64,000 bases of DNA, taken from positions 930,001 through 994,000 of the forward strand of contig NZ_PTXL01000001.1 in NCBI RefSeq assembly GCF_004343775.1, read 5' to 3'. Below are positions 1-64,000 of this stretch, in pieces; within the stretch, counting starts at the first letter, position 1; every line of letters starts with the position of its first letter. The position numbers and the translations under genes are program-made. This DNA comes from Burkholderia sp. SRS-46 (GTDB taxonomy: Bacteria; Pseudomonadota; Gammaproteobacteria; Burkholderiales; Burkholderiaceae). Below the pieces are notes generated by a model, which worked only from the letters and a program-made list of their open reading frames with translations, ran no database searches and was not told the DNA's origin.

Positions 1-903
1 GCACTGACGTTCGACGCGGTGCCGAAGAAGCTCGCCGTGATCGGCGCAGGCGTGATCGGCCTCGAGCTCGGCTCGGTGTGGCGCCGCCTGGGTGCCGAAG
101 TGACGGTGCTCGAAGCGCTGCCGGCGTTCCTCGGCGCGGCCGACGAAGCGCTCGCGAAGGAAGCGGCCAAGCTGTTCAAGAAGCAGGGCCTCGACATCCA
201 TCTCGGCGTGAAGATCGGCGAAGTGAAGACGACCGCGAACGGCGTGTCGATCGCTTACACCGACAAGGACGGCAACGCGCAGACGCTCGACGCCGACCGC
301 CTGATCGTGTCGGTCGGCCGCGTGCCGAACACCGACAACCTCGGCCTGGAGGCGATCGGCCTGAAGGCGAACGAGCGCGGCTTCATCGACGTGGACGACC
401 ACTGCCGCACGGCGGTGCCGAACGTGTTCGCGATCGGCGACGTGGTGCGCGGCCCGATGCTCGCGCACAAGGCGGAAGACGAAGGCGTGCTGGTCGCGGA
501 AGTGATCGACGGCCAGAAGCCGCACATCGACTACAACTGCATTCCGTGGGTGATCTACACGTACCCGGAAATCGCATGGGTCGGCAAGACGGAGCAGCAG
601 CTGAAGGCGGAAGGCCGCGAGATCAAGTCGGGCAAGTTCCCGTTCTCGATCAACGGCCGCGCGCTCGGCATGAACGCGCCGGACGGCTTCGTGAAGATGA
701 TCGCGGACGCGAAGACCGACGAACTGCTCGGCGTGCACGTGATCGCGGCGAACGCGTCGGACCTGATCGCGGAAGCCGTGGTGGCGATGGAGTTCAAGGC
801 GGCGTCGGAAGACATCGCCCGCATCTGCCATCCGCACCCGTCGATGTCCGAAGTGATGCGCGAAGCTGCGCTGGCCGTCGACAAGCGCTCGCTGAACAGC
901 TAA
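1..903 (+). CDS. lpdA: Dihydrolipoamide dehydrogenase (E3), C-terminal part, 5' end outside window
   Basis: E3 is the FAD/NAD flavoprotein that reoxidises lipoyl groups in 2-oxoacid dehydrogenase complexes. The open frame continues upstream of base 1, so the FAD-binding N-terminus and redox-active disulfide are missing here. The visible 300 residues hold the NAD-binding glycine motif GAGVIGLE near residue 17, the second FAD motif (FAIGD), and the dimerisation domain ending with HPHPSMSE at about residue 277, which contains the catalytic His of the partner subunit. The sequence shows standard E3 features throughout. A strong terminator follows at 953-992. In Burkholderia this gene normally closes the odhA-odhB-lpdA operon; the two upstream genes cannot be seen here. 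Confidence 0.95.
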
Positions 904-952
904 GCGCGCATTGACGCGCCGGCCCGTTCTGCGGCCGGCGCTGCGATCCTGC

Positions 953-992
953 GACGAAGGCGGGCGGGGTTTCCTGCCCGCCTTCGTCTTTT
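953..992 (+). terminator. Rho-independent terminator after lpdA
   Basis: A 13-bp perfect stem (GACGAAGGCGGGC at 953-965 and its complement at 976-988) with a 10-nt loop is followed by four T residues. It sits between lpdA and zapE and separates their transcripts, at least partly. Confidence 0.85.
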
Positions 993-1004
993 CCGGTTTG
1001 CCCG

Positions 1005-2102
1005 ATGAACGTCACCGAATACTACGCGCGGGAGTTGACCACGCGCGGTTACCAGTCCGATTCCGCGCAGCGCGCGGCGATCGACCGCCTGCAGCGTTGC
1101 TACGACGAGTGGGTCGCATACAAGGCGCGCCGCTCGAATGCGTTCAAGAAGCTCATCATCCATCCGAACCTGCCGCGCGGCGTCTACATGTGGGGTGGCG
1201 TCGGGCGCGGCAAGAGCTTCCTGATGGACAGCTTCTTCGCGGTCGTGCCGGTGCAGCGCAAGACGCGCCTGCATTTCCACGAGTTCATGCGCGAGGTGCA
1301 CCGCGAGCTCGAGGAACTGAAGGGGCAGGCCGATCCGCTCGACGAGCTCGCACGCCGCATCGCGAAGCGCTACCGGCTGATCTGCTTCGACGAATTCCAC
1401 GTGTCGGACATCGCCGACGCGATGATCCTGTATCGCCTGCTCGACCGGCTGTTCACGAACGGCGTGCAGTTCGTGATGACGTCCAACTACGATCCGGACG
1501 ACCTGTATCCGGACGGCCTGCATCGCGACCGGATGCTGCCGGCGATCGCGCTGCTCAAGGACAAGCTCGACGTGCTCAACGTCGACGCGGGCGTCGACTA
1601 TCGCCAGCGCACGCTCGCGCAGGTGCAGATGTACCACACGCCGCTCGGCGCGGAGACCGATCGCGCATTGCGCCACGCATTCGCGAAGCTCGCCGCGGTG
1701 CCCGACGAGAGCCCGATCCTGCACATCGAGAAGCGCGAGCTGAAGGCGCTGCGCAAGGCCGATGGCGTGGTGTGGTTCGATTTCGCGACGCTGTGCGGCG
1801 GGCCGCGCTCGCAGAACGATTACCTCGAGCTCGCGAGCCGCTTCCATGCGATCGTGCTGTCGGAGGTGCCGCAGATGTCGCCGCGCATGGCGTCGGAGGC
1901 CCGCCGCTTCACCTGGCTGATCGACGTGCTGTACGACCACAAGGTCAAGCTGCTGATGTCCGCGGCGGTGCCGGCCGAGTCGCTGTACGTCGAAGGGCCG
2001 ATGGCCAACGAGTTTACGCGGACGGTCTCGCGGATCGTCGAGATGCAGTCGAAGGAGTACCTGGAGACGCCGCGTCGCATCGTCGATACTTCGCTGACCT
2101 GA
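1005..2102 (+). CDS. zapE: ZapE/AFG1-family cell division ATPase
   Basis: This 365-residue protein belongs to the AFG1/ZapE family of AAA-like P-loop ATPases; in E. coli ZapE associates with the Z-ring during constriction. The Walker A motif GGVGRGKS is at about residues 64-71, and the Walker B motif LICFDEFH at about 125-132 is followed by the family hallmark VSDIADAMIL. The length matches the family. The start is the ATG 13 bp after the lpdA terminator. The family assignment is clear; the division role is transferred from E. coli. Confidence 0.93.
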   Translation: MNVTEYYARELTTRGYQSDSAQRAAIDRLQRCYDEWVAYKARRSNAFKKLIIHPNLPRGVYMWGGVGRGKSFLMDSFFAVVPVQRKTRLHFHEFMREVHRELEELKGQADPLDELARRIAKRYRLICFDEFHVSDIADAMILYRLLDRLFTNGVQFVMTSNYDPDDLYPDGLHRDRMLPAIALLKDKLDVLNVDAGVDYRQRTLAQVQMYHTPLGAETDRALRHAFAKLAAVPDESPILHIEKRELKALRKADGVVWFDFATLCGGPRSQNDYLELASRFHAIVLSEVPQMSPRMASEARRFTWLIDVLYDHKVKLLMSAAVPAESLYVEGPMANEFTRTVSRIVEMQSKEYLETPRRIVDTSLT

Positions 2103-2257
2103 ATGCGCGCCGTGGGCGGGATGCGCGAATTTGTCGCATTCAATGGTCAATTCCGGTTAATTCTGCTGCATCTCGTCTCATTTTCGGATTAGTCTTATAT
2201 TCAACTCCGGGTTGACCCGATATCGTTGTGTCATGGTTCCTAAGGCTGGAGATGTCC

Positions 2258-2671
2258 ATGACACCGTATCGCGATCTCACCGACGACGAGTGGCAGCGCG
2301 TCGCATCGCTTCTACCTGAAATGCAGCCGCGCACCGAGTTGCGCGGCCGTCCACTCGCCAACACGCGCGCCGTGCTGAACGGCGTCCTCTGGGTGATCTA
2401 CAGCGGCGCGACCTGGTCCGCGATGCCGCGCCGTTATCCGTCGTATCAGACCTGCCATCGCCGCTTCAAGGTATGGCACGAAACCGGCGCGCTGATGCAG
2501 GTGATGCGCACGCTGTTTGGCGAGGCCGGCATGAATCTGTGCAACACGCTGGCCACGCGGATGCGCAAGCATGCGCAATCGAAGGCGGCGGAAGCGCGCA
2601 GCATCGCAGCGCCCGCGCACCTGGCCGCGCAGGGGGGCTATGGCGCAGATGTGCTCAAGCGTGCTGCATGA
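2258..2671 (+). CDS. Orphan IS5-type transposase N-terminal domain protein (DUF4096-like)
   Basis: This small protein of about 137 residues opens with YRDLTDDEWQRVASLLP and contains RGRPLANTRAVLNGVLW, the N-terminal DNA-binding part of IS5/IS1031-type transposases. The DDE catalytic half is absent, and no transposase frame continues beyond 2671. The two in-frame ATGs are at 2252 and 2258; GGAG at about 2248-2251 favours the second. I see no inverted repeats or target duplication around it. It could be an IS remnant or a domesticated DNA-binding protein. The C-terminal 30 residues do not resemble the family. Confidence 0.7.
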   Translation: MTPYRDLTDDEWQRVASLLPEMQPRTELRGRPLANTRAVLNGVLWVIYSGATWSAMPRRYPSYQTCHRRFKVWHETGALMQVMRTLFGEAGMNLCNTLATRMRKHAQSKAAEARSIAAPAHLAAQGGYGADVLKRAA

Positions 2672-2707
2672 CCGCCGGCGCCGTGTGAACATGAGCCCTC
2701 AAACGAC

Positions 2708-2744
2708 ATCGGCCTGCGATACCGTCGCAGGCCGATTTGTTTTA
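2708..2744. terminator. Bidirectional terminator between convergent genes
   Basis: A 12-bp perfect stem (ATCGGCCTGCGA at 2708-2719 and its complement at 2725-2736) with a 5-nt loop is followed by a T-rich tract. It lies between the plus-strand transposase-like gene and the minus-strand DUF2147 gene. Confidence 0.8.
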
Positions 2745-2770
2745 TGCGGCGCGCGGTGGCGCGCACATCG

Positions 2771-3232
2771 TTACGGCTGACGAACCCAGGTCTGCGAGCG
2801 GCCGAGCAGCGATACGCCGACGTAGCCGCGCACGACCAGCTTCTGGCCGCCGTCCTGCAACGTCATCTTGCACTTGTAGACCTTGCCGTTTTCCGGGTCG
2901 AGGATGTTGCCGCCATCCCAAGTCTCGCCGTCCTTCTTCATCGCCTTGATGATCGTCATGCCCTTGATCAGCTGATCCTTGCGCTCGTCCGTGCATGCGG
3001 TGCAGCGACGATCGGGCGTGTCGTTTTCGCCCAGGCCCTTGAGGACCTTGCCCGTCAGTGCGCCATCGGAATCCGCGGCGATCTGTACGAGCGCCTTCGG
3101 CTTGCCCGTGCTGTCGTCGATCGTCTGCCACATGCCTACCGGGCTGTCGGCTTGTGCGAATGCATGGGCGGTACAGGCGAGCAGCGCGCCGGCGAGGGCC
3201 ATCGTACGCAACGGGCGGGTCAGTTGAATCAT
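2771..3232 (-). CDS. DUF2147-family exported protein
   Basis: A 153-residue protein begins with a clear Sec signal peptide that ends in AHAFAQA at about residue 27. The mature part starts SPVGMWQTIDDSTGKPKA and contains GKVLKGL and GNILDPENGKVYKCK, the signature of the DUF2147 family of small periplasmic beta-barrel proteins of unknown function. A pair of cysteines (RRCTAC) may form a disulfide. The open frame extends far upstream without a stop, but the signal peptide and an AGGAGGAAG ribosome site just before 3232 fix the start. It ends against the shared terminator at 2708-2744. Confidence 0.88.
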   Translation of the reverse strand: MIQLTRPLRTMALAGALLACTAHAFAQADSPVGMWQTIDDSTGKPKALVQIAADSDGALTGKVLKGLGENDTPDRRCTACTDERKDQLIKGMTIIKAMKKDGETWDGGNILDPENGKVYKCKMTLQDGGQKLVVRGYVGVSLLGRSQTWVRQP

Positions 3233-3402
3233 TGTCTTCCTCCTTGTTTTGCATGTCGTTTCGAGCGGCTCGCACGACCGTCTGCATGGGGCGGTGGCAT
3301 GTTGCGAGCTCCTGGCAGAATACGTGAAACCCGGCACCGCGTTTGATAGAGGGGCCTCTAATCGAAACGGTCCGCGCGGCGCACCGTCGCGCGGGCAATC
3401 GT

Positions 3403-5091
3403 TCAATTGAGCTGGTACGAGAACGCGGCGTTGATGCGCGGGCTGCGCGATGCGCTTTCGACCGGCGCATCGCCGACCGGTTTCGCCACGGACAGGTCGA
3501 GGTTGTAGTAGCGGCTGTCGCTCAGCCGCACGCCGATGCCCACCGACGACAGCCGGTTCGGCTGCGGCGTACCGGCATGCAGGTAGACGCGCGCCATGTC
3601 GTACGCGACGTACGGCGTGATCGTCTTCAGGTAGGTCCAGCCCGGCGAGAAGCCGCGATTGACCTCGAGCGACACGCCCCATCCCGAATCGCCGGACGTC
3701 TCGCCCGGCTGATAGCCGAGCGCGTAGCGCTGCGCGCCGAACGAGACCTGCTCGGACGTCGGCAGCGAATTCGGGCTGTACTGGCCCGTCAGCGATACCG
3801 ACGTGCCGATCCGGAACGGCCACTCGTTGGTCTGCGTGAACGTCGCGCCGGTGCGCACGAAGGTCAGCGAGATCGGGCTTGGCAACGACGTCGTCGTGTT
3901 GCCGACGGTGATGTCCTGCGATTTCGACGCGCCGAGAATGTCGAAGCCCTTGGCGACGTTGACGCTCAGCTTGCGGACCTGCTTCGCGCTCACGCTCGTG
4001 TAGTCGAGCTGCATCTGCAGCACGCGAACCTGCGACCGGTTGTCGAGGGTCGCGCCGGTGATCTGGTTCTTGTAGCGATCCTCGTTGTGCGACGCGTAGC
4101 CGGACACCGTGCCGAGCAGGCTGCGCTGATTGTTCAGCAGCAACGGATAGGATGCCGAAAGACCAAGCTTCTCGTTCTTCACGGTGCGCTCGACATACGA
4201 CGGCAGGCCCGGGTTGTCGGTCGGCTTGCCGCGATACGTGCTGGCGTCGAGGCGCGTGACGAGACCGCTGCTGCCGATCGGCACCGCGCCGCTGAACGCG
4301 ACGTAGGTCACCTTGTCGCGCCCCGGCGGCAGCAGCGCGGAGATGCTCAATTGCTCGCCGAACGACGTGAGGCCGTTCTCGGTCGCGGTGATCAGGCCTT
4401 GCACGCCGGGATGGTTGAAGTCGATCCCGGCGCTGATGTTGAACGCCTTGCGGTCGACGTTCAGGTCGAGCGTCGTCGCGCCGTCGGTGGTTTGCGGCGG
4501 CGGCACGTTGGCCTTCACCGACACGTCGGGCAGCAGGCCGAACGTGTTCACGTAGCGCTCGAACGTGGCGCGGCGCAGCGGACGATCGGCCGTGATGTGC
4601 GCGGCGATCGCGCGGATCTTCGCTTCCATCGCACCGGGCTTGCCGGTGACCTTGACGTCCGACACATAGCCTTCGACGACGGTCACGCGCACGACGCCGT
4701 TCTCGAAGGTCTGCGCGGGAATGAAGGCGAACGACAGCGCGTAGCCGCGCTCCTGGTACAGCTTCGTCACGCCGTTGGCGGTCTCGATCAGTTCGCCGAT
4801 CGTGATGTCCTTGCCGACGAGCGGCGTGAAGCGGCGCGAAATCTCCTCGAACGGCACCGACTTGACGCCCTCGACCTGGAACGTGGTCGGCGTCAGGTGA
4901 CGCGACAGCAGCTCCTGCAGCTGAGGGGCCTGCGGGGCAACCTGCACGGTCACGTTCGGACCTTTCTGCGGCGCGTTGATCTGGGGGAGGGCGTCGAGCG
5001 GGTTGCCGGCGACGCGTGTCTGCGCATGCGTCGCGCTTGCCGCCGCCGTGACGACGAGCAGCATCATCCATTTATCGAATCTGGATTTCAT
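3403..5091 (-). CDS. TpsB/ShlB-FhaC-type outer-membrane transporter of two-partner secretion
   Basis: The protein is 562 residues with a signal peptide ending ASATHA at about residue 23. A proline-rich linker comes next, then a POTRA-like domain (FQVEGVKSVPFEEISRRFTPLVGK), and a C-terminal 16-strand-type beta-barrel region rich in alternating residues and ending YQLN. TpsB proteins export one large TpsA exoprotein (haemolysin/FHA type). No TpsA gene is visible on either side; instead two low-complexity lipoprotein genes precede it in the same orientation. The start at 5091 is chosen because the signal peptide begins there; an upstream in-frame ATG would add an Arg-rich leader. An expected substrate gene is absent, so the cargo is unknown. 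Confidence 0.87.
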   Translation of the reverse strand: MKSRFDKWMMLLVVTAAASATHAQTRVAGNPLDALPQINAPQKGPNVTVQVAPQAPQLQELLSRHLTPTTFQVEGVKSVPFEEISRRFTPLVGKDITIGELIETANGVTKLYQERGYALSFAFIPAQTFENGVVRVTVVEGYVSDVKVTGKPGAMEAKIRAIAAHITADRPLRRATFERYVNTFGLLPDVSVKANVPPPQTTDGATTLDLNVDRKAFNISAGIDFNHPGVQGLITATENGLTSFGEQLSISALLPPGRDKVTYVAFSGAVPIGSSGLVTRLDASTYRGKPTDNPGLPSYVERTVKNEKLGLSASYPLLLNNQRSLLGTVSGYASHNEDRYKNQITGATLDNRSQVRVLQMQLDYTSVSAKQVRKLSVNVAKGFDILGASKSQDITVGNTTTSLPSPISLTFVRTGATFTQTNEWPFRIGTSVSLTGQYSPNSLPTSEQVSFGAQRYALGYQPGETSGDSGWGVSLEVNRGFSPGWTYLKTITPYVAYDMARVYLHAGTPQPNRLSSVGIGVRLSDSRYYNLDLSVAKPVGDAPVESASRSPRINAAFSYQLN

Positions 5092-5228
5092 TGTTCTTCC
5101 TCGTAGGCCTTGCTTTCGTCTTCTAGTGCGCGCGCGCGGCGCCAATGGCGTCGCGCGTCGTGTGCCGCATTGCCGGTTGTGATTGGCGCCGCGCGTTCGC
5201 CCCGGCTGGGAACGCGCGGCCTGCCGCG

Positions 5229-6596
5229 TTACTTGCCGATGCTGCCCAGCGTGCCCAGCAACCCCGTAACCGGCGCGAGAAGGCCGGTCGAGCCACCCGA
5301 CGTCGAACCCGTTGCACCGCCGACCACCGACGTGATCGGTGCGAGCGGGCTCGACGTGCCCCCCGTGCTCGCCGCGCCGCCTACCGTGCCGGTGACAGTA
5401 TTCAGCAAACCGGCAACAGGCGCGACGGGGTTTGTACTGCCTGCGCCGCCGAGCGCGCCGGTGATCGTCGACACGAGACCGGTGACGGGGGCGAGCGGGC
5501 TGCCGCCGCTTGCACCGCCGAGCAGGCCCGTGGACGGCGCGACCGGATTGACCGCGCCGCCCGATGTTGCGCTGCCGCCGAGCGTGCCGAGCGGCGTCGA
5601 GCCCAGCCCCGACAGCAGGCCGCCGAGCGGGTTGGTCGAGCCGGAGCCCGACGTACCGTTTTGCACCGTGGTCGTCGAGCCGCCGACGAGGCTCGTGAGC
5701 AGGCCGGGGATCGGCGCGACGCCGTTCGGGCCGTTCGGATTGACGAGGCCGCCGGCGTTGGTCACGGTGTTGCCGACCGTCGTGACGAGCTGCCCGACAT
5801 CGCCGACGAGCGGCTGCTGCGACGAGCCCGCGACCTGCTGGCCGGCCGAGCTGATCGCGCCGCCGATCTGGCCGAGCAGGCCGGACACCGGCTGGCCGAG
5901 GCCCGTCGTCGTGCCGACTTGCTGCGTGGCCTGGCCGGCCGTGATGACGAGCGGCGTGATGGCCGAGCTGAGCGGTTGCGTGATCTGCTGCACCGGGCCC
6001 GACGACAGCGTCGAGCCGATCGTGCTGCCGGCCGCGCCGAGGCCGTTGGCGACCGTGTCGAGCACGGTGCCGACCGGCGTCGTGACCGGCGCGAGCGGTG
6101 CCAGCGGACCGCTGCCGAGGGCCTTGACCGTCGAGCTCAGGCCCGACACGGTGTTGCTCGTCGCGCCGACGACGTTGCCGAGGCCGGCGACCGTGGTGCC
6201 GACCGGGTCCTGCGTGGAGCCGATCTGCCCGAGCCCGTTGCTCACCGCATCCGCGGCCGCGCCCAGGATCGTGCCCGTGCTCGAGACCGTGCTGCCGAGG
6301 CCTTGCGTCACGCCGCTGCCGACGCCCGGCAGGCTCACGCCGCCGATCGTATTGCCGAGATCGGTGCCGGTCTGGCCGAGCGTGCTGACCACGCCCTTGG
6401 TGCCGGTCGACGTGCCGCTGCTCGTGCCGCTCGTCGTCGGCGTGCCGCTGGTCGAGCTGCCGTTATTGCTGCTGGACGGCGGCGCGCCCACGCTGTTGCC
6501 GCCGCACGCGGCAACCAGGCAGGCGGCCGCGAATACGGTGAGGGGAACGCGCCATTGGCGCAGCGCGATCGATGTCAGAGAACGGTGCTGGGACAT
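5229..6596 (-). CDS. Low-complexity lipoprotein (collagen-like repeat family), copy 2
   Basis: This 455-residue predicted lipoprotein has a signal peptide with lipobox LVAAC at about residue 30, then a Ser/Thr/Gly-rich linker (SGTSSGTSTGTKG) and a long region rich in Gly, Thr, Ser, Val and Leu with recurring PLAPVTGLLS/TVTG motifs. Burkholderia homologues are usually annotated collagen-like, but true Gly-X-Y triplets are not present. The core (GSGPLAPLAPVT, SSGPVQQITQPLSSAITPL) is shared with the gene at 6640-8097, so the two are tandem paralogues. An unusually Asp/Glu- and Lys-poor composition suggests a surface or matrix structural protein. The function is unknown. Confidence 0.8.
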   Translation of the reverse strand: MSQHRSLTSIALRQWRVPLTVFAAACLVAACGGNSVGAPPSSSNNGSSTSGTPTTSGTSSGTSTGTKGVVSTLGQTGTDLGNTIGGVSLPGVGSGVTQGLGSTVSSTGTILGAAADAVSNGLGQIGSTQDPVGTTVAGLGNVVGATSNTVSGLSSTVKALGSGPLAPLAPVTTPVGTVLDTVANGLGAAGSTIGSTLSSGPVQQITQPLSSAITPLVITAGQATQQVGTTTGLGQPVSGLLGQIGGAISSAGQQVAGSSQQPLVGDVGQLVTTVGNTVTNAGGLVNPNGPNGVAPIPGLLTSLVGGSTTTVQNGTSGSGSTNPLGGLLSGLGSTPLGTLGGSATSGGAVNPVAPSTGLLGGASGGSPLAPVTGLVSTITGALGGAGSTNPVAPVAGLLNTVTGTVGGAASTGGTSSPLAPITSVVGGATGSTSGGSTGLLAPVTGLLGTLGSIGK

Positions 6597-6639
6597 GTTG
6601 GACTCCTCGCTGTCTTTTCGATGAATGGAAGAACCGGAC

Positions 6640-8097
6640 TTACTTGCCGTGGACGCCGCCGAGCAGGCCGCCGATCAGCGACGTGACGGGAGCGAGCGGG
6701 TTGGACGACGCGCCCGCGTTCGTGACGGCACCCGTGCCGCCGGACAGCGCCGGTGCGGCCGAAGTCGCGCTGCCGGCCGTGTTGGCGACCGTGCTCAGCG
6801 CACCCGTGACCGGTGCGAGCGGGCTGCCGCCGCCTGCGCTGCCCGTTGCGCCACCGAGCGCGCCGGTGACCGTCGAAACAAGGCCCGTGACGGGTGCGAG
6901 CGGGCCACTGCCGCCCGCGCCGCCCGTCGCGCCGCCGAGCGCACCGGTGACGGTGGAGACGAGGCCGGTGACCGGTGCAAGCGGGCTGCTGGAGCCGCCC
7001 GTCGCGCCGCCGAGCGCGCCGGTGACGGTCGACGCGATGCCGGTGAGCGGGGCGAGCGGATTGGTGGTGCCGCTGCCGCCGGTCAGCAGCCCGCCGAGCG
7101 CCGTCGTGGTATTGCCGGCTGACGAAGTGGTGTTGCCGACGCCGGTCGTGACCGGGTTGCCGCCCTTCGACGTGATCAGCGCGCCAGCCTGGTTCAGGCC
7201 GTTGCCGAGCGTGCCGAGCAGCAGGTTGACCGGCGCGCCGAGGCCGGTGGCGGAGCCGACCGTCTGGGTCGTGTTGCCGACCATCGTCGTGATCGGCGTG
7301 ATCGCGGAGCTGACGGCCTGCGTGATCTGCTGGACCGGGCCCGTCGACAGCGCGTTGGTGAGCGTGTTGCCGCCGTTCGCAACGGCGTTGCCGACCGTCG
7401 ACACGAGGCCGCCGACGGCGCCGGTGACAGGCGCGAGCGGCGCCAGCGGGCCGCTGCCGAGGCTCGTGACGAGGTTGCCGGTTTGCGTGACCGCGCCGCC
7501 GAGCTGATTGACCACACCGCCGGTGCTGGCGACCGTGATGCCCACCGGGTTGCTCGTCGCGCCAAGCTGACCGAGACCGTTGCCGAGGCCGTTGCCGAGC
7601 GCGGTGACCGCGCCGCCGACGTTCTGCAGGATGCCGCCGGCCGCTTGCGTCGTCTGCGGGTTGACGCCCGGCAGCGTCTGGCTGCCGACGACCGTGCCGA
7701 GGCCCGACACGGTCGAGCCGACGCCGGTCACGAGGTTGCTGCTGCTCGCGAGCACCTGGCCCACCGCGTTCGACGACACGCCCGACGTACCGCTCGTGCC
7801 GCTGGTCGTCCCGCTCGTGGTGCCGCTCGTCGTACCGCTGGTGCTGCCGCTCGTGCTTTCGCTGGTGCTACCACTCGTTGAACCGCTGGTGCTGCCGGAC
7901 GTACCGCTCGTCGAGCCCGACGTGCCGCCGCCGGACGTGGAAATCGCATCGCCGCCGCTCGTGCCCGAGTTGGCGCCGCCGATGCCCTTGCTGATGGAGC
8001 CGGATCCGCCGCATGCGGAGAGGGAAAGCATGGCTGCCACGGTGGCCGCGATCAGAGTCGTCCGGAGCGTGCCATGAGGGATAACCTGAATGTCCAT
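6640..8097 (-). CDS. Low-complexity lipoprotein (collagen-like repeat family), copy 1
   Basis: A 485-residue protein with lipobox LSAC at about residue 28, followed by a roughly 45-residue Ser/Thr/Gly stretch of four-residue repeats (STSG, TTSG) and a long Gly/Val/Leu/Thr-rich region. Toward the C-terminus the unit PLAPVTGLVSTVTGALGGAT recurs about four times, visible in DNA as approximately 80-bp direct repeats between 6795 and 7060. It is the first gene of a minus-strand set with 5229-6596 and the TpsB gene. It probably sits on the cell surface as a lipoprotein with an extended stalk. Its function is not known. Confidence 0.8.
   Translation of the reverse strand: MDIQVIPHGTLRTTLIAATVAAMLSLSACGGSGSISKGIGGANSGTSGGDAISTSGGGTSGSTSGTSGSTSGSTSGSTSESTSGSTSGTTSGTTSGTTSGTSGTSGVSSNAVGQVLASSSNLVTGVGSTVSGLGTVVGSQTLPGVNPQTTQAAGGILQNVGGAVTALGNGLGNGLGQLGATSNPVGITVASTGGVVNQLGGAVTQTGNLVTSLGSGPLAPLAPVTGAVGGLVSTVGNAVANGGNTLTNALSTGPVQQITQAVSSAITPITTMVGNTTQTVGSATGLGAPVNLLLGTLGNGLNQAGALITSKGGNPVTTGVGNTTSSAGNTTTALGGLLTGGSGTTNPLAPLTGIASTVTGALGGATGGSSSPLAPVTGLVSTVTGALGGATGGAGGSGPLAPVTGLVSTVTGALGGATGSAGGGSPLAPVTGALSTVANTAGSATSAAPALSGGTGAVTNAGASSNPLAPVTSLIGGLLGGVHGK
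6795..7060. repeat. Approximate tandem repeats within the low-complexity lipoprotein gene
   Basis: Three to four degenerate units of roughly 80 bp occur here, each encoding a version of PLAPVTGLVSTVTGALGG. Units start near 6855, 6938 and 7012 on the plus strand with the shared motif GAGCGCGCCGGTGAC. Such arrays can change in copy number by slippage. Confidence 0.7.
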
Positions 8098-8748
8098 TTC
8101 GTCCTCGCATTAAACATGTGTTGTGTTGAGTGGTGCGCGGACTACTCTGCAACTGTCGTGCCATTTCAAAGGCGGCCGGTTCGACGATTTCTTTTAAACG
8201 AGACAATTCCTTATCGGAAAAGGACTTGCACGAATTGAAAGATTGTTGAGATTGGTTGAGCTGCGGTAGATGAGAACGATTTCGCGCGGAGCGTAACGTA
8301 ACGTCACATCATTGGCGTTACGCGTGAGGCGTAACGTGCGGGGCGGAGGCGTGGATTGCTGTTTTACAGGTGGATTAGATGTGCACATCTAACCTATCGT
8401 AAATCCTATGTGTAAGACGTACCGAAAAGCCGTACAAATACGGTGTGCTACGTGTCGTTTTTTTCGATCCGGACGGTAAAAGAGGTTGGAAATTAAAGGG
8501 GATCGGAGATAAGATTCGTGGCGGGTGTAAGTTTTGTACGGTTCGGTACAGACGTTCGAGGGGGATCAATATCGCGAATGTTAACTTGCATCAAATCGTG
8601 ATACGCGTCATGCGTAAACCACTATAAAGAATGAGCATCCGATCGTCGTCCCGGCAGGTGGGCGAACGACGCGGAGCATGGCCGAATATGCAGGGATGCA
8701 TACGCATATGCGGCCAGAGAAAGAAACATACAGGCACGAGGAAATACA
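8098..8748. promoter_or_regulatory. Non-coding control region between the lipoprotein genes and flp
   Basis: No gene is evident in these 651 bp, which are visibly richer in A+T than the flanks. They must hold the divergent promoters for the lipoprotein set (minus) and the tad locus (plus). I see three GCGTAACG-type motifs (8291-8336), a perfect 18-bp palindrome (8375-8392), and a long-range inverted repeat (8419-8438 with 8533-8549). A possible -10 hexamer TATAAA lies at about 8622-8627 but has no good -35 partner. Each element is described separately. Confidence 0.7.
8375..8392. promoter_or_regulatory. Perfect 18-bp palindrome, candidate operator
   Basis: TTAGATGTGCACATCTAA is identical to its reverse complement. 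It lies 357 bp upstream of the flp start and 278 bp upstream of the divergent lipoprotein gene. The form is that of a dimeric repressor or activator site. I do not recognise the regulator. Confidence 0.55.
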
Positions 8749-8922
8749 ATGAAAGCAATGATGATTCGCTTCCTTCGGGAAGAAGACGGGGTAACCGCGA
8801 TCGAGTACGGTCTGATCGCGGGTCTGATTGCTGTCGCCATCGTGACGAACGTCACCAGTATCGGCACCCAGCTGAAGACGCTATTCGGGAGCATCGTCAC
8901 CCAGTTGCAAACGGCTAACTGA
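8749..8922 (+). CDS. flp: Flp-type type IVb pilin
   Basis: A 57-residue prepilin. The leader MKAMMIRFLREEDG is cut after Gly14, leaving mature VTAIEYGLIAGLIAVAIV with the invariant Glu at +5 and Tyr at +6, followed by the hydrophobic pilin helix. This is the major subunit of the Tad pilus used in adhesion and biofilm formation. AGGCACGAGGAAA precedes the ATG. The leader would be processed by the CpaA peptidase encoded next. It is the first gene of the tad locus. Confidence 0.95.
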   Translation: MKAMMIRFLREEDGVTAIEYGLIAGLIAVAIVTNVTSIGTQLKTLFGSIVTQLQTAN

Positions 8923-9008
8923 CCGCAGTTCTACGCGGCATTCCGCCGTTGCGGCGGGCGGGTCGTCAATGCGACCCGCCCGCTCCTGCGTGCGCGGCCG
9001 GTTTCGAC

Positions 9009-9509
9009 ATGGCGCTCCTTATCAGCACCGGGGTTTTTTTCGCGTGGGCGATGCTTGTCGCACTCGGCGATATCCGCTTTCGACGCGTGCCGAATGCACT
9101 CGTCCTGGCGGGACTGATCGCGGGTGTCGCAAGCGTATTCGCGCATGCCAATCCATTCGGTATTTTCCCGAGGCAGGCATTGTTCGGCATGCTGATCGGG
9201 ATGGTCAGCCTTTTTCCCTTTTTTGCATGTCGCGTGATGGGCGCCGCGGACGTCAAGGTATTCGCGGTGCTCGGCGCGTGGTGCGGCGGGCAGGCGCTGT
9301 TCTGGTTCTGGGTGGTCGCGAGCCTGGCGGCCGGCGCGCACGCGCTGGCGCTGATGGCGCGGTCGAACACGTCGTTCGGCGCGCTGTGGCGGCGCGGGGC
9401 CCCCGCGATGGCGCTCGGCGGGCGGCGCGCGACGCCGTACGCCGCGTGTCTCGTGGCGCCGGCGGCCGTGTGGCTCGCGCATCTCGTCGTATCAGGAGGG
9501 CGGCCATGA
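9009..9509 (+). CDS. cpaA: Tad prepilin peptidase CpaA/TadV
   Basis: A 166-residue polytopic membrane protein of the type IV prepilin peptidase (A24) family, trimmed as in TadV. The two aspartates expected for catalysis are in GDIRFRRVPN (about residue 20) and GAADVKVF (about residue 80; the usual GxGD is GAAD here). Its job is to cleave the Flp leader and the TadE-type pseudopilins. An upstream in-frame ATG at 8949 would add a soluble Cys/Arg-rich leader and is rejected. The stop overlaps the next start (ATGA), so translation is coupled. Confidence 0.9.
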   Translation: MALLISTGVFFAWAMLVALGDIRFRRVPNALVLAGLIAGVASVFAHANPFGIFPRQALFGMLIGMVSLFPFFACRVMGAADVKVFAVLGAWCGGQALFWFWVVASLAAGAHALALMARSNTSFGALWRRGAPAMALGGRRATPYAACLVAPAAVWLAHLVVSGGRP

Positions 9510-9976
9510 AGACCCAGCGGCAGCCGCGTACCTGGCGGGGTCAGCGGGGCGCGACGGCGGTCGAGTTCGCGCTCGTGTTCCCGCTGTTCTTCCTGATCTT
9601 CTACGCGATCGTGTCGTTCGGGCTGATCTTCGCGGTCCAGCAGAACCTGACGCTGGCCGCGACCGAAGGCGCGCGGGCGGCGCTGAACTATATCCCCGAG
9701 TCGAGCGGATTGAACACGCAGGCGCTGCAGGACCGCGCCAAGGCCGCCCAGTCGACCGCGCAGAACCTGACCCGCTGGCTGCCGAACGTCCAGGTGCCGC
9801 TGCCGCCGTCGGGCTCGTGCAGCTACGACGGAACGATGTATTGCGTCACGGTCACGGTGACGTATCCGTATTCGCAATACCCGCTGGTTCCGTCGCTGCC
9901 GCTGCTGAGCCTCGTGATGCCGAACGCGCTGACGAGTACGGCAACCGTGCAGATCAATCCGGCCACCATCCTGTGA
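9506..9976 (+). CDS. TadE-like pseudopilin
   Basis: A 156-residue protein with a short basic leader, then RGQRGATAVEFALVFPLFF, the TadE N-terminal motif (Glu near +5 after the Gly cleavage site) and one transmembrane helix. The remaining part is a small periplasmic domain with two cysteines. TadE/F proteins are minor pilins needed for Flp assembly. It overlaps cpaA by 4 bp. No separate tadF is seen in the locus. Confidence 0.9.
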   Translation: MKTQRQPRTWRGQRGATAVEFALVFPLFFLIFYAIVSFGLIFAVQQNLTLAATEGARAALNYIPESSGLNTQALQDRAKAAQSTAQNLTRWLPNVQVPLPPSGSCSYDGTMYCVTVTVTYPYSQYPLVPSLPLLSLVMPNALTSTATVQINPATIL

Positions 9977-10062
9977 GGCAGCAAGCACGGTACGCCCCCG
10001 ACGCCTGAAGCCCGACCCGCAACACGACACGACATCCTCATCTACGGCACCCGACACTGAAC

Positions 10063-10965
10063 ATGGCCAACAACTTGACGAAGATCATCGCGGGGCTGCT
10101 GATCGCGATCGCCGTGCTGCTGGGCGTCTACGCATGGATGCTCGGGCGCGGCCCGGCGCATCCGCCCGCACCGGTCGTCGCGCCGGCCGCCGCGACGAAG
10201 ACGGTGCCGATCGTCGTGGCCGCGCGCCTGCTGCCGGCCGGGCAGCCGATCACCGTCGACGCGCTGAAGGTCGCGCAGGTGCCGGTATTGCCGGCCGGCG
10301 GGTTCAGCGATCCGACTCCGCTCGTCGGCCGCGTGCCGGCCAACGACATCCTCGAGGCGTCGCCGGTGCTGGCGGCGGCGCTCACGTCGGGTCTCGCGGA
10401 CCAGGTGGCGCCCGGCGAGCGCGCAGTCGCGGTCAAGGTGGACGAGACGAACGCGGTCGGCAACCGGCTGCGCCCCGGCAACTTCGTCGACGTGTTCCTG
10501 AACCTGAAGCGTGACGGTGGCGCCGTCGGTCAGGCCGGCTCGGAGATTCCGCGTACGCAGGCGCGCCTGCTGCTGTCGAAGGTGCGCGTGCTGGCATTCG
10601 GCGATGCGACGCCCGAGCGCGACGGCGCGGCGGGCGCGTCGAGCATGGCGCGGACCGCGGTGCTCGCGGTGCCGACCGCGCAGATCGACGCGCTGACGCT
10701 GGCCGAAGCGAGCGGCCGCCTGACGCTCGCGCTGCGCAATCCGCACGATGACGAAGCCGCCGCGCAGACGGTCGCGACCCGCGCGATGGGCGATCTCGGG
10801 CCGTCGGCCGTGGCGGCCGCCGGCGTCGGGCTCGACGAGCTGTCGGCGTCGCGCTCGCGCGCCGCGCCGCGCGAACCGGCCGCGCCGCGTGCGCCGGTGA
10901 CGGCGCGCGCGGGCGGCAGCATCGAAGTGATTCGCGGCGGGCGGGCCGAGACGGTCGCCTATTGA
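10063..10965 (+). CDS. cpaB: Flp pilus assembly protein CpaB/RcpC
   Basis: A 300-residue protein with one N-terminal transmembrane segment (IIAGLLIAIAVLLGVYAWML), then a SAF domain (VVAARLLPAGQPITVDALK) typical of CpaB/RcpC, and a second conserved block (APGERAVAVKVDETNAVGNRLRPGNFVDV). The family works with the secretin in the outer-membrane part of the Tad machine. The C-terminal tail is Ala/Arg/Pro-rich. The order cpaB-cpaC matches other Tad loci. Confidence 0.92.
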   Translation: MANNLTKIIAGLLIAIAVLLGVYAWMLGRGPAHPPAPVVAPAAATKTVPIVVAARLLPAGQPITVDALKVAQVPVLPAGGFSDPTPLVGRVPANDILEASPVLAAALTSGLADQVAPGERAVAVKVDETNAVGNRLRPGNFVDVFLNLKRDGGAVGQAGSEIPRTQARLLLSKVRVLAFGDATPERDGAAGASSMARTAVLAVPTAQIDALTLAEASGRLTLALRNPHDDEAAAQTVATRAMGDLGPSAVAAAGVGLDELSASRSRAAPREPAAPRAPVTARAGGSIEVIRGGRAETVAY

Positions 10966-11044
10966 ACGTTTGAACATCACCACCACGCACGGACATCGAA
11001 AGCAGCGACGCAAGGGAGACGGCCGATCGACGGTCACCGACATA

Positions 11045-12379
11045 ATGAAGAACACACTGATTGCATTCGCGATGGCCATCTGGGCCCTGACAAGCGCGAC
11101 GCTGGCCGTCGCGGCCGGGCCGAACGCGTCGATCGATCTGGCGGTCGGCGCGCAGCGGCAGATCGCCGCCGGGCGCGCGCTGCAGCGGGTCGCGGTCGGC
11201 GATCCGGCGGTGGCCGACGTGCTGGTCATGAAGGGCAGCCGGGCCGGCTCCGTGCTGCTGGTCGCGAAGGCCCCGGGCGCGACCAACGTGATGCTGTGGG
11301 AGCGCGGCCGCGACGAGCCGATGGTGTGGAGCGTCAACGTGGTCGACGCGGCGGCACCGGCCGTGCTCGACGGTTCGACGCCGGGCGTGAAGGCCTATGG
11401 CGGCACGTCGGTGCTGTCCGGCGCGGCGGCGTCGCTCGACGCGCATGAACGCGCGGCCGCCGTCGGCAAGCGCATGAGCGGCAAGGATGGCACGGTGATC
11501 GACACGTCGACGGTCGGCGGCCGGAACACGGTGCAGGTCGACGTGCGCGTCGTCGAATTCAGCCGCTCGGTGCTGAAGGAGGCGGGGCTGAACTTCTTCA
11601 AGCAGAGCAACGGCTTCGCGTTCGGCTCGTTCACGTCGGGCGGGCTACAGTCGGTCAGCGGCGGCGGGACGGGGGCCTTCCAGGCGACGGCCGGCCTTCC
11701 GATCGCGTCGGCCTTCAACCTCGTCGTGAATTCCGCCAGCCGCGGCATCTTCGCGAACCTGTCGATCCTCGAGGCGAACAATCTCGCGCGCGTGCTCGCG
11801 CAGCCGACGCTCGTCGCGCTGTCCGGGCAGAGCGCGAGCTTTCTCGCGGGCGGCGAGATCCCGGTGCCGGTGCCGCAGGCGCTCGGCTCGACGGCGATCC
11901 AGTGGAAGCAGTACGGCGTGGGCCTGACGCTCACGCCGACGGTGCTGAGCCCGCGCCGCATCGCGCTGAAGGTCGCGCCGGAATCGAGCCAGCTCGACTT
12001 CCTGCACGGCGTGACCATCAACAGCGTGTCGGTGCCCGCGATCACGACGCGCCGCGCCGACACGACGGTCGAGCTCGGCGACGGCGAGAGCTTCGTGATC
12101 GGCGGCCTGATCGATCGCGAGACGATGTCGAACATCAACAAGGTGCCGTTCCTCGGCGACCTGCCGATCATCGGCGCGTTCTTCAAGTCGCTGAACTATC
12201 AGCAGAACGACAAGGAACTGCTGATCATCGTGACGCCGCACCTCGTTGCGCCGATCGCGAAGGGCGCGTCGTTGCCCGCCACGCCGGGCGAGTTGTCCGA
12301 GCAGCGCGACGGCCCGGTGTGGCGGTCGTATCTCGGCGGCATCGCATCGCCCGACGCGGCGCCGGGGTTTTCGAAATGA
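11045..12379 (+). CDS. cpaC: Tad secretin CpaC/RcpA
   Basis: The 444-residue outer-membrane secretin through which the Flp pilus exits. A signal peptide (about residues 1-24, ending LAVAAG) is followed by a BON/secretin N-domain (ALQRVAVGDPAVADVLVM) and the C-terminal secretin core with VPVPQALGSTAIQWKQYGVGL and the terminal block FVIGGLIDRE...VPFLGDLPIIGAFFKS. The start at 11045 is chosen because the signal peptide begins there; an in-frame upstream ATG at 10970 would add a highly basic leader. Confidence 0.94.
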   Translation: MKNTLIAFAMAIWALTSATLAVAAGPNASIDLAVGAQRQIAAGRALQRVAVGDPAVADVLVMKGSRAGSVLLVAKAPGATNVMLWERGRDEPMVWSVNVVDAAAPAVLDGSTPGVKAYGGTSVLSGAAASLDAHERAAAVGKRMSGKDGTVIDTSTVGGRNTVQVDVRVVEFSRSVLKEAGLNFFKQSNGFAFGSFTSGGLQSVSGGGTGAFQATAGLPIASAFNLVVNSASRGIFANLSILEANNLARVLAQPTLVALSGQSASFLAGGEIPVPVPQALGSTAIQWKQYGVGLTLTPTVLSPRRIALKVAPESSQLDFLHGVTINSVSVPAITTRRADTTVELGDGESFVIGGLIDRETMSNINKVPFLGDLPIIGAFFKSLNYQQNDKELLIIVTPHLVAPIAKGASLPATPGELSEQRDGPVWRSYLGGIASPDAAPGFSK

Positions 12380-12424
12380 GCGCGGCGCGTGTCGTCGCGC
12401 GGTGTGTAACCGAGGGAGTTCAAC

Positions 12425-13732
12425 GTGAACGCGAGAACCCTTTCATTGGCTGAGCCTGCCGTGACCGACTACTTCGTGTGCGCGTCGCAGCAGGACAGGC
12501 ACGTCAACTGGCTGGGCGAGACGCTGGTGTCGGCCGGCGCGGTGGAAGCCGCGTCGCTCGAGCCGGGTGCGCTCGCGCAGCGCATCGCGGGGCTCAATCC
12601 CGCGATCGTCTTCATCGATTTCTCCGGCGCGCATGTGGCGGCGAGCGCCGCCGCCGCCGCGGTGCGCGTCGCGCATCCGGGGCTGCCGGTCGTCGCGCTC
12701 GGCACGCTGGCCGAACCGGAAAGCGCGCTCGCCGCGCTGCGGGCCGGCGTGCACGATTTCATCGACGTGTCCGGCGCGCCGGACGACGCGCTGCGCATCA
12801 CCCGCGCGCTGCTCGAACACGCGAGCGGCGAGCCTGCGAACCGTCACGGCAAGCTGGTCGCGCTGCTCGGCGCGCGTGCCGGGATGGGCGTGAGCACGCT
12901 CGCGGCGAACCTGTCGGTGTGGCTGCACCGGCGCGGGGCGTCCGGCGCGGCGGCGGACGGCGCTGCCGCGGGGGGGATGGCGGCGGGCGGCGGCGCGATG
13001 GGCGCGGCGGCCGCGCCGCACAGCCGGCAGACAGCGCTCGTCGACCTCGGGCTGCCCGCGGGCGACAGCGCGCTGTTCCTCAACACGCGCTGCGAGTTCC
13101 ACTTCGTCGAGGCCGTGCGCAACCTGCGCCGCTTCGACCGCACGTTCGTCAACACCGCGCTGAACCGCCATGCGAGCGGCGTCGCGCTGACGACGCTGCC
13201 GCCGAACCTCGCCGATCTGCGCGACGTGTCGTATGCGTCGTGCGTCGGCCTGCTGAACCGGCTGCGCGCGTTCTTCGACCAGCAGATCGTCGATCTCGGC
13301 GGATTCTCGAACCACGAGTTCGTCGCGCAGATCACGGCGGCAGCCGACGAGGCGTGGCTGGTCTGCGACCAGGGCGTCGCCTCGATCGTGTCGGCGGTCG
13401 ATCTGATCGAGGCGCTGCGCGACATGGGCGTCGACACCGGCAAGCTGCGGCTCGTCGTCAACCAGTACGACCCGGCGCTCGGCCTGACGCCGGGCCAGAT
13501 CGCGGACCGTCTCGGCATCGCGCTGCTGGCGACGCTGCCCGCGCGTCGCGTGCCGATCGGCCACGCGGCGAACCAGGGGCGGCTCATCGTCGAGACGGCG
13601 GAGCGCGACCCGTACGTGCGTGCGCTCGAGCCGCTCGCCGAGCGGCTCGCGGGCACTGCCGCCGCACCGCGCGCCGCGTCGGGCCTGTCGGCGCTCAAGC
13701 GCTTCATTCACCCTTCGTCCAAGCGATCGTAA
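12425..13732 (+). CDS. tadZ: TadZ/CpaE-like pilus localisation ATPase
   Basis: A 435-residue protein with an N-terminal receiver-like domain (about 15-130) and a C-terminal ParA/MinD-type domain (about 140-400). The P-loop reads GARAGMGVSTLAANL, which lacks the usual Walker A lysines; deviant P-loops are known in TadZ proteins. A Gly/Ala-rich insertion of about 25 residues follows. TadZ places the Tad apparatus at the cell pole. It lies between the secretin and the tadA ATPase, as is usual. Confidence 0.9.
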   Translation: MNARTLSLAEPAVTDYFVCASQQDRHVNWLGETLVSAGAVEAASLEPGALAQRIAGLNPAIVFIDFSGAHVAASAAAAAVRVAHPGLPVVALGTLAEPESALAALRAGVHDFIDVSGAPDDALRITRALLEHASGEPANRHGKLVALLGARAGMGVSTLAANLSVWLHRRGASGAAADGAAAGGMAAGGGAMGAAAAPHSRQTALVDLGLPAGDSALFLNTRCEFHFVEAVRNLRRFDRTFVNTALNRHASGVALTTLPPNLADLRDVSYASCVGLLNRLRAFFDQQIVDLGGFSNHEFVAQITAAADEAWLVCDQGVASIVSAVDLIEALRDMGVDTGKLRLVVNQYDPALGLTPGQIADRLGIALLATLPARRVPIGHAANQGRLIVETAERDPYVRALEPLAERLAGTAAAPRAASGLSALKRFIHPSSKRS

Positions 13733-13735
13733 GCG

Positions 13736-15094
13736 ATGGCACACGACATTCAATTCGCCGACGGCGCCGCGCCGTTCTCCCAGACGCAGCATTTCCACGA
13801 CATCAAGAATGCCGCGCACGAGCACCTGCTGACACGCATCGAGGAACTGGGCGCCGAATTCGGCCGCTGGTCGCGGCAGGCGATCAACCAGTTCGTCGAC
13901 CTGGAGATCGACAGCTTCGTGCGACTGCGCCGCATTCCGCTCAACGAGAACGAGGTGCGTGCGATCGCGGAGGCGCTGACGAAGGAGCTCGCCGGCTTCG
14001 GGCCGATCGAGGACCTGCTCGCCGACCCGCACGTCGAGGACATCCTGATCAACGGCTACAACGACATCTACGTGTCGCGCCACGGCATCCTGTCGAAGCT
14101 GCCGGTGCGCTTCACCGACAACGCACATCTGCTGCGGATCGTGCGGCGGATCCTCGCGCCGATCGGCCGCCGTCTCGACGAGTCGAACCCGATGGTCGAC
14201 GCGCGGCTGCCGGACGGCGGGCGCGTGAACGTCGTGATCGAGCCGCTGTCGATCGACGGGCCGGTCGTGTCGATCCGCAAGTTCCGCAAGGACCCGCTGC
14301 GCCCGGCCGACCTGCTCGGCAACGGCACCTACAACGAGGAGGTCGGCGCGCTGCTCGAGGCGGCGGTCGAGGCGCGCTGCAACGTGCTCGTGTCGGGCGG
14401 CACGAGCTCCGGCAAGACCTCGCTGCTGAACGCGCTCGCGTTCCACATTCCCGAGCCCGAGCGCGTCGTGACGATCGAGGACACGGCCGAGCTGTCGCTG
14501 AACCACCCGCACGTCGTGCGGCTCGAAAGCCGCCCGGGCGGCTTCGACGGCACCGGCGTCGTGACGATCCGCGACCTGCTGCGCAACACGCTGCGGATGC
14601 GGCCGGACCGCATCATCGTCGGTGAAGTGCGCGGCGGCGAGGTGCTCGAGATGCTGCAGGCGATGAACACCGGCCACGACGGCTCGATGGGTACCGTGCA
14701 CGCGAGCTCGCCGCGCGAATGCCTGTACCGGCTCGAGATGCTCGCCGGCTTCGCGGGCTTCCAGGGCACCGAATCGAGCCTGCGCCGGCAGATCGCCAAT
14801 GCGATCGACTTCATCGTGCAGATCGGCCGGCTGTCGAACGGGCGGCGGCGAATCCTGTCGATCACCGAGGTGACGGGGCTGTCGGACAACATCATCGCGA
14901 CGCAGGAGCTGTATCGCTACGAGGCGCGCGTGACGGCCGACGGCGAGGAAGTCGATCACTGGGAATCGCTCGGCATCCATCCGCATTCGCCGAAGCTCGC
15001 GCGCTTCCGCCAGACGCTGTCGGGCGGCGGGTTCGGCGCGGGCGGGTTCGGCGGCGACGGCTTCGGCCGCGGCGGTGGAGGCTTCAATGTATAG
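13736..15094 (+). CDS. tadA: Tad secretion ATPase TadA/CpaF
   Basis: A 452-residue type II/IV secretion ATPase. Walker A is SGGTSSGKTSLLN near residue 221, the Asp box and Walker B follow (RPDRIIVGEVRGGEV), then a His box (MNTGHDGSMGTVHAS). It supplies energy for Flp polymerisation. The C-terminus ends in a Gly/Phe-rich tail. Only 3 bp separate it from tadZ, and its stop overlaps the tadB start (ATGTATAG). Confidence 0.95.
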   Translation: MAHDIQFADGAAPFSQTQHFHDIKNAAHEHLLTRIEELGAEFGRWSRQAINQFVDLEIDSFVRLRRIPLNENEVRAIAEALTKELAGFGPIEDLLADPHVEDILINGYNDIYVSRHGILSKLPVRFTDNAHLLRIVRRILAPIGRRLDESNPMVDARLPDGGRVNVVIEPLSIDGPVVSIRKFRKDPLRPADLLGNGTYNEEVGALLEAAVEARCNVLVSGGTSSGKTSLLNALAFHIPEPERVVTIEDTAELSLNHPHVVRLESRPGGFDGTGVVTIRDLLRNTLRMRPDRIIVGEVRGGEVLEMLQAMNTGHDGSMGTVHASSPRECLYRLEMLAGFAGFQGTESSLRRQIANAIDFIVQIGRLSNGRRRILSITEVTGLSDNIIATQELYRYEARVTADGEEVDHWESLGIHPHSPKLARFRQTLSGGGFGAGGFGGDGFGRGGGGFNV

Positions 15095-16073
15095 CCTCGC
15101 GGCCGGCGCGCTCGCGCTCGTCTGCATCGCCGCGGCGCTGCTGCTGTGGCGGCACGGCGAGTTGAAGCGCGATCGCGCGGACGCGCAGCGCTTCATCGAC
15201 AGCCGGATCGAGCCGGCCGCGCGCGCGGCGGCGCACGGCGCGAGCGCCCCGGCCGCCCGCACGGCGCAGGCGCCGGGCAAGGCCGGCGCGCCGGCATCCG
15301 CCGCACCCACGTCGCGCCGCGCGTACTGGCGGGCCCGGGCGACCGAATACCTCGAGCACCTCGCGAGCCGCGCGGGGATCGACGACGCGCGCGGCAAGGC
15401 GCTGCTCGCGCTGGCGGTGCTGGTTGCCGTCGCGCTCATCGCGGGCCAGTCGGGCGGCGCGCTCGGCGGCGTGGCGGCGCTGGCAGGCGGCGTCGCGCTG
15501 CTCACGTTCTGGCTGGTGTCGCGCATTCATCGCCGCCGGCTGCAGATCGTCCGGCAGCTGCCGTCGTTCCTCGACGGGATCGTGCGTCTCGTGACGCTCG
15601 GCAACAGCGTGCCGGCCGCGTTCCAGGCCGCGCTGCAGACGACCGAGGCGCCGCTGCGCGGCTGTCTCGATCACGTGTCGCGGATGCTGCGCACGGGCGT
15701 CGAGATCGATCGCGCGATGATGCATATCGCGAAGGTCTATCACACGAAGGAGTTCGAACTGGTCGGGTCGGTGCTGCGGCTGTCGGTGCGCTACGGCGGC
15801 CGCGCCGACGTGATGCTCGAGCGCATGGCGGTGTTCATGCGCGACCTCGAGCAGGCGGAGCGCGAGCTGATGGCGATGTCGTCGGAGACGCGGCTGTCGG
15901 CGTGGGTACTCGTGATGCTGCCGATCGCGGTCGGCGGCTTCGTGATCTCGACCAATCCTTCGTATCTCAGCTCGATGTGGAACGACGAGAGCGGGCGGAG
16001 CTACCTCTATCTGGCGTTCGTCATGCAGATCGCGGGCGGCGCCTGGCTGTACCGGATGGCCCGGCTCAGGTGA
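15087..16073 (+). CDS. tadB: Tad inner-membrane platform protein TadB
   Basis: A 328-residue GspF-type membrane protein with an N-terminal helix, two central hydrophobic segments at about residues 105-150, a cytoplasmic four-helix domain (LPSFLDGIVRLVTLGNSVPAA) and a final transmembrane pair. TadB and TadC form the platform that couples TadA to pilin assembly. The start ATG at 15087 overlaps the end of tadA by 8 bp. Confidence 0.92.
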   Translation: MYSLAAGALALVCIAAALLLWRHGELKRDRADAQRFIDSRIEPAARAAAHGASAPAARTAQAPGKAGAPASAAPTSRRAYWRARATEYLEHLASRAGIDDARGKALLALAVLVAVALIAGQSGGALGGVAALAGGVALLTFWLVSRIHRRRLQIVRQLPSFLDGIVRLVTLGNSVPAAFQAALQTTEAPLRGCLDHVSRMLRTGVEIDRAMMHIAKVYHTKEFELVGSVLRLSVRYGGRADVMLERMAVFMRDLEQAERELMAMSSETRLSAWVLVMLPIAVGGFVISTNPSYLSSMWNDESGRSYLYLAFVMQIAGGAWLYRMARLR

Positions 16074-16077
16074 CGCG

Positions 16078-17091
16078 ATGACGCCCAATCAACTCGGATC
16101 GATTGCGCTTGCGCTCGGCGCCCTCGGCGTGCTGCTGCTGGCCTGGCTCGCGCTGCGGCGCGCGGGCACGGAAACGCGCAGCCGCCGCGCGCTGACCGAC
16201 GCGCTCGAGCGCCGGGCGGCCACGCTCGTGGCGTCGGGCGCGCGCGCCGTGCCGGACGGCGCCGCGCCGCAGCCGGCGAAAGGCAACACGCCGGCTGCCA
16301 CCGGTCGGCGCGCGCGCGTGGCGCAGCTGCTCGAGCGGCTGTCGAAGGCCGGCACCCGCTGGCTCGATACGGGGCTCGGACGGCACGTGGTTGCCGAAGA
16401 GGACCGCCGGATGCTCGAGCAGTGCGGCTATGTGGATGCACGCTCGCGCGGGCTGTTCCTGAGCGCGCGGATCGTCTGCGCGCTGGTCGTGCCGGTGCTG
16501 TTCATCGCCTTCGTCGGCCCGCAACTGCAGGGCGGCCGCTGGCTGCTCGGCTTCGTGCTCGCGTTCGTCACGGGCTTCATGCTGCCGAAGGTCCACGTCC
16601 AGCGCCGCGCGGCGAAGCGCCGGCAGGCCGTCGTCGACGAGCTGCCGCTGCTGGTCGACATGCTGCGCCTGCTGCAGGGTGTCGGCCTGTCGCTCGACCA
16701 GAGCATCCAGGTGGTGACGAACGACTTCCGCGGAATGATGCCGGTGCTGTCGTCGGAGATGGGCATCGCGCAGCGGCAGTTCGCGGCGGGGCGCACGCGC
16801 GAGCAATCGCTGCAGCGGCTCGCGTCGGGTTACGACAACGAGGATCTGCGCGCGATCGTGCGCCTGATGATCCAGGTCGACAAGCATGGCGGCGCGGTGC
16901 AGGAGCCGCTCAAGCAGTTCGGCGACCGGCTGCGCGAGGCGCGCCGCGCGATGCTGCGCGAGCGCATCGGCCGCCTGACGGTGAAGATGACGGGCGTCAT
17001 GATCCTCACGCTGTTGCCGGCGTTGCTGATCGTGACGGCCGGCCCGGGCATGATTTCGGTGCTGCGCGCGCTGTCGATGGCGCACCAATGA
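16078..17091 (+). CDS. tadC: Tad inner-membrane platform protein TadC
   Basis: A 337-residue GspF-domain membrane protein. It has an N-terminal transmembrane helix (IALALGALGVLLLAWLAL), a central pair of hydrophobic segments, the soluble GspF domain (VVDELPLLVDMLRLLQGVGLS) and a C-terminal helix. It is paralogous to TadB and lies 4 bp downstream. Confidence 0.92.
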   Translation: MTPNQLGSIALALGALGVLLLAWLALRRAGTETRSRRALTDALERRAATLVASGARAVPDGAAPQPAKGNTPAATGRRARVAQLLERLSKAGTRWLDTGLGRHVVAEEDRRMLEQCGYVDARSRGLFLSARIVCALVVPVLFIAFVGPQLQGGRWLLGFVLAFVTGFMLPKVHVQRRAAKRRQAVVDELPLLVDMLRLLQGVGLSLDQSIQVVTNDFRGMMPVLSSEMGIAQRQFAAGRTREQSLQRLASGYDNEDLRAIVRLMIQVDKHGGAVQEPLKQFGDRLREARRAMLRERIGRLTVKMTGVMILTLLPALLIVTAGPGMISVLRALSMAHQ

Positions 17092-17114
17092 CACGGCGCA
17101 CGGAAGGAACCAAG

Positions 17115-17984
17115 ATGAAGCGAATCGGTGGAATTGCGAAACTGGCGGGCGTGGCGGGGCTGGCGGCGCTGCTCGGCGCGTGCTCGACGTTCAGGGAAAG
17201 CGGATACGGCGTCGGAGCGCAGGCGGAGCGCGCCGCGCTGATGGACGCGGCCGGCCAGAAGCAGGCCGCGCCCGATACGCCGGGCATGTATCTCGGCCTG
17301 ATCGAGCGGATGCAGTCGCAGGGCCTGTATTACGCGTCGCTTGCACACATCGACGCGTACGAGAAGCAGTACGGCGGCGCGCCGGAGTCGATCCTGCTGC
17401 GCGCGGACGCATTGCGCATGACCGACCAGCCGGCCGCGAGCGCGGCCGTCTACACGCAGCTGCTGAACACGCCGCTGGCCGCGCGCGGCTATCGCGGGCT
17501 CGGGCTGATCGCCGGCGCCGCGGGCGACTTCGAGCGCGCGGCGCAGGCGCTGTCGCAGGCGTCGGTGCTCGCGCCGACCGATGCGTCGATGCTGTCCGAC
17601 CTCGCCTACGCGAAGCTGCGCTGCGGCGACGTGCCGGGCGCGCGCGTGCCGCTGATGAAAGCGATCGAGCTCAACCAGGACAACCCGAAGATCGTCAGCA
17701 ACCTGGCGCTGTATCTGCTCGTGTCGGGCCGCGCGCATGACGCGCAGAAGCTGATGAGCCAGCAGAAGCTGTCGACGGAGATCCGCAACGACATCCGCGG
17801 CGACGCGACGCGGATCGCCGCGGCCGCGCGCACGTGGCGGCGGCCGGCCGCCGCGCCGGCGGCGGCCGGCTCGGGCAGCGTCGTCGACGTGTCCGGCAGC
17901 AACGCCGCGCAGCGCGGGTCGCCGGTGGCGAGCATCCAGGGATTCGATCAAGCCGCGCCACTGCTGCAGCGGTTCGCACAATAA
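17115..17984 (+). CDS. tadD: TadD-like tetratricopeptide lipoprotein
   Basis: A 289-residue lipoprotein with lipobox LLGAC at about residue 21 and several TPR units between about residues 60 and 230 (for example YRGLGLIAGAAGDFERAAQAL and LNQDNPKIVSNLALYLLVSG). TadD is required for secretin stability in other Tad systems. The C-terminus is Ala/Pro-rich. The longer open frame upstream is rejected because the lipoprotein signal starts at 17115 after a GGAAGGAACCAAG ribosome site. Confidence 0.88.
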   Translation: MKRIGGIAKLAGVAGLAALLGACSTFRESGYGVGAQAERAALMDAAGQKQAAPDTPGMYLGLIERMQSQGLYYASLAHIDAYEKQYGGAPESILLRADALRMTDQPAASAAVYTQLLNTPLAARGYRGLGLIAGAAGDFERAAQALSQASVLAPTDASMLSDLAYAKLRCGDVPGARVPLMKAIELNQDNPKIVSNLALYLLVSGRAHDAQKLMSQQKLSTEIRNDIRGDATRIAAAARTWRRPAAAPAAAGSGSVVDVSGSNAAQRGSPVASIQGFDQAAPLLQRFAQ

Positions 17985-18006
17985 CAGGACGTTCGGGGGA
18001 ACCGAC

Positions 18007-18339
18007 ATGACCGACAACCACAAGAACCACGCCCGCCGTGCGATCGTACGCCGCGTCGCCGCGCTGGCCGCGCTGCTCGGCACGGCTGCGGCCGCGCACG
18101 GCCAGGGGCTGGCCGGGACCGCGGCCGACATCGGCCGCTCCACCGAAACGTGGCTCGCGCTGCAACGCGACAACCGGGCCGCCGGCCCGGACCTGCCGAT
18201 GCTCGGCGATACCGCGTCGCTCGCGTATCAGCGCTATCTCGACTCGTTCAAGAACAAGATTCCGGACACGCTGGGCTCGCCGCTGGGTTCCGGCGGCGGC
18301 GCGCTGTCCGGCGGGCAGGGCGCGACGCAGTCGAATTGA
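18007..18339 (+). CDS. DUF3613-family exported protein in the tad locus
   Basis: A 110-residue protein with a basic N-terminus and a Sec signal ending AAAAHGQ at about residue 33. The mature part is short (ETWLALQRDNRAAGPDLPMLGDTASLAYQRYLDSF), the DUF3613 signature, with a Gly/Ser-rich end. It sits between tadD and tadG in the same direction, so it is probably a minor periplasmic component of this Tad system. Biochemical function is unknown. Confidence 0.8.
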   Translation: MTDNHKNHARRAIVRRVAALAALLGTAAAAHGQGLAGTAADIGRSTETWLALQRDNRAAGPDLPMLGDTASLAYQRYLDSFKNKIPDTLGSPLGSGGGALSGGQGATQSN

Positions 18340-18346
18340 GGTGGCG

Positions 18347-20338
18347 ATGAGCGCGGTTCGTTTCCTCGGATGCCGCCCGGCCGGGCGCGACCGCCTGCGA
18401 ATGCGCGGCCAGCGCGGCGCCGCGTCGGTCCTGGCCGCCGTCTGGATCCTCGTCGCGCTGGTGACGCTCGGCACGATCGACATCGGCAATCTGTTCTACC
18501 AGCGGCGCGACATGCAGCGGATCGCGGACATGGCCGCGCTGGCCGCGGTGCAGTCGCTCGATCCGTCGGACACGTCCTGCGCGGCGGCCGGCGCGGCCGC
18601 GCTGAACAACGCGCGGGCGAACGATTCGAACGCGGTCGGCACGGGCGCGCCGTCGCGCGGGCAGGACCAGGTCGCGGCGACCTGCGGCCGCTGGGATCCG
18701 CAGGCGTATGCGGGCCAGCCGGCCTATTACGCGGCGGCCGCGAGCGGCATGACGCAGCTCAACGCGACGCAGGTGACGGTCACGCGCACGATGCGCTATT
18801 CGTTCCTCGGCGTGCTGTCGGTGCTCGGCGCGGGGCCCGGCACCGTGTCGGCCACCGCGACCGCGCGCGCGAGCGCGATCGACACGTTCTCGATCAGCGC
18901 GACACTCGCGAGCGTCAATCCGGTCTGGCTCAACGGCATCCTGTCGGCGCTGCTCGGCACGAGCGTCAACCTGACGCTCGCCGATTACCAGGCGCTCGCG
19001 AGCGCGAACATCAAGCTCGCCGGCATCTCGACGGCATTGGGCGTGGGGTCCGTAAACGGCCTCGTCAACCTGTCGACCACGGTGCCGACGCTGGTCGGGA
19101 ATCTCAGCGCGTATGTCGGCGCGGTGCAGCCGGGCAACGGCAACACCCCCGGCTACGTCGCGCAGCTCACGGGCGCGTCGTCGGCCATCGGCAAACTCGC
19201 CGGCGCGAGCATCGCGAATACGACCGTCGTGGTCGCGAACTCGGCCAACGCGCTGCTGAACATCAGCCTCGGCAATCCGCAGTCGGGCGCCAATGCGACG
19301 GTCAACCTGCTTGACCTGCTGACGACGGCCGCGCAGGTCGCCGCGTACAACAAGGGGCAGGCGGTGTCGCTGAATACCGGCGTCACGTTGCCGCTCGGGG
19401 TGAACGGCCTCAACGTCGTGCAGCTGCAACTGCAGGTGCTGAGCCCGCCGTCGATCGCGATCGGCGAGGCGGGGCAGTTGCCGAACGGGACGTGGCGCAC
19501 GCAGGCGTCGTCCGCGCAGATCGGGTTGTATCTGAATGTGCAGACGCCGAGCATTTCGCTCGGCACGGGGCCGCTGCTGGGTCTGGTGGGGCTCAGCGGG
19601 CTGCTCGATATTTCCGTTTCGCTGGGCGGGATCAACCTGCCGATCTATCTGCTGGTCGGCGGGCCTGCCGTCGCCAGTCTCGCCGCAACGAAGTGCGGTT
19701 CCGGCTCGACGCCGAGCACCACGACGATCCTCGCAACGCCGGGGATTGCGAAGCTGTGCATCAGCGCACCGCCGTCCGGCACGCTGAACCTGTCCAACGT
19801 GAGCAGTTGTCCGGCCGCCGGTACGCTGCAATTGCTGAACCTGACGGCATCGGCCACGGTGCTGGGCATTCCGCTGCAGCAGACCGTGCCGGTGTCGGCG
19901 TCGGTCTCGAATCCGGTGCTTCAGATCGTCGGCAGCACGAACGCGAGCGCGCCTTACGGGGGCTACCCGGCGAGCGCGCCTTACCATTTCTGCAATGCCG
20001 CGAGCGGGCTGTCCACGCCGGTGTCGTGCGGCAGCGGCTGGGTGAACCCGTCCACGGCATCGAGCCCGGACAGTTACTGGACGACGTACGTGAACAACCT
20101 CGGCGCGTCGCTCGGCACGGCGCTCAGCAACATCAACCTGAACTCGGTCACGATTCTCGGCATCACCGTACCGGTCGGCGGACTGCTCAGCACGATCGGC
20201 ACCCTCGTGCTGCAACCCGTGCTGTCGTCGCTCGACACCTTGCTCGTACCGATCCTGAGCCTGCTCGGCGTCCAGGTGGGCCAGGCGACCGTGCATCAGA
20301 TGTCGCTGACCTGCAATGCCGCGCAACTCGTCAACTGA
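18347..20338 (+). CDS. TadG-like pilus-associated protein
   Basis: A 663-residue protein. After a basic leader, GQRGAASVLAAVWILVALVTLG gives a TadE/G-type single helix, followed by IDIGNLFYQRRDMQRIADMAALAAVQ, typical of TadG/DUF2134 proteins. The long exported part is rich in Ser, Thr, Leu and Asn with several Cys residues. No von Willebrand A MIDAS motif is seen. It is the last structural gene of the tad locus, 7 bp after the DUF3613 gene. Confidence 0.85.
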   Translation: MSAVRFLGCRPAGRDRLRMRGQRGAASVLAAVWILVALVTLGTIDIGNLFYQRRDMQRIADMAALAAVQSLDPSDTSCAAAGAAALNNARANDSNAVGTGAPSRGQDQVAATCGRWDPQAYAGQPAYYAAAASGMTQLNATQVTVTRTMRYSFLGVLSVLGAGPGTVSATATARASAIDTFSISATLASVNPVWLNGILSALLGTSVNLTLADYQALASANIKLAGISTALGVGSVNGLVNLSTTVPTLVGNLSAYVGAVQPGNGNTPGYVAQLTGASSAIGKLAGASIANTTVVVANSANALLNISLGNPQSGANATVNLLDLLTTAAQVAAYNKGQAVSLNTGVTLPLGVNGLNVVQLQLQVLSPPSIAIGEAGQLPNGTWRTQASSAQIGLYLNVQTPSISLGTGPLLGLVGLSGLLDISVSLGGINLPIYLLVGGPAVASLAATKCGSGSTPSTTTILATPGIAKLCISAPPSGTLNLSNVSSCPAAGTLQLLNLTASATVLGIPLQQTVPVSASVSNPVLQIVGSTNASAPYGGYPASAPYHFCNAASGLSTPVSCGSGWVNPSTASSPDSYWTTYVNNLGASLGTALSNINLNSVTILGITVPVGGLLSTIGTLVLQPVLSSLDTLLVPILSLLGVQVGQATVHQMSLTCNAAQLVN

Positions 20339-21745
<1,407 letters not shown>

Positions 21746-21800
21746 TTAATGCGATAATGCGCCGCAGAATTACAACGACTTGGAGCGGGAATTTCATTTC

Positions 21801-22523
21801 ATGAGCCAGAACACGGGGTTGGGTTTGGGACGGGCGTGCGCGGTGCTCGCCTTGATCGGAGGCATGCAGGGCGCGTACGCGCAAGGATTGGCCGGCCCGG
21901 CGCCGGCAGCGCAACCGGTGCAGCCGGCATCGGCGCCAGTCGCCGCGATTCCGTCGCTCGACGCGCAGACGCAGACGGCGATGCAAACGCAGATGCAGGC
22001 CGGCGATACGACCGGCCCGAGCACGGTCGACGAACTGCAGCGCCAGATCCAGGCGCACACGCTGACGGAAATGCGCACCAGCTACAACGGCAGCTACGGC
22101 GCGAGCATGCTGTTCAACGTGAAGGACGGCGCGTATTTCGTCGCGCTGTTCCAGCAGAAAGCGTTCTGGCGCGTGATCAAGACGTACAACGACGTGCGGG
22201 CGGAAGCGATCTACCGCGATTTCTCGCGCCAGGCCGATCATCTGTCGGTCAACGAGCTGCGTGCGGCGAAGCTGGAATCGCAGAAGGCGCAGACGGACCG
22301 CCAGATCGAAGTGACGCAGGAGCGGGCGCGGCGCCTGCAGGCCGACTTGTCGATCGCCCGCGAGCAGCAGGCGGCTGTCTCGGATCGCCAGAAGACGGTG
22401 CGCAGCGAAACCGCGGCGCTGCAGTCGCAGCAGGCGGAACTCCAGTCGCAACTGCGTGCATTGCAGCAGCAGGTGCGGGCATTGCAGCGCGAGGCCGACG
22501 CCGGCCTGCCGCGTGTGCGCTGA
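21801..22523 (+). CDS. DUF2968-family exported coiled-coil protein
   Basis: A 240-residue protein with a signal peptide ending GAYAQG (about residue 28), a Pro/Ala/Gln-rich linker, a folded segment (SYNGSYGASMLFNVKDGAYFVALFQQKAFWRVIKTY) that marks DUF2968, and a C-terminal coiled coil rich in Gln, Arg and Glu (about residues 150-235). Its function is not known. It is 55 bp after the regulator and convergent with hfq2. Confidence 0.85.
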   Translation: MSQNTGLGLGRACAVLALIGGMQGAYAQGLAGPAPAAQPVQPASAPVAAIPSLDAQTQTAMQTQMQAGDTTGPSTVDELQRQIQAHTLTEMRTSYNGSYGASMLFNVKDGAYFVALFQQKAFWRVIKTYNDVRAEAIYRDFSRQADHLSVNELRAAKLESQKAQTDRQIEVTQERARRLQADLSIAREQQAAVSDRQKTVRSETAALQSQQAELQSQLRALQQQVRALQREADAGLPRVR

Positions 22524-22589
22524 GCGAAATAGCGGGGTGATCCGCGCCGGCACATGCGGCGACATGCCGCGCCGGCGCGCTGAAGAAAA

Positions 22590-22617
22590 AAGGGCAAACC
22601 CGTGGGTTTGCCCTTTT
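22590..22617. terminator. Bidirectional terminator between DUF2968 gene and hfq2
   Basis: A 10-bp perfect stem GGGCAAACCC (22592-22601) and its complement (22604-22613) with a 2-nt loop core, flanked by an A tract on the left and TTTT on the right, serves both convergent genes. Confidence 0.88.
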
Positions 22618-22620
22618 GCT

Positions 22621-23199
22621 TTACTGGCCGTCCGGCACGATTCGCCGGCGGCGGGTGACGATCACCGGCCCGTTGCCGGTGCCGCCGCCACTGCCGCGCG
22701 ACTCGGACGACGCCGGCGCGTCGCCGGTGTCGCGCGGTGCGCCATAGCTCTCGCGCGGCGTATAGCCTTCCCGGGGCGTATAGCCTTCGCGCGGCTCGCG
22801 GGGTTCACGCGGCTCGCGCGGCGCGCCGTAACCTTCGCGCGGTTCACGCGAACCGTAGCCTTCGCCGCGCGACTCGCGGGAGCCGCCATGCGAGCCGTAC
22901 GGGCTGTGGCCGCCGCCTTCACGGCCGCCGGGCCGCCCGCCGCCGCCCGTGCGCGGGCCGCGCGAACCGCCGCCGCCCGGGCGCGAACCGCCGGTGTCGA
23001 GCTGGATCGTGGAAATCGCACGCTTGTAGATGCCTTGCAAACCCACGGGGGTGCGCAGCATCACCAGGTACTGGTCGAACGACTCGATGCAACCCGTCAG
23101 ACGAATGCCGTTGACGAGATAGATTTCGACGCGCTTGCGTTCCTTGCGCGCGGAATTGATGAAGTCGTTTTGCGGATGGGATTCTGCGGGATTGGCCAT
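22621..23199 (-). CDS. hfq2: RNA chaperone Hfq2 with long repetitive C-terminal tail
   Basis: A 192-residue Hfq. Residues 1-70 form the Sm fold ([30 protein letters not shown]). The usual Sm2 motif YKHAIS reads YKRAIS here, so the proximal-face His is Arg. The remaining 120 residues are low complexity, rich in Gly, Arg, Glu, Pro and Ser, with repeated PREPREPRE and REGY units. This matches the second Hfq known from Burkholderia cenocepacia, which is longer than the canonical Hfq of about 79 residues. The start is set by homology to [13 protein letters not shown]; the longer upstream frame is not supported. Confidence 0.93.
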
Positions 23200-23495
23200 T
23201 GAGATGCGGCAGGAGCCTGCGTCAGAAAATATGTTGTGTGCGTGTGTGTGGCGTGGAATCCACAAAGTGTTTGGCGGGATTCTACCCTGTTCGATACCGA
23301 TGCGCGCGGTCGTCATTGTGTCGAACCGTAACCCACTATAGACGGTTCCCGGCGATTTCGCGATTCGGTCAAACGGCTATCGTCCCTTTGTTACGTAGCG
23401 TTACGACTCTCGCAGCACCGTTGCACCTGGCGGCGCGGCGCTCGGCTAGAGTCGTCGCGCACGCCGGCCGAGCCGGCACATCAGAGGTCCAGAAC

Positions 23496-23777
23496 ATGAA
23501 CAAGAGGCGAATGGCAGTGTGGGGCGGGGCCATTGCGTTGCTGGCGTCCGGCAGCGCGATGGCGGGGCATGTCGACGTCGCGGTCGGGATCGGCCTGCCG
23601 GTCGCGCCGGTCTATGCCGAGCCGGCCCCGGTCTATGTGGCGCCGCAGCCAGCGGTGGTCGCGTACCCGGGCTACGGTTACGGCTACTACGACGAAGACG
23701 ACGATCGCTACCGCAAGTGGCGCAAGCACTATTACAAGCACTGGCGCAAGCATCACGACGACGATGACGACGATTGA
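23496..23777 (+). CDS. Small exported protein with Tyr-rich centre and Asp-rich tail
   Basis: A 93-residue protein: a Sec signal peptide ending SAMAG (about residue 23), a proline/valine segment (PVYAEPAPVYVAPQP), a Tyr/Gly patch (YPGYGYGYYDEDDD), a Lys/His/Trp/Tyr segment (RKWRKHYYKHWRKHH) and a final run of six Asp. AGAGGTCCAGAAC precedes the ATG. Similar small PXXP-plus-YGYGYY periplasmic proteins are common in Burkholderia and are uncharacterised. The His/Asp tail could bind metal ions, which is inference only. It is divergent from hfq2. Confidence 0.75.
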   Translation: MNKRRMAVWGGAIALLASGSAMAGHVDVAVGIGLPVAPVYAEPAPVYVAPQPAVVAYPGYGYGYYDEDDDRYRKWRKHYYKHWRKHHDDDDDD

Positions 23778-23789
23778 GCGCCGCGCGCG

Positions 23790-24704
23790 TCAAAACGCGT
23801 AGTCCGGATTCTTCGGGTCGAACGCGGCGTCGTCGAACGACGCCGGCGCGATCTTCTCGATCACGATCCGCTCGAACACCCGGCCGTCGTTGTCGTACGA
23901 TTCGACGGTCCGGAAATAGGGCTCGCGCAGGTCGAGCCCCAGGATCTCCTTCTTCGCATAGAACTGCGGCCGGCCGGTCGGCGTTTCGTAGGTCAGTGCG
24001 ACGACGCGCACGCCGCCGATCGTCTTCACTTCCACATGGGTCGGGCGCTGCACGCCCGCTTCCAGGTATTTCCGTCCTTCGGTCAGGTACAGGTTCGCGA
24101 TGAACTCGGTGCCGAGATCCTTCACCTGGTGGTTCGACTGCCCGCGCGCGAGCGCGCCGTCGAGCGCCGTCCACATCGGCAGCTTGCCGAGCAGTCCGCC
24201 GAGGTGGCCGTACATCTCGTCCTTGCGCCGCGTCGCGTCGTAGATGATTTCCTGGCCGGCATGCGCGCCGTCCGGCAGCCATTTCGCATAGACCCTGAGC
24301 GGCTCGCGCGTGGTCTTGACGAGCATCCGATCGGCGGTGTCCGACCATTTCCCGCTGATGCGTTCCTGGCGGACCATCGTGAACTGGTACGACGGATAGC
24401 CGTTCGGCCCCTGGTGGATGTATTCGGGCACGGCGAGCGGATCGAGTGCCGCGAACAGCGCGGTGAGCGTCGCGTCGTCGAGCTTCGCGAGCGTGCCCTG
24501 GCGCGCGGCGGTGCGCAGCCAGCGCGCCTGCTGCGCGGCGGGCTGGCGGGCGACGTTCGCGAGATCGGCGGGCAGGGCGGCCGCGTCGTGCGCCGTCGGC
24601 GTGGCGCCCGCGGCCTCCTGCGCGCGCACGCCGGGTACGGCGAGCGCCATCGCGGCGGCGGCGAGCGTGACGACGGCCGCATGCCGCCCGGTGAGTCGAA
24701 TCAT
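23790..24704 (-). CDS. DUF1571-like exported protein
   Basis: A 304-residue protein with a signal peptide ending GVRAQ at about residue 29. The mature part contains YQFTMVRQERISGKWSDTADRML, PLRVYAKWLPDGAHAGQEIIYD and TYETPTGRPQFYAKKEILG, which resemble DUF1571 (LolA-like fold) proteins. The start at 24704 follows GGGAGACACC. Its stop is 13 bp from the stop of the convergent small exported protein. The biological role is not known. Confidence 0.78.
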   Translation of the reverse strand: MIRLTGRHAAVVTLAAAAMALAVPGVRAQEAAGATPTAHDAAALPADLANVARQPAAQQARWLRTAARQGTLAKLDDATLTALFAALDPLAVPEYIHQGPNGYPSYQFTMVRQERISGKWSDTADRMLVKTTREPLRVYAKWLPDGAHAGQEIIYDATRRKDEMYGHLGGLLGKLPMWTALDGALARGQSNHQVKDLGTEFIANLYLTEGRKYLEAGVQRPTHVEVKTIGGVRVVALTYETPTGRPQFYAKKEILGLDLREPYFRTVESYDNDGRVFERIVIEKIAPASFDDAAFDPKNPDYAF

Positions 24705-24732
24705 CGGTGGTGTCTCCCGGAGCAGGGGGCGT

Positions 24733-26487
24733 TCAGCCGCGCGAAGCCGCATTGCGCTTCGCGATTTCCTCGTCGCGCAGCGCGCGGCGCAGGATCTTGC
24801 CGACGTTGGTCTGCGGCAGCGCGTCGCGGAACTCGACGAACTTCGGCATCTTGTAGCCGGTGAGGTTCTTGCGGCAATGCGCGAGCACGTCGTCGGCCGT
24901 CAGCGCCGGGTCGCGCCGCACGACGAACACCTTGATCCGTTCGCCCTGCACCTCGTCCGGAATACCGATCGCCGCGGCCTCGCGGATGCCCGGATGCATC
25001 ACCAGCACTTCCTCGATCTCGTTCGGATACACGTTGAAGCCCGACACGAGGATCATGTCCTTCTTGCGGTCGATCAGGCGCACGAAGCCGCGCTCGTCCA
25101 TCACGCCGATGTCGCCGGTGCCGAGCCAGCCGTCGGCATTGATCACCTTCGCGGTTTCGTCGGGGCGCTGCCAGTAGCCGCGCATCACCTGCGGCCCGCG
25201 CACGCACAGCTCGCCGGGCTCGCCGATGCCGGCCCAGGTGCCGTCCTCGCGCCGGAAGCGCACGACGGTCGACGGTGCGGGCAGGCCGATCGAGCCGCTG
25301 AACGCGGCCATGTCCGCCAGGTTCACCGGGTTCATCGTGACGATCGGCGAGCACTCGGTGAGCCCGTAGCCCTCGATCACCGGCCGGCCCGTCACCTGCT
25401 GGAAGCGCTCCGCCACCGCGCGCTGCATCGCCATGCCGCCCGCCATCGCGAGCTTGAGCTTGGAGAAGTCGCGGTTGCGGAATTCCTCGTTGTCGAGGAA
25501 CGCGTTGTACAGCGTATTGATGCCGGTGATGCCCGTGAAGGTTTCGTGACGGAGGATCTTCATCATCATCTTCGTGTCGCGCGGGTTCGCGATCAGGATG
25601 TTGCGCCCGCCGAGCCCCATGAAGATGAACGCGTTCACAGTCAGCGAATAGATGTGATACAGCGGCAGCGGCGTGAGCACCGTCTCGACGTCGCCCGTGA
25701 GCTGGTCGGCGATCCAGGCCTTCGCCTGCAGCAGGTTCGCGATCAGGTTGCCGTGCGTGAGCATCGCGCCTTTCGCGACGCCCGTCGTGCCGCCCGTGTA
25801 CTGCAGGAACGCGAGATCGTCGCGCGTCAGCGGCACGGGCTGCGGCTTGCCGCGCGCGCCGAGCGCGAGCGCCGAACGCAGCTGCACGGCCTGCGGCAGG
25901 TGATAGGCCGGCACGAGTTTCTTCACGTGCTTCAGCACGAAATTGATGAGCCGGCCCTTCGCGTTGAAGCCGTCCGCGAGCAGGTCGCCGAGCGCGGTGA
26001 CGAGCACGTTCTTCACCTGCGTTTCCGGCAGCGCGTCCTGCAGCGTGCGCGCGAAATTCTCGAACACGACGATCGTCTGCGCGCCGCTGTCCTTCAGCTG
26101 ATGCGCGAGCTCGCGCGCCGTGTACAGCGGATTGACGTTGACGACGATCGCGCCGGCCTTCAGCGCGCCGAACAGCGCGACCGGATACTGGAACGTGTTG
26201 GGCAGCATGATCGCGACGCGCTCGCCCGGCTTCACGCCGATGCCCTGCAGGTACGACGCGAACGCCGCGACCTTCTGCGCGAGCGCGCGATAGGTCAGCG
26301 ACGCGCCGGCGCTCATGTAGGCGACGCGCTCGGCGAACTGCGTCGTGCATTCGTCGAAGTACTGAACGAGCGACGCGTACTGCGTGACGTCGATCTCGTG
26401 GGGTACGCCGGGCGGATACGACGCGTACCAGACGCCGTCGGTATTCGGCGGCATCTGCGCGGCGGCTGGCGCTGCGGAAGCAGACAT
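24733..26487 (-). CDS. fadD: Long-chain fatty acid--CoA ligase
   Basis: A 584-residue ANL-superfamily enzyme that activates fatty acids to acyl-CoA for beta-oxidation. The P-loop-like motif YTGGTTGVAKGA is at about residues 229-240, followed by GYGLTECSP, GELCVRGP, TGDIG and the C-terminal GKILRR lysine. GGAG lies 8 nt before the ATG at 26487; an in-frame ATG at 26505 is possible. The PsrA-like regulator gene lies 81 bp upstream in the same direction. Confidence 0.93.
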   Translation of the reverse strand: MSASAAPAAAQMPPNTDGVWYASYPPGVPHEIDVTQYASLVQYFDECTTQFAERVAYMSAGASLTYRALAQKVAAFASYLQGIGVKPGERVAIMLPNTFQYPVALFGALKAGAIVVNVNPLYTARELAHQLKDSGAQTIVVFENFARTLQDALPETQVKNVLVTALGDLLADGFNAKGRLINFVLKHVKKLVPAYHLPQAVQLRSALALGARGKPQPVPLTRDDLAFLQYTGGTTGVAKGAMLTHGNLIANLLQAKAWIADQLTGDVETVLTPLPLYHIYSLTVNAFIFMGLGGRNILIANPRDTKMMMKILRHETFTGITGINTLYNAFLDNEEFRNRDFSKLKLAMAGGMAMQRAVAERFQQVTGRPVIEGYGLTECSPIVTMNPVNLADMAAFSGSIGLPAPSTVVRFRREDGTWAGIGEPGELCVRGPQVMRGYWQRPDETAKVINADGWLGTGDIGVMDERGFVRLIDRKKDMILVSGFNVYPNEIEEVLVMHPGIREAAAIGIPDEVQGERIKVFVVRRDPALTADDVLAHCRKNLTGYKMPKFVEFRDALPQTNVGKILRRALRDEEIAKRNAASRG

Positions 26488-26568
26488 GGTGGTCTCCAGG
26501 ATCATGGGGATGAGGCCGCGCGTACGGCGCGGCCGCGTGCGGTCGGGTCGGTTGCGCTCAGGTTGCGC

Positions 26569-27381
26569 TCAGGTTGCGGGGTGCAGCGTCGCGTCGTCGG
26601 CGAGCGACTCGGCGGGCACGGCAGGCGGCGCGGCCGGCGCGTCGATCGCGCCGGCGTCGTCGAGCACCGCCGCGAAGATCGCGAGCTGCGCGCTGTCGGG
26701 CATCGGCGCCTTCAGCGCGGCGACGATCAGCGACGACAGGCGCGCGATCATCTGCACGTCGTCCATCGTGCGGCCTTGCGAGAACTCGTCGATCAGGCTC
26801 TCGGTCTCGGCGCCCGCGAGCGCGCCGGACAGCGCGCCGATCGCGAAGTGCAGCCGCCAGCCGAGCTCCGCGCGCGGCAGGCCCGGCAGCGCACGCTGGA
26901 ACGCGTCGAAGAAGCGCACGGCGACGCTCGCGTAGTGCGCGGTCAGGAAGTTGCGCACGAACGGCGACGGGTCGGTGTACGCGCGGCCGATCAGCCGCAG
27001 GAACGCGCGGCCGCCGCGCTCGGGATCGCGCGACGCCATCAGCGCGGGGATGAACATCGCGCCGAGCACGTGTTCGCACGTGACGTGCGCGCCGAGCTGC
27101 GCGTCGAAACGATCGAGGATGCGCAAGCGCTCCTGGTTGAGCTGGTCGAGGCGGCGCGACAGCATCGCGTGGATCAGCGCCTCCTTGCTGCCGAAGTGAT
27201 AGTTGACCGCTGCCAGATTGACCGCCGCGCGCGACGTGATCTGCCGCATCGACATCGCTTCGAAGCCGTGCTCGACGAACAGATCCTCGGCCGCATCGAG
27301 GATGCGCGCCTTGGTGCCGCCGGCCTGCCGGCTGCCGGACGGCCGTCCCACGGATGGTCGTCCCACCTGACCCACTGCCAT
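26569..27381 (-). CDS. PsrA-like TetR-family regulator
   Basis: A 270-residue TetR-family protein. The helix-turn-helix region (TKARILDAAEDLFVEHGFE; ITSRAAVNLAAVNYHFGSK) closely resembles PsrA, the fatty-acid-responsive repressor of Pseudomonas. It has an N-terminal Gly/Pro/Arg extension and an Ala/Pro-rich tail. Genes of this type control beta-oxidation, which agrees with fadD immediately downstream. A PsrA-like half-site pair (CAAAC-N4-GTTTT) lies at 27454-27467, upstream of its start. The ligand is not demonstrated. Confidence 0.85.
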   Translation of the reverse strand: MAVGQVGRPSVGRPSGSRQAGGTKARILDAAEDLFVEHGFEAMSMRQITSRAAVNLAAVNYHFGSKEALIHAMLSRRLDQLNQERLRILDRFDAQLGAHVTCEHVLGAMFIPALMASRDPERGGRAFLRLIGRAYTDPSPFVRNFLTAHYASVAVRFFDAFQRALPGLPRAELGWRLHFAIGALSGALAGAETESLIDEFSQGRTMDDVQMIARLSSLIVAALKAPMPDSAQLAIFAAVLDDAGAIDAPAAPPAVPAESLADDATLHPAT

Positions 27382-27453
27382 GTTCTGCCTCCCATGCCGA
27401 TCGCGTGGCCGCGATCCGGCGATTCGAATTTGTTATTTCGGACTTTGTAATTT

Positions 27454-27467
27454 CAAACAGCCGTTTT
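27454..27467. promoter_or_regulatory. Candidate PsrA-type operator
   Basis: CAAAC-AGCC-GTTTT sits 73 bp upstream of the TetR-family gene. The Pseudomonas PsrA consensus, G/CAAAC-N2-4-GTTTG/C, is matched except for the last base. It is surrounded by an AT-rich stretch with a direct repeat (TTTGTTATTTC / TTTGTAATTTC, about 27429-27454). Confidence 0.45.
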
Positions 27468-27612
27468 TATTAAGATAAAAAGACGCGCCGGGCGCGGGCA
27501 AGCGCTGATTCTGGACAGAAACCTCTAGATCGATGTGCAGGTGCGGCAAGATGCGCGCGCGGCCGCCGTGTAGCGGGCCGCGCGGCATGGTGCGGCGCGT
27601 CAAGCGGTGGAA

Positions 27613-28833
27613 TCAGCCGACGCTGCTACGCGTATTGACCGATTGCGTCATGTCGATGCCGCGGCGTTCCGGGCTGAACACGATCAGGATGGCGATCACG
27701 ATGGCGACGGTGCCGCACACGATCGCGAGCGCGAGGCTGTAGTCGTTGCCGTGCGACACCGCGAGCGACGCCTGCATCGTCGCGTTGCCGGACGCGAGCA
27801 GGTTGCCGAGCTGGTAGACGAAGCCGGGGAAGGTCGCGCGGATTTCGTCGGGCGAGATCTCGTTCAGGTGCACGGGAATGATGCCCCACGCGCCCTGCAC
27901 GGAAATCTGCATCAGGAACGCGCCGGCGGCGAGCGCGAGCGGGCCGCTCGAGTAGGCCCACAGCGGCAGCACCGGCAGCGCGATCAGCGCGGCGATGAAG
28001 ATCGTGCGGCGGCGGCCGATCTTTTCGGAGAGCGCGCCGCAGGTGAGCCCGCCGACGATCGCGCCGAGGTTCAGCACGATCGTGATCCACGACACCGTGT
28101 GCGGATCGAAATGATGCTGCTCGCGCAGGAAGGTGGGGTACAGGTCCTGCGTGCCGTGCGAGAAGAAGTTGAACGCGGTCATCAGCACGACCGCATAGAT
28201 CGCGAGCTTCCAGTTCTGCTGCAGCGTGGTCGCGAGGCTCGGGCGCGGGCGCTTTTCCATCTGCTTCCACGCAGGCGATTCGGGCACGTGCGCGCGCACG
28301 TACAGCACGAGCAGCGCGGGCAGCACGCCGATCATGAACATCCCGCGCCAGCCGATGTACTGGTAGAGCACGCCGAATACCACGGACGCGAGCAGGTAGC
28401 CGCTCGGGTAGCCGGCCTGCAGCAGCCCCGACACGATGCCGCGCGAATGGGTCGGCACGGTCTCCATCGTCAGCGCGGAGCCGACACCCCATTCGCCGCC
28501 CATCGCGACGCCGAACAGCGCGCGCAGCACGAGCAGCGCGGCCAGGCTCGGCGCGAAGCCCGATGCGAGCTCGATCAGCGAGTAGCACGCGATGTTGACC
28601 ATCAGCGTCGGGCGGCGGCCGAAGCGGTCGGCGAGCCGGCCGAAGATCAACGCGCCGAGCGGGCGCATCGCAAGCGTGAGCGTCAGTGCGAACGCGACGG
28701 CCGGGATGTTCGAATTGAACTCGGCCGCGATGTCCTTCAGCACGAAGACCATCAGGAAGAAATCGAACGCGTCGAGCGTCCAGCCGAGATAGGCGGCGAT
28801 CGTGACGTTGCGTTGCTCGCGGGTCCAGCTCAT
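27613..28833 (-). CDS. MFS transporter, metabolite:H+ symporter type
   Basis: A 406-residue protein with 12 predicted transmembrane segments. The MFS motif between helices 2 and 3 is GRLADRFGRRPTLM. The N-terminus (YLGWTLDAFDFFLMVFVLKDIAAEF) is typical of the carboxylate/sialate symporter group (NanT/ShiA/KgtP-like). An AGGAG sits 10 nt before the ATG at 28833. It is alone in its direction. The substrate, probably an organic acid, cannot be decided. Confidence 0.88.
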   Translation of the reverse strand: MSWTREQRNVTIAAYLGWTLDAFDFFLMVFVLKDIAAEFNSNIPAVAFALTLTLAMRPLGALIFGRLADRFGRRPTLMVNIACYSLIELASGFAPSLAALLVLRALFGVAMGGEWGVGSALTMETVPTHSRGIVSGLLQAGYPSGYLLASVVFGVLYQYIGWRGMFMIGVLPALLVLYVRAHVPESPAWKQMEKRPRPSLATTLQQNWKLAIYAVVLMTAFNFFSHGTQDLYPTFLREQHHFDPHTVSWITIVLNLGAIVGGLTCGALSEKIGRRRTIFIAALIALPVLPLWAYSSGPLALAAGAFLMQISVQGAWGIIPVHLNEISPDEIRATFPGFVYQLGNLLASGNATMQASLAVSHGNDYSLALAIVCGTVAIVIAILIVFSPERRGIDMTQSVNTRSSVG

Positions 28834-29110
28834 GGCGGACGTCTCCTGGTTGGCTCGCGCCGTGTCGGATCGCATCTGCGGGCCGCCCGGCCGGCGCGCC
28901 GCGCGGGGGCATCCATCGAGTGTAGGTCGCCGTGCCACATGCGACGGCGCGCGCCATCGCCGAATCGGGAATAATCCCTACGAAATGGTTTGTTTCCCGT
29001 CCTGCAAACCCCGCTTGCAACCGTCGCGCGCGTGCCGTGTCGTGGTCCTGAAGGGTGACTGTCAGGCTGTCGTCAATCGACGGCGCGCATGCGCCGACCC
29101 AGGAGCCCCG

Positions 29111-29653
29111 ATGACCGATCGTCCCGCCGTTGCGCTGCCCGTGCTCGAGACCGCCCGCCTGTGGCTGCGGCCGCGCGTGCTCGCCGATCTCGACGCGTGC
29201 CTCGCGATGGACCGCGATCCCGAGGTCACGCGGCACATCGCCGGGCCGTGGCATGACCCGGTCGAGCACCGCCGCTTCGTCGAGCACCGGATCACGCGCG
29301 ACTATCCGCCCGGGCTCGGCTACTGGTCGATCTTCGAGAAGGCGGCGCCGGACGCGTTCGTCGGCTGGATGCTGCTGATTCCCGACTATGCGGACGGCGG
29401 GCACGACGTCGAGATCGGCTGGCGGCTGGTGCGCGCGGCGTGGGGGCGGGGCATCGCGAGCGAGGCCGCGGTGGCCGTGGTGCGCCATGCGTTCGATACC
29501 GTGCGATTGCCGCGCGTGATCGCCGACATCGCGGCGGAGAATGCCGGCTCGCTGAACGTCGCGCGCAAGCTCGGCATGCGCCGCATCGGCGTCGTGCGGG
29601 ACGGCATTCCGTACGTGCGCCACCGGCTCGTGCGCGACGACCTGCGCGTGTAG
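29111..29653 (+). CDS. GNAT-family N-acetyltransferase (RimJ/RimL type)
   Basis: A 180-residue GNAT protein starting LPVLETARLWLRPRVLADLDA, with the acetyl-CoA-binding stretch RAAWGRGIASEAAVAVVRHAF and the RimJ-like ending ENAGSLNVARKLGMRRIG. AGGAGCCCCG precedes the ATG. It is probably an amino-group acetyltransferase of a protein or small molecule; the substrate is unknown. It is divergent from the MFS gene with a 277-bp gap in which I see no other gene. Confidence 0.88.
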   Translation: MTDRPAVALPVLETARLWLRPRVLADLDACLAMDRDPEVTRHIAGPWHDPVEHRRFVEHRITRDYPPGLGYWSIFEKAAPDAFVGWMLLIPDYADGGHDVEIGWRLVRAAWGRGIASEAAVAVVRHAFDTVRLPRVIADIAAENAGSLNVARKLGMRRIGVVRDGIPYVRHRLVRDDLRV

Positions 29654-29779
29654 CGCGTCATGCGGCGCGCGCATGCTTGTCATGAATCGTCAAACCGGGG
29701 CAGGCGACGGGTGCGAGGTATTAACGCCGCGCGCGATCAGGAGTATCGTTGCCGGAATTTGCTGACAGAGGGCACGATC

Positions 29780-30406
29780 ATGTCACTTGGCCGCGACGTT
29801 CATCTCATCCCCGTCAAACTCGAGGCGCTGCGCCCGACCCAGATGACGGTCGGCTATCGGGAAGTGAAAGCCAAGCGCAAGCACTGGAAGACGCTCGGCA
29901 AGCGCGAGCGCAAGGCGGCGATCGATTCGCACTGGTTTCCGGCGATCGTCGGGCCTGAAGGCCGGCACTTCATCACCGATCACCATCATCTCGGCCTCGC
30001 GCTGATCGAGGAGGGCGAGACGACCGTGAAGGCGATGCTGCTGAAGGATCTGTCGTGGCTCGACGAGACGATCTTCTGGCGGATGATGGAGCACAACCAG
30101 TGGGTGCACCCGTTCGGCGCGGACGGCGCGCGCCGCGATTACGACCATTTGCCGAAGGCGCTCACGGGCCTCGAGGACGATCCGTACCGCAGCCTCGCGG
30201 GCGAGCTGCGCACGGCGGGCGGCTATGCGAAGGACGCGACGCCGTTCAGCGAATTCCTGTGGGCCGACTACCTGCGCCAGCACGTGACGCTCGACCAGAT
30301 CCGCAAGAACTTCGACAAGGCGCTCGACGCCGCGCTGACACACGCGCACGAGCAGAACGCGCGCTATCTGCCCGGCTGGTCGGGCGTCATCGTCACGAAA
30401 GGCTGA
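29780..30406 (+). CDS. ParB-like (ParBc_2-type) domain protein
   Basis: A 208-residue protein with HLIPVKLEALRPTQMTVGYREVKAKRKHW at its start, then a conserved block HWFPAIVGPEGRHFITDHHHLGLALIEEG. This matches the stand-alone ParB-like family usually annotated chromosome partitioning protein ParB, but no ParB helix-turn-helix or ParA partner is present. The double His/Asp stretch TDHHH could be an active site of the nuclease-like fold. A cellular role is not established. It is followed by the SulP gene after 25 bp, possibly co-transcribed. Confidence 0.8.
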   Translation: MSLGRDVHLIPVKLEALRPTQMTVGYREVKAKRKHWKTLGKRERKAAIDSHWFPAIVGPEGRHFITDHHHLGLALIEEGETTVKAMLLKDLSWLDETIFWRMMEHNQWVHPFGADGARRDYDHLPKALTGLEDDPYRSLAGELRTAGGYAKDATPFSEFLWADYLRQHVTLDQIRKNFDKALDAALTHAHEQNARYLPGWSGVIVTKG

Positions 30407-30431
30407 CCGGCGCGCCACGCCACGCTCCCGC

Positions 30432-32150
30432 ATGACAACCACGCCGCCCCATTCCGACGCCGGTCCGCAGCATGCGGACCATTTCGCCGCGCTCGATGCG
30501 GCGCGACCGCCGCGCGCGCAGCGGATCGGCCGCGACGCGCTGGCCGGCCTATCGATCGCGGGCCTGCTGATCCCGGAAGCGGTCGCGTACGCGGGGCTCG
30601 CGAACCTGCCGCCGCAGGCCGGCCTGATCGCGCTGCTGTCGGGGCTCGTCGTCTACGCGCTGACGGGCAGCAGCCGGTTCGCGATCGTGTCGTCGACGTC
30701 GTCGGCGGCCGCGGTGCTCGCGGCGACGGTGTTCGCCGAGTCGAGCATGGGGCTCGCCGCGCAGCTCGCGCTCGCGGCCGCGCTCGTCGCGATGACGGGC
30801 GTGCTGTTCATTCTCGCGGGGGCGTTCCGGCTCGGCGGCATGTCGGATTTCGTCGCGCGGCCGGTGCTGCGCGGCTTCACGTTCGGCCTCGCGCTGACGA
30901 TCGTGATCAAGCAGCTGCCGAAGATCTTCGCGATCAAGGTGCAGCACAGCGATGCGCCGCGCGTGGCGCTCGACCTGGTCGAAGGCCTCGCGCGCGCGAA
31001 CTTCGCGAGCGTCGCGCTCGGCGGCTCGGCGCTGGCGCTCCTGTTCGTGCTCGGGCGCCGCTCGCGCGTGCCGGCGACGCTGGTCGTGATCGTGCTGTCG
31101 ATCGCGGCCGGCTACTTCGTCGACTGGCAGCGCTACGAGATCGCGGTCGTCGGACACATCGATTTCCAGCACATCGCCTTCGGGCTGCCGATGCTCGACC
31201 GCAACGCATGGATGCAGACCACCGAGCTCGCGTTCGCGCTGATGCTGATCCTCTATGCGGAATCCTATGGATCGATCCGCAATTTCGCGCTGAAGCACGG
31301 CGACGCGGTGTCGCCGAACCGCGATCTCGTCGCGCTCGGCTGCGCGAATCTCGTGTCGGGGCTGCTGCACGGGATGCCCGTCGGCGCCGGTTATTCGGCG
31401 ACCTCCGCGAACGAGGCGGCCGGCGCGCAATCGCGTTTCGCCGGGCTGTGGGCGGCCGGCGTGATCGCGCTGATCGTCTGGCTGCTGCTGCCGCAACTGG
31501 CGCGCACGCCCGAGCCGGTACTCGCGGCGATCGTGATCTTCGCGGTCAGCCATTCGCTGCATCCGACGGTGTTCCGGCCGTACTGGGTCTGGCATCGCGA
31601 CCGGCTCGTCGTGATCGCCGCGCTGCTCGCGGTGCTGGTGCTCGGCGTGCTGCACGGGCTGCTCGCCGCGATCGGCGTGAGCCTGCTGCTGACGCTGCGC
31701 AAGCTGTCGGAGCCGAACGTGAGCGTGCTCGGCCGGCTGCGCGACAGCCACGATTTCGTCGACGTGTCGATCCACGCGGACGCGAAGCCGGTGCCCGGCG
31801 TGCTGATCGCGCGGCCGGAGGCGCAGCTGTTCTTCGCGAACGCGGACCGGATGCTGAACCGCGTGCGTGCGCTCGTGAAGGCGGCGCCGGATACGCACAC
31901 GGTGCTGCTGAGCCTCGAGGAGACGCCCGACGTCGACGGCACGACGATCGAATCGCTGCGCACGTTCGCCGCCGAATGCGCGGCGCGCGGCCAGCGCTTC
32001 GCGATGGTGCGGCTCAAGCTGCACGCGCTGAACGCGCTGCATCGCGCGGCGGACGACACGCTGCGTGCTGACGCGATGTCGGAGCTGAGCGTCGACGAGA
32101 GCCTGCAGCAGCTGCAGGCATCGGGCGAGGTGGCGACGGCGGGCGGGTGA
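30432..32150 (+). CDS. SulP-family inorganic anion transporter with STAS domain
   Basis: A 572-residue membrane protein. The N-terminal signature IPEAVAYAGLANLPPQAGL and AIVSSTSSAAAVLAA are SulP (SLC26) motifs, spread over 10-14 transmembrane segments to about residue 430, followed by a cytoplasmic STAS domain (about 440-560; LFFANADRMLNRV, DVDGTTIESLRTF). Members carry sulfate, bicarbonate or dicarboxylates; which one applies here is not visible. Confidence 0.9.
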   Translation: MTTTPPHSDAGPQHADHFAALDAARPPRAQRIGRDALAGLSIAGLLIPEAVAYAGLANLPPQAGLIALLSGLVVYALTGSSRFAIVSSTSSAAAVLAATVFAESSMGLAAQLALAAALVAMTGVLFILAGAFRLGGMSDFVARPVLRGFTFGLALTIVIKQLPKIFAIKVQHSDAPRVALDLVEGLARANFASVALGGSALALLFVLGRRSRVPATLVVIVLSIAAGYFVDWQRYEIAVVGHIDFQHIAFGLPMLDRNAWMQTTELAFALMLILYAESYGSIRNFALKHGDAVSPNRDLVALGCANLVSGLLHGMPVGAGYSATSANEAAGAQSRFAGLWAAGVIALIVWLLLPQLARTPEPVLAAIVIFAVSHSLHPTVFRPYWVWHRDRLVVIAALLAVLVLGVLHGLLAAIGVSLLLTLRKLSEPNVSVLGRLRDSHDFVDVSIHADAKPVPGVLIARPEAQLFFANADRMLNRVRALVKAAPDTHTVLLSLEETPDVDGTTIESLRTFAAECAARGQRFAMVRLKLHALNALHRAADDTLRADAMSELSVDESLQQLQASGEVATAGG

Positions 32151-32156
32151 CGGGCG

Positions 32157-33188
32157 TCAGCGCGGGTCGAGCACCTCGAAGCGGTACGCGATCTCGAGCG
32201 GCTGGGCCGGATCGAGCGTCACCGCGGTCGCGACGCCGCGCGCACTGATCGGGTTCGGCGCGAGCGACGCGCGGCAGCCGAGCTCGAACGCGCTCGCGAC
32301 CGGCTCGACGCCGACGCACAGGTTGCGGCCATGCCACGGCGCATACGCGCGGCCGCGATTGCTGATCCACAGCAGCAGCGACGGCAGCACGGCCGCATCC
32401 CAGGTCAGCCGGTAGGCGGCGCCGGCCGCGTTGTCATGCAGCGTCACGCGGCCGTCGATCCCGCACAGCTGCACGATTTCCTCGGTCGCGTCGGCGAACG
32501 GCAGTCGGTCGAATGCGCGCCGGCCGCCGTCGACCAGCGGCACCCGGTCAAGCGTCTCGAAGGTCGCGCCGGGCCGGCCGCGCGACACGCCGGGCTCGGG
32601 GCCGCCGGGGTGGACCATCCCGAAGCGGAACGCGCCCGGCTCGATCCGGAACGCGCCGGCGAGCGCCGGCAGCGCGAGGTTCGGATGCAGGCCGGCCGGG
32701 CGGCGCGCGGCGCTGCGCGCGTCGATCCGCAGCACGATGTCGAGCGCCGCGCGCCGAGGATCGGCGCGGATCGTGCGCGTGACACGCGCGATCGGCGAGC
32801 CGGCCGGGTAGTCGAGCGCGATCTCGATGGCGTGCGACGTGCGCCGCACGCACGCCCATTCGCCGATGCATCCGTAGCCATGCTGAAGATCGTCGCTCGC
32901 ATCGCGCGGCGCATCGGGCGCGGCAACCGGCGTCGCGACCGCGTCGCGCCAGCCGCCGGCGAGGCCGTCCGACGCATACGGCACGCCGAACGGCACGCAC
33001 GCGAATTCGCTGCGCATCGTGCCGAGCAGGCCGTCGGGCGGCGCGCCCGGTTCGCCGAGCCACGGCGGTTCGTAGAACGGCCGGATCACGCGCGCGCCGT
33101 TGAAGAAGGCGATGCCGCCGAGCATGCCGCCGCGCGCATGGAGGTCGAACGCGCCGTGCGCCCATTCGAGATGCCAGACTGAGTTCAT
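32157..33188 (-). CDS. Aldose 1-epimerase family protein
   Basis: A 343-residue protein of the galactose mutarotase-like fold. It has HPNLALPALAGAFRIEPGAF with the conserved His, RLTWDAAVLPSLLLWISNRG and the ending CVGVEPVASAFELG with the conserved Glu. It interconverts alpha and beta anomers of sugars. It is the last gene of the minus-strand sugar operon and follows zwf by 43 bp. The enzyme would supply the correct anomer for the upstream kinase or dehydrogenase. Confidence 0.85.
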   Translation of the reverse strand: MNSVWHLEWAHGAFDLHARGGMLGGIAFFNGARVIRPFYEPPWLGEPGAPPDGLLGTMRSEFACVPFGVPYASDGLAGGWRDAVATPVAAPDAPRDASDDLQHGYGCIGEWACVRRTSHAIEIALDYPAGSPIARVTRTIRADPRRAALDIVLRIDARSAARRPAGLHPNLALPALAGAFRIEPGAFRFGMVHPGGPEPGVSRGRPGATFETLDRVPLVDGGRRAFDRLPFADATEEIVQLCGIDGRVTLHDNAAGAAYRLTWDAAVLPSLLLWISNRGRAYAPWHGRNLCVGVEPVASAFELGCRASLAPNPISARGVATAVTLDPAQPLEIAYRFEVLDPR

Positions 33189-33231
33189 GGATTCGATGCG
33201 TGAGTGCGATCGTGATGCGGCGTGCCGCCGG

Positions 33232-34719
33232 TCAGTTTTCTTCCTCGCGCCAGCAGGTGCCGTGCCGCGCGAGCAGCGCGCTGGCGGGCGCGGGGCCCCA
33301 GCTGCCGGCCGCGTACGGCTTCGGCGCGGGCGCGCGCTGTGCGGCGGCGCCGAGGATCGGCGCGACCCAGCGCCATGCGGCTTCCTGCTCGTCGCGGCGC
33401 ACGAACAGCGCGAGGCGTCCCGCGATCACGTCGAGCAGCAGCCGCTGGTAGGCCTCCATCCGGTCCTGCTGGAAGAAGCGGTCGAACGCGAGATCGAGGT
33501 GCACGCCCTGCAGCGCCATGCCGAGCCCCGGCTGCTTCGCGAGCGTGCTGAGCCGGATCGATTCGTCGGGCTGCAGGCGGATCGTCAGCCGGTTCGAGCC
33601 GGACCGCAGCGCGGCGGCGCCGAGCGCGGCATGCGGCACCGGCCGGAAGTTGACGACGATTTCCGCGACGCGATCGGCGAGCCGCTTGCCGGTGCGCAGG
33701 AAGAACGGCACGCCGGCCCAGCGCCAGTTGTCGACTTCCGCTCTCAGCGCGACGAAGGTCTCGGTCGTGCTGTCGGGCGTCACGCCCGCTTCGTCGTGGT
33801 AGGCCGGCACGGCGACGCCGCGCACCGCGCCCGCGCGATACTGGCCGCGCACGACGCTGCGCGCGATCTCGTCGGCGGCGAGCGGCTTCAGCGCGCGCAG
33901 CACGCGCAGCTTCTCGTCGCGCACCGCGTCGGCATCCATCGACTGCGGCGGCTCCATCGCGATGATCGCGAGCAGTTGCAGCAGGTGGTTCTGCACCATG
34001 TCGCGTAGCGCGCCGGTCTGGTCGTAGAACGGGCCGCGCCCGCCGACGCCGAGTTCCTCCGCGACGGTGATCTGGATGTTCTCGATCCATTCGCGGCGCC
34101 ACAGCGGCTCGAACATCACGTTGCCGAAGCGCAGCGCGAACAGGTTCTGCACCGCTTCCTTGCCGAGGTAGTGATCGATCCGGTAGATCTGCTCCTCGGC
34201 GAAGATCGCGCCGACCGCGTCGTTGATCGCGGCCGACGACGCGAGATCGTAGCCGAGCGGCTTTTCGAGCACGACGCGCGACGACGCCGGCGCGAGGCCC
34301 GCCGCCGCGAGCGAGCGGCAGATCGGCACGAACAGCGACGGCCCGGTCGCGAGATAGAAGATGCGCCGGCCCGGCATCGGCTCGAGCGCGTCGGCGAGCC
34401 GTGCGAACGCGTCCGGCCGGCTCGCGTCGAGCCCGACGTAGGCGAGCCGTTCGACGAAGCCGCGCCACGCTGCCGCGTCGAACGCCGCGCCTTCGACGTG
34501 CGGCCGCACGGATGCGTCGATCCAGCGCAGGTAGTCGGCATGGTCGAACGGGTTCTGCGCGACCGCGACGATGCGTCCGGCGGGCGCAAGCAGGCCGTCG
34601 CGATGCGCGGCGTACAGCGCCGGCAGGATCTTGCGCATCGCGAGGTCGCCCGTGCCGCCGAACAGCACGAACGCAAAGGCCGCTGGGTCGCGCGTGGCGC
34701 TCGCGTGCGGGGCGTTCAT
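33232..34719 (-). CDS. zwf: Glucose-6-phosphate 1-dehydrogenase
   Basis: A 495-residue enzyme oxidising glucose-6-P to 6-phosphogluconolactone, the entry to the Entner-Doudoroff and pentose phosphate routes. The NAD(P)-binding motif FGGTGDLAMRK is near residue 20 and the active-site signature RIDHYLGKE near residue 180. The start at 34719 overlaps the end of the kinase gene by 4 bp (ATGA), so translation is coupled. No 6-phosphogluconolactonase or edd/eda gene is in the operon. Confidence 0.95.
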   Translation of the reverse strand: MNAPHASATRDPAAFAFVLFGGTGDLAMRKILPALYAAHRDGLLAPAGRIVAVAQNPFDHADYLRWIDASVRPHVEGAAFDAAAWRGFVERLAYVGLDASRPDAFARLADALEPMPGRRIFYLATGPSLFVPICRSLAAAGLAPASSRVVLEKPLGYDLASSAAINDAVGAIFAEEQIYRIDHYLGKEAVQNLFALRFGNVMFEPLWRREWIENIQITVAEELGVGGRGPFYDQTGALRDMVQNHLLQLLAIIAMEPPQSMDADAVRDEKLRVLRALKPLAADEIARSVVRGQYRAGAVRGVAVPAYHDEAGVTPDSTTETFVALRAEVDNWRWAGVPFFLRTGKRLADRVAEIVVNFRPVPHAALGAAALRSGSNRLTIRLQPDESIRLSTLAKQPGLGMALQGVHLDLAFDRFFQQDRMEAYQRLLLDVIAGRLALFVRRDEQEAAWRWVAPILGAAAQRAPAPKPYAAGSWGPAPASALLARHGTCWREEEN

Positions 34720-35654
34720 CGCGGCACGCTCGCGGTCGCGGCCGACGTGTCGAGCAGGGCGGCCACCTCGGCCGCCGTCGGCGCGTAGGCGCCCGGATGC
34801 GCGCACGCGACCGACGCGCATGCGGCCGCGTAGCGCAGGTGCTCGGCGGCCGGCGCGTCGGGGCGCGCGAGGAGGCTCGCCATCCAGCCGCCGACGCTCG
34901 CGTCGCCGCAGCCGACGGTGTCGGCGACGTCGGTCGGGAAGGCCGGCTGGAACAGCGTGTCGCCGCCATGGAACAGCTGCATGCCGGACGCGCCGCGCGT
35001 GACGAGCACGGCCGCGTCGGGCGCCCACGCGCGCAGTTGCGCGAGCGCGGCCGCTTCGTCGAGTTCGGGGAACAGCCCGCCCAGGTCTTCGTCGGACACC
35101 TTGATGTAGTGGGCGAGGCCGGCCAGCCGGCGCAGCGTCGCGCGATACGACGGATCGGCCATCGGCGCGCGGAAGTTCGGATCGAACGAGATCCGCTTGC
35201 CGGCCGCGCGCGCGGCCTGCGCGATGTCGATGAGCCGCGACGCGAGCGGCTCGCGCACCACGCCGAGCGAGCCGACGTGCACGATCTCGGCGGCGTCGAG
35301 CGCGCCGGCGGGCAGCGCGGCCGGATCGAACGCGAGGTCGGCGCTGTTCTCGCCGATGAAGAAGTAGTTCGGCGGCTGCTTGGACACGACCATCGCGAGG
35401 AACGGCGCACGGTCGACCTGGCGCATGAAGCGCATGTCGAGCCCGGCTTCGGCGCTCTTGCGCATCAGCTCGTCGCCGAAGATGTCGCGGCTGACCGTGC
35501 CGGCGAAGCCGGTCGGCACGCCGAGCCGCGCGCCGACGCGCGCGACGTTCCAGCACGAGCCGCCGGCGATGCTGTGCCAGTGCTGCGCGTCGTCGCGGAT
35601 GAAGTCGGTCAGCGCTTCGCCGAATACGACCAGGCGGGGGAGATTCGTCGTCAT
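34716..35654 (-). CDS. PfkB-family carbohydrate kinase, probable fructokinase
   Basis: A 312-residue ribokinase-fold sugar kinase. The N-terminal GGSCWNVARVGARLG and C-terminal DTVGCGDASVGGWMAS motifs are PfkB signatures; the usual GAGDAF anion-hole motif reads GCGDAS, with the catalytic Asp retained. Neighbouring pgi and zwf mean its product should be fructose-6-P, so fructose is the likely substrate. It is 9 bp after pgi. Confidence 0.87.
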   Translation of the reverse strand: MTTNLPRLVVFGEALTDFIRDDAQHWHSIAGGSCWNVARVGARLGVPTGFAGTVSRDIFGDELMRKSAEAGLDMRFMRQVDRAPFLAMVVSKQPPNYFFIGENSADLAFDPAALPAGALDAAEIVHVGSLGVVREPLASRLIDIAQAARAAGKRISFDPNFRAPMADPSYRATLRRLAGLAHYIKVSDEDLGGLFPELDEAAALAQLRAWAPDAAVLVTRGASGMQLFHGGDTLFQPAFPTDVADTVGCGDASVGGWMASLLARPDAPAAEHLRYAAACASVACAHPGAYAPTAAEVAALLDTSAATASVPR

Positions 35655-35663
35655 GTCAGAGCT

Positions 35664-37262
35664 TCACGCCGCGCTGCCGCGCCGTGCCTTGTAGCGGTTG
35701 ATCAGCTGGTTGGTGGAGCCGTCGTGCGAGCGGGCCGGGCCGGGCGCGTCGAGTTCGTTCTCGATCGCGACCGCGAGCCGCTTGCCGAGCTCGACGCCCC
35801 ACTGGTCGAACGAGTTGATCCGCCAGACCGCGCCCTGCACGAACACCTTGTGCTCGTACAGCGCGATCAGCGCGCCGAGCGACGCGGGGTCGAGCCGGTC
35901 CAGGCAGATCGTGGTGGTCGGGCGGTTGCCTTCGAAGCGGCGATGCGGCTCGTCGGGCGAGCGCGCGCCGTTCATCAGCGCCTCGGACTGCGCGAAGCAG
36001 TTCGCGACGAGGATGTCGTGATGCGCGTCGAACGCGTGCTGCGGCTGCATGCAGACGATCATGTCCGCAGGAATCACCGTGGTGCCCTGGTGCAGCAGCT
36101 GGAAGAACGCGTGCTGGCCGTTGGTGCCGGGCTCGCCCCAGATCACCGGGCCGGTCGCGTAGTCGACGCGCTCGCCCGCGAGCGTCACCGACTTGCCGTT
36201 GCTCTCCATGTCGAGCTGCTGCAGGTACGCGGGCAGCCGGTGCAGGGTGCGGTCGTACGGCGCGATCAGGTGGCTCGTCGCGCCGAGGAAGTTCTGATGC
36301 CAGATGCCGATCAGCGCGAGCAGCGCGGGCAGGTTGCGCTCGAGCGGCGCGTCGGCGAAATGGCGGTCCATCGCATGCGCGCCGTCGAGCAGCGCCTCGA
36401 ACGCGTCCATGCCGTTCTGCAGCGCGATCGGCAGGCCGATCGCCGACCACAGCGAATAGCGGCCGCCGACCCAGTCCCAGAATTCGAACATGCTGGCCGG
36501 GTCGATGCCGAACGCGGCGACCGCGTCGGCGTTGGTCGACACCGCGACGAAATGCCGTGCGATCGCGGCCTCGGGCGCGCCGCTCGCGAGCAGCCACGCG
36601 CGCGCTGTGTGCGCGTTGACGAGCGTCTCGCGGGTCGTGAAGGTCTTCGACGACACGACGAACAGCGTCGTCTGCGGATCGGTGCGTTTCAGCACCTCGG
36701 CGATGTCCGCGCCGTCGACGTTCGACACGAAGTGCATCGTCAGCCGTTCGTGCGCAGTCGGCTTGAGCGCCTCGCACACCATCTTCGGGCCGAGATCCGA
36801 GCCGCCGATGCCGATGTTGACCACGTCGGTGATCGCGCGGCCGGTATGGCCGCGCCATGCGCCGTCGCGCACCGCGCCGGCAAAGCCGCGCAGCCTCGCG
36901 AGGACGGCCGCGACCTGCGCGGCGGCATCCGTGCCGTCGACGATGCGCGGCGTGCGCGAGCGGTCGCGCAGCGCGACGTGCAGCACCGCGCGGCGCTCGG
37001 TGGCATTGATCCGCTCGCCGGCGAACATCGCGTCGCGGCGCGCTTCGACGCCGCTCGCGCGGGCGAGCGCGACGAGCCGCGCGAGCGTCTCGTCGACGAT
37101 CGGGTGCTTCGAGAAGTCGGCGAACAGGCCGGCCGCCTCGAGCGAGAAGCGCGCGGCGCGTTCGGGATCGCGCGCGAACAGCTCGGGCAGCGGGATGCCG
37201 GCCAGCGCGTCGCGATGGTCGGCGAGGGCACGCCACGCGGGCGTTTGGGTCAACGGGGTCAT
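35664..37262 (-). CDS. pgi: Glucose-6-phosphate isomerase
   Basis: A 532-residue enzyme interconverting fructose-6-P and glucose-6-[12 protein letters not shown] at about residue 152, [14 protein letters not shown], and the family signature [14 protein letters not shown] near residue 485 are present, with the catalytic Glu in [13 protein letters not shown]. Being placed with a kinase and zwf, it lets the cell push fructose-6-P into the glucose-6-P dehydrogenase route. It is 28 bp downstream of the binding-protein gene. Confidence 0.95.
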
Positions 37263-37290
37263 GATCGGCGAGGGTTCGGGTTCGGAAGGA

Positions 37291-38235
37291 TCAGTGCGGG
37301 GCGCTCCAGCCCTTGTAGCTCTTCACGTTGTCGCGCGTGATGAGCGCCGGCTCGATCAGGATCATCGGGTTGGCGGGCTTCTGGCCGTTCATGATGCCGT
37401 AGCCGACGTTCACGGCCTGCTGCGCCATCGCCCACGGATCCTGGCTCGACGACGCCTGCACGAGCGTGTTGGTCTTGAGCGCGGTCTCGATGTCGGGCGC
37501 GCCGTCGACCGACGTGATCACGATGCCGGTGCGGTTCAGCTGCTTCGCGGCGAGATCGCTGCCGACGGCCTGCGGATCGTTGATCGTGAATACGCCGTCG
37601 AGCTTCGGGAAGCGCGTCAGGTAGCCCTGCATCACGTTCATCCCGCCTTCGCGCGAGCCCTTGCCGTCCTGGTCGGCGGACAGCAGCTTGATGCCCGGAT
37701 TCTTCGCGAGCACGGCCTTGCAGCCGTTCACGCGGTCGACCACCGCCGACACCTGCGGGCCGTTCTCGATGATCACGTTGCCACGGCCGTTGAGCTTCTT
37801 CGCGAGGAAGTCGCACGCGAGCTCGCCGGCCTTCACGTTGTTGGTCTGCACGGTGGCGTTCGCGCCGGCCGCCGCGACGTCGACCGCGACGACGGTGATG
37901 CCGGCCGCCTGCGCCTTCTTCACCGCGGGCTCGATCGCCTTCGGGTCGGCGGCGTTGAGCAGGATCATGTCGACGTGCGCGGAGATGAAGTTGTCGATCT
38001 GCGTGAACTGCTTGTTCAGGTCGTAGTCGGCCGACACGGCGGTGACCTTCGCGTTCGGGTTGAGCTGCTTCGCGCGCGCCTCGGCGCCTTTCGCGATCGT
38101 CACGAAATACGGGTTGCCGAGCGAGCCGACGGTGATGCCGATCGACTTCAGCGGCTTGTCGGCGGCGTGCGCGGCCGGCGCGGCGAAGGCGAGCGCGCAG
38201 GCGATGCCGGTCAGGACGGCTTGGGGCTTGAACAT
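37291..38235 (-). CDS. Sugar ABC transporter substrate-binding protein (RbsB/FrcB type)
   Basis: A 314-residue periplasmic binding protein with a signal peptide ending AAHAA at about residue 24, then [21 protein letters not shown] and the typical two-domain periplasmic fold ([21 protein letters not shown]). Family members bind ribose, fructose, xylose or inositol; fructose is favoured by the kinase/pgi/zwf context. The start at 38235 is preceded by GGAGACAACG. Confidence 0.9.
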
Positions 38236-38281
38236 GTCGTTGTCTCCGTGAGGTAGGTTGCGGATGGCGGGCGGTGGCGCG

Positions 38282-39319
38282 TCAGGTGCGGGCCGAATCG
38301 CGCTGGCGGTAGCGATCGAGCGCGACCGCGCCGATGATCACGAGGCCCTTGATGATGTATTGCCAGATGTCGGACACGCCGAGCAGCACGAGGCCGTTGG
38401 TCAGCACCGCGATGATCAGCGCGCCGATCAGCGTGCCGACGATCGAGCCGACGCCGCCGACGAAGCTGGTGCCGCCGAGGATCACCGCGGCGATCGCGTC
38501 GAGCTCGTACGACTGGCCGAGCTGCAGGCCGTTGGCCGCATAGAGCCGCGCGGCCGACATCACCGCGCCGAGGCCGGCGAGCAGGCCCGACGCCGCGTAG
38601 ACGAACAGCTGGATCGCGCGCACGTTGATGCCCGACAGGCGCGCGGCTTCCGGGTTGCCGCCGACCGAGTAGATGCGCATGCCGAGCACCGTGCGGCGCA
38701 GGATGAACCACGACGCGACGATCACCGCGCCGGCGATCACGACGAGCCACGGCACGCCGAGCAGGGTGCCGTTGCCGATGAACGCGAACGGCAGCTGCGG
38801 GTTGAAGATCGTCGTGTCGTTGCCCATCAGGCGGGCGACGCCGCGCACGGCCGTCAGCGCGCCGAGCGTGACGATGAACGGCGGCAGGCGCAGCAGCGCG
38901 ATCAGGCCGCCGTTGATCAGGCCGAACGCGAGGCCGACCACGAGCGCGGCGGGCACGCCGAGCCAGCCCCAGCCCGGAAGGTTCGATCCGAGCAGCGCGG
39001 CGACGGCCGCGGCGGCGAGCACCGAGCCGACCGACAGGTCGATGCCGCCCGTCAGGATCACGAACGTCATGCCGGCTGCCAGCACGATGTTGATCGACGC
39101 CTGCTGCGTGACGATCGACAGGTTCTGCAGCGTGAAGAAGCCGTCGGTGAGCAGGCCGAAGCCGATGCACAGGAGCACCAGCACCGGCAGCATGCCGGCG
39201 GTGCGCAGCAGCGACTGCATGCGGGCGCGGTGGTCGGCGACACGCGCCTGCGGCGCGCGCTCTTGTACCGGATGGGCCGGCGCGGAAGCGAGGTTCCGCT
39301 GCTTGGTCGGGTTGATCAT
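38282..39319 (-). CDS. Sugar ABC transporter permease (RbsC/FrcC type)
   Basis: A 345-residue permease with about nine hydrophobic segments. The diagnostic block AAGMTFVILTGGIDLSVGSVLA near residue 80 and AAVILGGTSFVGGVGSIVGT near the C-terminus belong to the RbsC family. The start at 39319 (MINPTKQRNL) gives a cytoplasmic tail of about 40 residues before the first helix. It follows the ATPase by 41 bp. Confidence 0.92.
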   Translation of the reverse strand: MINPTKQRNLASAPAHPVQERAPQARVADHRARMQSLLRTAGMLPVLVLLCIGFGLLTDGFFTLQNLSIVTQQASINIVLAAGMTFVILTGGIDLSVGSVLAAAAVAALLGSNLPGWGWLGVPAALVVGLAFGLINGGLIALLRLPPFIVTLGALTAVRGVARLMGNDTTIFNPQLPFAFIGNGTLLGVPWLVVIAGAVIVASWFILRRTVLGMRIYSVGGNPEAARLSGINVRAIQLFVYAASGLLAGLGAVMSAARLYAANGLQLGQSYELDAIAAVILGGTSFVGGVGSIVGTLIGALIIAVLTNGLVLLGVSDIWQYIIKGLVIIGAVALDRYRQRDSART

Positions 39320-39360
39320 TTCGGTAACCTGAATGTAATGGGGAAAATGAGCGGCGGCGC

Positions 39361-40928
39361 TCAGTGCGCGTCCGCCAGTTTCGTTGGCGAGCCCGACTGC
39401 GGGCCCGGCTGCGACCCGGTGGCGAGCGCGATGATCGCCTCCTGCGTGATCGGCGCGCCGCTGTAGCCGCCCAGCTCGCCGGCGATCTCGCCTTCGCGCA
39501 TCACCAGCACGCGGTCGGCCACGCCGATGATTTCCGGCAGCTCGCTCGAGATCACGATCACGCCCACGCCCGCGCGGGCGAGCGCGTTGATGATCCGGTA
39601 GATCTCGGATTTCGCGCCGATGTCGACGCCGCGGGTCGGCTCGTCGAGGATCAGCACGCGCGGCTTCGTCTCCAGCAGGCGCGACAGCAACACCTTCTGC
39701 TGGTTGCCGCCCGACAGCGCGCCGACGTTGACGTTCGCGTGCGGCACGCGGATCGACAGCGACGCGATCGCGTCGCGCGCGCGTTCGGCGCCGCGCGCGA
39801 GATCGAGCGCGCCGAGCCGCGCGTCGCGGTTGCACACCGAGATGTTGATGTTGTCGCGCACGCTCATGTCGAGGAACAGGCCCTGGCGCTTGCGGTCCTC
39901 GGTCAGGTAGACGAGGCCCGCGTCGATCGCGTCGCGCGGCGCATGCGCGCCGAAGGTCTTGCCGTCGACCGTCACGTCGCCGCGCGTGCGCCGCTCCGCG
40001 CCGAAGATCAGCCGCGCGAGCTCGGTGCGGCCCGCGCCGACGAGCCCCGCGATGCCGAGCACCTCGCCCGCGTGCAGCTCGAGGCTGCAGCCGCGCACGC
40101 GGCCGCCGTCGGCGACGTCGCGCACCGACAGCAGCAGGTGGCCGCGGTCGTACGGCGCGTGCTCCTTCTTGTAGAAGCCGGAGATGTCGCGGCCGACCAT
40201 CATCCCGACCAGCCGCTCGGCCGACAGCGACGCGCGCTCGAGCGTGCCGACGTAGGTGCCGTCGCGCAGCACCGATACGCGGTCCGACAACTCGTAGATC
40301 TCGGCCATCCGGTGGCTGATGTAGATGATCGCGAGGCCTTCCTCGCGCAGCTGGCGGATCAGCCGGAACAGGTGTTCCGTTTCGCGCGACGACAGCGGGG
40401 TGGTCGGCTCGTCCATCACGAGGATGCGCGCGCGGGTGTGCACGGCGCGCGATCTCGACGAGCTGCTGCTCGGCGATCGACAGCGTGCCGACCAGCGTGT
40501 CGGCCCGAACGGCGCGCGAGGGCGCGCGAGCACGTCTCGCAGCCGCGCCATCGCCGCGCGGTCGATCGCGCCCAGCGGCGGCTGCCGCGCCGCAGTTCGC
40601 GGCCGATGTAGATGTTTCCGCGACCGTCAGGTTCGGCGCGAGGCACAGTTCTGGTAGATCACCGCGACGCCCGCGTCGCGCGCGACAGCGGGCCGCCGAT
40701 CTCGATGCGCCGGCCGTCGATCAGGATCTCGCCGCCGGGGTCGGCCTGGTATGCGCCCGACAGGATCTTCATCAGCGTCGACTTGCCCGCGCCGTTCTCG
40801 CCCATCAGCGAATGGATCTCGCCCGGATAGACGGTGAGGCTCACGTCGTCGAGCGCGCGCACGGCCGGGAACGTCTTGCTGATCCCGCGCATCTCGAGCA
40901 ACGGACGGGGCGACTCAGATCGCGACAT
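39361..40928 (-). pseudogene. Sugar ABC transporter ATPase (RbsA/FrcA type), interrupted by clustered frameshifts
   Basis: Two frames together cover an RbsA-type double ATPase. The N-terminal frame (40928 to about 40680) has Walker [10 protein letters not shown], then stops at 40659. The C-terminal frame starts again near 40450 with the Walker B stretch ILVMDEP and runs through a normal second nucleotide-binding domain ([16 protein letters not shown]). Between them the family sequence can be read only by restoring single bases at about 40683, 40648, 40616, 40580, 40500 and a 2-base gap near 40448, almost all in G/C or A runs. The rest of the operon is intact. The pattern looks more like a base-calling or assembly fault than natural decay. 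If restored, the protein would be about 524 residues. Confidence 0.8.
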
Positions 40929-42165
40929 GGTTGACCTCCTGCGATTCCGCGCCCGCGCCTTTGAGGATGCCGGCCCGCGGGGAGAAGTTGAAGAACATCG
41001 GCAGCGTCGCGGCGCCGATCGCGCCGGCGTCCGCGCCGAACGTGCCGCGCACCAGCGCCGGCGTGCCGCGCGCTTCCGGCGCGGTCGCGACGAGCGCGGT
41101 GCGCAGGCGGGTCGCGACCGCGTCGATCAGGCCCGCGTCGGTGTCGGCGTCGAGCACGACGACAGGTGCGTCGACCACGCACAGCACCGCGCGCAGCGCG
41201 GGGGCGAGCGCGTCGACGCAGTCGTCGATCCACTCGTCGACGGCGGGCAGGCCGCGCGCGATGCACGCTTCGAGATCGGCGCGATTGTCGACCGGCTCGC
41301 CGCGGTAGCGCAGGTGGCGCACCAGCGCGTGCAGCGACGCGCGCGCGAGCAGGATGTCCCACGGGCCGTGCGGCGGCGGCGCGGACGGCAGGCGGCTCGG
41401 CGGCACCGGCATCACGCCGATGTCGCCCGCGTTGCCGGTGACGCCGCGCAGGCAGTCGCCGTCGATCGCGATGCCGCCGCCGATCGCCGGGCCGATGAAC
41501 AGGTAGATGAAGTCGTCCTGCTGGCGGCCGACGCCGTAGAACAGCTCGGCGATCGCGGCCGCGTTGCCGTCGTTCTCGCCGAACACCGGCAGCGACACCG
41601 CGCGCCCGAGCTCGCTCGCGAAATCGACGTCTTCCCACGGGCGGAACGTGTCGGGCGCGAGGCCGAGCTCGCGCATCCAGCTACCGAGGTTGTACGGCTG
41701 CGCAACGCCGATGCCGCTCAGGCGCTCGCGCTCGTGCGCGGGGAGGAGGGCCTGCATCGCGTCGATGTCGCGGCGGACGATGTCGAGCACCTCGGCGGGC
41801 GGCGGCAGCAGCGTGTCGTGCGTGACACGGCCGAGCACGTCGCCGTCGAAGTTGACGAGCGCCGTTTCGATGCGCATCCGGTCGAGGTGGACGCCGATCC
41901 CGAACGCGCCGCGCGGGTCGAGCCGGATCAGCGACGCGGGCTGGCCGCGCTGGCCTTCGACGCGGCGGCCAGTGAACTCGATCAGCTTCGCGTCGGCGAG
42001 CGACGAGATGATGCTGCCGACGGCCGTGCCGGTCAGGTTCGCGAGGCGCGCGAGGTCGGCCTTCGACGCGCTGCCCGCGCGCCGCAGGGCCTTCAGCAAC
42101 AGGCGCTCGTTGTAACGGCGCACGTTGGCCGAATTGCTTCCCTGGCCGATGTGCGGGCTTCGCAT
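40915..42165 (-). CDS. ROK-family (NagC/XylR-type) transcriptional repressor
   Basis: A 416-residue protein with an N-terminal winged-helix domain (about residues 10-75; [21 protein letters not shown]) and a ROK sugar-binding domain ([37 protein letters not shown]). The zinc-binding CxCGxxGC cluster of many ROK proteins is absent. AAGGAG lies 6 nt before the ATG at 42165; the in-frame ATG at 42180 precedes that ribosome site and is rejected. It is the first gene of the sugar operon and overlaps the ATPase start by 14 bp. The operator candidate at 42202-42228 suggests autoregulation. Confidence 0.9.
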
Positions 42166-42201
42166 GGTGTCTCCTTCCATGGCGCGCCGGTCGGTGGCGC
42201 A

Positions 42202-42228
42202 TTAAATAAATCACGTTGATTTATTTAA
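42202..42228. promoter_or_regulatory. Candidate ROK-repressor operator (perfect 12-3-12 palindrome)
   Basis: Arms TTAAATAAATCA (42202-42213) and TGATTTATTTAA (42217-42228) are perfect complements around the spacer CGT. This AT-only island in GC-rich DNA is 37 bp upstream of the repressor ATG, where a promoter would be blocked by binding. ROK repressors such as NagC use AT-rich dyads. Confidence 0.7.
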
Positions 42229-42401
42229 CCGCGTGGCGATCGGCATGTCAGCCTAGGGAAATCCCGGGCGTTGCGCGAACGGGCGAGGGCGAGGTGGTCG
42301 GATTTCATACCAGTCCGATGGACACCTGGATGGGGCGCGATCACCATCGAGGGCTCGGCGGCGCGCCGTCGTCCAGCCATCGACCCACCCGAGACTGCCT
42401 C

Positions 42402-42905
42402 ATGCGCAACACGTCACCCCCGCCCGTATCCCTGCTCGACGCCTACACCGGCAGCGAGATGCTGCCGCTTTATACAACGACGGTTACCGTCACCGTAGGC
42501 GAGGCGGCGCACGGCCGCTCGTCCGGCCATGCGCGCTCGGCGGATGGCGAACTCGACGTGCAACTGCGGTTGCCGCCTGAACTTGGCGGATGCGGTGGCG
42601 GCACGAATCCGGAGCAGTTGTTCGCGGCGGGATTCGCCGCGTGCTTTCATGGGGCGCTGACGTTGGTCGCGATGAAGCGGCGCATCCGTCTGCCGTCCGA
42701 TCTCGCGATCTCGGCGAGCGCGACGTTCGGGCGTGATCCTGCTGATGGGCTGTTCGTTCTTACGCTTGCTGTCGAGGTGGGCATGCCGGGCGTTGCGGCG
42801 GAGGCGGCGGCGCTGCTGGTGGCTGAAACGGAGAAGATTTGCCCGTACGCGAAGCTGGCGCGCGACGGCATGCGGCACACCGTGCGGGTTCGGGGCGCCG
42901 ACTGA
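42402..42905 (+). CDS. Ohr/OsmC-family organic hydroperoxide resistance protein
   Basis: A 167-residue protein of the OsmC/Ohr family, thiol peroxidases that reduce organic hydroperoxides. Both catalytic cysteines are present, Cys81 in AACFHGAL and Cys147 in KICPYAKL, with LGGCGGGTNPEQLFAAGFAAC upstream of the first. The start at 42402 is chosen because MRNTSPPPVSLLDAYTG begins the conserved part. It is divergent from the ROK gene; no dedicated OhrR regulator is adjacent. Confidence 0.88.
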   Translation: MRNTSPPPVSLLDAYTGSEMLPLYTTTVTVTVGEAAHGRSSGHARSADGELDVQLRLPPELGGCGGGTNPEQLFAAGFAACFHGALTLVAMKRRIRLPSDLAISASATFGRDPADGLFVLTLAVEVGMPGVAAEAAALLVAETEKICPYAKLARDGMRHTVRVRGAD

Positions 42906-42937
42906 AGCGCGGTGCTGTTCGGATGCGGGAAATGAGA

Positions 42938-42960
42938 AAGGCCGGCATGACGCCGGCCTT
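42938..42960 (+). terminator. Hairpin after ohr-like gene
   Basis: A 9-bp stem AAGGCCGGC (42938-42946) and its complement (42952-42960) with a 5-nt loop lies 33 bp beyond the stop. No good T tract follows, so it may act together with the hairpin at 42983-43012. Confidence 0.55.
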
Positions 42961-42982
42961 GAGGAATCCTGGTGCGGAAATG

Positions 42983-43012
42983 AAAAAAGGTCAGCTTGCG
43001 CTGACCTTTTTT
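42983..43012. terminator. Bidirectional terminator between ohr-like gene and tRNA-Leu
   Basis: Stem GGTCAGC (42989-42995) and its complement (43000-43006) with loop TTGC is flanked by six A on the left and six T on the right. It works for the plus-strand gene and for the minus-strand tRNA whose 3' end is at 43023. Confidence 0.85.
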
Positions 43013-43022
43013 ATAAATCGAG

Positions 43023-43109
43023 TGGTGCCCAGGAGAGGACTCGAACCTCCACGATGTTGCCACCGCTAGGACCTGAACCTAGTGCGTCTACCAATTCCGC
43101 CACCTGGGC
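43023..43109 (-). tRNA. tRNA-Leu(CAG), copy 1
   Basis: An 87-nt tRNA including an encoded CCA. The acceptor stem is GCCCAGG/CCTGGGC with discriminator A. The D-arm GGCGGAATTGGTAGACGC is followed by the anticodon stem CTAGG and loop TTCAGGT, giving anticodon CAG. A long variable arm (CGGTG-GCAA-CATCG, one G-U pair) and T-arm GGAGG-TTCGAGT-CCTCT complete the class II leucine tRNA. It is transcribed from the consensus promoter at 43145-43172. Confidence 0.97.
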
Positions 43110-43139
43110 ACGTTTCGCTTGTTGCTGCATCGCGAAAGA
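43023..43139. repeat. 117-bp direct repeat, left copy (tRNA-Leu and its 5' flank)
   Basis: This block is repeated at 61970-62086 in the same orientation with a single mismatch (43054 A versus 62001 G). It comprises the tRNA plus 30 bp of 5' flank. Weaker similarity continues on the 3' side of the tRNA (GCGGAAATGAAAAA at about 42974-42987 and 61924-61937). Confidence 0.95.
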
Positions 43140-43144
43140 CCGCA

Positions 43145-43172
43145 ATTATAAAGCAGTCGCGATGAGTGTCAA
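43145..43172 (-). promoter_or_regulatory. Sigma-70 consensus promoter of tRNA-Leu copy 1
   Basis: On the minus strand TTGACA (43172-43167) and TATAAT (43150-43145) are both perfect, with a 16-bp spacer, placed 35 bp upstream of the mature tRNA 5' end. Confidence 0.9.
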
Positions 43173-43212
43173 CAGGTTTTTCGCGCCCGATTGAAAAATA
43201 TCCGTCGCGCGC

Positions 43213-44025
43213 TCAACCCGCCGACGCCAGATCCTCCTCGGATGCGGCCCGTTCGGCGAGCGTCACGTAGTCGCCCGACACCGTGCGCTCGACGCGCGCA
43301 TCCACGCGATACGCGCGCCGCAGGTTGGCGGGCGTCAGCACCTCGGCCACGCCGCCGTCGGCCAGCACGCCGTCGCGGCCGAGCAGCACGAGGCGATCGC
43401 AGAAACGCGCCGCGAGATTCAGGTCGTGCAGCGCGACGAGCGCGATTGCGCCGCGCCGCGCGACCGCGTCGCGCATCGCCTCCAGCGCGAGCAACTGCCA
43501 GCGCAGGTCGAGCGCGCTCGTCGGCTCGTCCAGCAGCAGCAGCGGCGTGTCGCGCACCAGCACCTGCGCGAGCCCGACCATCTGACGCTGTCCGCCCGAC
43601 AGCCGGTCGAGCGACGTCGTCGCGAGCGGATGCAGGTTCAACTGGTCGAACACCCGTTCGAGGCGGGCTTCCTGCGCGTCGGCGGACAGGCCGCCGCAGG
43701 TCGCGCGCAGCGCGCCGCGCACGGCCTCGTAGACGAGCAGCGACGTCGGCTGCGGCAGCGTCTGCGGCAGATAGCCGACTCGCCGCATGTGGTCGCGGCG
43801 CGCGCCGCGCAGCAGGTCGTGCCCGTCGAGCGTGACCGCGCCGCGCGCGGCGACGAGCCGGGCCAGCGCGCGCAGCAGCGTCGACTTGCCGACGCCGTTC
43901 GGGCCGAGCAGCGCCACCGCGCTGCCGGGCGGGATCGCCTGCAACGACAGCCGCGCGAGGATCGTGCGCGCGCCGTACGCGACGTCGAGGCGGTCGATGC
44001 ACAGGCCGTGCGGCGGCTTATCCAT
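43213..44025 (-). CDS. Siderophore/iron ABC transporter ATPase (FecE/FhuC type)
   Basis: A 270-residue ATPase with Walker A LLGPNGVGKST at about residue 42, signature LSGGQRQMVGLAQVL, Walker B LLLLDEPTSALDLR and the H-loop HDLNLAARF. It belongs to the FecCDE/FhuBCD importer class. Its start overlaps the permease gene by 8 bp, so the two subunits are made together. The closest relatives carry ferric siderophores or haem; the neighbouring catechol genes favour a catecholate. Confidence 0.92.
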   Translation of the reverse strand: MDKPPHGLCIDRLDVAYGARTILARLSLQAIPPGSAVALLGPNGVGKSTLLRALARLVAARGAVTLDGHDLLRGARRDHMRRVGYLPQTLPQPTSLLVYEAVRGALRATCGGLSADAQEARLERVFDQLNLHPLATTSLDRLSGGQRQMVGLAQVLVRDTPLLLLDEPTSALDLRWQLLALEAMRDAVARRGAIALVALHDLNLAARFCDRLVLLGRDGVLADGGVAEVLTPANLRRAYRVDARVERTVSGDYVTLAERAASEEDLASAG

Positions 44026-45082
44026 CGTGCCTCCTGCGGCGGCTGATCAGCGTCATGAAGAGCGGCACGCCGACCAGCGCGGTGATGATGCCGATCGGCA
44101 GCACGACGCCCGTGACGAGCGTCTTGCTGAGCACCGAGGCGGCGGACAGCATGATCGCGCCGGCCAGCGCCGCGCCGGGCAGGTAATGGCGATGGTCGTC
44201 GCCGACGAGCAGCCGCGCGACGTGCGGGCCGACGAGGCCGACGAAGCCGATCGTGCCGACGAACGACAGCGCGGTGGCCGACAGCAGGCTGATGCGGATC
44301 AGCGTGACGAGCCGCAGCCGCTCGACCGCGATGCCCATGCTGCGCGCCTGTTCCTCGCCGGCGCGCAGCGCGGTCATCGACGCGACGCCCGGCGCGGACC
44401 ACACCGCGCAGAACGCAAGCACGCACGCGAGGATCGCGATCTTGCTCCAGGTCGCCCGCGCGAGGCTGCCCATGCTCCAGAACACGATCTGCTGGAGCGC
44501 ATTCGCGTCGGCGACGAATTGCAGCAGCCACAGCAGCGCCTCGAAGCTGAACATCAGGCCGATGCCGAACAGCACGACGGTTTCGGTCGTCGCGCCGTGC
44601 CGCCACGCAAGCCACACGATCAGCAGCGTCGCGCCGAACGCGCAGCCGAACGCGCCGAGCGACAGCGCGAGGTTCTCGTTCCACAGCACGAGATGCCAGC
44701 CGGAGATCACGACCAGCGATGCGCCGACGCTCGCCGCCGCGGCGATGCCGAGCGTGAACGGGCTCGCGAGCGGATTGTTCAGCACGGTCTGCATCTCCGC
44801 GCCGGCGAGCCCGAGCGACGCGCCGACGAGGATCGCCATCAGCGCATACGGCAGGCGCACGTTCCACAGGATCACGCGCTGCTCGAGCGGCAGCGCGTCC
44901 GGGCGCAACAGCCCGGCGACGAGATCCGCGACCGGGAACGACGACGGGCCGGTGGCGAGGTCGACGACCAGCAGCGCGACGAGCACCGCCGCGAGGGCCG
45001 CGAGCACGCCGACGCGTCGCGCGGCGATCGCCCGGTAGCGGCGCTTCAGCGACACGGGCGGAACCGGGGCCGTCGTGCTCAT
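44018..45082 (-). CDS. Siderophore ABC transporter permease (FecCD family)
   Basis: A 354-residue membrane protein with about ten hydrophobic segments and FecCD motifs: VRLPYALMAILVGASLGLAGAEMQ, NPLASPFTLGIAAAASVGAS and GTIGFVGLVGPHVARLLVG. One permease is encoded, so it should act as a homodimer with the ATPase at 43213-44025. The start at 45082 overlaps the upstream hydrolase gene by 4 bp. Confidence 0.93.
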   Translation of the reverse strand: MSTTAPVPPVSLKRRYRAIAARRVGVLAALAAVLVALLVVDLATGPSSFPVADLVAGLLRPDALPLEQRVILWNVRLPYALMAILVGASLGLAGAEMQTVLNNPLASPFTLGIAAAASVGASLVVISGWHLVLWNENLALSLGAFGCAFGATLLIVWLAWRHGATTETVVLFGIGLMFSFEALLWLLQFVADANALQQIVFWSMGSLARATWSKIAILACVLAFCAVWSAPGVASMTALRAGEEQARSMGIAVERLRLVTLIRISLLSATALSFVGTIGFVGLVGPHVARLLVGDDHRHYLPGAALAGAIMLSAASVLSKTLVTGVVLPIGIITALVGVPLFMTLISRRRRHDG

Positions 45083-46044
45083 GCGGGAACCTCGCGATGA
45101 TCCGGCGCGCACGCGATGCGCGCGGCCAGCGCCGCGCTCGGCACCACGACGCCACCGTGGTCCTCGCCGTCGATCAGCCGGAACGTTGCGTCGACGCCCG
45201 CGCGGCGGCCCACGCGCCGCACGAAGTCGCGGGCCGAGCTGACCTGCTTGCGCGCCTGTTGCCGGCGCATGCGTTCGGCGTCGGGATGCGGCGCGCCTTC
45301 CTCGAGGCTGCCGGCGGTCACCACGACGCGCAGCGTCGGGTCGAGCGGCGCGGTCGCGGCGGCGAAGCGGTCCGCGTACGGCAGCAGCGCGCGCTCGCCC
45401 CACCAGATCGACGGGCTGGCCGCGACGTAGCGGCGGAACAGGTGCGGGCGCGTCAGCAGCGCATACAGCGTCAGCAGCCCACCGTAAGAGTGGCCGAACA
45501 GCGTCTGCCGGTCCGCATCGATCGGCCATTGGCGCGCGAGCCACGGCTGCACGTCGTGCTCGATGAAATCGAGGAAGCGGTCGGCCACGAGGCCGGGTCC
45601 GTTCGGCAACGGCGCGAGCGTGTAGTCGTCGGCGCGCGCCTGCATGTCGTACGGCGCATCGGTCGGATAGCCGATGCCGATCACGACCGGCGCGGGATCG
45701 TGCCCGGCGTCGGGCCGCGCCGCGCGGTTGCGCGCGAGCGGCGCGGCGAGCGGAAACAGCGCGTTGCCGTCGAGCACGACCAGCACCGGATGCGGCGCGC
45801 TGGTCGAGCGTTCGGCCGGCAGCGCGACGAACAGGCGGCGGGCGCGGCCCGCGACGGTCACGTCGAACTGGTGACTGTCGGGAATCCGGACGGGCGGCGC
45901 GTCGGCGGGCGCGGGCCACGCGGGGGTATCGGCGCGATGGGCTGGATCGGCCGCGGCGCCGGCGGGTGCGATGCGGGTTGCAAGCGCACCCGCCAACCCG
46001 GCGAAGAGCAGATTGCGACGCATGATGGACAGAGGCTCCGGCAT
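45079..46044 (-). CDS. Exported alpha/beta hydrolase, probable siderophore esterase (Fes/IroE type)
   Basis: A 321-residue protein with a hydrophobic signal (RRNLLFAGLAGALATRIAPAGAA). The nucleophile elbow GHSYGG is in the esterase_D-type fold (VLVVLDGNALFP; ASPSIWWGERALLPY), with the final His in DGEDHGGV. This class includes IroE and BesA, periplasmic esterases that cleave catecholate siderophores. Its place between the permease and the binding protein supports an iron-release role. The exact substrate is unknown. Confidence 0.82.
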   Translation of the reverse strand: MPEPLSIMRRNLLFAGLAGALATRIAPAGAAADPAHRADTPAWPAPADAPPVRIPDSHQFDVTVAGRARRLFVALPAERSTSAPHPVLVVLDGNALFPLAAPLARNRAARPDAGHDPAPVVIGIGYPTDAPYDMQARADDYTLAPLPNGPGLVADRFLDFIEHDVQPWLARQWPIDADRQTLFGHSYGGLLTLYALLTRPHLFRRYVAASPSIWWGERALLPYADRFAAATAPLDPTLRVVVTAGSLEEGAPHPDAERMRRQQARKQVSSARDFVRRVGRRAGVDATFRLIDGEDHGGVVVPSAALAARIACAPDHREVPA

Positions 46045-46045
46045 G

Positions 46046-47185
46046 TCACGACCCTTCCTGGATCCAGTACTCGCCGTTCAGCGGGACCGGCTGGAAGCGG
46101 CGCACCATCGTGTCGAACGTGCGGCGCGGGTCGAGATCCGCGAACAGGTCCGGATGCAGCCACTTGGCCATCGCCTGCACCGCGACCACGTTGAACGGCG
46201 AGTTGTAGAAGTGATGCCAGATCGCATACGCGCGGCGTTCGCGCACCGCGCGCAGCGGGGCGATCGTCGGGCGTTGCAGCGCACGGTCGAGCGAGCGCAC
46301 GGCGGCGTCGCGCGTCACGCCGGCGCCCAGCGCGATGCGCTGCGGCGCGCTCTGCAGTGTGCGGGCCGAACCGATCGCGGTGCCGATGTAGACGTCGGGC
46401 TGGCGGCTCAGCAGGTATTCCGGGTTCAGCGTGCCGTGCTCGCCCGGCACGCGGCCTTTCGCGATGTTCTCGCCGCCGGCCGCGTCGAGCAGGCGGCCGA
46501 GCATGCCCGTCATCGTGTCGCAGCAATCGTCGGACAGCCCCACGCGGCTTTCGAGGAAGACGCTCGGCGCGGCCGGGCGCGCGGCCTTCAGGCGGTTGCG
46601 CACCAGGTCGAACTGCTGTTGCCACAGCGTATTGAAGTCGGCCGCGCGTTGCTGCGCGCCGAACACCTGGCCGAGCAGCGCGATGCTGCGCGTGGTGTTG
46701 ACGAGCGGATCGTGGCGGAAATCGACGAACACGATCGCGACGCCCGCGGCCTCCAGCCGCGCGAGCGTCTCGCGATCGCGCTCGCCGGGCCCGTGGCCGC
46801 CGCCGAGCCCGAAGATCGCGACCTGCGGCCGCAGCGCGAGCGCGCGCTCGTCGCTGAAGCTGCCGGCCTGCGAGCGGCCGATGCGCGGCACGTCCTTCAG
46901 CCGCGGAAAGCGCTCGAGCCACTGCGCGTAGCTCGCGGGGTCGAGCTGTTCGAAGTCGCCCATCATGCCGACGAGCCGGCGCGTCGGGTCGTCGCCGTCG
47001 ACGACGGCAAGCGCCGGCAGCAGGCGGCCTTCGCCGAGCAGCACGCGCTCGACGCGCGCGGGGATCGTGACCTGGCGGCCGGCGAGGTCGGTGACGGTCC
47101 TGGTGTCCGCATGCGCGGCATGCATCACGAGCCATCCGCACATCCATGCGCCGAGCGTGGCCCACATTCCGCTTGTCTTTCTCAC
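46046..47185 (-). CDS. Siderophore ABC transporter substrate-binding protein
   Basis: A 379-residue periplasmic protein of the FecB/BtuF class. It has a signal peptide ending AAHA at about residue 26, then TRTVTDLAGRQVTIPARVERVLL, the classic start of the cluster A helical-backbone fold, and ALRPQVAIFGLGG. It hands the ferric siderophore to the permease 963 bp downstream. It is the first gene of the minus-strand importer set, and a Fur-like palindrome is at 47204-47226, just upstream of its ATG. Confidence 0.9.
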   Translation of the reverse strand: MRKTSGMWATLGAWMCGWLVMHAAHADTRTVTDLAGRQVTIPARVERVLLGEGRLLPALAVVDGDDPTRRLVGMMGDFEQLDPASYAQWLERFPRLKDVPRIGRSQAGSFSDERALALRPQVAIFGLGGGHGPGERDRETLARLEAAGVAIVFVDFRHDPLVNTTRSIALLGQVFGAQQRAADFNTLWQQQFDLVRNRLKAARPAAPSVFLESRVGLSDDCCDTMTGMLGRLLDAAGGENIAKGRVPGEHGTLNPEYLLSRQPDVYIGTAIGSARTLQSAPQRIALGAGVTRDAAVRSLDRALQRPTIAPLRAVRERRAYAIWHHFYNSPFNVVAVQAMAKWLHPDLFADLDPRRTFDTMVRRFQPVPLNGEYWIQEGS

Positions 47186-47203
47186 GTGACTCCCGATACG
47201 ATA

Positions 47204-47226
47204 TAAATGAGAACAATTCTCATTTA
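47204..47226. promoter_or_regulatory. Fur box in the divergent importer/AraC promoter region
   Basis: Perfect inverted repeat TAAATGAGAA-CAA-TTCTCATTTA. The inner 15-mer TGAGAACAATTCTCA matches 11 of 14 defined positions of the Fur dyad TGATAATnATTATCA. It is 19 bp before the binding-protein gene and about 100 bp before the AraC gene, so iron would repress both directions. Confidence 0.8.
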
Positions 47227-47325
47227 ATTGTAACCGAGAGACGGGGCCGGAGCGGACGCTGTCCGTTTGACCGAACGACTAAATAGTTTGCGCGAGCACA
47301 GGGCCGCGCGCGGGGGATATCCGAG

Positions 47326-48315
47326 ATGACTGCGTGGGCGCCAGGCGCTTTCCATTCCGATTGCCATCGACACGACGCGCACGTCGCGCGGATCCGCGAA
47401 GTGCGGCCGGGGCTGCGCGTGCATGCGGACGACGCGACCGACGAATTCGACGCGGTGATGTCCGGCCAGTGCACGCCGGGGCTGCACCTCGTGCTGCTGC
47501 TGGAGGGCGCGCTCGACGTGTCGTACGGCGATCGGCGCGTGCTGCTGACGACCGACGCTCGCCGCGCGTGCCGCGACGGCGCGGCGCGGCACGGCGCACG
47601 CCGGCCGAGCGTGCGCATGCAGTCGTTCCTGCTCAACGCGCTGCAGCCCGACACGTTCCGCCGGCGCCTGAGCAAGGGCGGCTACGCGCGGCGGCTCAGC
47701 CTCGCGATGTCCGGCGAATGGCTCGCGCACCTGCAGGCCGCGAGCCGCGCGGCGCTGCCGCAGCGGCTCGATTCGATGCTGTCCGCGCATCTCGCGATCC
47801 ATTTCTGGCAGCCGACGCCGCGCGCGGCCGCGCTGGCCGAGCAGATCGTGCGGCCGCCGGCCTACCAGCCGATGCTGCAGGCGATCTACCTCGAAAGCCG
47901 CGTGCTCGAACTGCTCGCCGAGGCGTTCGCGCCGCTCGAAACGGACGAGGCCGATGTGACGGAGGCAGCGGATGCGGCGCTCGGTTCGCGCGACTATCGC
48001 CGGATGGCCGAGCTGCGCGCGTTTCTCGCGAGCGACGCCGCGCAGGCGCTGTCGCTCGACGACATCGCGCGCCACGTCGGCATGAGCGCGAACGCGATGC
48101 AGCGCCAGTTCCGCACCGCGTATGGCACGACGGTGTTCGACTTCATCCGCGAGCACCACCTGCAGCGCGCGCGGCTCGCGCTCGAGCGCGACGCGGTGAG
48201 CGTCAAGCAGGCCGCGGCGCTCGCCGGCTACACGAGCGCCGCGAATTTCGCGACCGCGTACAAGCGCCGGTTCGGCGTGACGCCGACGCTCGCGCGGCGC
48301 AGCGCGAGCCGCTGA
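47326..48315 (+). CDS. AraC-family regulator (PchR-like)
   Basis: A 329-residue protein. The N-terminal part (about 1-220) is a sensing domain like that of siderophore-responsive PchR/YbtA regulators (CTPGLHLVLLLEGALDVSYGD). The C-terminal 100 residues hold two AraC helix-turn-helix motifs (LSLDDIARHVGMSANAMQRQF and VSVKQAAALAGYTSAANFATAYKR). Its position between importer and receptor suggests that it activates the locus when the ferric siderophore is present. Confidence 0.88.
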   Translation: MTAWAPGAFHSDCHRHDAHVARIREVRPGLRVHADDATDEFDAVMSGQCTPGLHLVLLLEGALDVSYGDRRVLLTTDARRACRDGAARHGARRPSVRMQSFLLNALQPDTFRRRLSKGGYARRLSLAMSGEWLAHLQAASRAALPQRLDSMLSAHLAIHFWQPTPRAAALAEQIVRPPAYQPMLQAIYLESRVLELLAEAFAPLETDEADVTEAADAALGSRDYRRMAELRAFLASDAAQALSLDDIARHVGMSANAMQRQFRTAYGTTVFDFIREHHLQRARLALERDAVSVKQAAALAGYTSAANFATAYKRRFGVTPTLARRSASR

Positions 48316-48393
48316 CGGATCGCGGCGGCGGCGCTCAAACGAGTTCGAAGCTTTCGCAAAGATTTCGGCGCATTACAGGCCACATAATGCAAA

Positions 48394-48408
48394 TGAGAAT
48401 CAATCACA
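48394..48408. promoter_or_regulatory. Fur box upstream of the TonB-dependent receptor
   Basis: TGAGAATCAATCACA matches 10 of 14 defined positions of the Fur dyad. It lies inside a wider inverted repeat with arms CATAATG (48383-48389) and CATTATG (48407-48413), 25 bp before the receptor start. Confidence 0.65.
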
Positions 48409-48432
48409 TTATGGGTCACCGAAAGCGTCATC

Positions 48433-50559
48433 ATGTCGAGTCACGTTGCGAAGTGGGCATTGAAGCCGGCCGTCGTCGCCGGCCTGTATCTGATGGGGTC
48501 GTCGTGCGGATGGGCGCAGACGCCTGACACGCCGGCGGACGCGAGCGCGTCGGCCGATCCGGCCGCATTGAAGGAGATCGTCGTCACGGCGAGCCGCCGC
48601 GAGCAGGCGATCAAGGAAGCGCCCGCCAGCATCTCGGTGATCGGCCGCGACGAGATCGAGGCGAAGCCCTATACGTCGGTGGCCGAGATCGTCGGCAACG
48701 TCGAGGGCGTGAGCGTCGTCGGCGCGTCGCCGAACGACCAGGACATCTCGATTCGCGGGATGCCGGGCGAATACACGCTGCTCCTCGTCGACGGCCGCCG
48801 GCAGAACACGCGCGAAACGATGAACCGCGGCACCTCGGGCGTGCAGTCGAACCTGATGCCGCCGCTGTCCGCGATCGAGCGCATCGAGGTCGTGCGCGGG
48901 CCGATGTCGTCGCTGTACGGCGCCGACGCGATGGGCGGCGTGATCAACGTGATCACGCGCAAGGTGCCCAAGCGCTGGGGCGGCACGCTCACCGCGAGCA
49001 GCGTGTGGCAGCTCGAATCGAAGCAGGGCGACACGCAGAGCGTCGATTTCTGGCTCGGCGGGCCGCTGAAATCCGACGTGCTCGGGCTGCAGGCGTCCGG
49101 GCGCCTGCTGCATCGGGGCGAGGACGATCTCTACTATCCGGCGAGCGCGACGAGCGGCGCGAACGGCCAGCGGATCGGCAGCTTCGACGTGAAGCTCGCC
49201 GCGAAGCCGACGCGCGACCAGGACGTGAGCGTGAACGTCGGGCGCGAACAGCTCACCTATCTCAGCACGCCGGGCAAGAGCGCGGCGGCGCTCACGCCGC
49301 GCACGGCGGCCACCGCGATCACCGAGACGCGCCATATCCGCGACTACTGGGGCATCACGCACGACGGCCGCTGGGGCTTCGCCAACACGACGCTGTCGCT
49401 GTACGGCGAGCGCGGCGTGCAGGAGCAGTGGACGCCGACGGGGCGCTCGCCGGTGAAGCCGGTGCTGACCGACACGATCCTCGAAGGCAAGGCCGAGGTG
49501 CCGTGGTGGGGCGAGCGCAACATCCTGACGCTCGGCGGCCAGCACATCTGGTCGCGGCTCTCCGGCGTCGGCACCCAGGACGCGGTGCCGAAGGGCTATG
49601 CGGCGAACTCGGACAGCGTCACGCGCAACGCATGGGCGCTGTTCGGCGAGAACGACTTTTTTCTCAACGACCGCTTCACGCTGACGACGGGCCTGCGGCT
49701 CGACCACGACGACCGCTACGGCAGCCACGTGAGCCCGCGCGTGTACGGCGTGTTCAAGCTGAGCCAGGCGTGGACGGTGCGCGGCGGCGTGTCGACCGGC
49801 TTCCGGCCGCCGTCGCTGCGCCAGAGCACGGCGGGGTACTGCATGACGTCGGGTGGCGCGGCGGGCGCGGTGCCCGGCACGCTGTGCGGCAATCCGGACC
49901 TGAAGCCCGAAACGAGCGTGACCGAGGAGCTCGGCGTGCGCTACGACATGGGCGACACGTATGCCGGCCTGACGCTGTTCAACAACCTGTTCAAGAACAA
50001 GGTCGCGAGCTACGACACGGGCATTGCGGACCGGCACTCGCCGGGCCGCAACGTGTACGTGTACGACAACATCGACCGGGTGCGCCTGTACGGCCTCGAG
50101 CTGGGCGCGGGCACGCGCCTGTCGCGCACGCTGAAGGTGTCGGGCGGGTACACGCTGACGCAGTCGCGCCGCGAAGGCAGCGGCGAGAAGGCGTTCAACG
50201 GCGGCTCGCTCGACGGCCAGCCGCTCGACAAGACGCCGAAGCACAAATTCAACGTGCAGGTCGACTGGACGCCGATGCCGAAGCTCGACCTGTATGCGAC
50301 GGCCAACTACATCGGCAACGAATACTGGGCCGCGTTCCGCAACGGCGCGCAGGGCGTGCGCGAGCGGCCGTCGACGACGACCTTCGACCTCGGCGGCCGT
50401 TACCGGATCGACAAGCGCTTCTCCGTCAACTTCGCGGTGCTGAACCTCACCAACCGGATGGTGCCGATCGACGATCGCACCCGCGCGAACGGCCTGAGCG
50501 GCAACTGGCTGGTCGATCAGGGCCGCCGCGTCGCGGTGAGCGTCACCGCCGAGATGTGA
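48433..50559 (+). CDS. TonB-dependent siderophore receptor
   Basis: A 708-residue outer-membrane receptor. The signal peptide ends SCGWAQ at about residue 29. The TonB box is probably KEIVVTASRRE near residue 50, followed by the plug domain (PYTSVAEIVGNVEGVSV; RIEVVRGPMSSLYGADAMGG) and a 22-strand barrel ending in RVAVSVTAEM with an aromatic-poor C-terminus. It resembles the FepA/IroN/colicin I receptor class and should take up the ferric catecholate made by the downstream genes. The Fur box at 48394-48408 is directly upstream. Confidence 0.92.
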   Translation: MSSHVAKWALKPAVVAGLYLMGSSCGWAQTPDTPADASASADPAALKEIVVTASRREQAIKEAPASISVIGRDEIEAKPYTSVAEIVGNVEGVSVVGASPNDQDISIRGMPGEYTLLLVDGRRQNTRETMNRGTSGVQSNLMPPLSAIERIEVVRGPMSSLYGADAMGGVINVITRKVPKRWGGTLTASSVWQLESKQGDTQSVDFWLGGPLKSDVLGLQASGRLLHRGEDDLYYPASATSGANGQRIGSFDVKLAAKPTRDQDVSVNVGREQLTYLSTPGKSAAALTPRTAATAITETRHIRDYWGITHDGRWGFANTTLSLYGERGVQEQWTPTGRSPVKPVLTDTILEGKAEVPWWGERNILTLGGQHIWSRLSGVGTQDAVPKGYAANSDSVTRNAWALFGENDFFLNDRFTLTTGLRLDHDDRYGSHVSPRVYGVFKLSQAWTVRGGVSTGFRPPSLRQSTAGYCMTSGGAAGAVPGTLCGNPDLKPETSVTEELGVRYDMGDTYAGLTLFNNLFKNKVASYDTGIADRHSPGRNVYVYDNIDRVRLYGLELGAGTRLSRTLKVSGGYTLTQSRREGSGEKAFNGGSLDGQPLDKTPKHKFNVQVDWTPMPKLDLYATANYIGNEYWAAFRNGAQGVRERPSTTTFDLGGRYRIDKRFSVNFAVLNLTNRMVPIDDRTRANGLSGNWLVDQGRRVAVSVTAEM

Positions 50560-50619
50560 TGGCCCGGCCGGCGCCGCGCGCGCCGGCTCATTCAATCTGG
50601 AAAGCTGGAGGTCAATCTC

Positions 50620-51804
50620 ATGAACATGCTGTCCCGTCCTTCGACACTGTTGGCACCCCGAAACATCTGGGAGCTCTATCGCCCCGACACGCCGCTGTTC
50701 CTCGCGACGCCGGACCATGCGCTGCTCGCGACCGATGCGGCGCAGGCCGTGCCGCACGGCGATGCGCCGCTCGCGGCACGCGTCGCGCAGGCGCTGCGCG
50801 ACGCCCGTGCGAGCGGGTACGCGGACGCGGCGGTGGTCGGCGCGGTGCCGTTCGACGTCGAGGCGCCCGCCGCGCTGCGGGTCGCGCGCACGCTGCTGCG
50901 CGCGGCGCCGCTCGGCTCGCCGCATGCGCCCGACCTTGCGGCGACGCGCCATGCGACGCGCGCGGTGCCGCCGGCGAACGTCTATGCGGACGCGGTGGCG
51001 CAGGCCGTCGCGCGTATCCGCGCGGGCGAGCTCGACAAGGTCGTGCTGGCGCGCACGCTCGAGATCACCGGTGACCGGCCAGTTGAGGTCGCGCCGCTCG
51101 TCGCGCGCCTCGCGGCTCGCAATCCGCATGGCTATACGTTCTCCGTCGATCTCGGCGCCGGCCGGACGCTGCTCGGCGCGAGCCCGGAACTGCTCGTGAA
51201 CCGCTTCGGCGGCATCGTCCGCGCGAATCCGCTCGCGGGCTCCGCGCCGCGCAGCCCCGATCCGGTCGAGGATCGCCGCCGCGCGGACGCGCTGCTCGCA
51301 TCCGTGAAGGATCTCGACGAGCATCGGGTCGTCGTCGAGGCCGTGCGCGACAGCCTCGCGCCGCTGTGCCGGCGCCTCGACGTGCCGGCGCGTCCGTCGC
51401 TGGTGCACACCGAGACGATGTGGCACCTGTCGACCGAGGTGCGCGGCGAAACCGACGCGGACGCGCTGACGCTCGCGCTCGCGCTGCATCCGACGCCCGC
51501 GGTCTGCGGCGCGCCGCGCGCGGCCGCACGCGCGTGCATTCGCGACGCGGAGCCGTTCGACCGCGGCTTCTACGCGGGGATGCTCGGCTGGGTCGATACG
51601 CACGGCGACGGCGAATGGGTCGTGACGATCCGCTGCGCGGAAGCGCGCGACCGCACGCTGCGGCTTTATGCGGGCGCGGGCGTCGTCGGCGAATCGACGC
51701 CCGACGGCGAGCGCGCGGAAACCGCCGCGAAATTCCGCACGATGCTCGACGCGCTCGGCGTGAGCCGCGACGTCGCCGCGGATGCGCTGACGGAGGGGGC
51801 GTGA
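50620..51804 (+). CDS. entC: Isochorismate synthase (EntC/DhbC type)
   Basis: A 394-residue chorismate-using enzyme converting chorismate to isochorismate, the first committed step of 2,3-dihydroxybenzoate synthesis. Conserved motifs are [43 protein letters not shown] and [20 protein letters not shown] precedes the ATG. It follows the receptor gene by 60 bp and overlaps entE by 1 bp. Confidence 0.93.
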
Positions 51805-53417
51805 TGCGCGCACACGGCACGCCATGGCCGGACGCGTTCGCCGACGCGTACCGCCGCAAAGGATATTGGCGCGGGCAGTCGTTCGCGCAATGGCTCGACG
51901 CGCGCGTCGAGCGGTATGGCGAGCGCACCGCGCTCGTGCAGGGCGACATCCGCTGGTCGTATCGCACGCTCGCCGACGAAACGGCGCGCGTCGCCCGTGC
52001 GCTGACCGCGCGCGGCATCGTGCCGGGCGACCGCGTCGTCGTGCAGTTGCCGAACTGCGTCGCGTTCTTCGCGGTCACGTTCGCGCTGTTCCGGCTCGGT
52101 GCGCTGCCGGTGTTCGCGCTGCCCGCGCATCGCCGGCGCGAGATCGGCTTCTTTTGCCGGCACGCGCAGGCGGTCGCTTACGTCGCGGCCGAACGCCACG
52201 ACGGTTTCGATTACCGGGCGCTCGCGTGCGACGTGCAGGCCGACGCGCCGACGCTGCGGCACACGCTGTTCACGGCGCCCGGCAACGCGAACCTCGCGCT
52301 GGCCGACGCGCCGGCGAACGTCGCGCTGCCGCCCGAGCCGGACGCGGGGGAAGTCGCGTTCCTGCAGCTGTCGGGCGGCAGCACCGGTACGCCGAAGCTG
52401 ATCCCGCGCACGCACGACGACTACCTGTACAGCGTGCGCGAGAGCGCGCGCATCTGCGGACTGAGCGAGCGCAGCGTCTATCTCGCCGCGCTACCGGCCG
52501 CGCACAACTACGCGCTCAGCTCGCCGGGCTCGTTCGGCGTGCTGCATGCGGGCGGCACGGTGGTGCTGTGCGACGGCGCGAGCCCGGACACCGCGTTTCC
52601 GCTGATCGAGCGCGAGCGCGTGACGGTCGTCGCGCTCGTGCCGCCGCTGGTGTCGGTCTGGCTCGCGGCGGCCGCCCGGCGACGCGAAGCGCTCGCGAGT
52701 CTCGAACTCGTGCAGGTCGGCGGCGCGCGCTTCGATCCGGCGCTCGCGGAGCGCGCGGCGGACGGTTTCGGCGCACGGCTCCAGCAGGTGTTCGGGATGG
52801 CCGAGGGGCTCGTCAACTACACGCGGCTCGACGATCCGCGCGAGGTCGTGACCGGCACGCAGGGGCGGCCGATCTCGCCGGACGACGAGATCCGCATCGT
52901 CGACGACGACGACTGCCCGGTCGCGCCGGGCGAGGTCGGCCATCTGCTGACGCGCGGCCCGTACACGATCCGCGGCTACTACGACGCCGACGCGCACAAC
53001 GCGCGCGCGTTCACCGCCGACGGCTTCTACCGCACCGGCGATCGCGTGCGGCGCACGGCCGATGGCCACCTGGTCGTCGAAGGGCGGGCGAAGGACCAGA
53101 TCAACCGTGGCGGCGAGAAGATTCCCGCCGAGGAGATCGAGCACCTGCTGCTCGCGCACCCGGGCGTCGTCGACGCGGCGCTCGTGCCGATGCCCGATCC
53201 GTATCTCGGCGAGCGGAGCTGCGCGTACGTGATACGCGGCACGCTGGCGCCGGGCGCGGCGGAGCTGGTCCGGTTCGTGCGCGAGCAGGGCATTGCCGCG
53301 TACAAGGTGCCCGACCGGATCGAATTCGTCGACGCATTCCCGAAGACTCCCGTCGGCAAGATCGACAAGCGCGCGCTGCGCCAGCGCATCGCGGACCAGC
53401 TGGCCGCAGCCGCATGA
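51804..53417 (+). CDS. entE: 2,3-dihydroxybenzoate--AMP ligase (EntE/DhbE type)
   Basis: A 537-residue stand-alone adenylating enzyme. ATP motif [16 protein letters not shown], the aryl-acid-specific [20 protein letters not shown] and the C-terminal [10 protein letters not shown] lysine are present, and the HNYALSSPG block with its Asn is typical of DHB-specific ligases. It loads DHB onto the aryl carrier domain of EntB. The start overlaps the entC stop (TGATG). Confidence 0.93.
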
Positions 53418-53474
53418 CCAACGCGCGGGCGGCACGCATCGCCCGCGCATGAACATTTTCAACAGCACTCCATC

Positions 53475-54350
53475 ATGGCCATTCCGAAGATTCCTTCCTA
53501 CCCGATGCCGGCCGCGCTGCCGGCGAACCGCGTGACATGGCGATTCGAGCCGCACCGGGCGGCGTTGCTCGTGCACGACATGCAGGACTACTTCCTCGAT
53601 TTCTACGATCGCGGCGCGGCGCCGGTGCCGGCGCTGCTGGCGAACGTGCGGCGGTTGATCGATTTCGCGCGCGCGGCCGGCATGCCGGTCTGCTACACCG
53701 CGCAATCGGCCGCGCAGACGCCCGCGCAGCGCGCGTTGCTGACCGACATGTGGGGGCCGGGGCTGACCGCGCAGCCGTCGCGCGAAGCGATCTGCGACGC
53801 GCTTGCACCGGCGCCGGGCGACACCGTGCTCGACAAGTGGCGCTACAGCGCATTCCAGCGCTCGGACCTCGAGGCCCAGCTGCGCGAGCAGGGGCGCGAC
53901 CAGCTCGTGATCTGCGGGATCTACGCGCACATCGGCTGCCTGATGACCGCGTGCGACGCGTTCATGCGCGACGTGCAGCCGTTCTTCGTCGCCGACGCGC
54001 TTGCGGATTTCTCCGAGCACGAGCACCGGATGGCGCTCGACTACGTGGCCGGACGCTGCGGCAAGGTCGAGACGACCGAAGCGCTGGTCGGCGCGGCGCA
54101 GCAGGGCCCCGGGTCACCGATGCTCGCGGAGATCGCCGCGCAGGTCGCGCACAGCCTGCGGGTGCCGGTCGCCAGCCTGCACGCGGGCGACAACCTGCTC
54201 GACTGCGGGCTCGATTCGGTGCGCATGATGACGCTCGTGGAAACGTGGCGGGCCGCCGGACATGACGTCACGTTCGTGCAGCTCGCCGAGCAGCCGACGC
54301 TCGACGCGTGGGCCCGGCTGCTGCTGCGTGCGGTGCAGGTGCCGGCATGA
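53475..54350 (+). CDS. entB: Isochorismatase / aryl carrier protein (EntB/DhbB type)
   Basis: A 291-residue bifunctional protein. The N-terminal isochorismatase domain (1-210) has the catalytic Asp in HDMQDYF, Lys in LDKWRYSAF and the EntB-like [12 protein letters not shown]. The C-terminal aryl carrier domain carries the phosphopantetheine serine at Ser248 ([11 protein letters not shown]). It cleaves isochorismate to 2,3-dihydro-DHB and presents DHB to the NRPS. It overlaps the next gene by 4 bp. Confidence 0.94.
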
Positions 54351-54667
54351 CCGCGCGCACGATGCAGGATGCGCAGCCCGCGCCGTTCGTCAGCACCGCC
54401 GAAGTCACGCTGGCGCAGGCCGACCGCGTGCTGTTCAAGCTCTGCAAGCACTACGCGATCAAGGTGCCGGTCGTCTTCGACGAACACCGCGCGACGGTCG
54501 ACTTCCCGTACGGCGTCTGCCGGATGCTGCGCAGCGACGACGTGCTGAGCCTGCGCTGCGAGGCCGATGCCGCCGACAAGCTCGCGCAGATCCAGTACGT
54601 GATGGACGAGCACCTCGCGCTGATGTCGCGCAACCGGCAGCTCGTCGTCGCGTGGCAGCGCGCGTGA
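54347..54667 (+). CDS. DUF2218-family small protein in the siderophore operon
   Basis: A 106-residue soluble protein (AEVTLAQADRVLFKLCKHYAIKVPVVFDEH; ATVDFPYGVCRML), a DUF2218 member. Such proteins are frequent next to siderophore biosynthesis or uptake genes, but their activity is unknown. It overlaps entB by ATGA and precedes the NRPS by 49 bp, the position where an MbtH-like protein is often found. It does not carry the MbtH tryptophan pattern. Confidence 0.8.
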   Translation: MTARTMQDAQPAPFVSTAEVTLAQADRVLFKLCKHYAIKVPVVFDEHRATVDFPYGVCRMLRSDDVLSLRCEADAADKLAQIQYVMDEHLALMSRNRQLVVAWQRA

Positions 54668-54716
54668 CGCGCGCCGCCCGTTTCCCGTTCAACGCATTCC
54701 CGTGGCTACCCCCTTC

Positions 54717-57700
54717 ATGGAACTCGAAGACCAACCGATGCGCGCGACGTCCGCGCAATACGGAATCTGGGTCGCGCAGCAAGTCGATCCGGACGATCCG
54801 GGCTACCTGACCGCCGAGACGATCGAGCTCGACGGCGCGCTCGACGCGGCCGCGCTGGCCGATAGCGTCGCGACCGTGCTCGACCATGCCGATGCGCTGC
54901 ACATGCGCTTCGAATGGCGCGACGACGCGCTCTGGCAGCATCGCCGGCCGCCGTGCACGCGGCTGGCGCTCGTCGATTTTTCCGCGCAAGCGGATCCCGC
55001 GCAGGCCGCACGCGCGTGGATGGCCGCGTCGCTGTCGACCTGCTGCGACGTGACGGCCGATCCGCTGTACCGCACCGCGCTGCTGCGGCTGTCGCCGACG
55101 CGGCACTGGTGGTATCTGCAGGTACATCACATCGCGCTCGACGGCTTCGGCTACAGCCTGCTCCAGCAGGCGGTGGCGACCCGCTACAGCGCGCGCGTCG
55201 CGGGCGCCGTGCCGCCCGCGCTGCCGGACTGGCGCATCGACCGCGTCGTCGACGCGGAGGCGCGCTATCGCGCGAACGGCGGCTTCGATGCCGATCGCGC
55301 GTTCTGGCGCGACCATCTGCACGACGTGCCGGCGCCGCTCGTGCTGGCGCCGAAGCAGGAGATCGGCGCGAACGCGCTGCGCGAGACGCTGCTGCTCGAT
55401 GCCGATCGCGTGCACGCGCTGCGCGCGGCCGCGGAGCGGCTCGACGTCGACTGGAACGCGTGGCTGCTGTGCGCGATCGGCCTCTGGCTCGCGAAGCAGG
55501 GCGGCCAGCGCGACCTGACGCTCGGCCTGCCGGTGATGAACCGCCTCGGCACGCCGGCGCTCGGCGTGCCGTGCATGGCGATGAACATCGTGCCGCTGCG
55601 CGTGCATGTCGATGCCGATCGGTCGCCGCGCGCGCTCGCCGCCGACATGGCCGGCCGGCTGCGCGCGATGCGGCCGCACCTGTACTACCGGTATGGGTGG
55701 ATCCGTGGCGATCTCGGGCTGCTGGAGCGCAACGCGTTCCTGTTCAACCAGGCGGTCAACGTGATGCCGTTCGAGCGCGAGGTCGCGTTTCGCGGGCTCG
55801 CGAGCCGCACCTGCGCGGTCAGCGGCGGCCCGGTGAAGGACCTGAACGTGACGGTCGCGGTGCGCGCCGGCACGTGGCAGGTGACGCTCGAAGCCAATCC
55901 GAATGCATACGACACGGCGCGGCTCGCCGCGTATGCGCGGTCGTTCGCGGACTGGCTCGACACATTCGCCGCGCATGCGCCGGAGGCGCCCGTCGCGCCG
56001 CTGCTCGGCGATTTGCCGCCGCCGTCGATCCTGTGCGGCACGCCGCTGGCCGGGCCGCATCCCGACGTGCTCGCAGGTATCGCGCGCATCGCACGGGACG
56101 CGCCGACGCGCACGGCGATCGAGGCGGGCGACGCGCGCATCGACTATCGCACGTTGCTCGACCACGTCGACGCGCTCGCGGCCGCGCTCGCCCGGCACGG
56201 CGCGACCGGCGGCTGCCGCGTGGCGATCGCCGCGCCGCGCGCGCCGGACGTGATCGCGGCGATGCTCGCGGTGCTGCGGATCGGTGCGGTGCTCGTGCCG
56301 CTCGACCCGGACGGCCCGCCACAGCGAACCGCGGCGATGCTCGCCGACGCGGCGCCCGCGCTCGTGATCACGCGGGGCAAGTATCACGCGTGCGCGGGCG
56401 GCTTGCCGACGCTGGATCTCGATGCGCAGTGCGCGCCGGCGGCAGTCGCGGGCACGTACGACGTGGCGCCGCCGGGCGATCAGCCTGCGTACCTGCTCTA
56501 TACCTCGGGTTCGACCGGCACGCCGAACGGCGTGCTGGTCGGGCGCGGCGCGCTCGCGCAGTTCGTCGCGAGCACGCGCGAGCGCTATCGCGTCGGTCCG
56601 GACGACCGGGTGCTGCAGTTCGCGCCACTGCATTTCGACGCGAGCTTCGAGGAGATTTTCGTCACGCTGTGCAACGGCGCGACGCTCGTGCTGCGCGACG
56701 ACGCGATGCTCGATTCGGTCGACGCATTCGCGGCCGAGGTCGAGCGGCGCGGCATCACGGTGCTGGATCTGCCGACCGCGTATTGGCACGTGCTCGCGCA
56801 TGCGCTCGACGCGCGCCACGCGCAGCAGCTTCGCCACGTGCGCCTGACCATCATCGGCGGCGAGGCCGCGCTGCCCGAGCGGATCCGGCGCTGGCGCGCG
56901 CGCCTGCCGGGGCAGACGCTGCTGAACACCTACGGGCCGACCGAGGCGACGATCATCGCGACCGCCGCGTGCGTCGGCGGCCCGGACGCGGCCTGGCGGG
57001 ACGGCGAGCCGGTGCCGATCGGCACGCCGCGCGCAGGCGTCGAAGCGCGGATCGTCGATGCGCGCCTGTATCCGGTCGCGGCGGGACGCAGCGGCGAACT
57101 GGTGCTCGCCGGCGATGCGCTCGCGCTCGGCTATCCGCGCAATCCGGCGCTGACGTCCGAACGCTTCGTGACGCTGCCCGGCACCGGCGCGCGCGCGTAC
57201 CGGACCGGCGATCTCGCGACGCTGCGCGACGGCCGGCTCTGCTTCGACGGCCGCATCGACCATCAGGTGAAGATCAGCGGCGTGCGCATCGACCCGCGCG
57301 AGATCGAGGACTGGCTGCTGCGGTTCCCGGCCGTGCGCGAGGCGGCGGTGGTCGCGTTGCGCAGCGACGCGGGCGCGACGACGCTCGCGGCGTTCGTCGC
57401 CGGGACCGACGATGTCGCCGTGCTGCGCGCGCAGCTGGCCGACGCGCTGCCGTCCGCCGCGATTCCCGATGCATGGCACGTGCTCGACAGCCTGCCGCGC
57501 AACGCGAACGGCAAGACCGACCGCAACGCGCTGATTCGGCTCGCCACGCAGCGGCGCGCGGCGCCGGACGACGCGCCGCAGGCCGGCGCGCTCGAGCGGC
57601 AGGTGATGCGCGTCTGGCGTGAAGTGCTCGGCGATATCGCGCTCACGCCGGCCTCGAATTTCTTCGACGTGGGCGGGAAGTCGCTGCAGGCGATCCAGGC

Positions 57701-58631
57701 GAGCGCGCGACTCGCGAGCGAACTGGGGCGCGACGTGCCGGTGTCGCTGCTGTTCCGGCACGCGAGCGTCGACGCGCTGGCGGCCGCGCTGCAGGCGCCG
57801 CTCGCCTACCGGCCGCGCACCGCGCACGACGCGTTCGCGCCGCATCTCGCGATCCAGACGGGGCGCGACGGCGGGCCGCGGCTCATCTGCATCCATCCGG
57901 CCGACGGGCTCGCGTGGAGCTATCTGCGGCTCGCCGCCCATCTGCCGGACATCGCGGTGGACGGCCTGCAACTGTCGATCGACGACACCCGGCGCGCGGC
58001 GGATTTCGATGCGCTCGTCGCGACCTATGTGCGACGCGTGCGCGCGCTGCAGCCGGACGGCCCGTATCACCTGCTCGGCTGGTCGCTCGGCGGCGCGCTC
58101 GCGCACGCGGTGGCCGCGGCGCTCGCGCGCGACGGGCAGGCGGTCGGCCTGCTTGCGCTGATGGACAGCTATCCGGCGTCCGCGTGGGCGGCGCAGGCGC
58201 AGCCCGCGCCGGCGGATGCGCTGCGCATCCTGCTCACGGTGAACGGCGACTTCGACACCGGCGAACTGTCGGACGACGCATTGCGGCAGCGGCTGCTGCG
58301 CGCGAACAGCCCGTTCGCGGCGCTCGGCGCGGCGGGGCTCGACGCGTTCGCCGACGCGACGCTGCGGCAGATGCGGCTGTTCCGCGCGGCACGGACGCCG
58401 CGCTACGACGGCGCGCTGCTGCTGTTCAACGCCGCGCGCAAACGGCCCGGCATGCCGCTGCCCGACAGCTGGCGCGCGCATCTGGCGCCGGACGCGCTGA
58501 CGTGCTGCGCGCTCGATTGCTCGCACGACGGGATGTCCGATCCCGAACCGATGGCCGCGATCGGCGCTGCCGTCGCGGAACGGCTCGCCGCTGCAGTTTC
58601 CGGCGGCTTGATTTCAAGGAATTCGAAATGA
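54717..58631 (+). CDS. Siderophore NRPS, C-A-T-TE (EntF-like architecture)
   Basis: About 1304 residues. The condensation domain (about 5-440) has HHIALDG at 137-143. The adenylation domain (about 455-940) has [11 protein letters not shown] near 596 and Lys933 in NGKTDR. The carrier serine is Ser989 (GGKSLQAI), and the thioesterase (about 1040-1300) has GWSLGG with Ser1123. The pocket residues read D641, A642, E645, D684, I712, G714, T738, I746, I747, K933 (DAEDIGTIIK). EntF for serine has DVWHFSLVDK. Two acidic side chains suggest a basic amino acid. The start is uncertain: GTG 54702 or ATG 54717 or 54738. It should condense DHB from EntB with that residue; the stop overlaps entA. Confidence 0.92.
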
Positions 58632-59425
58632 TGAATGCACAGACAGGGATGACATTTCCGGGCCAGGTCGCCGTGGTGAGCGGCGCGGCCCAGGGTATCG
58701 GCGCGGCGGTCGCGCGCGCGCTGGCCGCGCGCGGGATCGAGGTCGCCGCGTTCGATATCGACGGCGGCGCGCTGGCGCGGGTCGCGGCCGACGGCGCGGC
58801 ATCCGGTGCGCGCATCCACCCGTTCACGGTGGATGTCGCGGACGCGGCCGCCGTGCGTGACGCGGTCGATCAGGTGGAAGCGACGGTCGGTCCGATCGGC
58901 ATGCTCGCGAACGTCGCGGGCGTGCTGCGGCTCGCGGCGGCGACGTCGCTGAGCGATGCCGACTGGGCACACTGCTTCGCGGTGAATACGCACGGGGTGT
59001 TCCATCTGTCGCGCGCGGTCGCGCAACGGATGGTCGCGCGCCGCGCCGGCAGCATCGTCACGGTCGGCTCGAACGCGGCGCTCGTGCCGCGCATGCAGAT
59101 GGCCGCGTATGCGGCGTCGAAAGCGGCCGCGCACCAGTTCACCCGTTGCCTCGGGCTCGAGCTGGCGCCGCACGGGATCCGCTGCAACATCGTCGCGCCG
59201 GGCTCGACCGATACGCCGATGCAGCGCCAGTTGTGGACCGGGCCGGAGGGCCCGGCGGCGGTGATCGCCGGGTCGCTCGACGCCTATCGCACGGGCATTC
59301 CGCTCGGCCGCATTGCCGCGCCGGACGATGTCGCGGAAACGGTGCTGTTCCTGCTGTCCGACGCGGCGCGTCACGTGACGCTGCACAGTCTGTGCGTCGA
59401 CGGCGGCGCGACGCTCGGCGCGTGA
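58628..59425 (+). CDS. entA: 2,3-dihydro-2,3-dihydroxybenzoate dehydrogenase (EntA type)
   Basis: A 265-residue short-chain dehydrogenase. The NAD motif [13 protein letters not shown] is at about residue 17, NVAGV follows, and the catalytic YAASKAA is near residue 158 with Ser of GSNAA before it. It oxidises the EntB product to 2,3-dihydroxybenzoate. AAGGA precedes the start, which overlaps the NRPS stop (ATGATG). Confidence 0.93.
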
Positions 59426-59462
59426 CCGGAGGCCCTAGCGGATTCCCCTTTCGGAGCAATCG

Positions 59463-60569
59463 ATGAAACAGATTTCCGCCTGCGTCGGGCAGGGGGCGGC
59501 CGGCGCGTTCGCCGAGCCGCCCCGCGACGAACGATGGCGCGTCGGCATGCGGCTGCCGGCGCCGGACGCGCTGCGCCGCGACGTGCCGGCCTCGGGCGCC
59601 GCGCGCGCGACCGTGGAAGCCGGCCGGCGCGTGCTGCGCGCGATCCTCGAGCGCCGCGACACGCGCCGCATCGTGGTCGTCGGGCCGTGCTCGATCCATG
59701 ATCCCGACGCGGCGCTCGACTATGCGCGGCGGCTCGCGCGGCTCGCGCACGCGGTGCGCGACGCGTTCTGCGTGGTGATGCGCGTGTACTTCGAGAAGCC
59801 GCGCACGACGGTCGGCTGGAAAGGGCTGATCAACGATCCCGGGCTCGACGGCAGCCATCGCGTCGTGGACGGGCTGCATGCCGCGCGCCGCCTGCTGGCC
59901 GACATCAATGCGCTCGGCCTGCCGGCCGCGATCGAGGCGCTCGACGTCGTCACGCCGCATTACCTGTGCGACCTCGTGAGCTGGGCGGCGATCGGCGCCC
60001 GCACGACCGAATCGCAGGTGCATCGCGAGCTGGCGTCGGGGCTCGCGATGCCGGTCGGCTTCAAGAACGGCACCGACGGCCAGATCGACATCGCCGCGCA
60101 CGCGATGCTGGCCAGCATGCGGCCGCACACCTTCATCGGCATCGACGGCGCGGGCGGCCCCGCGCTGCTGCACAGCGACGGCAACCCGCACGCGCACCTG
60201 GTGCTGCGCGGCGGCCGGCACGGGCCGAATTACGACGCGGCGTCGGTGGCGGCCGCCGCCGATACGCTGCGCGCGCAGCGGCTGCCGCCGAACCTGCTGG
60301 TCGACTGTTCGCACGCGAACTGCGGCAAGCAGGCGGAGCGGCAGCTTGCCGTGCTGGACGACGTCGTCGGGCAGATGTGCGCCGGCAGCGACGCGATCCG
60401 CGGCGTGATGCTCGAGAGCTTTCTCGAGGCGGGCGCGCAGCCGCTCGGCGGCCCGCTGCGCTACGGCTGCTCGATCACCGATCCGTGCCTGGGCTGGGAT
60501 GCGACCGAGGACGCGCTGCTGCGCTCGCGCAGCCGATGGCTCGCGCGGGACAGCGGCCGCATCGGCTGA
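59463..60569 (+). CDS. 3-deoxy-7-phosphoheptulonate (DAHP) synthase, class I
   Basis: A 368-residue type I DAHP synthase (AroF/G/H family) with VVVGPCSIHDPDAAL, the YFEKPRTTVGWKGLINDP substrate loop, GFKNGTDG and DCSHANCGK with its metal Cys. It catalyses the first step of the shikimate pathway. A dedicated copy in a catechol cluster would raise chorismate supply when iron is low. The usual housekeeping copies lie elsewhere; whether this one is feedback-sensitive cannot be told. Confidence 0.92.
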   Translation: MKQISACVGQGAAGAFAEPPRDERWRVGMRLPAPDALRRDVPASGAARATVEAGRRVLRAILERRDTRRIVVVGPCSIHDPDAALDYARRLARLAHAVRDAFCVVMRVYFEKPRTTVGWKGLINDPGLDGSHRVVDGLHAARRLLADINALGLPAAIEALDVVTPHYLCDLVSWAAIGARTTESQVHRELASGLAMPVGFKNGTDGQIDIAAHAMLASMRPHTFIGIDGAGGPALLHSDGNPHAHLVLRGGRHGPNYDAASVAAAADTLRAQRLPPNLLVDCSHANCGKQAERQLAVLDDVVGQMCAGSDAIRGVMLESFLEAGAQPLGGPLRYGCSITDPCLGWDATEDALLRSRSRWLARDSGRIG

Positions 60570-60596
60570 CGCGCGCCTTCTTCAATCAATCACGGG

Positions 60597-61841
60597 ATGG
60601 ACATGTCGACGACTTCCGCCGAACCCCTGCAAACGCCGGCCGACGCCGGCACACGTTACCTGCCGCTGCTGCTCGCGAATCTCGCGATGGTGGCCGGCAC
60701 TTACGCATTCGTCGCGATCGCCGGCCCGCTGGCGCGCCGGATGCATCTCGGGCCGCTGCATATCGGCGCGATCATCGCGAGCGTCGGGCTCGTGTGGATC
60801 GTCGCCGCGCCGCGCTGGGGCCGCGCGGCGGACACGCGCGGCCGGCTGCCGGCGATGCGCGCCGCGATCGGCGGCTTCGTCGCCAGCTTTCTGCTGCTGG
60901 CCGGCTACGTCGGCTGGGCACTGCTGGGCAACGGGGGCGCCGTGCCGCCGATGTGGGCGAGTTTCGCCGCGCTGCTTGCGACGCGCGCGGCAATGGGCGG
61001 CTGTTACGCGGGCTTGCCGGTCGCGGCGACTGCGTGGATCGCGGACCGGACGGCCGTCGCGGGACGCGCGGCGGCGCTGGCGCGCTTCGGCGCGGCGGGC
61101 GCGGTCGGGATGGTGATCGCGCCGCCGCTCGCCGGCTGGCTCGCGGGATACGACATGACGCTCGCGCTCGCGGTGTTCGCGCTGCTGCCGCTCGCGGGCC
61201 TGCCGGGGCTGCGCCGCTTGCGCGACGACGGGCCGCGCGCCGCGCGGCGGGCGCCGGTGCGGCTGAAGCCGACCGATCCGCGGCTGCGCCTGCCGTGGTG
61301 GAGCGCGTTTGCACTGTACAGCGTCGTGATGATCGCCAACAGCGCGCTCGGCTTCTACGTAATCGACCGGCTGCAGGTCGGCGCGCGCGACGCGTCGGCG
61401 GTGGTCGGCTATGCGCTCGGCAGCGCGGGCGTCGGCCTGATCGCGATGCAGTCGCTCGTCGGGCGGCTGCGGCGGGTCGCGCCGCGGCAGTGGCTGCGAT
61501 GGGGCGCGCTCGTCGGCGGCGTCGGCTTTGTATCGACGCTGGCGGTCGAGCCCGCGCAGCCGTTGCTGATGTGCGCGAGCTATCTGGTGGCGGCCTGCGG
61601 GATGGGCGCGGCGTTTCCGGCGGTCGCGGCGCTCGCGAGCACGCGGGTCGACGCGCACGAGCAGGGCGCATGCGCGGGCGCGATGTCGGTCGCGCAGGGG
61701 CTCAGCATGGTGGTCGCGCCGCTCGTCGGCAGCGCGCTTTACGAACTGAATCCGGCGGCGCCGTTCGCGGCGATCGGGGTGGTGCTGGCGGGGGTGTTCG
61801 TCGGGACGTGGGGCAGGCGGCGGGGCGCGCAGGCGGTGTGA
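60597..61841 (+). CDS. MFS transporter, candidate siderophore exporter (EntS-like role)
   Basis: A 414-residue protein with 12 predicted transmembrane segments. The family motif is GRAADTRGRLPAMRAA after helix 2. It is the last gene of the biosynthesis operon, 28 bp after the DAHP synthase, where EntS-type exporters are found in enterobactin clusters. Export of the catecholate is therefore the likely role, but sequence alone does not set the substrate. A second ATG at 60603 is possible. A terminator follows at 61866-61890. Confidence 0.82.
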   Translation: MDMSTTSAEPLQTPADAGTRYLPLLLANLAMVAGTYAFVAIAGPLARRMHLGPLHIGAIIASVGLVWIVAAPRWGRAADTRGRLPAMRAAIGGFVASFLLLAGYVGWALLGNGGAVPPMWASFAALLATRAAMGGCYAGLPVAATAWIADRTAVAGRAAALARFGAAGAVGMVIAPPLAGWLAGYDMTLALAVFALLPLAGLPGLRRLRDDGPRAARRAPVRLKPTDPRLRLPWWSAFALYSVVMIANSALGFYVIDRLQVGARDASAVVGYALGSAGVGLIAMQSLVGRLRRVAPRQWLRWGALVGGVGFVSTLAVEPAQPLLMCASYLVAACGMGAAFPAVAALASTRVDAHEQGACAGAMSVAQGLSMVVAPLVGSALYELNPAAPFAAIGVVLAGVFVGTWGRRRGAQAV

Positions 61842-61865
61842 TGTCGCGCGTCCACGGAAAGACGA

Positions 61866-61890
61866 AAAGCCCGCTTTGGCGGGCTTTCAG
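61866..61890 (+). terminator. Terminator after the siderophore operon
   Basis: Stem AAAGCCCGC (61866-61874) and its complement (61879-61887) with a 4-nt loop lies 25 bp beyond the MFS stop. Confidence 0.75.
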
Positions 61891-61934
61891 TGCTTAGGCG
61901 GGGAGGCGTGTTGCTTCCTGGGCGCGGAAATGAA

Positions 61935-61959
61935 AAAGGCCGGCATTTAGCCGGCCTTT
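61935..61959 (-). terminator. Terminator of tRNA-Leu copy 2
   Basis: A 10-bp stem AAAGGCCGGC (61935-61944) and its complement (61950-61959), next to an A tract that reads as T on the minus strand, is 10 bp from the tRNA 3' end. Confidence 0.8.
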
Positions 61960-61969
61960 CAAAAACAGA

Positions 61970-62056
61970 TGGTGCCCAGGAGAGGACTCGAACCTCCACG
62001 GTGTTGCCACCGCTAGGACCTGAACCTAGTGCGTCTACCAATTCCGCCACCTGGGC
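61970..62056 (-). tRNA. tRNA-Leu(CAG), copy 2
   Basis: The 87-nt sequence matches tRNA-Leu copy 1 at 43023-43109 except for one base in the variable arm, where CACCG replaces CATCG and turns a G-U pair into G-C. The anticodon is CAG and CCA is encoded. It has its own promoter at 62092-62119. Both copies look functional. Confidence 0.97.
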
Positions 62057-62086
62057 ACGTTTCGCTTGTTGCTGCATCGCGAAAGA
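61970..62086. repeat. 117-bp direct repeat, right copy (tRNA-Leu and its 5' flank)
   Basis: This is the partner of the block at 43023-43139, 116 of 117 bases identical, in the same orientation. The 18.8 kb between the two copies contains only the iron/siderophore genes. Confidence 0.95.
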
Positions 62087-62091
62087 ATGCA

Positions 62092-62119
62092 ATTGTAGCG
62101 TGTCTTAAGGGACTGTCAA
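62092..62119 (-). promoter_or_regulatory. Sigma-70 promoter of tRNA-Leu copy 2
   Basis: On the minus strand TTGACA (62119-62114) and TACAAT (62097-62092) are separated by 16 bp, the same geometry as the copy 1 promoter. The hexamer environment differs, so this promoter lies just outside the repeated block. Confidence 0.85.
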
Positions 62120-62476
62120 CACAATTTCATCGGAAGCAATGAAAAAAGTGCCCTCGCCGAACGAGCCGGCGATCGTCCGCCGTTCGCCGACGTGCAGGCA
62201 GGTGGGTTGTAGGACGGGTACTAAAGCGTTGTTAATTCATATGGGACACGGAATAATTGGCTCCGTCACTTGAAAAACATCAGAAAGGTGCGGGCAACAT
62301 GGTGCCTTGGCAAACCGTGGCCGAATGCGGCGCGGTCGTGCGTCAAGGGACCCGAAACTGCCCGACCGAGGCGGGGTGGCGTGTGCGATGGAGAAAGCGG
62401 CCAGGCGCCGCAACGATTCAGCAAGCGTGCACGCGCGGCCAACTCGGGCGAATAAAACAAGAACGTGGAATACCCC
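62120..62476 (+). promoter_or_regulatory. Upstream region and long leader of the CHASE2 gene
   Basis: No gene is evident. A possible promoter TTGTTA-N17-AATAAT lies at 62229-62257, which would give a transcript leader of about 210 nt before the ATG at 62477. The leader is GC-rich with several short potential hairpins, but I could not match it to a known riboswitch class. Confidence 0.4.
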
Positions 62477-64000
62477 ATGCGTGACTGGCTCAATCGAGTC
62501 TGGAGAAGAACGACATCCGAGCGGCTTGCCGTATGGCTACTCGCGGCCGGCGTAGCATTGCTGGCGACGCTCAGCTGTACGCCGACCGCCGAGACGCTGC
62601 TGTCGCCGCTCGACCGCCTGTACTGGCATCTCGTCGCGAACGGCGTCGATCACGGCGCTCGCGACGATGTCGTCGTCATCTCGATCGACAAGAAGACGGT
62701 CGCCGAACTGGGCGGCGGCACGAGCTATGCACGGGCGTCCCATGCGCAGGTGCTCGAGCGTCTCGGCGGCGCATCGAGCGTGGTGCTCGACATGACGCTG
62801 GTCGGCCCGACGCCGGGCGACGATGCGCTCGCGGCCGCGATCGCGCGGCAAGGGCGCGTCGTGCTGCCCGCCCAGGTGTCGCCGGACGCCACGCGCACCG
62901 ATGCCGTGCTGCCGCCCGAGCCGCGCCTGGGCGACGCGGCGGCGGCCGTCGGCCAGCGCAGCGTCGTGCTCGGCAGCGATCATCTGGTACAGGGCATCGT
63001 GCCGTACGTCCGGGTGGATCATTCGGACGACGAGCTGCCCCATGTCGCGCTGCAGGCGATCCGCCTGGCAGGCGCCCAACTGCCGGCCGGCGACGTGCGC
63101 CGCCATGTGCAGGACCATGTGGCGAATCTCGGGCACGTCGAGGCCGGCTCGCTCGCGCTGCTGCTGCCGGCGCGCTTCGACCTCGAGCGCTACTCGTACG
63201 TCGACGTGCTGAAGGGGCGCATCCCCGAGTCGGCGTGGCGCGGCCGCATCGTCTTCATCGGCGACACGACGTCGGAGCTTTCCGGCGTGTACGACCTGTC
63301 GGCGTCGAAGGGCGGACGGCTGCGGCGCGTCGAGGTCGACGCGCTGGTCACGCAGGCCCTGCTCGACGACCACATCCTGCAGCGCGAGCCGGTGGCGATC
63401 CGGGTTGCCGTCAGCGTCGCGGTCGCGACGGGGATGCTGCTGATCTGCATGCTGGTGCCCGGCTGGCGCATGTACGTGTTCGCGATCGCGTGGCTGGCCG
63501 TGTTCGTCGCCGCCGAAGCGACGCTGCTCGTGCGGTGGTCGGTCTGGACGCCGCTCGGGCCGCTGCTCGCCGTGTGCGTCCTGATTTTCGCGGCCTGCGG
63601 ATGGCGGCGCGCGGGCAGCCTGCGGGCGTTCCTGCTGAACGAATACGGGCTGCTGCGCGGCCTTGCCGGCAAGCACGCGTTCACTGCCTTGCCGCACGCG
63701 GCAGGCGCCGATGCCGCGATGCCGACGACGGACGAAGTCGAGGTCGCGATGCAGCGCATTCGCGCGTGGCAGACGGCCTACGTCGACATGATCGAGACGC
63801 TGCCTTATCCGATCTTCGTCGAACAGCACGGCGCGCTGTTGATGTGCAATGCGCGTGGCCGCACCATGCTGGAGACGTTCGACGCCGACGGCGACGCGGC
63901 CGCCCGGCGCGTGTTGTCGGTGGCGCGCGACGAAGTGGCGATCGCGAAGGCGAGCGGCAAGATCCACTCGGCCGAGCTGGCGCTGAACGGGCGCACGCAG
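62477..64000 (+). CDS. CHASE2-domain membrane sensor protein, 3' end outside window
   Basis: At least 508 residues and still open at the window end. An N-terminal transmembrane helix (about 16-35; LAVWLLAAGVALLATLS) is followed by a periplasmic CHASE2 domain (about 40-300; DDVVVISIDKKTVAELGG; WRGRIVFIGDTTSEL), then three closely spaced transmembrane helices (about 310-380). A cytoplasmic PAS-like segment begins near residue 430 (IETLPYPIFVEQHGALLMCNARG). The output domain, expected to be a histidine kinase or nucleotide cyclase/GGDEF-type domain, lies beyond base 64000. An ATG at 62477 is chosen because the signal anchor follows immediately. Confidence 0.85.
   Translation, partial: MRDWLNRVWRRTTSERLAVWLLAAGVALLATLSCTPTAETLLSPLDRLYWHLVANGVDHGARDDVVVISIDKKTVAELGGGTSYARASHAQVLERLGGASSVVLDMTLVGPTPGDDALAAAIARQGRVVLPAQVSPDATRTDAVLPPEPRLGDAAAAVGQRSVVLGSDHLVQGIVPYVRVDHSDDELPHVALQAIRLAGAQLPAGDVRRHVQDHVANLGHVEAGSLALLLPARFDLERYSYVDVLKGRIPESAWRGRIVFIGDTTSELSGVYDLSASKGGRLRRVEVDALVTQALLDDHILQREPVAIRVAVSVAVATGMLLICMLVPGWRMYVFAIAWLAVFVAAEATLLVRWSVWTPLGPLLAVCVLIFAACGWRRAGSLRAFLLNEYGLLRGLAGKHAFTALPHAAGADAAMPTTDEVEVAMQRIRAWQTAYVDMIETLPYPIFVEQHGALLMCNARGRTMLETFDADGDAAARRVLSVARDEVAIAKASGKIHSAELALNGRTQ

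Follow-up and report, generated by a model that had tools for sequence, protein, structure and literature searches.

The window analysed here is a 64,000-nt stretch of contig C11 of Burkholderia sp. SRS-46 (G000). It contains an 18.6-kb catechol siderophore cluster located between two tRNA-Leu(CAG) genes (Table 1). It encodes the proteins that define such a cluster: an isochorismate synthase, a DHB-AMP ligase, an isochorismatase with carrier domain, an NRPS, and a receptor. Pfam and NCBIfam searches found only iron-uptake and catechol-siderophore genes between the tRNAs, as a reading of the sequence alone (the sequence-only reading) had proposed, and base composition is not markedly changed (72.3% G+C in the cluster, 69.8% in the window). 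The cluster resembles those for enterobactin, cepaciachelin, and myxochelin in its 2,3-DHB synthesis genes, NRPS, receptor, and exporter (for cepaciachelin, as far as the accessible part of PMC13251462 describes it). It differs in having one NRPS (C-A-PCP-TE) and genes for a DAHP synthase and a DUF2218 protein, a comparison made from the genes alone. The DAHP synthase is absent from the aligned cluster blocks of three relatives (G031, G034, G002). The block ends roughly 105–135 bp short of the repeats described below. In a plasmid search with 42300–48300, none of 79 matching records covered 80%.

Each tRNA gene is part of a 117-bp direct repeat, made up of the complete gene and 30 bp of 5′ leader. 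The two copies are on the same strand and differ at a single base (116/117 identical), which is far beyond chance. By reading, every unit is equipped with a promoter-like leader and a terminator-like hairpin of its own, and the hairpins account for the weaker similarity that had been noticed beyond the 3′ side of the tRNAs. The pair is real, but it is incomplete as originally described. A third copy, 100% identical to copy 1, adjoins rnr beyond the window (G000:C11:1017158-1017274). It corresponds to window coordinate 87158 if the numbering is run past the window end, 25 kb to the right of tRNA2, so that the CHASE2 gene falls within a second interval. This interval, about 25 kb long, also encodes a chitinase, an LPMO, a secretion ATPase and secretin, and chaperone-usher fimbriae. 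On the left, an ABC transporter ATPase gene (PF00005; “sugar” type by reading) next to the ROK gene helps to form the border. The OsmC-like gene between this border and tRNA1 is variable, and by reading only its 3′ part survives in G010, G062, and G022. A family of tRNA-like structured elements, seemingly undescribed, was also observed behind tRNA genes.

Table 1. Features of the tRNA-Leu(CAG) locus in window coordinates.
Feature	Position	Strand	Basis and remarks
ROK-family regulator gene	40915..42180	-	PF00480; left border of array
Conserved 19-bp stretch	42249..42267	+	Sequence comparison; left ancestry switch in both mapped exchanges
OsmC-like gene	42402..42905	+	PF02566; between left core and tRNA1
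tRNA1, tRNA-Leu(CAG)	43023-43109	-	ARAGORN
Repeat copy 1, 117 bp (tRNA and 30 bp of 5′ leader)	43023..43139	+	Sequence comparison
ABC transporter ATPase, iron-uptake operon	43213..44025	-	PF00005
Slot 1 cargo unit	43246..61841		Present as a single block at other chromosomal sites in relatives
ORF with Fe-siderophore/BtuC-type permease (residues about 298-631)	44018..45919	-	NCBIfam below curated cut-offs; true start internal
Esterase, perhaps hydrolyses ferric siderophore (function inferred)	45079..46044	-	PF00756
Periplasmic binding protein	46046..47185	-	PF01497
AraC-type regulator	47326..48315	+	Domain search
TonB-dependent receptor, siderophore type	48433..50559	+	NCBIfam below curated cut-offs
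Isochorismate synthase	50620..51804	+	PF00425; TIGR00543 above cut-off
2,3-Dihydroxybenzoate-AMP ligase	51822..53417	+	TIGR02275 above cut-off
Isochorismatase with carrier domain	53475..54350	+	PF00857, PF00550
DUF2218 protein	54308..54667	+	PF09981; true start probably internal
NRPS, C-A-PCP-TE, EntF/MxcG-like	54702..58631	+	NCBIfam below curated cut-offs
Short-chain dehydrogenase, EntA-like by position	58632..59425	+	PF00106; start approximate
DAHP synthase	59463..60569	+	TIGR00034 above cut-off
MFS exporter	60597..61841	+	PF07690
tRNA2, tRNA-Leu(CAG)	61970-62056	-	ARAGORN; repeat copy 2 is 61970-62086
CHASE2 histidine kinase	62465..64000	+	First gene of slot 2, which continues beyond the window to tRNA3

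The same arrangement recurs in Burkholderia: tRNA-Leu(CAG) units, usually three, form an array between the ABC/ROK locus and rnr, in the order sugar-ABC/ROK, tRNA1, slot 1, tRNA2, slot 2, tRNA3, rnr. The spacers are slots that are filled independently of each other. The sample was 65 genomes, one per species, so within-species polymorphism is not seen; the arrays of 37 were read as DNA, and the remaining genomes were judged from tRNA coordinates. At least three tRNA copies are present in 52 of the 65 genomes, and in 48 all three are on one contig. Several draft assemblies are split at the repeats, and drafts with split contigs give lower counts (for example G001, G016, G025, G039, G043, and G045); G057, which is 82% complete, had no match. 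In the set read as DNA, rnr is beside a tRNA in 36 of 37, the exception being G051, where it is not on the contig. The left core block (38000–42270) adjoins 29 of the 37 (in G048 it is on a separate contig); it was not located near the array in G011, G052, G017, G021, G036, or G041, or in G045 and G025, whose contigs are short. Fixed core genes on both sides, as here, are one mark of a horizontal-transfer hotspot driven by recombination in its flanks. Across the 48 genomes, slot 1 measures between about 150 bp and 19.1 kb and slot 2 between about 230 bp and 81 kb (lengths approximate to some 20 bp), with seven and 12, respectively, longer than 5 kb. Contents differ among the genomes examined, so that accessory-gene turnover is high. 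G010 and G062 combine the siderophore cluster with a slot 2 of about 1 kb, and G044 has the slot-2 block with a slot 1 of 232 bp.

The patchy distribution expected for the siderophore cluster was found in the genus comparison. It is absent from slot 1 in 43 of the 48 genomes whose three copies share a contig, and in 36 of the 48 no siderophore synthetase was found at E <= 1e-200; tRNA1 and tRNA2 are kept in all 48, with or without it. In nine other genomes the cluster is at a second chromosomal site (site B), assigned by flank alignment in seven and by a neighboring gene in G049 and G061, and G048 has a partial cluster. No clear tRNA remnants were seen at the non-tRNA sites, where the matches were of 13–16 bp. 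An rpoBC tree was constructed for 39 of the 65 genomes, with the root chosen on G014 and G028 and with some weak inner nodes (0.00–0.24). Four genes, each represented by its best aligned piece alone, gave a siderophore tree of 19 of the 20 synthetase-positive genomes; the one omitted, G043, has a gene interrupted by a stop. In G000, G059, G022, and G062 the siderophore genes branch as the species do, so most of the distribution is explained by vertical descent.

In two genomes, array ancestry conflicts with core ancestry, with the switch at the array edge: a gain in G010 and a loss in G063. G010 groups with G008 in the rpoBC tree (1.00) and with G062 for the siderophore genes (1.00), and its 20.5-kb array resembles that of G062 despite the different rpoBC clade. 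Its median window identity in the left core is 98.0% to G008 and 90.4% to G062, and in the rnr region 98.4% and 93.6%; in the array it is 97.6% to G062, and G008 gave no match. G063, the sister of G062, has an empty 1.1-kb array that resembles that of G064 and retains three tRNAs. Its core is mostly 97–100% identical to G062. Ancestral polymorphism was rejected for the G063/G064 pair, since the inner array windows are 98.0–99.2% identical against core windows mostly at 85–96%. The switches are at 5471–5500 and 25981–25991 in G010 and at 6314–6344 and 7455–7465 in G063, and share two short stretches just outside the three-tRNA array; the left one, the 19-bp stretch of Table 1, has one match in the window against 0.01 expected. 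In neither exchange was donor core carried along, the switch falling almost exactly at the array edge. A plain double crossover would be expected to bring some flank with it in most cases, so subsequent erosion through within-clade recombination or an unknown edge preference must be added. Single sites near the edges oppose the switch; beside tRNA1 (G010 5844–5863), six of seven informative sites are G008-like, making the G010 left flank itself a mosaic. Additional short foreign tracts to the right of the array in both genomes suggest that the region recombines generally.

The likely explanation is a three-unit array with two cargo slots, swapped whole between species by integrase-free recombination in its flanks. 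Incoming DNA would enter by double homologous recombination in the ROK-side and rnr-side flanks, with no integrase involved. The tRNA, terminator, and leader modules may in addition recombine with each other, which would account for array collapse in G023 and for the similar leaders among copies. The tRNAs would matter chiefly because cargo between self-contained units breaks nothing, and one surviving copy keeps the function. The cluster is patchily distributed, no integrase was found with it, and the evidence favors homologous over site-specific recombination, as the sequence-only reading had argued.

That reading had, however, placed the crossovers in the tRNA repeats themselves, with RecA recombination between the two excising or inserting an 18.9-kb segment and leaving one tRNA in the empty state. 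The 117-bp repeat is there, leader sequence is common to the copies within a genome, as if converted, and deletion between repeated modules does also occur: in G023 (contig match Burkholderia metallica) a single hybrid tRNA unit remains, with a left flank of the tRNA1 kind and, from 6316 rightwards, 95.9% identity to the tRNA3 unit of G019. The siderophore of G023 is nevertheless at a different chromosomal site, and both mapped switches are outside the whole array. Relatives without the siderophore, expected to have a single tRNA, keep tRNA1 and tRNA2, so the proposed test of excision fails, and two-tRNA relatives are just what had been named as contrary evidence. G063, the only member of the siderophore clade whose array is empty, has three tRNAs, no siderophore-specific fusion of tRNA1 and tRNA2 was seen in the 37 arrays read as DNA, and the tRNA number, which insertion of a circle would raise by one, is three in filled and empty arrays alike. 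Excision between the repeats is accordingly improbable; in its simple two-repeat form it was rejected, given the third copy and a tRNA number independent of cargo. Similarly doubtful is a RecA-driven cassette platform, an integrase-free functional counterpart of the integron, in which terminator, tRNA 3′ end, tRNA-like element, tRNA, and leader modules would be exchangeable joints, with cargo added, removed, or swapped between species within two slots, at least one tRNA unit surviving in every case, and crossovers preferred at the 19-bp left edge and an rnr-leader right edge.

It is very improbable that a tyrosine recombinase, since lost, put the cluster into the 3′ end of a tRNA-Leu gene. Islands do target such 3′ ends in Burkholderia (PMC2612704, in the part available), and in G011 a tyrosine integrase lies 0.9 kb outside tRNA1; slot 1 of that genome also holds an IS21-type transposase pair, so further mechanisms act at the locus. 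The repeats, however, are whole tRNA genes with leader, unlike the short (14–56 bp) 3′-end duplications of integrative islands, the block ends well away from them, and its other sites have no recognizable tRNA remnant. The absence of an integrase had been noted early and was confirmed: none is among the genes read in the cluster, and all 16 PF00589 matches in the genome (E <= 1e-6) are on contigs other than C11. Among the matches listed, none is between tRNA1 and tRNA3 in any of 12 genomes. It is also unlikely, if less so, that the cluster is an old immobile locus that began at the tRNA site and was passed down vertically, with chance rearrangements behind its losses and relocations. An origin at this site followed by later moves is parsimonious, and among deep groups only G010 breaks the agreement between the siderophore and rpoBC trees. 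In the deep-branching G052 the cluster is between two tRNA-Leu(CAG) genes, and in G025 it adjoins the single tRNA visible on the contig. Against this, G010 and G063 require array exchange between species.

The locus corrects a natural inference, in that tRNA direct repeats flanking an island need not be excision sites. It also provides a concrete case, mapped to within tens of bases, of how species can gain and lose an adaptive cluster with no mobile element involved, and shows that tRNA genes in tandem can serve as a multi-slot address. With normal base composition, no integrase, and assemblies split at the repeats, such loci may be missed by island finders. No paper describing this tRNA-Leu(CAG) array was recognized in a literature search by title. 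In B. pseudomallei, islands formed by tRNA-mediated site-specific recombination have 14–56-bp tRNA 3′-end repeats, and most have mobility genes (Tuanyok et al., 2008, PMC2612704). As far as the portion seen of that paper goes, they are similar in genus and in being located beside tRNA genes, one of them a tRNA-Leu, whereas here whole tRNA units bracket cargo without mobility genes. Integrase-free recombination hotspots are already known, and it is the tandem tRNA-unit array form that is judged to be new. The hotspots of horizontal transfer by flanking homologous recombination reported in 2017 (PMC5635113) share, in the sections available, fixed core borders, variable cargo, border ancestry switches, and no integrase inside (here, among the matches listed). 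Relative to those sections, complete tandem tRNA units here split the locus into two independently filled slots, and both mapped switches are right at the array edges rather than within core genes.

In the 8.59-Mb genome of the window's strain (genus Burkholderia), the tRNA-Leu(CAG) repeat occurs three times, at 43023, 61970 and 87158 in the frame of the window, with copies 1 and 3 identical. The paired tRNA genes with their 117-bp repeat, as described in the sequence-only reading, were borne out. By reading, the leader of every copy resembles a promoter, with words like TTGACA and TATAAT in reverse, and behind the tRNA stands a GC hairpin with a T-run. The 18.9 kb between tRNA1 and tRNA2 (slot 1) encode an ABC ATPase, a permease of the Fe-siderophore type, an esterase, a periplasmic binding protein, an AraC regulator and TonB receptor, DHB genes (isochorismate synthase, DHB-AMP ligase, isochorismatase with carrier domain), a DUF2218 protein, an NRPS (C-A-PCP-TE), a short-chain dehydrogenase, a DAHP synthase, and an MFS exporter. 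Slot 2 holds genes for a CHASE2 kinase, chitinase, LPMO, secretion ATPase and secretin, and chaperone-usher fimbriae, and beyond tRNA3 lie rnr, which encodes RNase R with its RNB domain, and a gene for a SpoU methylase. The kinship of cepaciachelin clusters (PMC13251462) with this siderophore cluster is in theme only. Elsewhere in the window, an h2cR sRNA (RF02369) scores 89.6 bits, above gathering score, at 23221-23358 (+).

Two genomes point to a probable exchange of the array by homologous recombination at its edges, G010 as a gain and G063 as a loss. G010 lies beside G008 in the main clade of the rpoBC tree (1.00) and beside G062 in the siderophore tree (1.00); the deep groups of the two trees otherwise agree. 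Medians over 250-bp windows follow the same division: the G010 left core (32 windows) is 98.0% identical to G008, 95.2% to G044, and 90.4% to G062, and the rnr region (26 windows) 98.4, 96.4, and 93.6%, respectively, while the array between them is 97.6% identical to G062 (148 windows, range 89.6–100) with no 250-bp window matching G008 or G044. G010, G062, and G022 have in common, by reading, a 3' remnant of osmC to the left of tRNA1. The 1-kb slot 2 is partly common to G010 and G062. However, three windows at 28126-28376 break the ranking, and past rnr and the SpoU methylase gene, on the right, lies a second tract that resembles G062 and has no match in the main-clade genomes compared (29376-31251 in locus L017). 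G063, the case of loss, is the sister of G062 (0.99, rpoBC tree), and its core windows are mostly 97–100% identical to that genome. Its windows inside the array are 98.0–99.2% identical to G064, whose core is mostly 85–96% identical to that of G063; edge windows are at 95–96%. A short G064-like stretch also lies within the rnr block (9601-9901).

In G010, ancestry at informative sites changes at 5471-5500 and 25981-25991; in G063 it does so at 6314-6344 and 7455-7465, which are the same alignment positions. The left switch is a 19-bp conserved word and the right one is TTGATGCCG, about 45 bp before the rnr ORF. Single informative sites contradict the switch on each side, and beside tRNA1 in G010 six of seven sites are G008-like. 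Inside both edges the haplotypes differ strongly, the probable reason for the coincidence; that no donor core came along is explained in part at most.

The sequence-only reading had instead proposed the repeats themselves as recombination sites mobilizing the siderophore locus. G023 has a single tRNA between left core and rnr: positions 6316-6900 are 95.9% identical to the tRNA3 unit of G019, and 5901-6394 align to the left of its tRNA1 (79.7%, gapped). The overlap of about 78 bp, comprising terminator and tRNA 3' end, is the likely crossover segment. This hybrid unit shows that the repeats can recombine, but the G023 siderophore cluster sits at the second site. The locus fits the idea of hotspots driven by flanking homologous recombination (Oliveira et al., PMC5635113) and is not one of the tRNA 3'-end islands that Tuanyok et al. 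(2008; PMC2612704) describe.

The survey of 65 genus genomes found three tRNA-Leu(CAG) copies in 51 and four in one; the other 13, several of them fragmented drafts, have fewer. In the 48 with three copies on one contig, slot 1 has a median of about 410 bp and slot 2 of about 1.6 kb, exceeding 5 kb in seven and 12 genomes, respectively. The siderophore NRPS is present in 20 of the 65 (E <= 1e-200). Seven have it at the tRNA site (G000, the window's genome; G059, G062, G010, G022; and the divergent G052, between two tRNAs, and G025, on a contig showing the right-hand tRNA only), nine at the second site beside a nitronate monooxygenase gene, and four at neither (G021, G036, G039, G043). The two sites are 255–330 kb apart in the six genomes with both on one contig. 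DNA homology of second-site copies starts at 43246-43247 and, in those whose right end was retrieved, stops at 61789-61841, so largely the same block recurs as a unit. The DAHP synthase gene is absent from the second-site clusters of G031 (L111/L112), G034 (L107/L108), and G002 (L116/L117).

In G048 (L159, L125), siderophore-cluster DNA starts slot 1 beside tRNA1 and the alignment stops just short of the NRPS. That NRPS did not turn up in the genome at E <= 1e-200, and either a deletion or a gap in the assembly may be the reason. Slot 2 of G034 is 81 kb (L138-L142), with no integrase among the matches listed. In G011, a tyrosine integrase (L025:6881-8227 (-)) lies outside the array, about 0.9 kb from tRNA1, and a conventional island seems to have inserted on the array's 3' side in this genome. 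Slot 1 of G011 contains genes of the aromatic meta-cleavage type and an IS21-type pair.

In the family sample, the window's tRNA was matched in 89 of 120 genomes (11 of the 120 from this genus). Matching genomes outside the genus carry one or two copies, except that six genomes of genus g3 have three, located on different contigs or far from each other. Genera g10 and g20 contain tandem pairs with a spacing of 220–350 bp, so tandem copies predate Burkholderia; the three-unit row was seen in Burkholderia only, the one genus in which arrays were mapped. Since the deep groups of the siderophore and rpoBC trees agree, G010 apart, and both the G000 clade and the deep G052/G025 branch use the tRNA site, this site may be ancestral for the cluster, with later moves. 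Two separate entries may equally account for this.

By reading, many of the array's tRNA-Leu genes are followed by an element of about 106–107 nt that starts with its own tRNA's acceptor strand and ends with that tRNA's last 21 nt including CCA, with a terminator-like hairpin after it. None was reported on the window's contig.

Locations of tRNA-like elements
Feature	Location	Strand	Remarks
Leu elements	L016:5710-5816	(-)	plus 27 other Leu copies
Non-Leu elements fetched	L227-L246		
Element in window's genome	G000:C21:255320-255425	(-)	

The predicted fold has -71.6 kcal/mol (z -7.4). A covariance model from the 28 Leu sequences matches 48 of 65 genus genomes. Of the places outside the array, 20 were fetched, 16 behind tRNA-Asp(GTC) and four behind tRNA-Ser(GGA), where most elements copy the ends of their own tRNA, some with changes. 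Rfam at gathering score gave tRNAs only (four loci) and, at E <= 1 (three loci), nothing over the element except a weak sX4 match overlapping its first bases in L231; no title in a literature search was recognised as describing it. Covariation was assessed in 25 sequences (10 of 28 Leu and 15 of 20 others, leaving out the most degenerate and some near-duplicate copies), with the acceptor stem and last hairpin excluded because of alignment slips. The 26 counted pairs are paired in 98.9% of cells (85.7% in shuffles) and 11 show both-sided changes; the covariation score was reached by none of 500 shuffles, while the number of further pair types was not above shuffles (147/500). Copying from different tRNAs is expected to produce part of the covariation; helices 1 and 3, however, are by reading not tRNA-copied, and the inner hairpins are supported by covariation. 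The element is a candidate new structured RNA or palindromic tRNA-end element. It occurs in Burkholderia and relatives, a pooled model matching 26 of 120 family genomes in seven of 25 genera.
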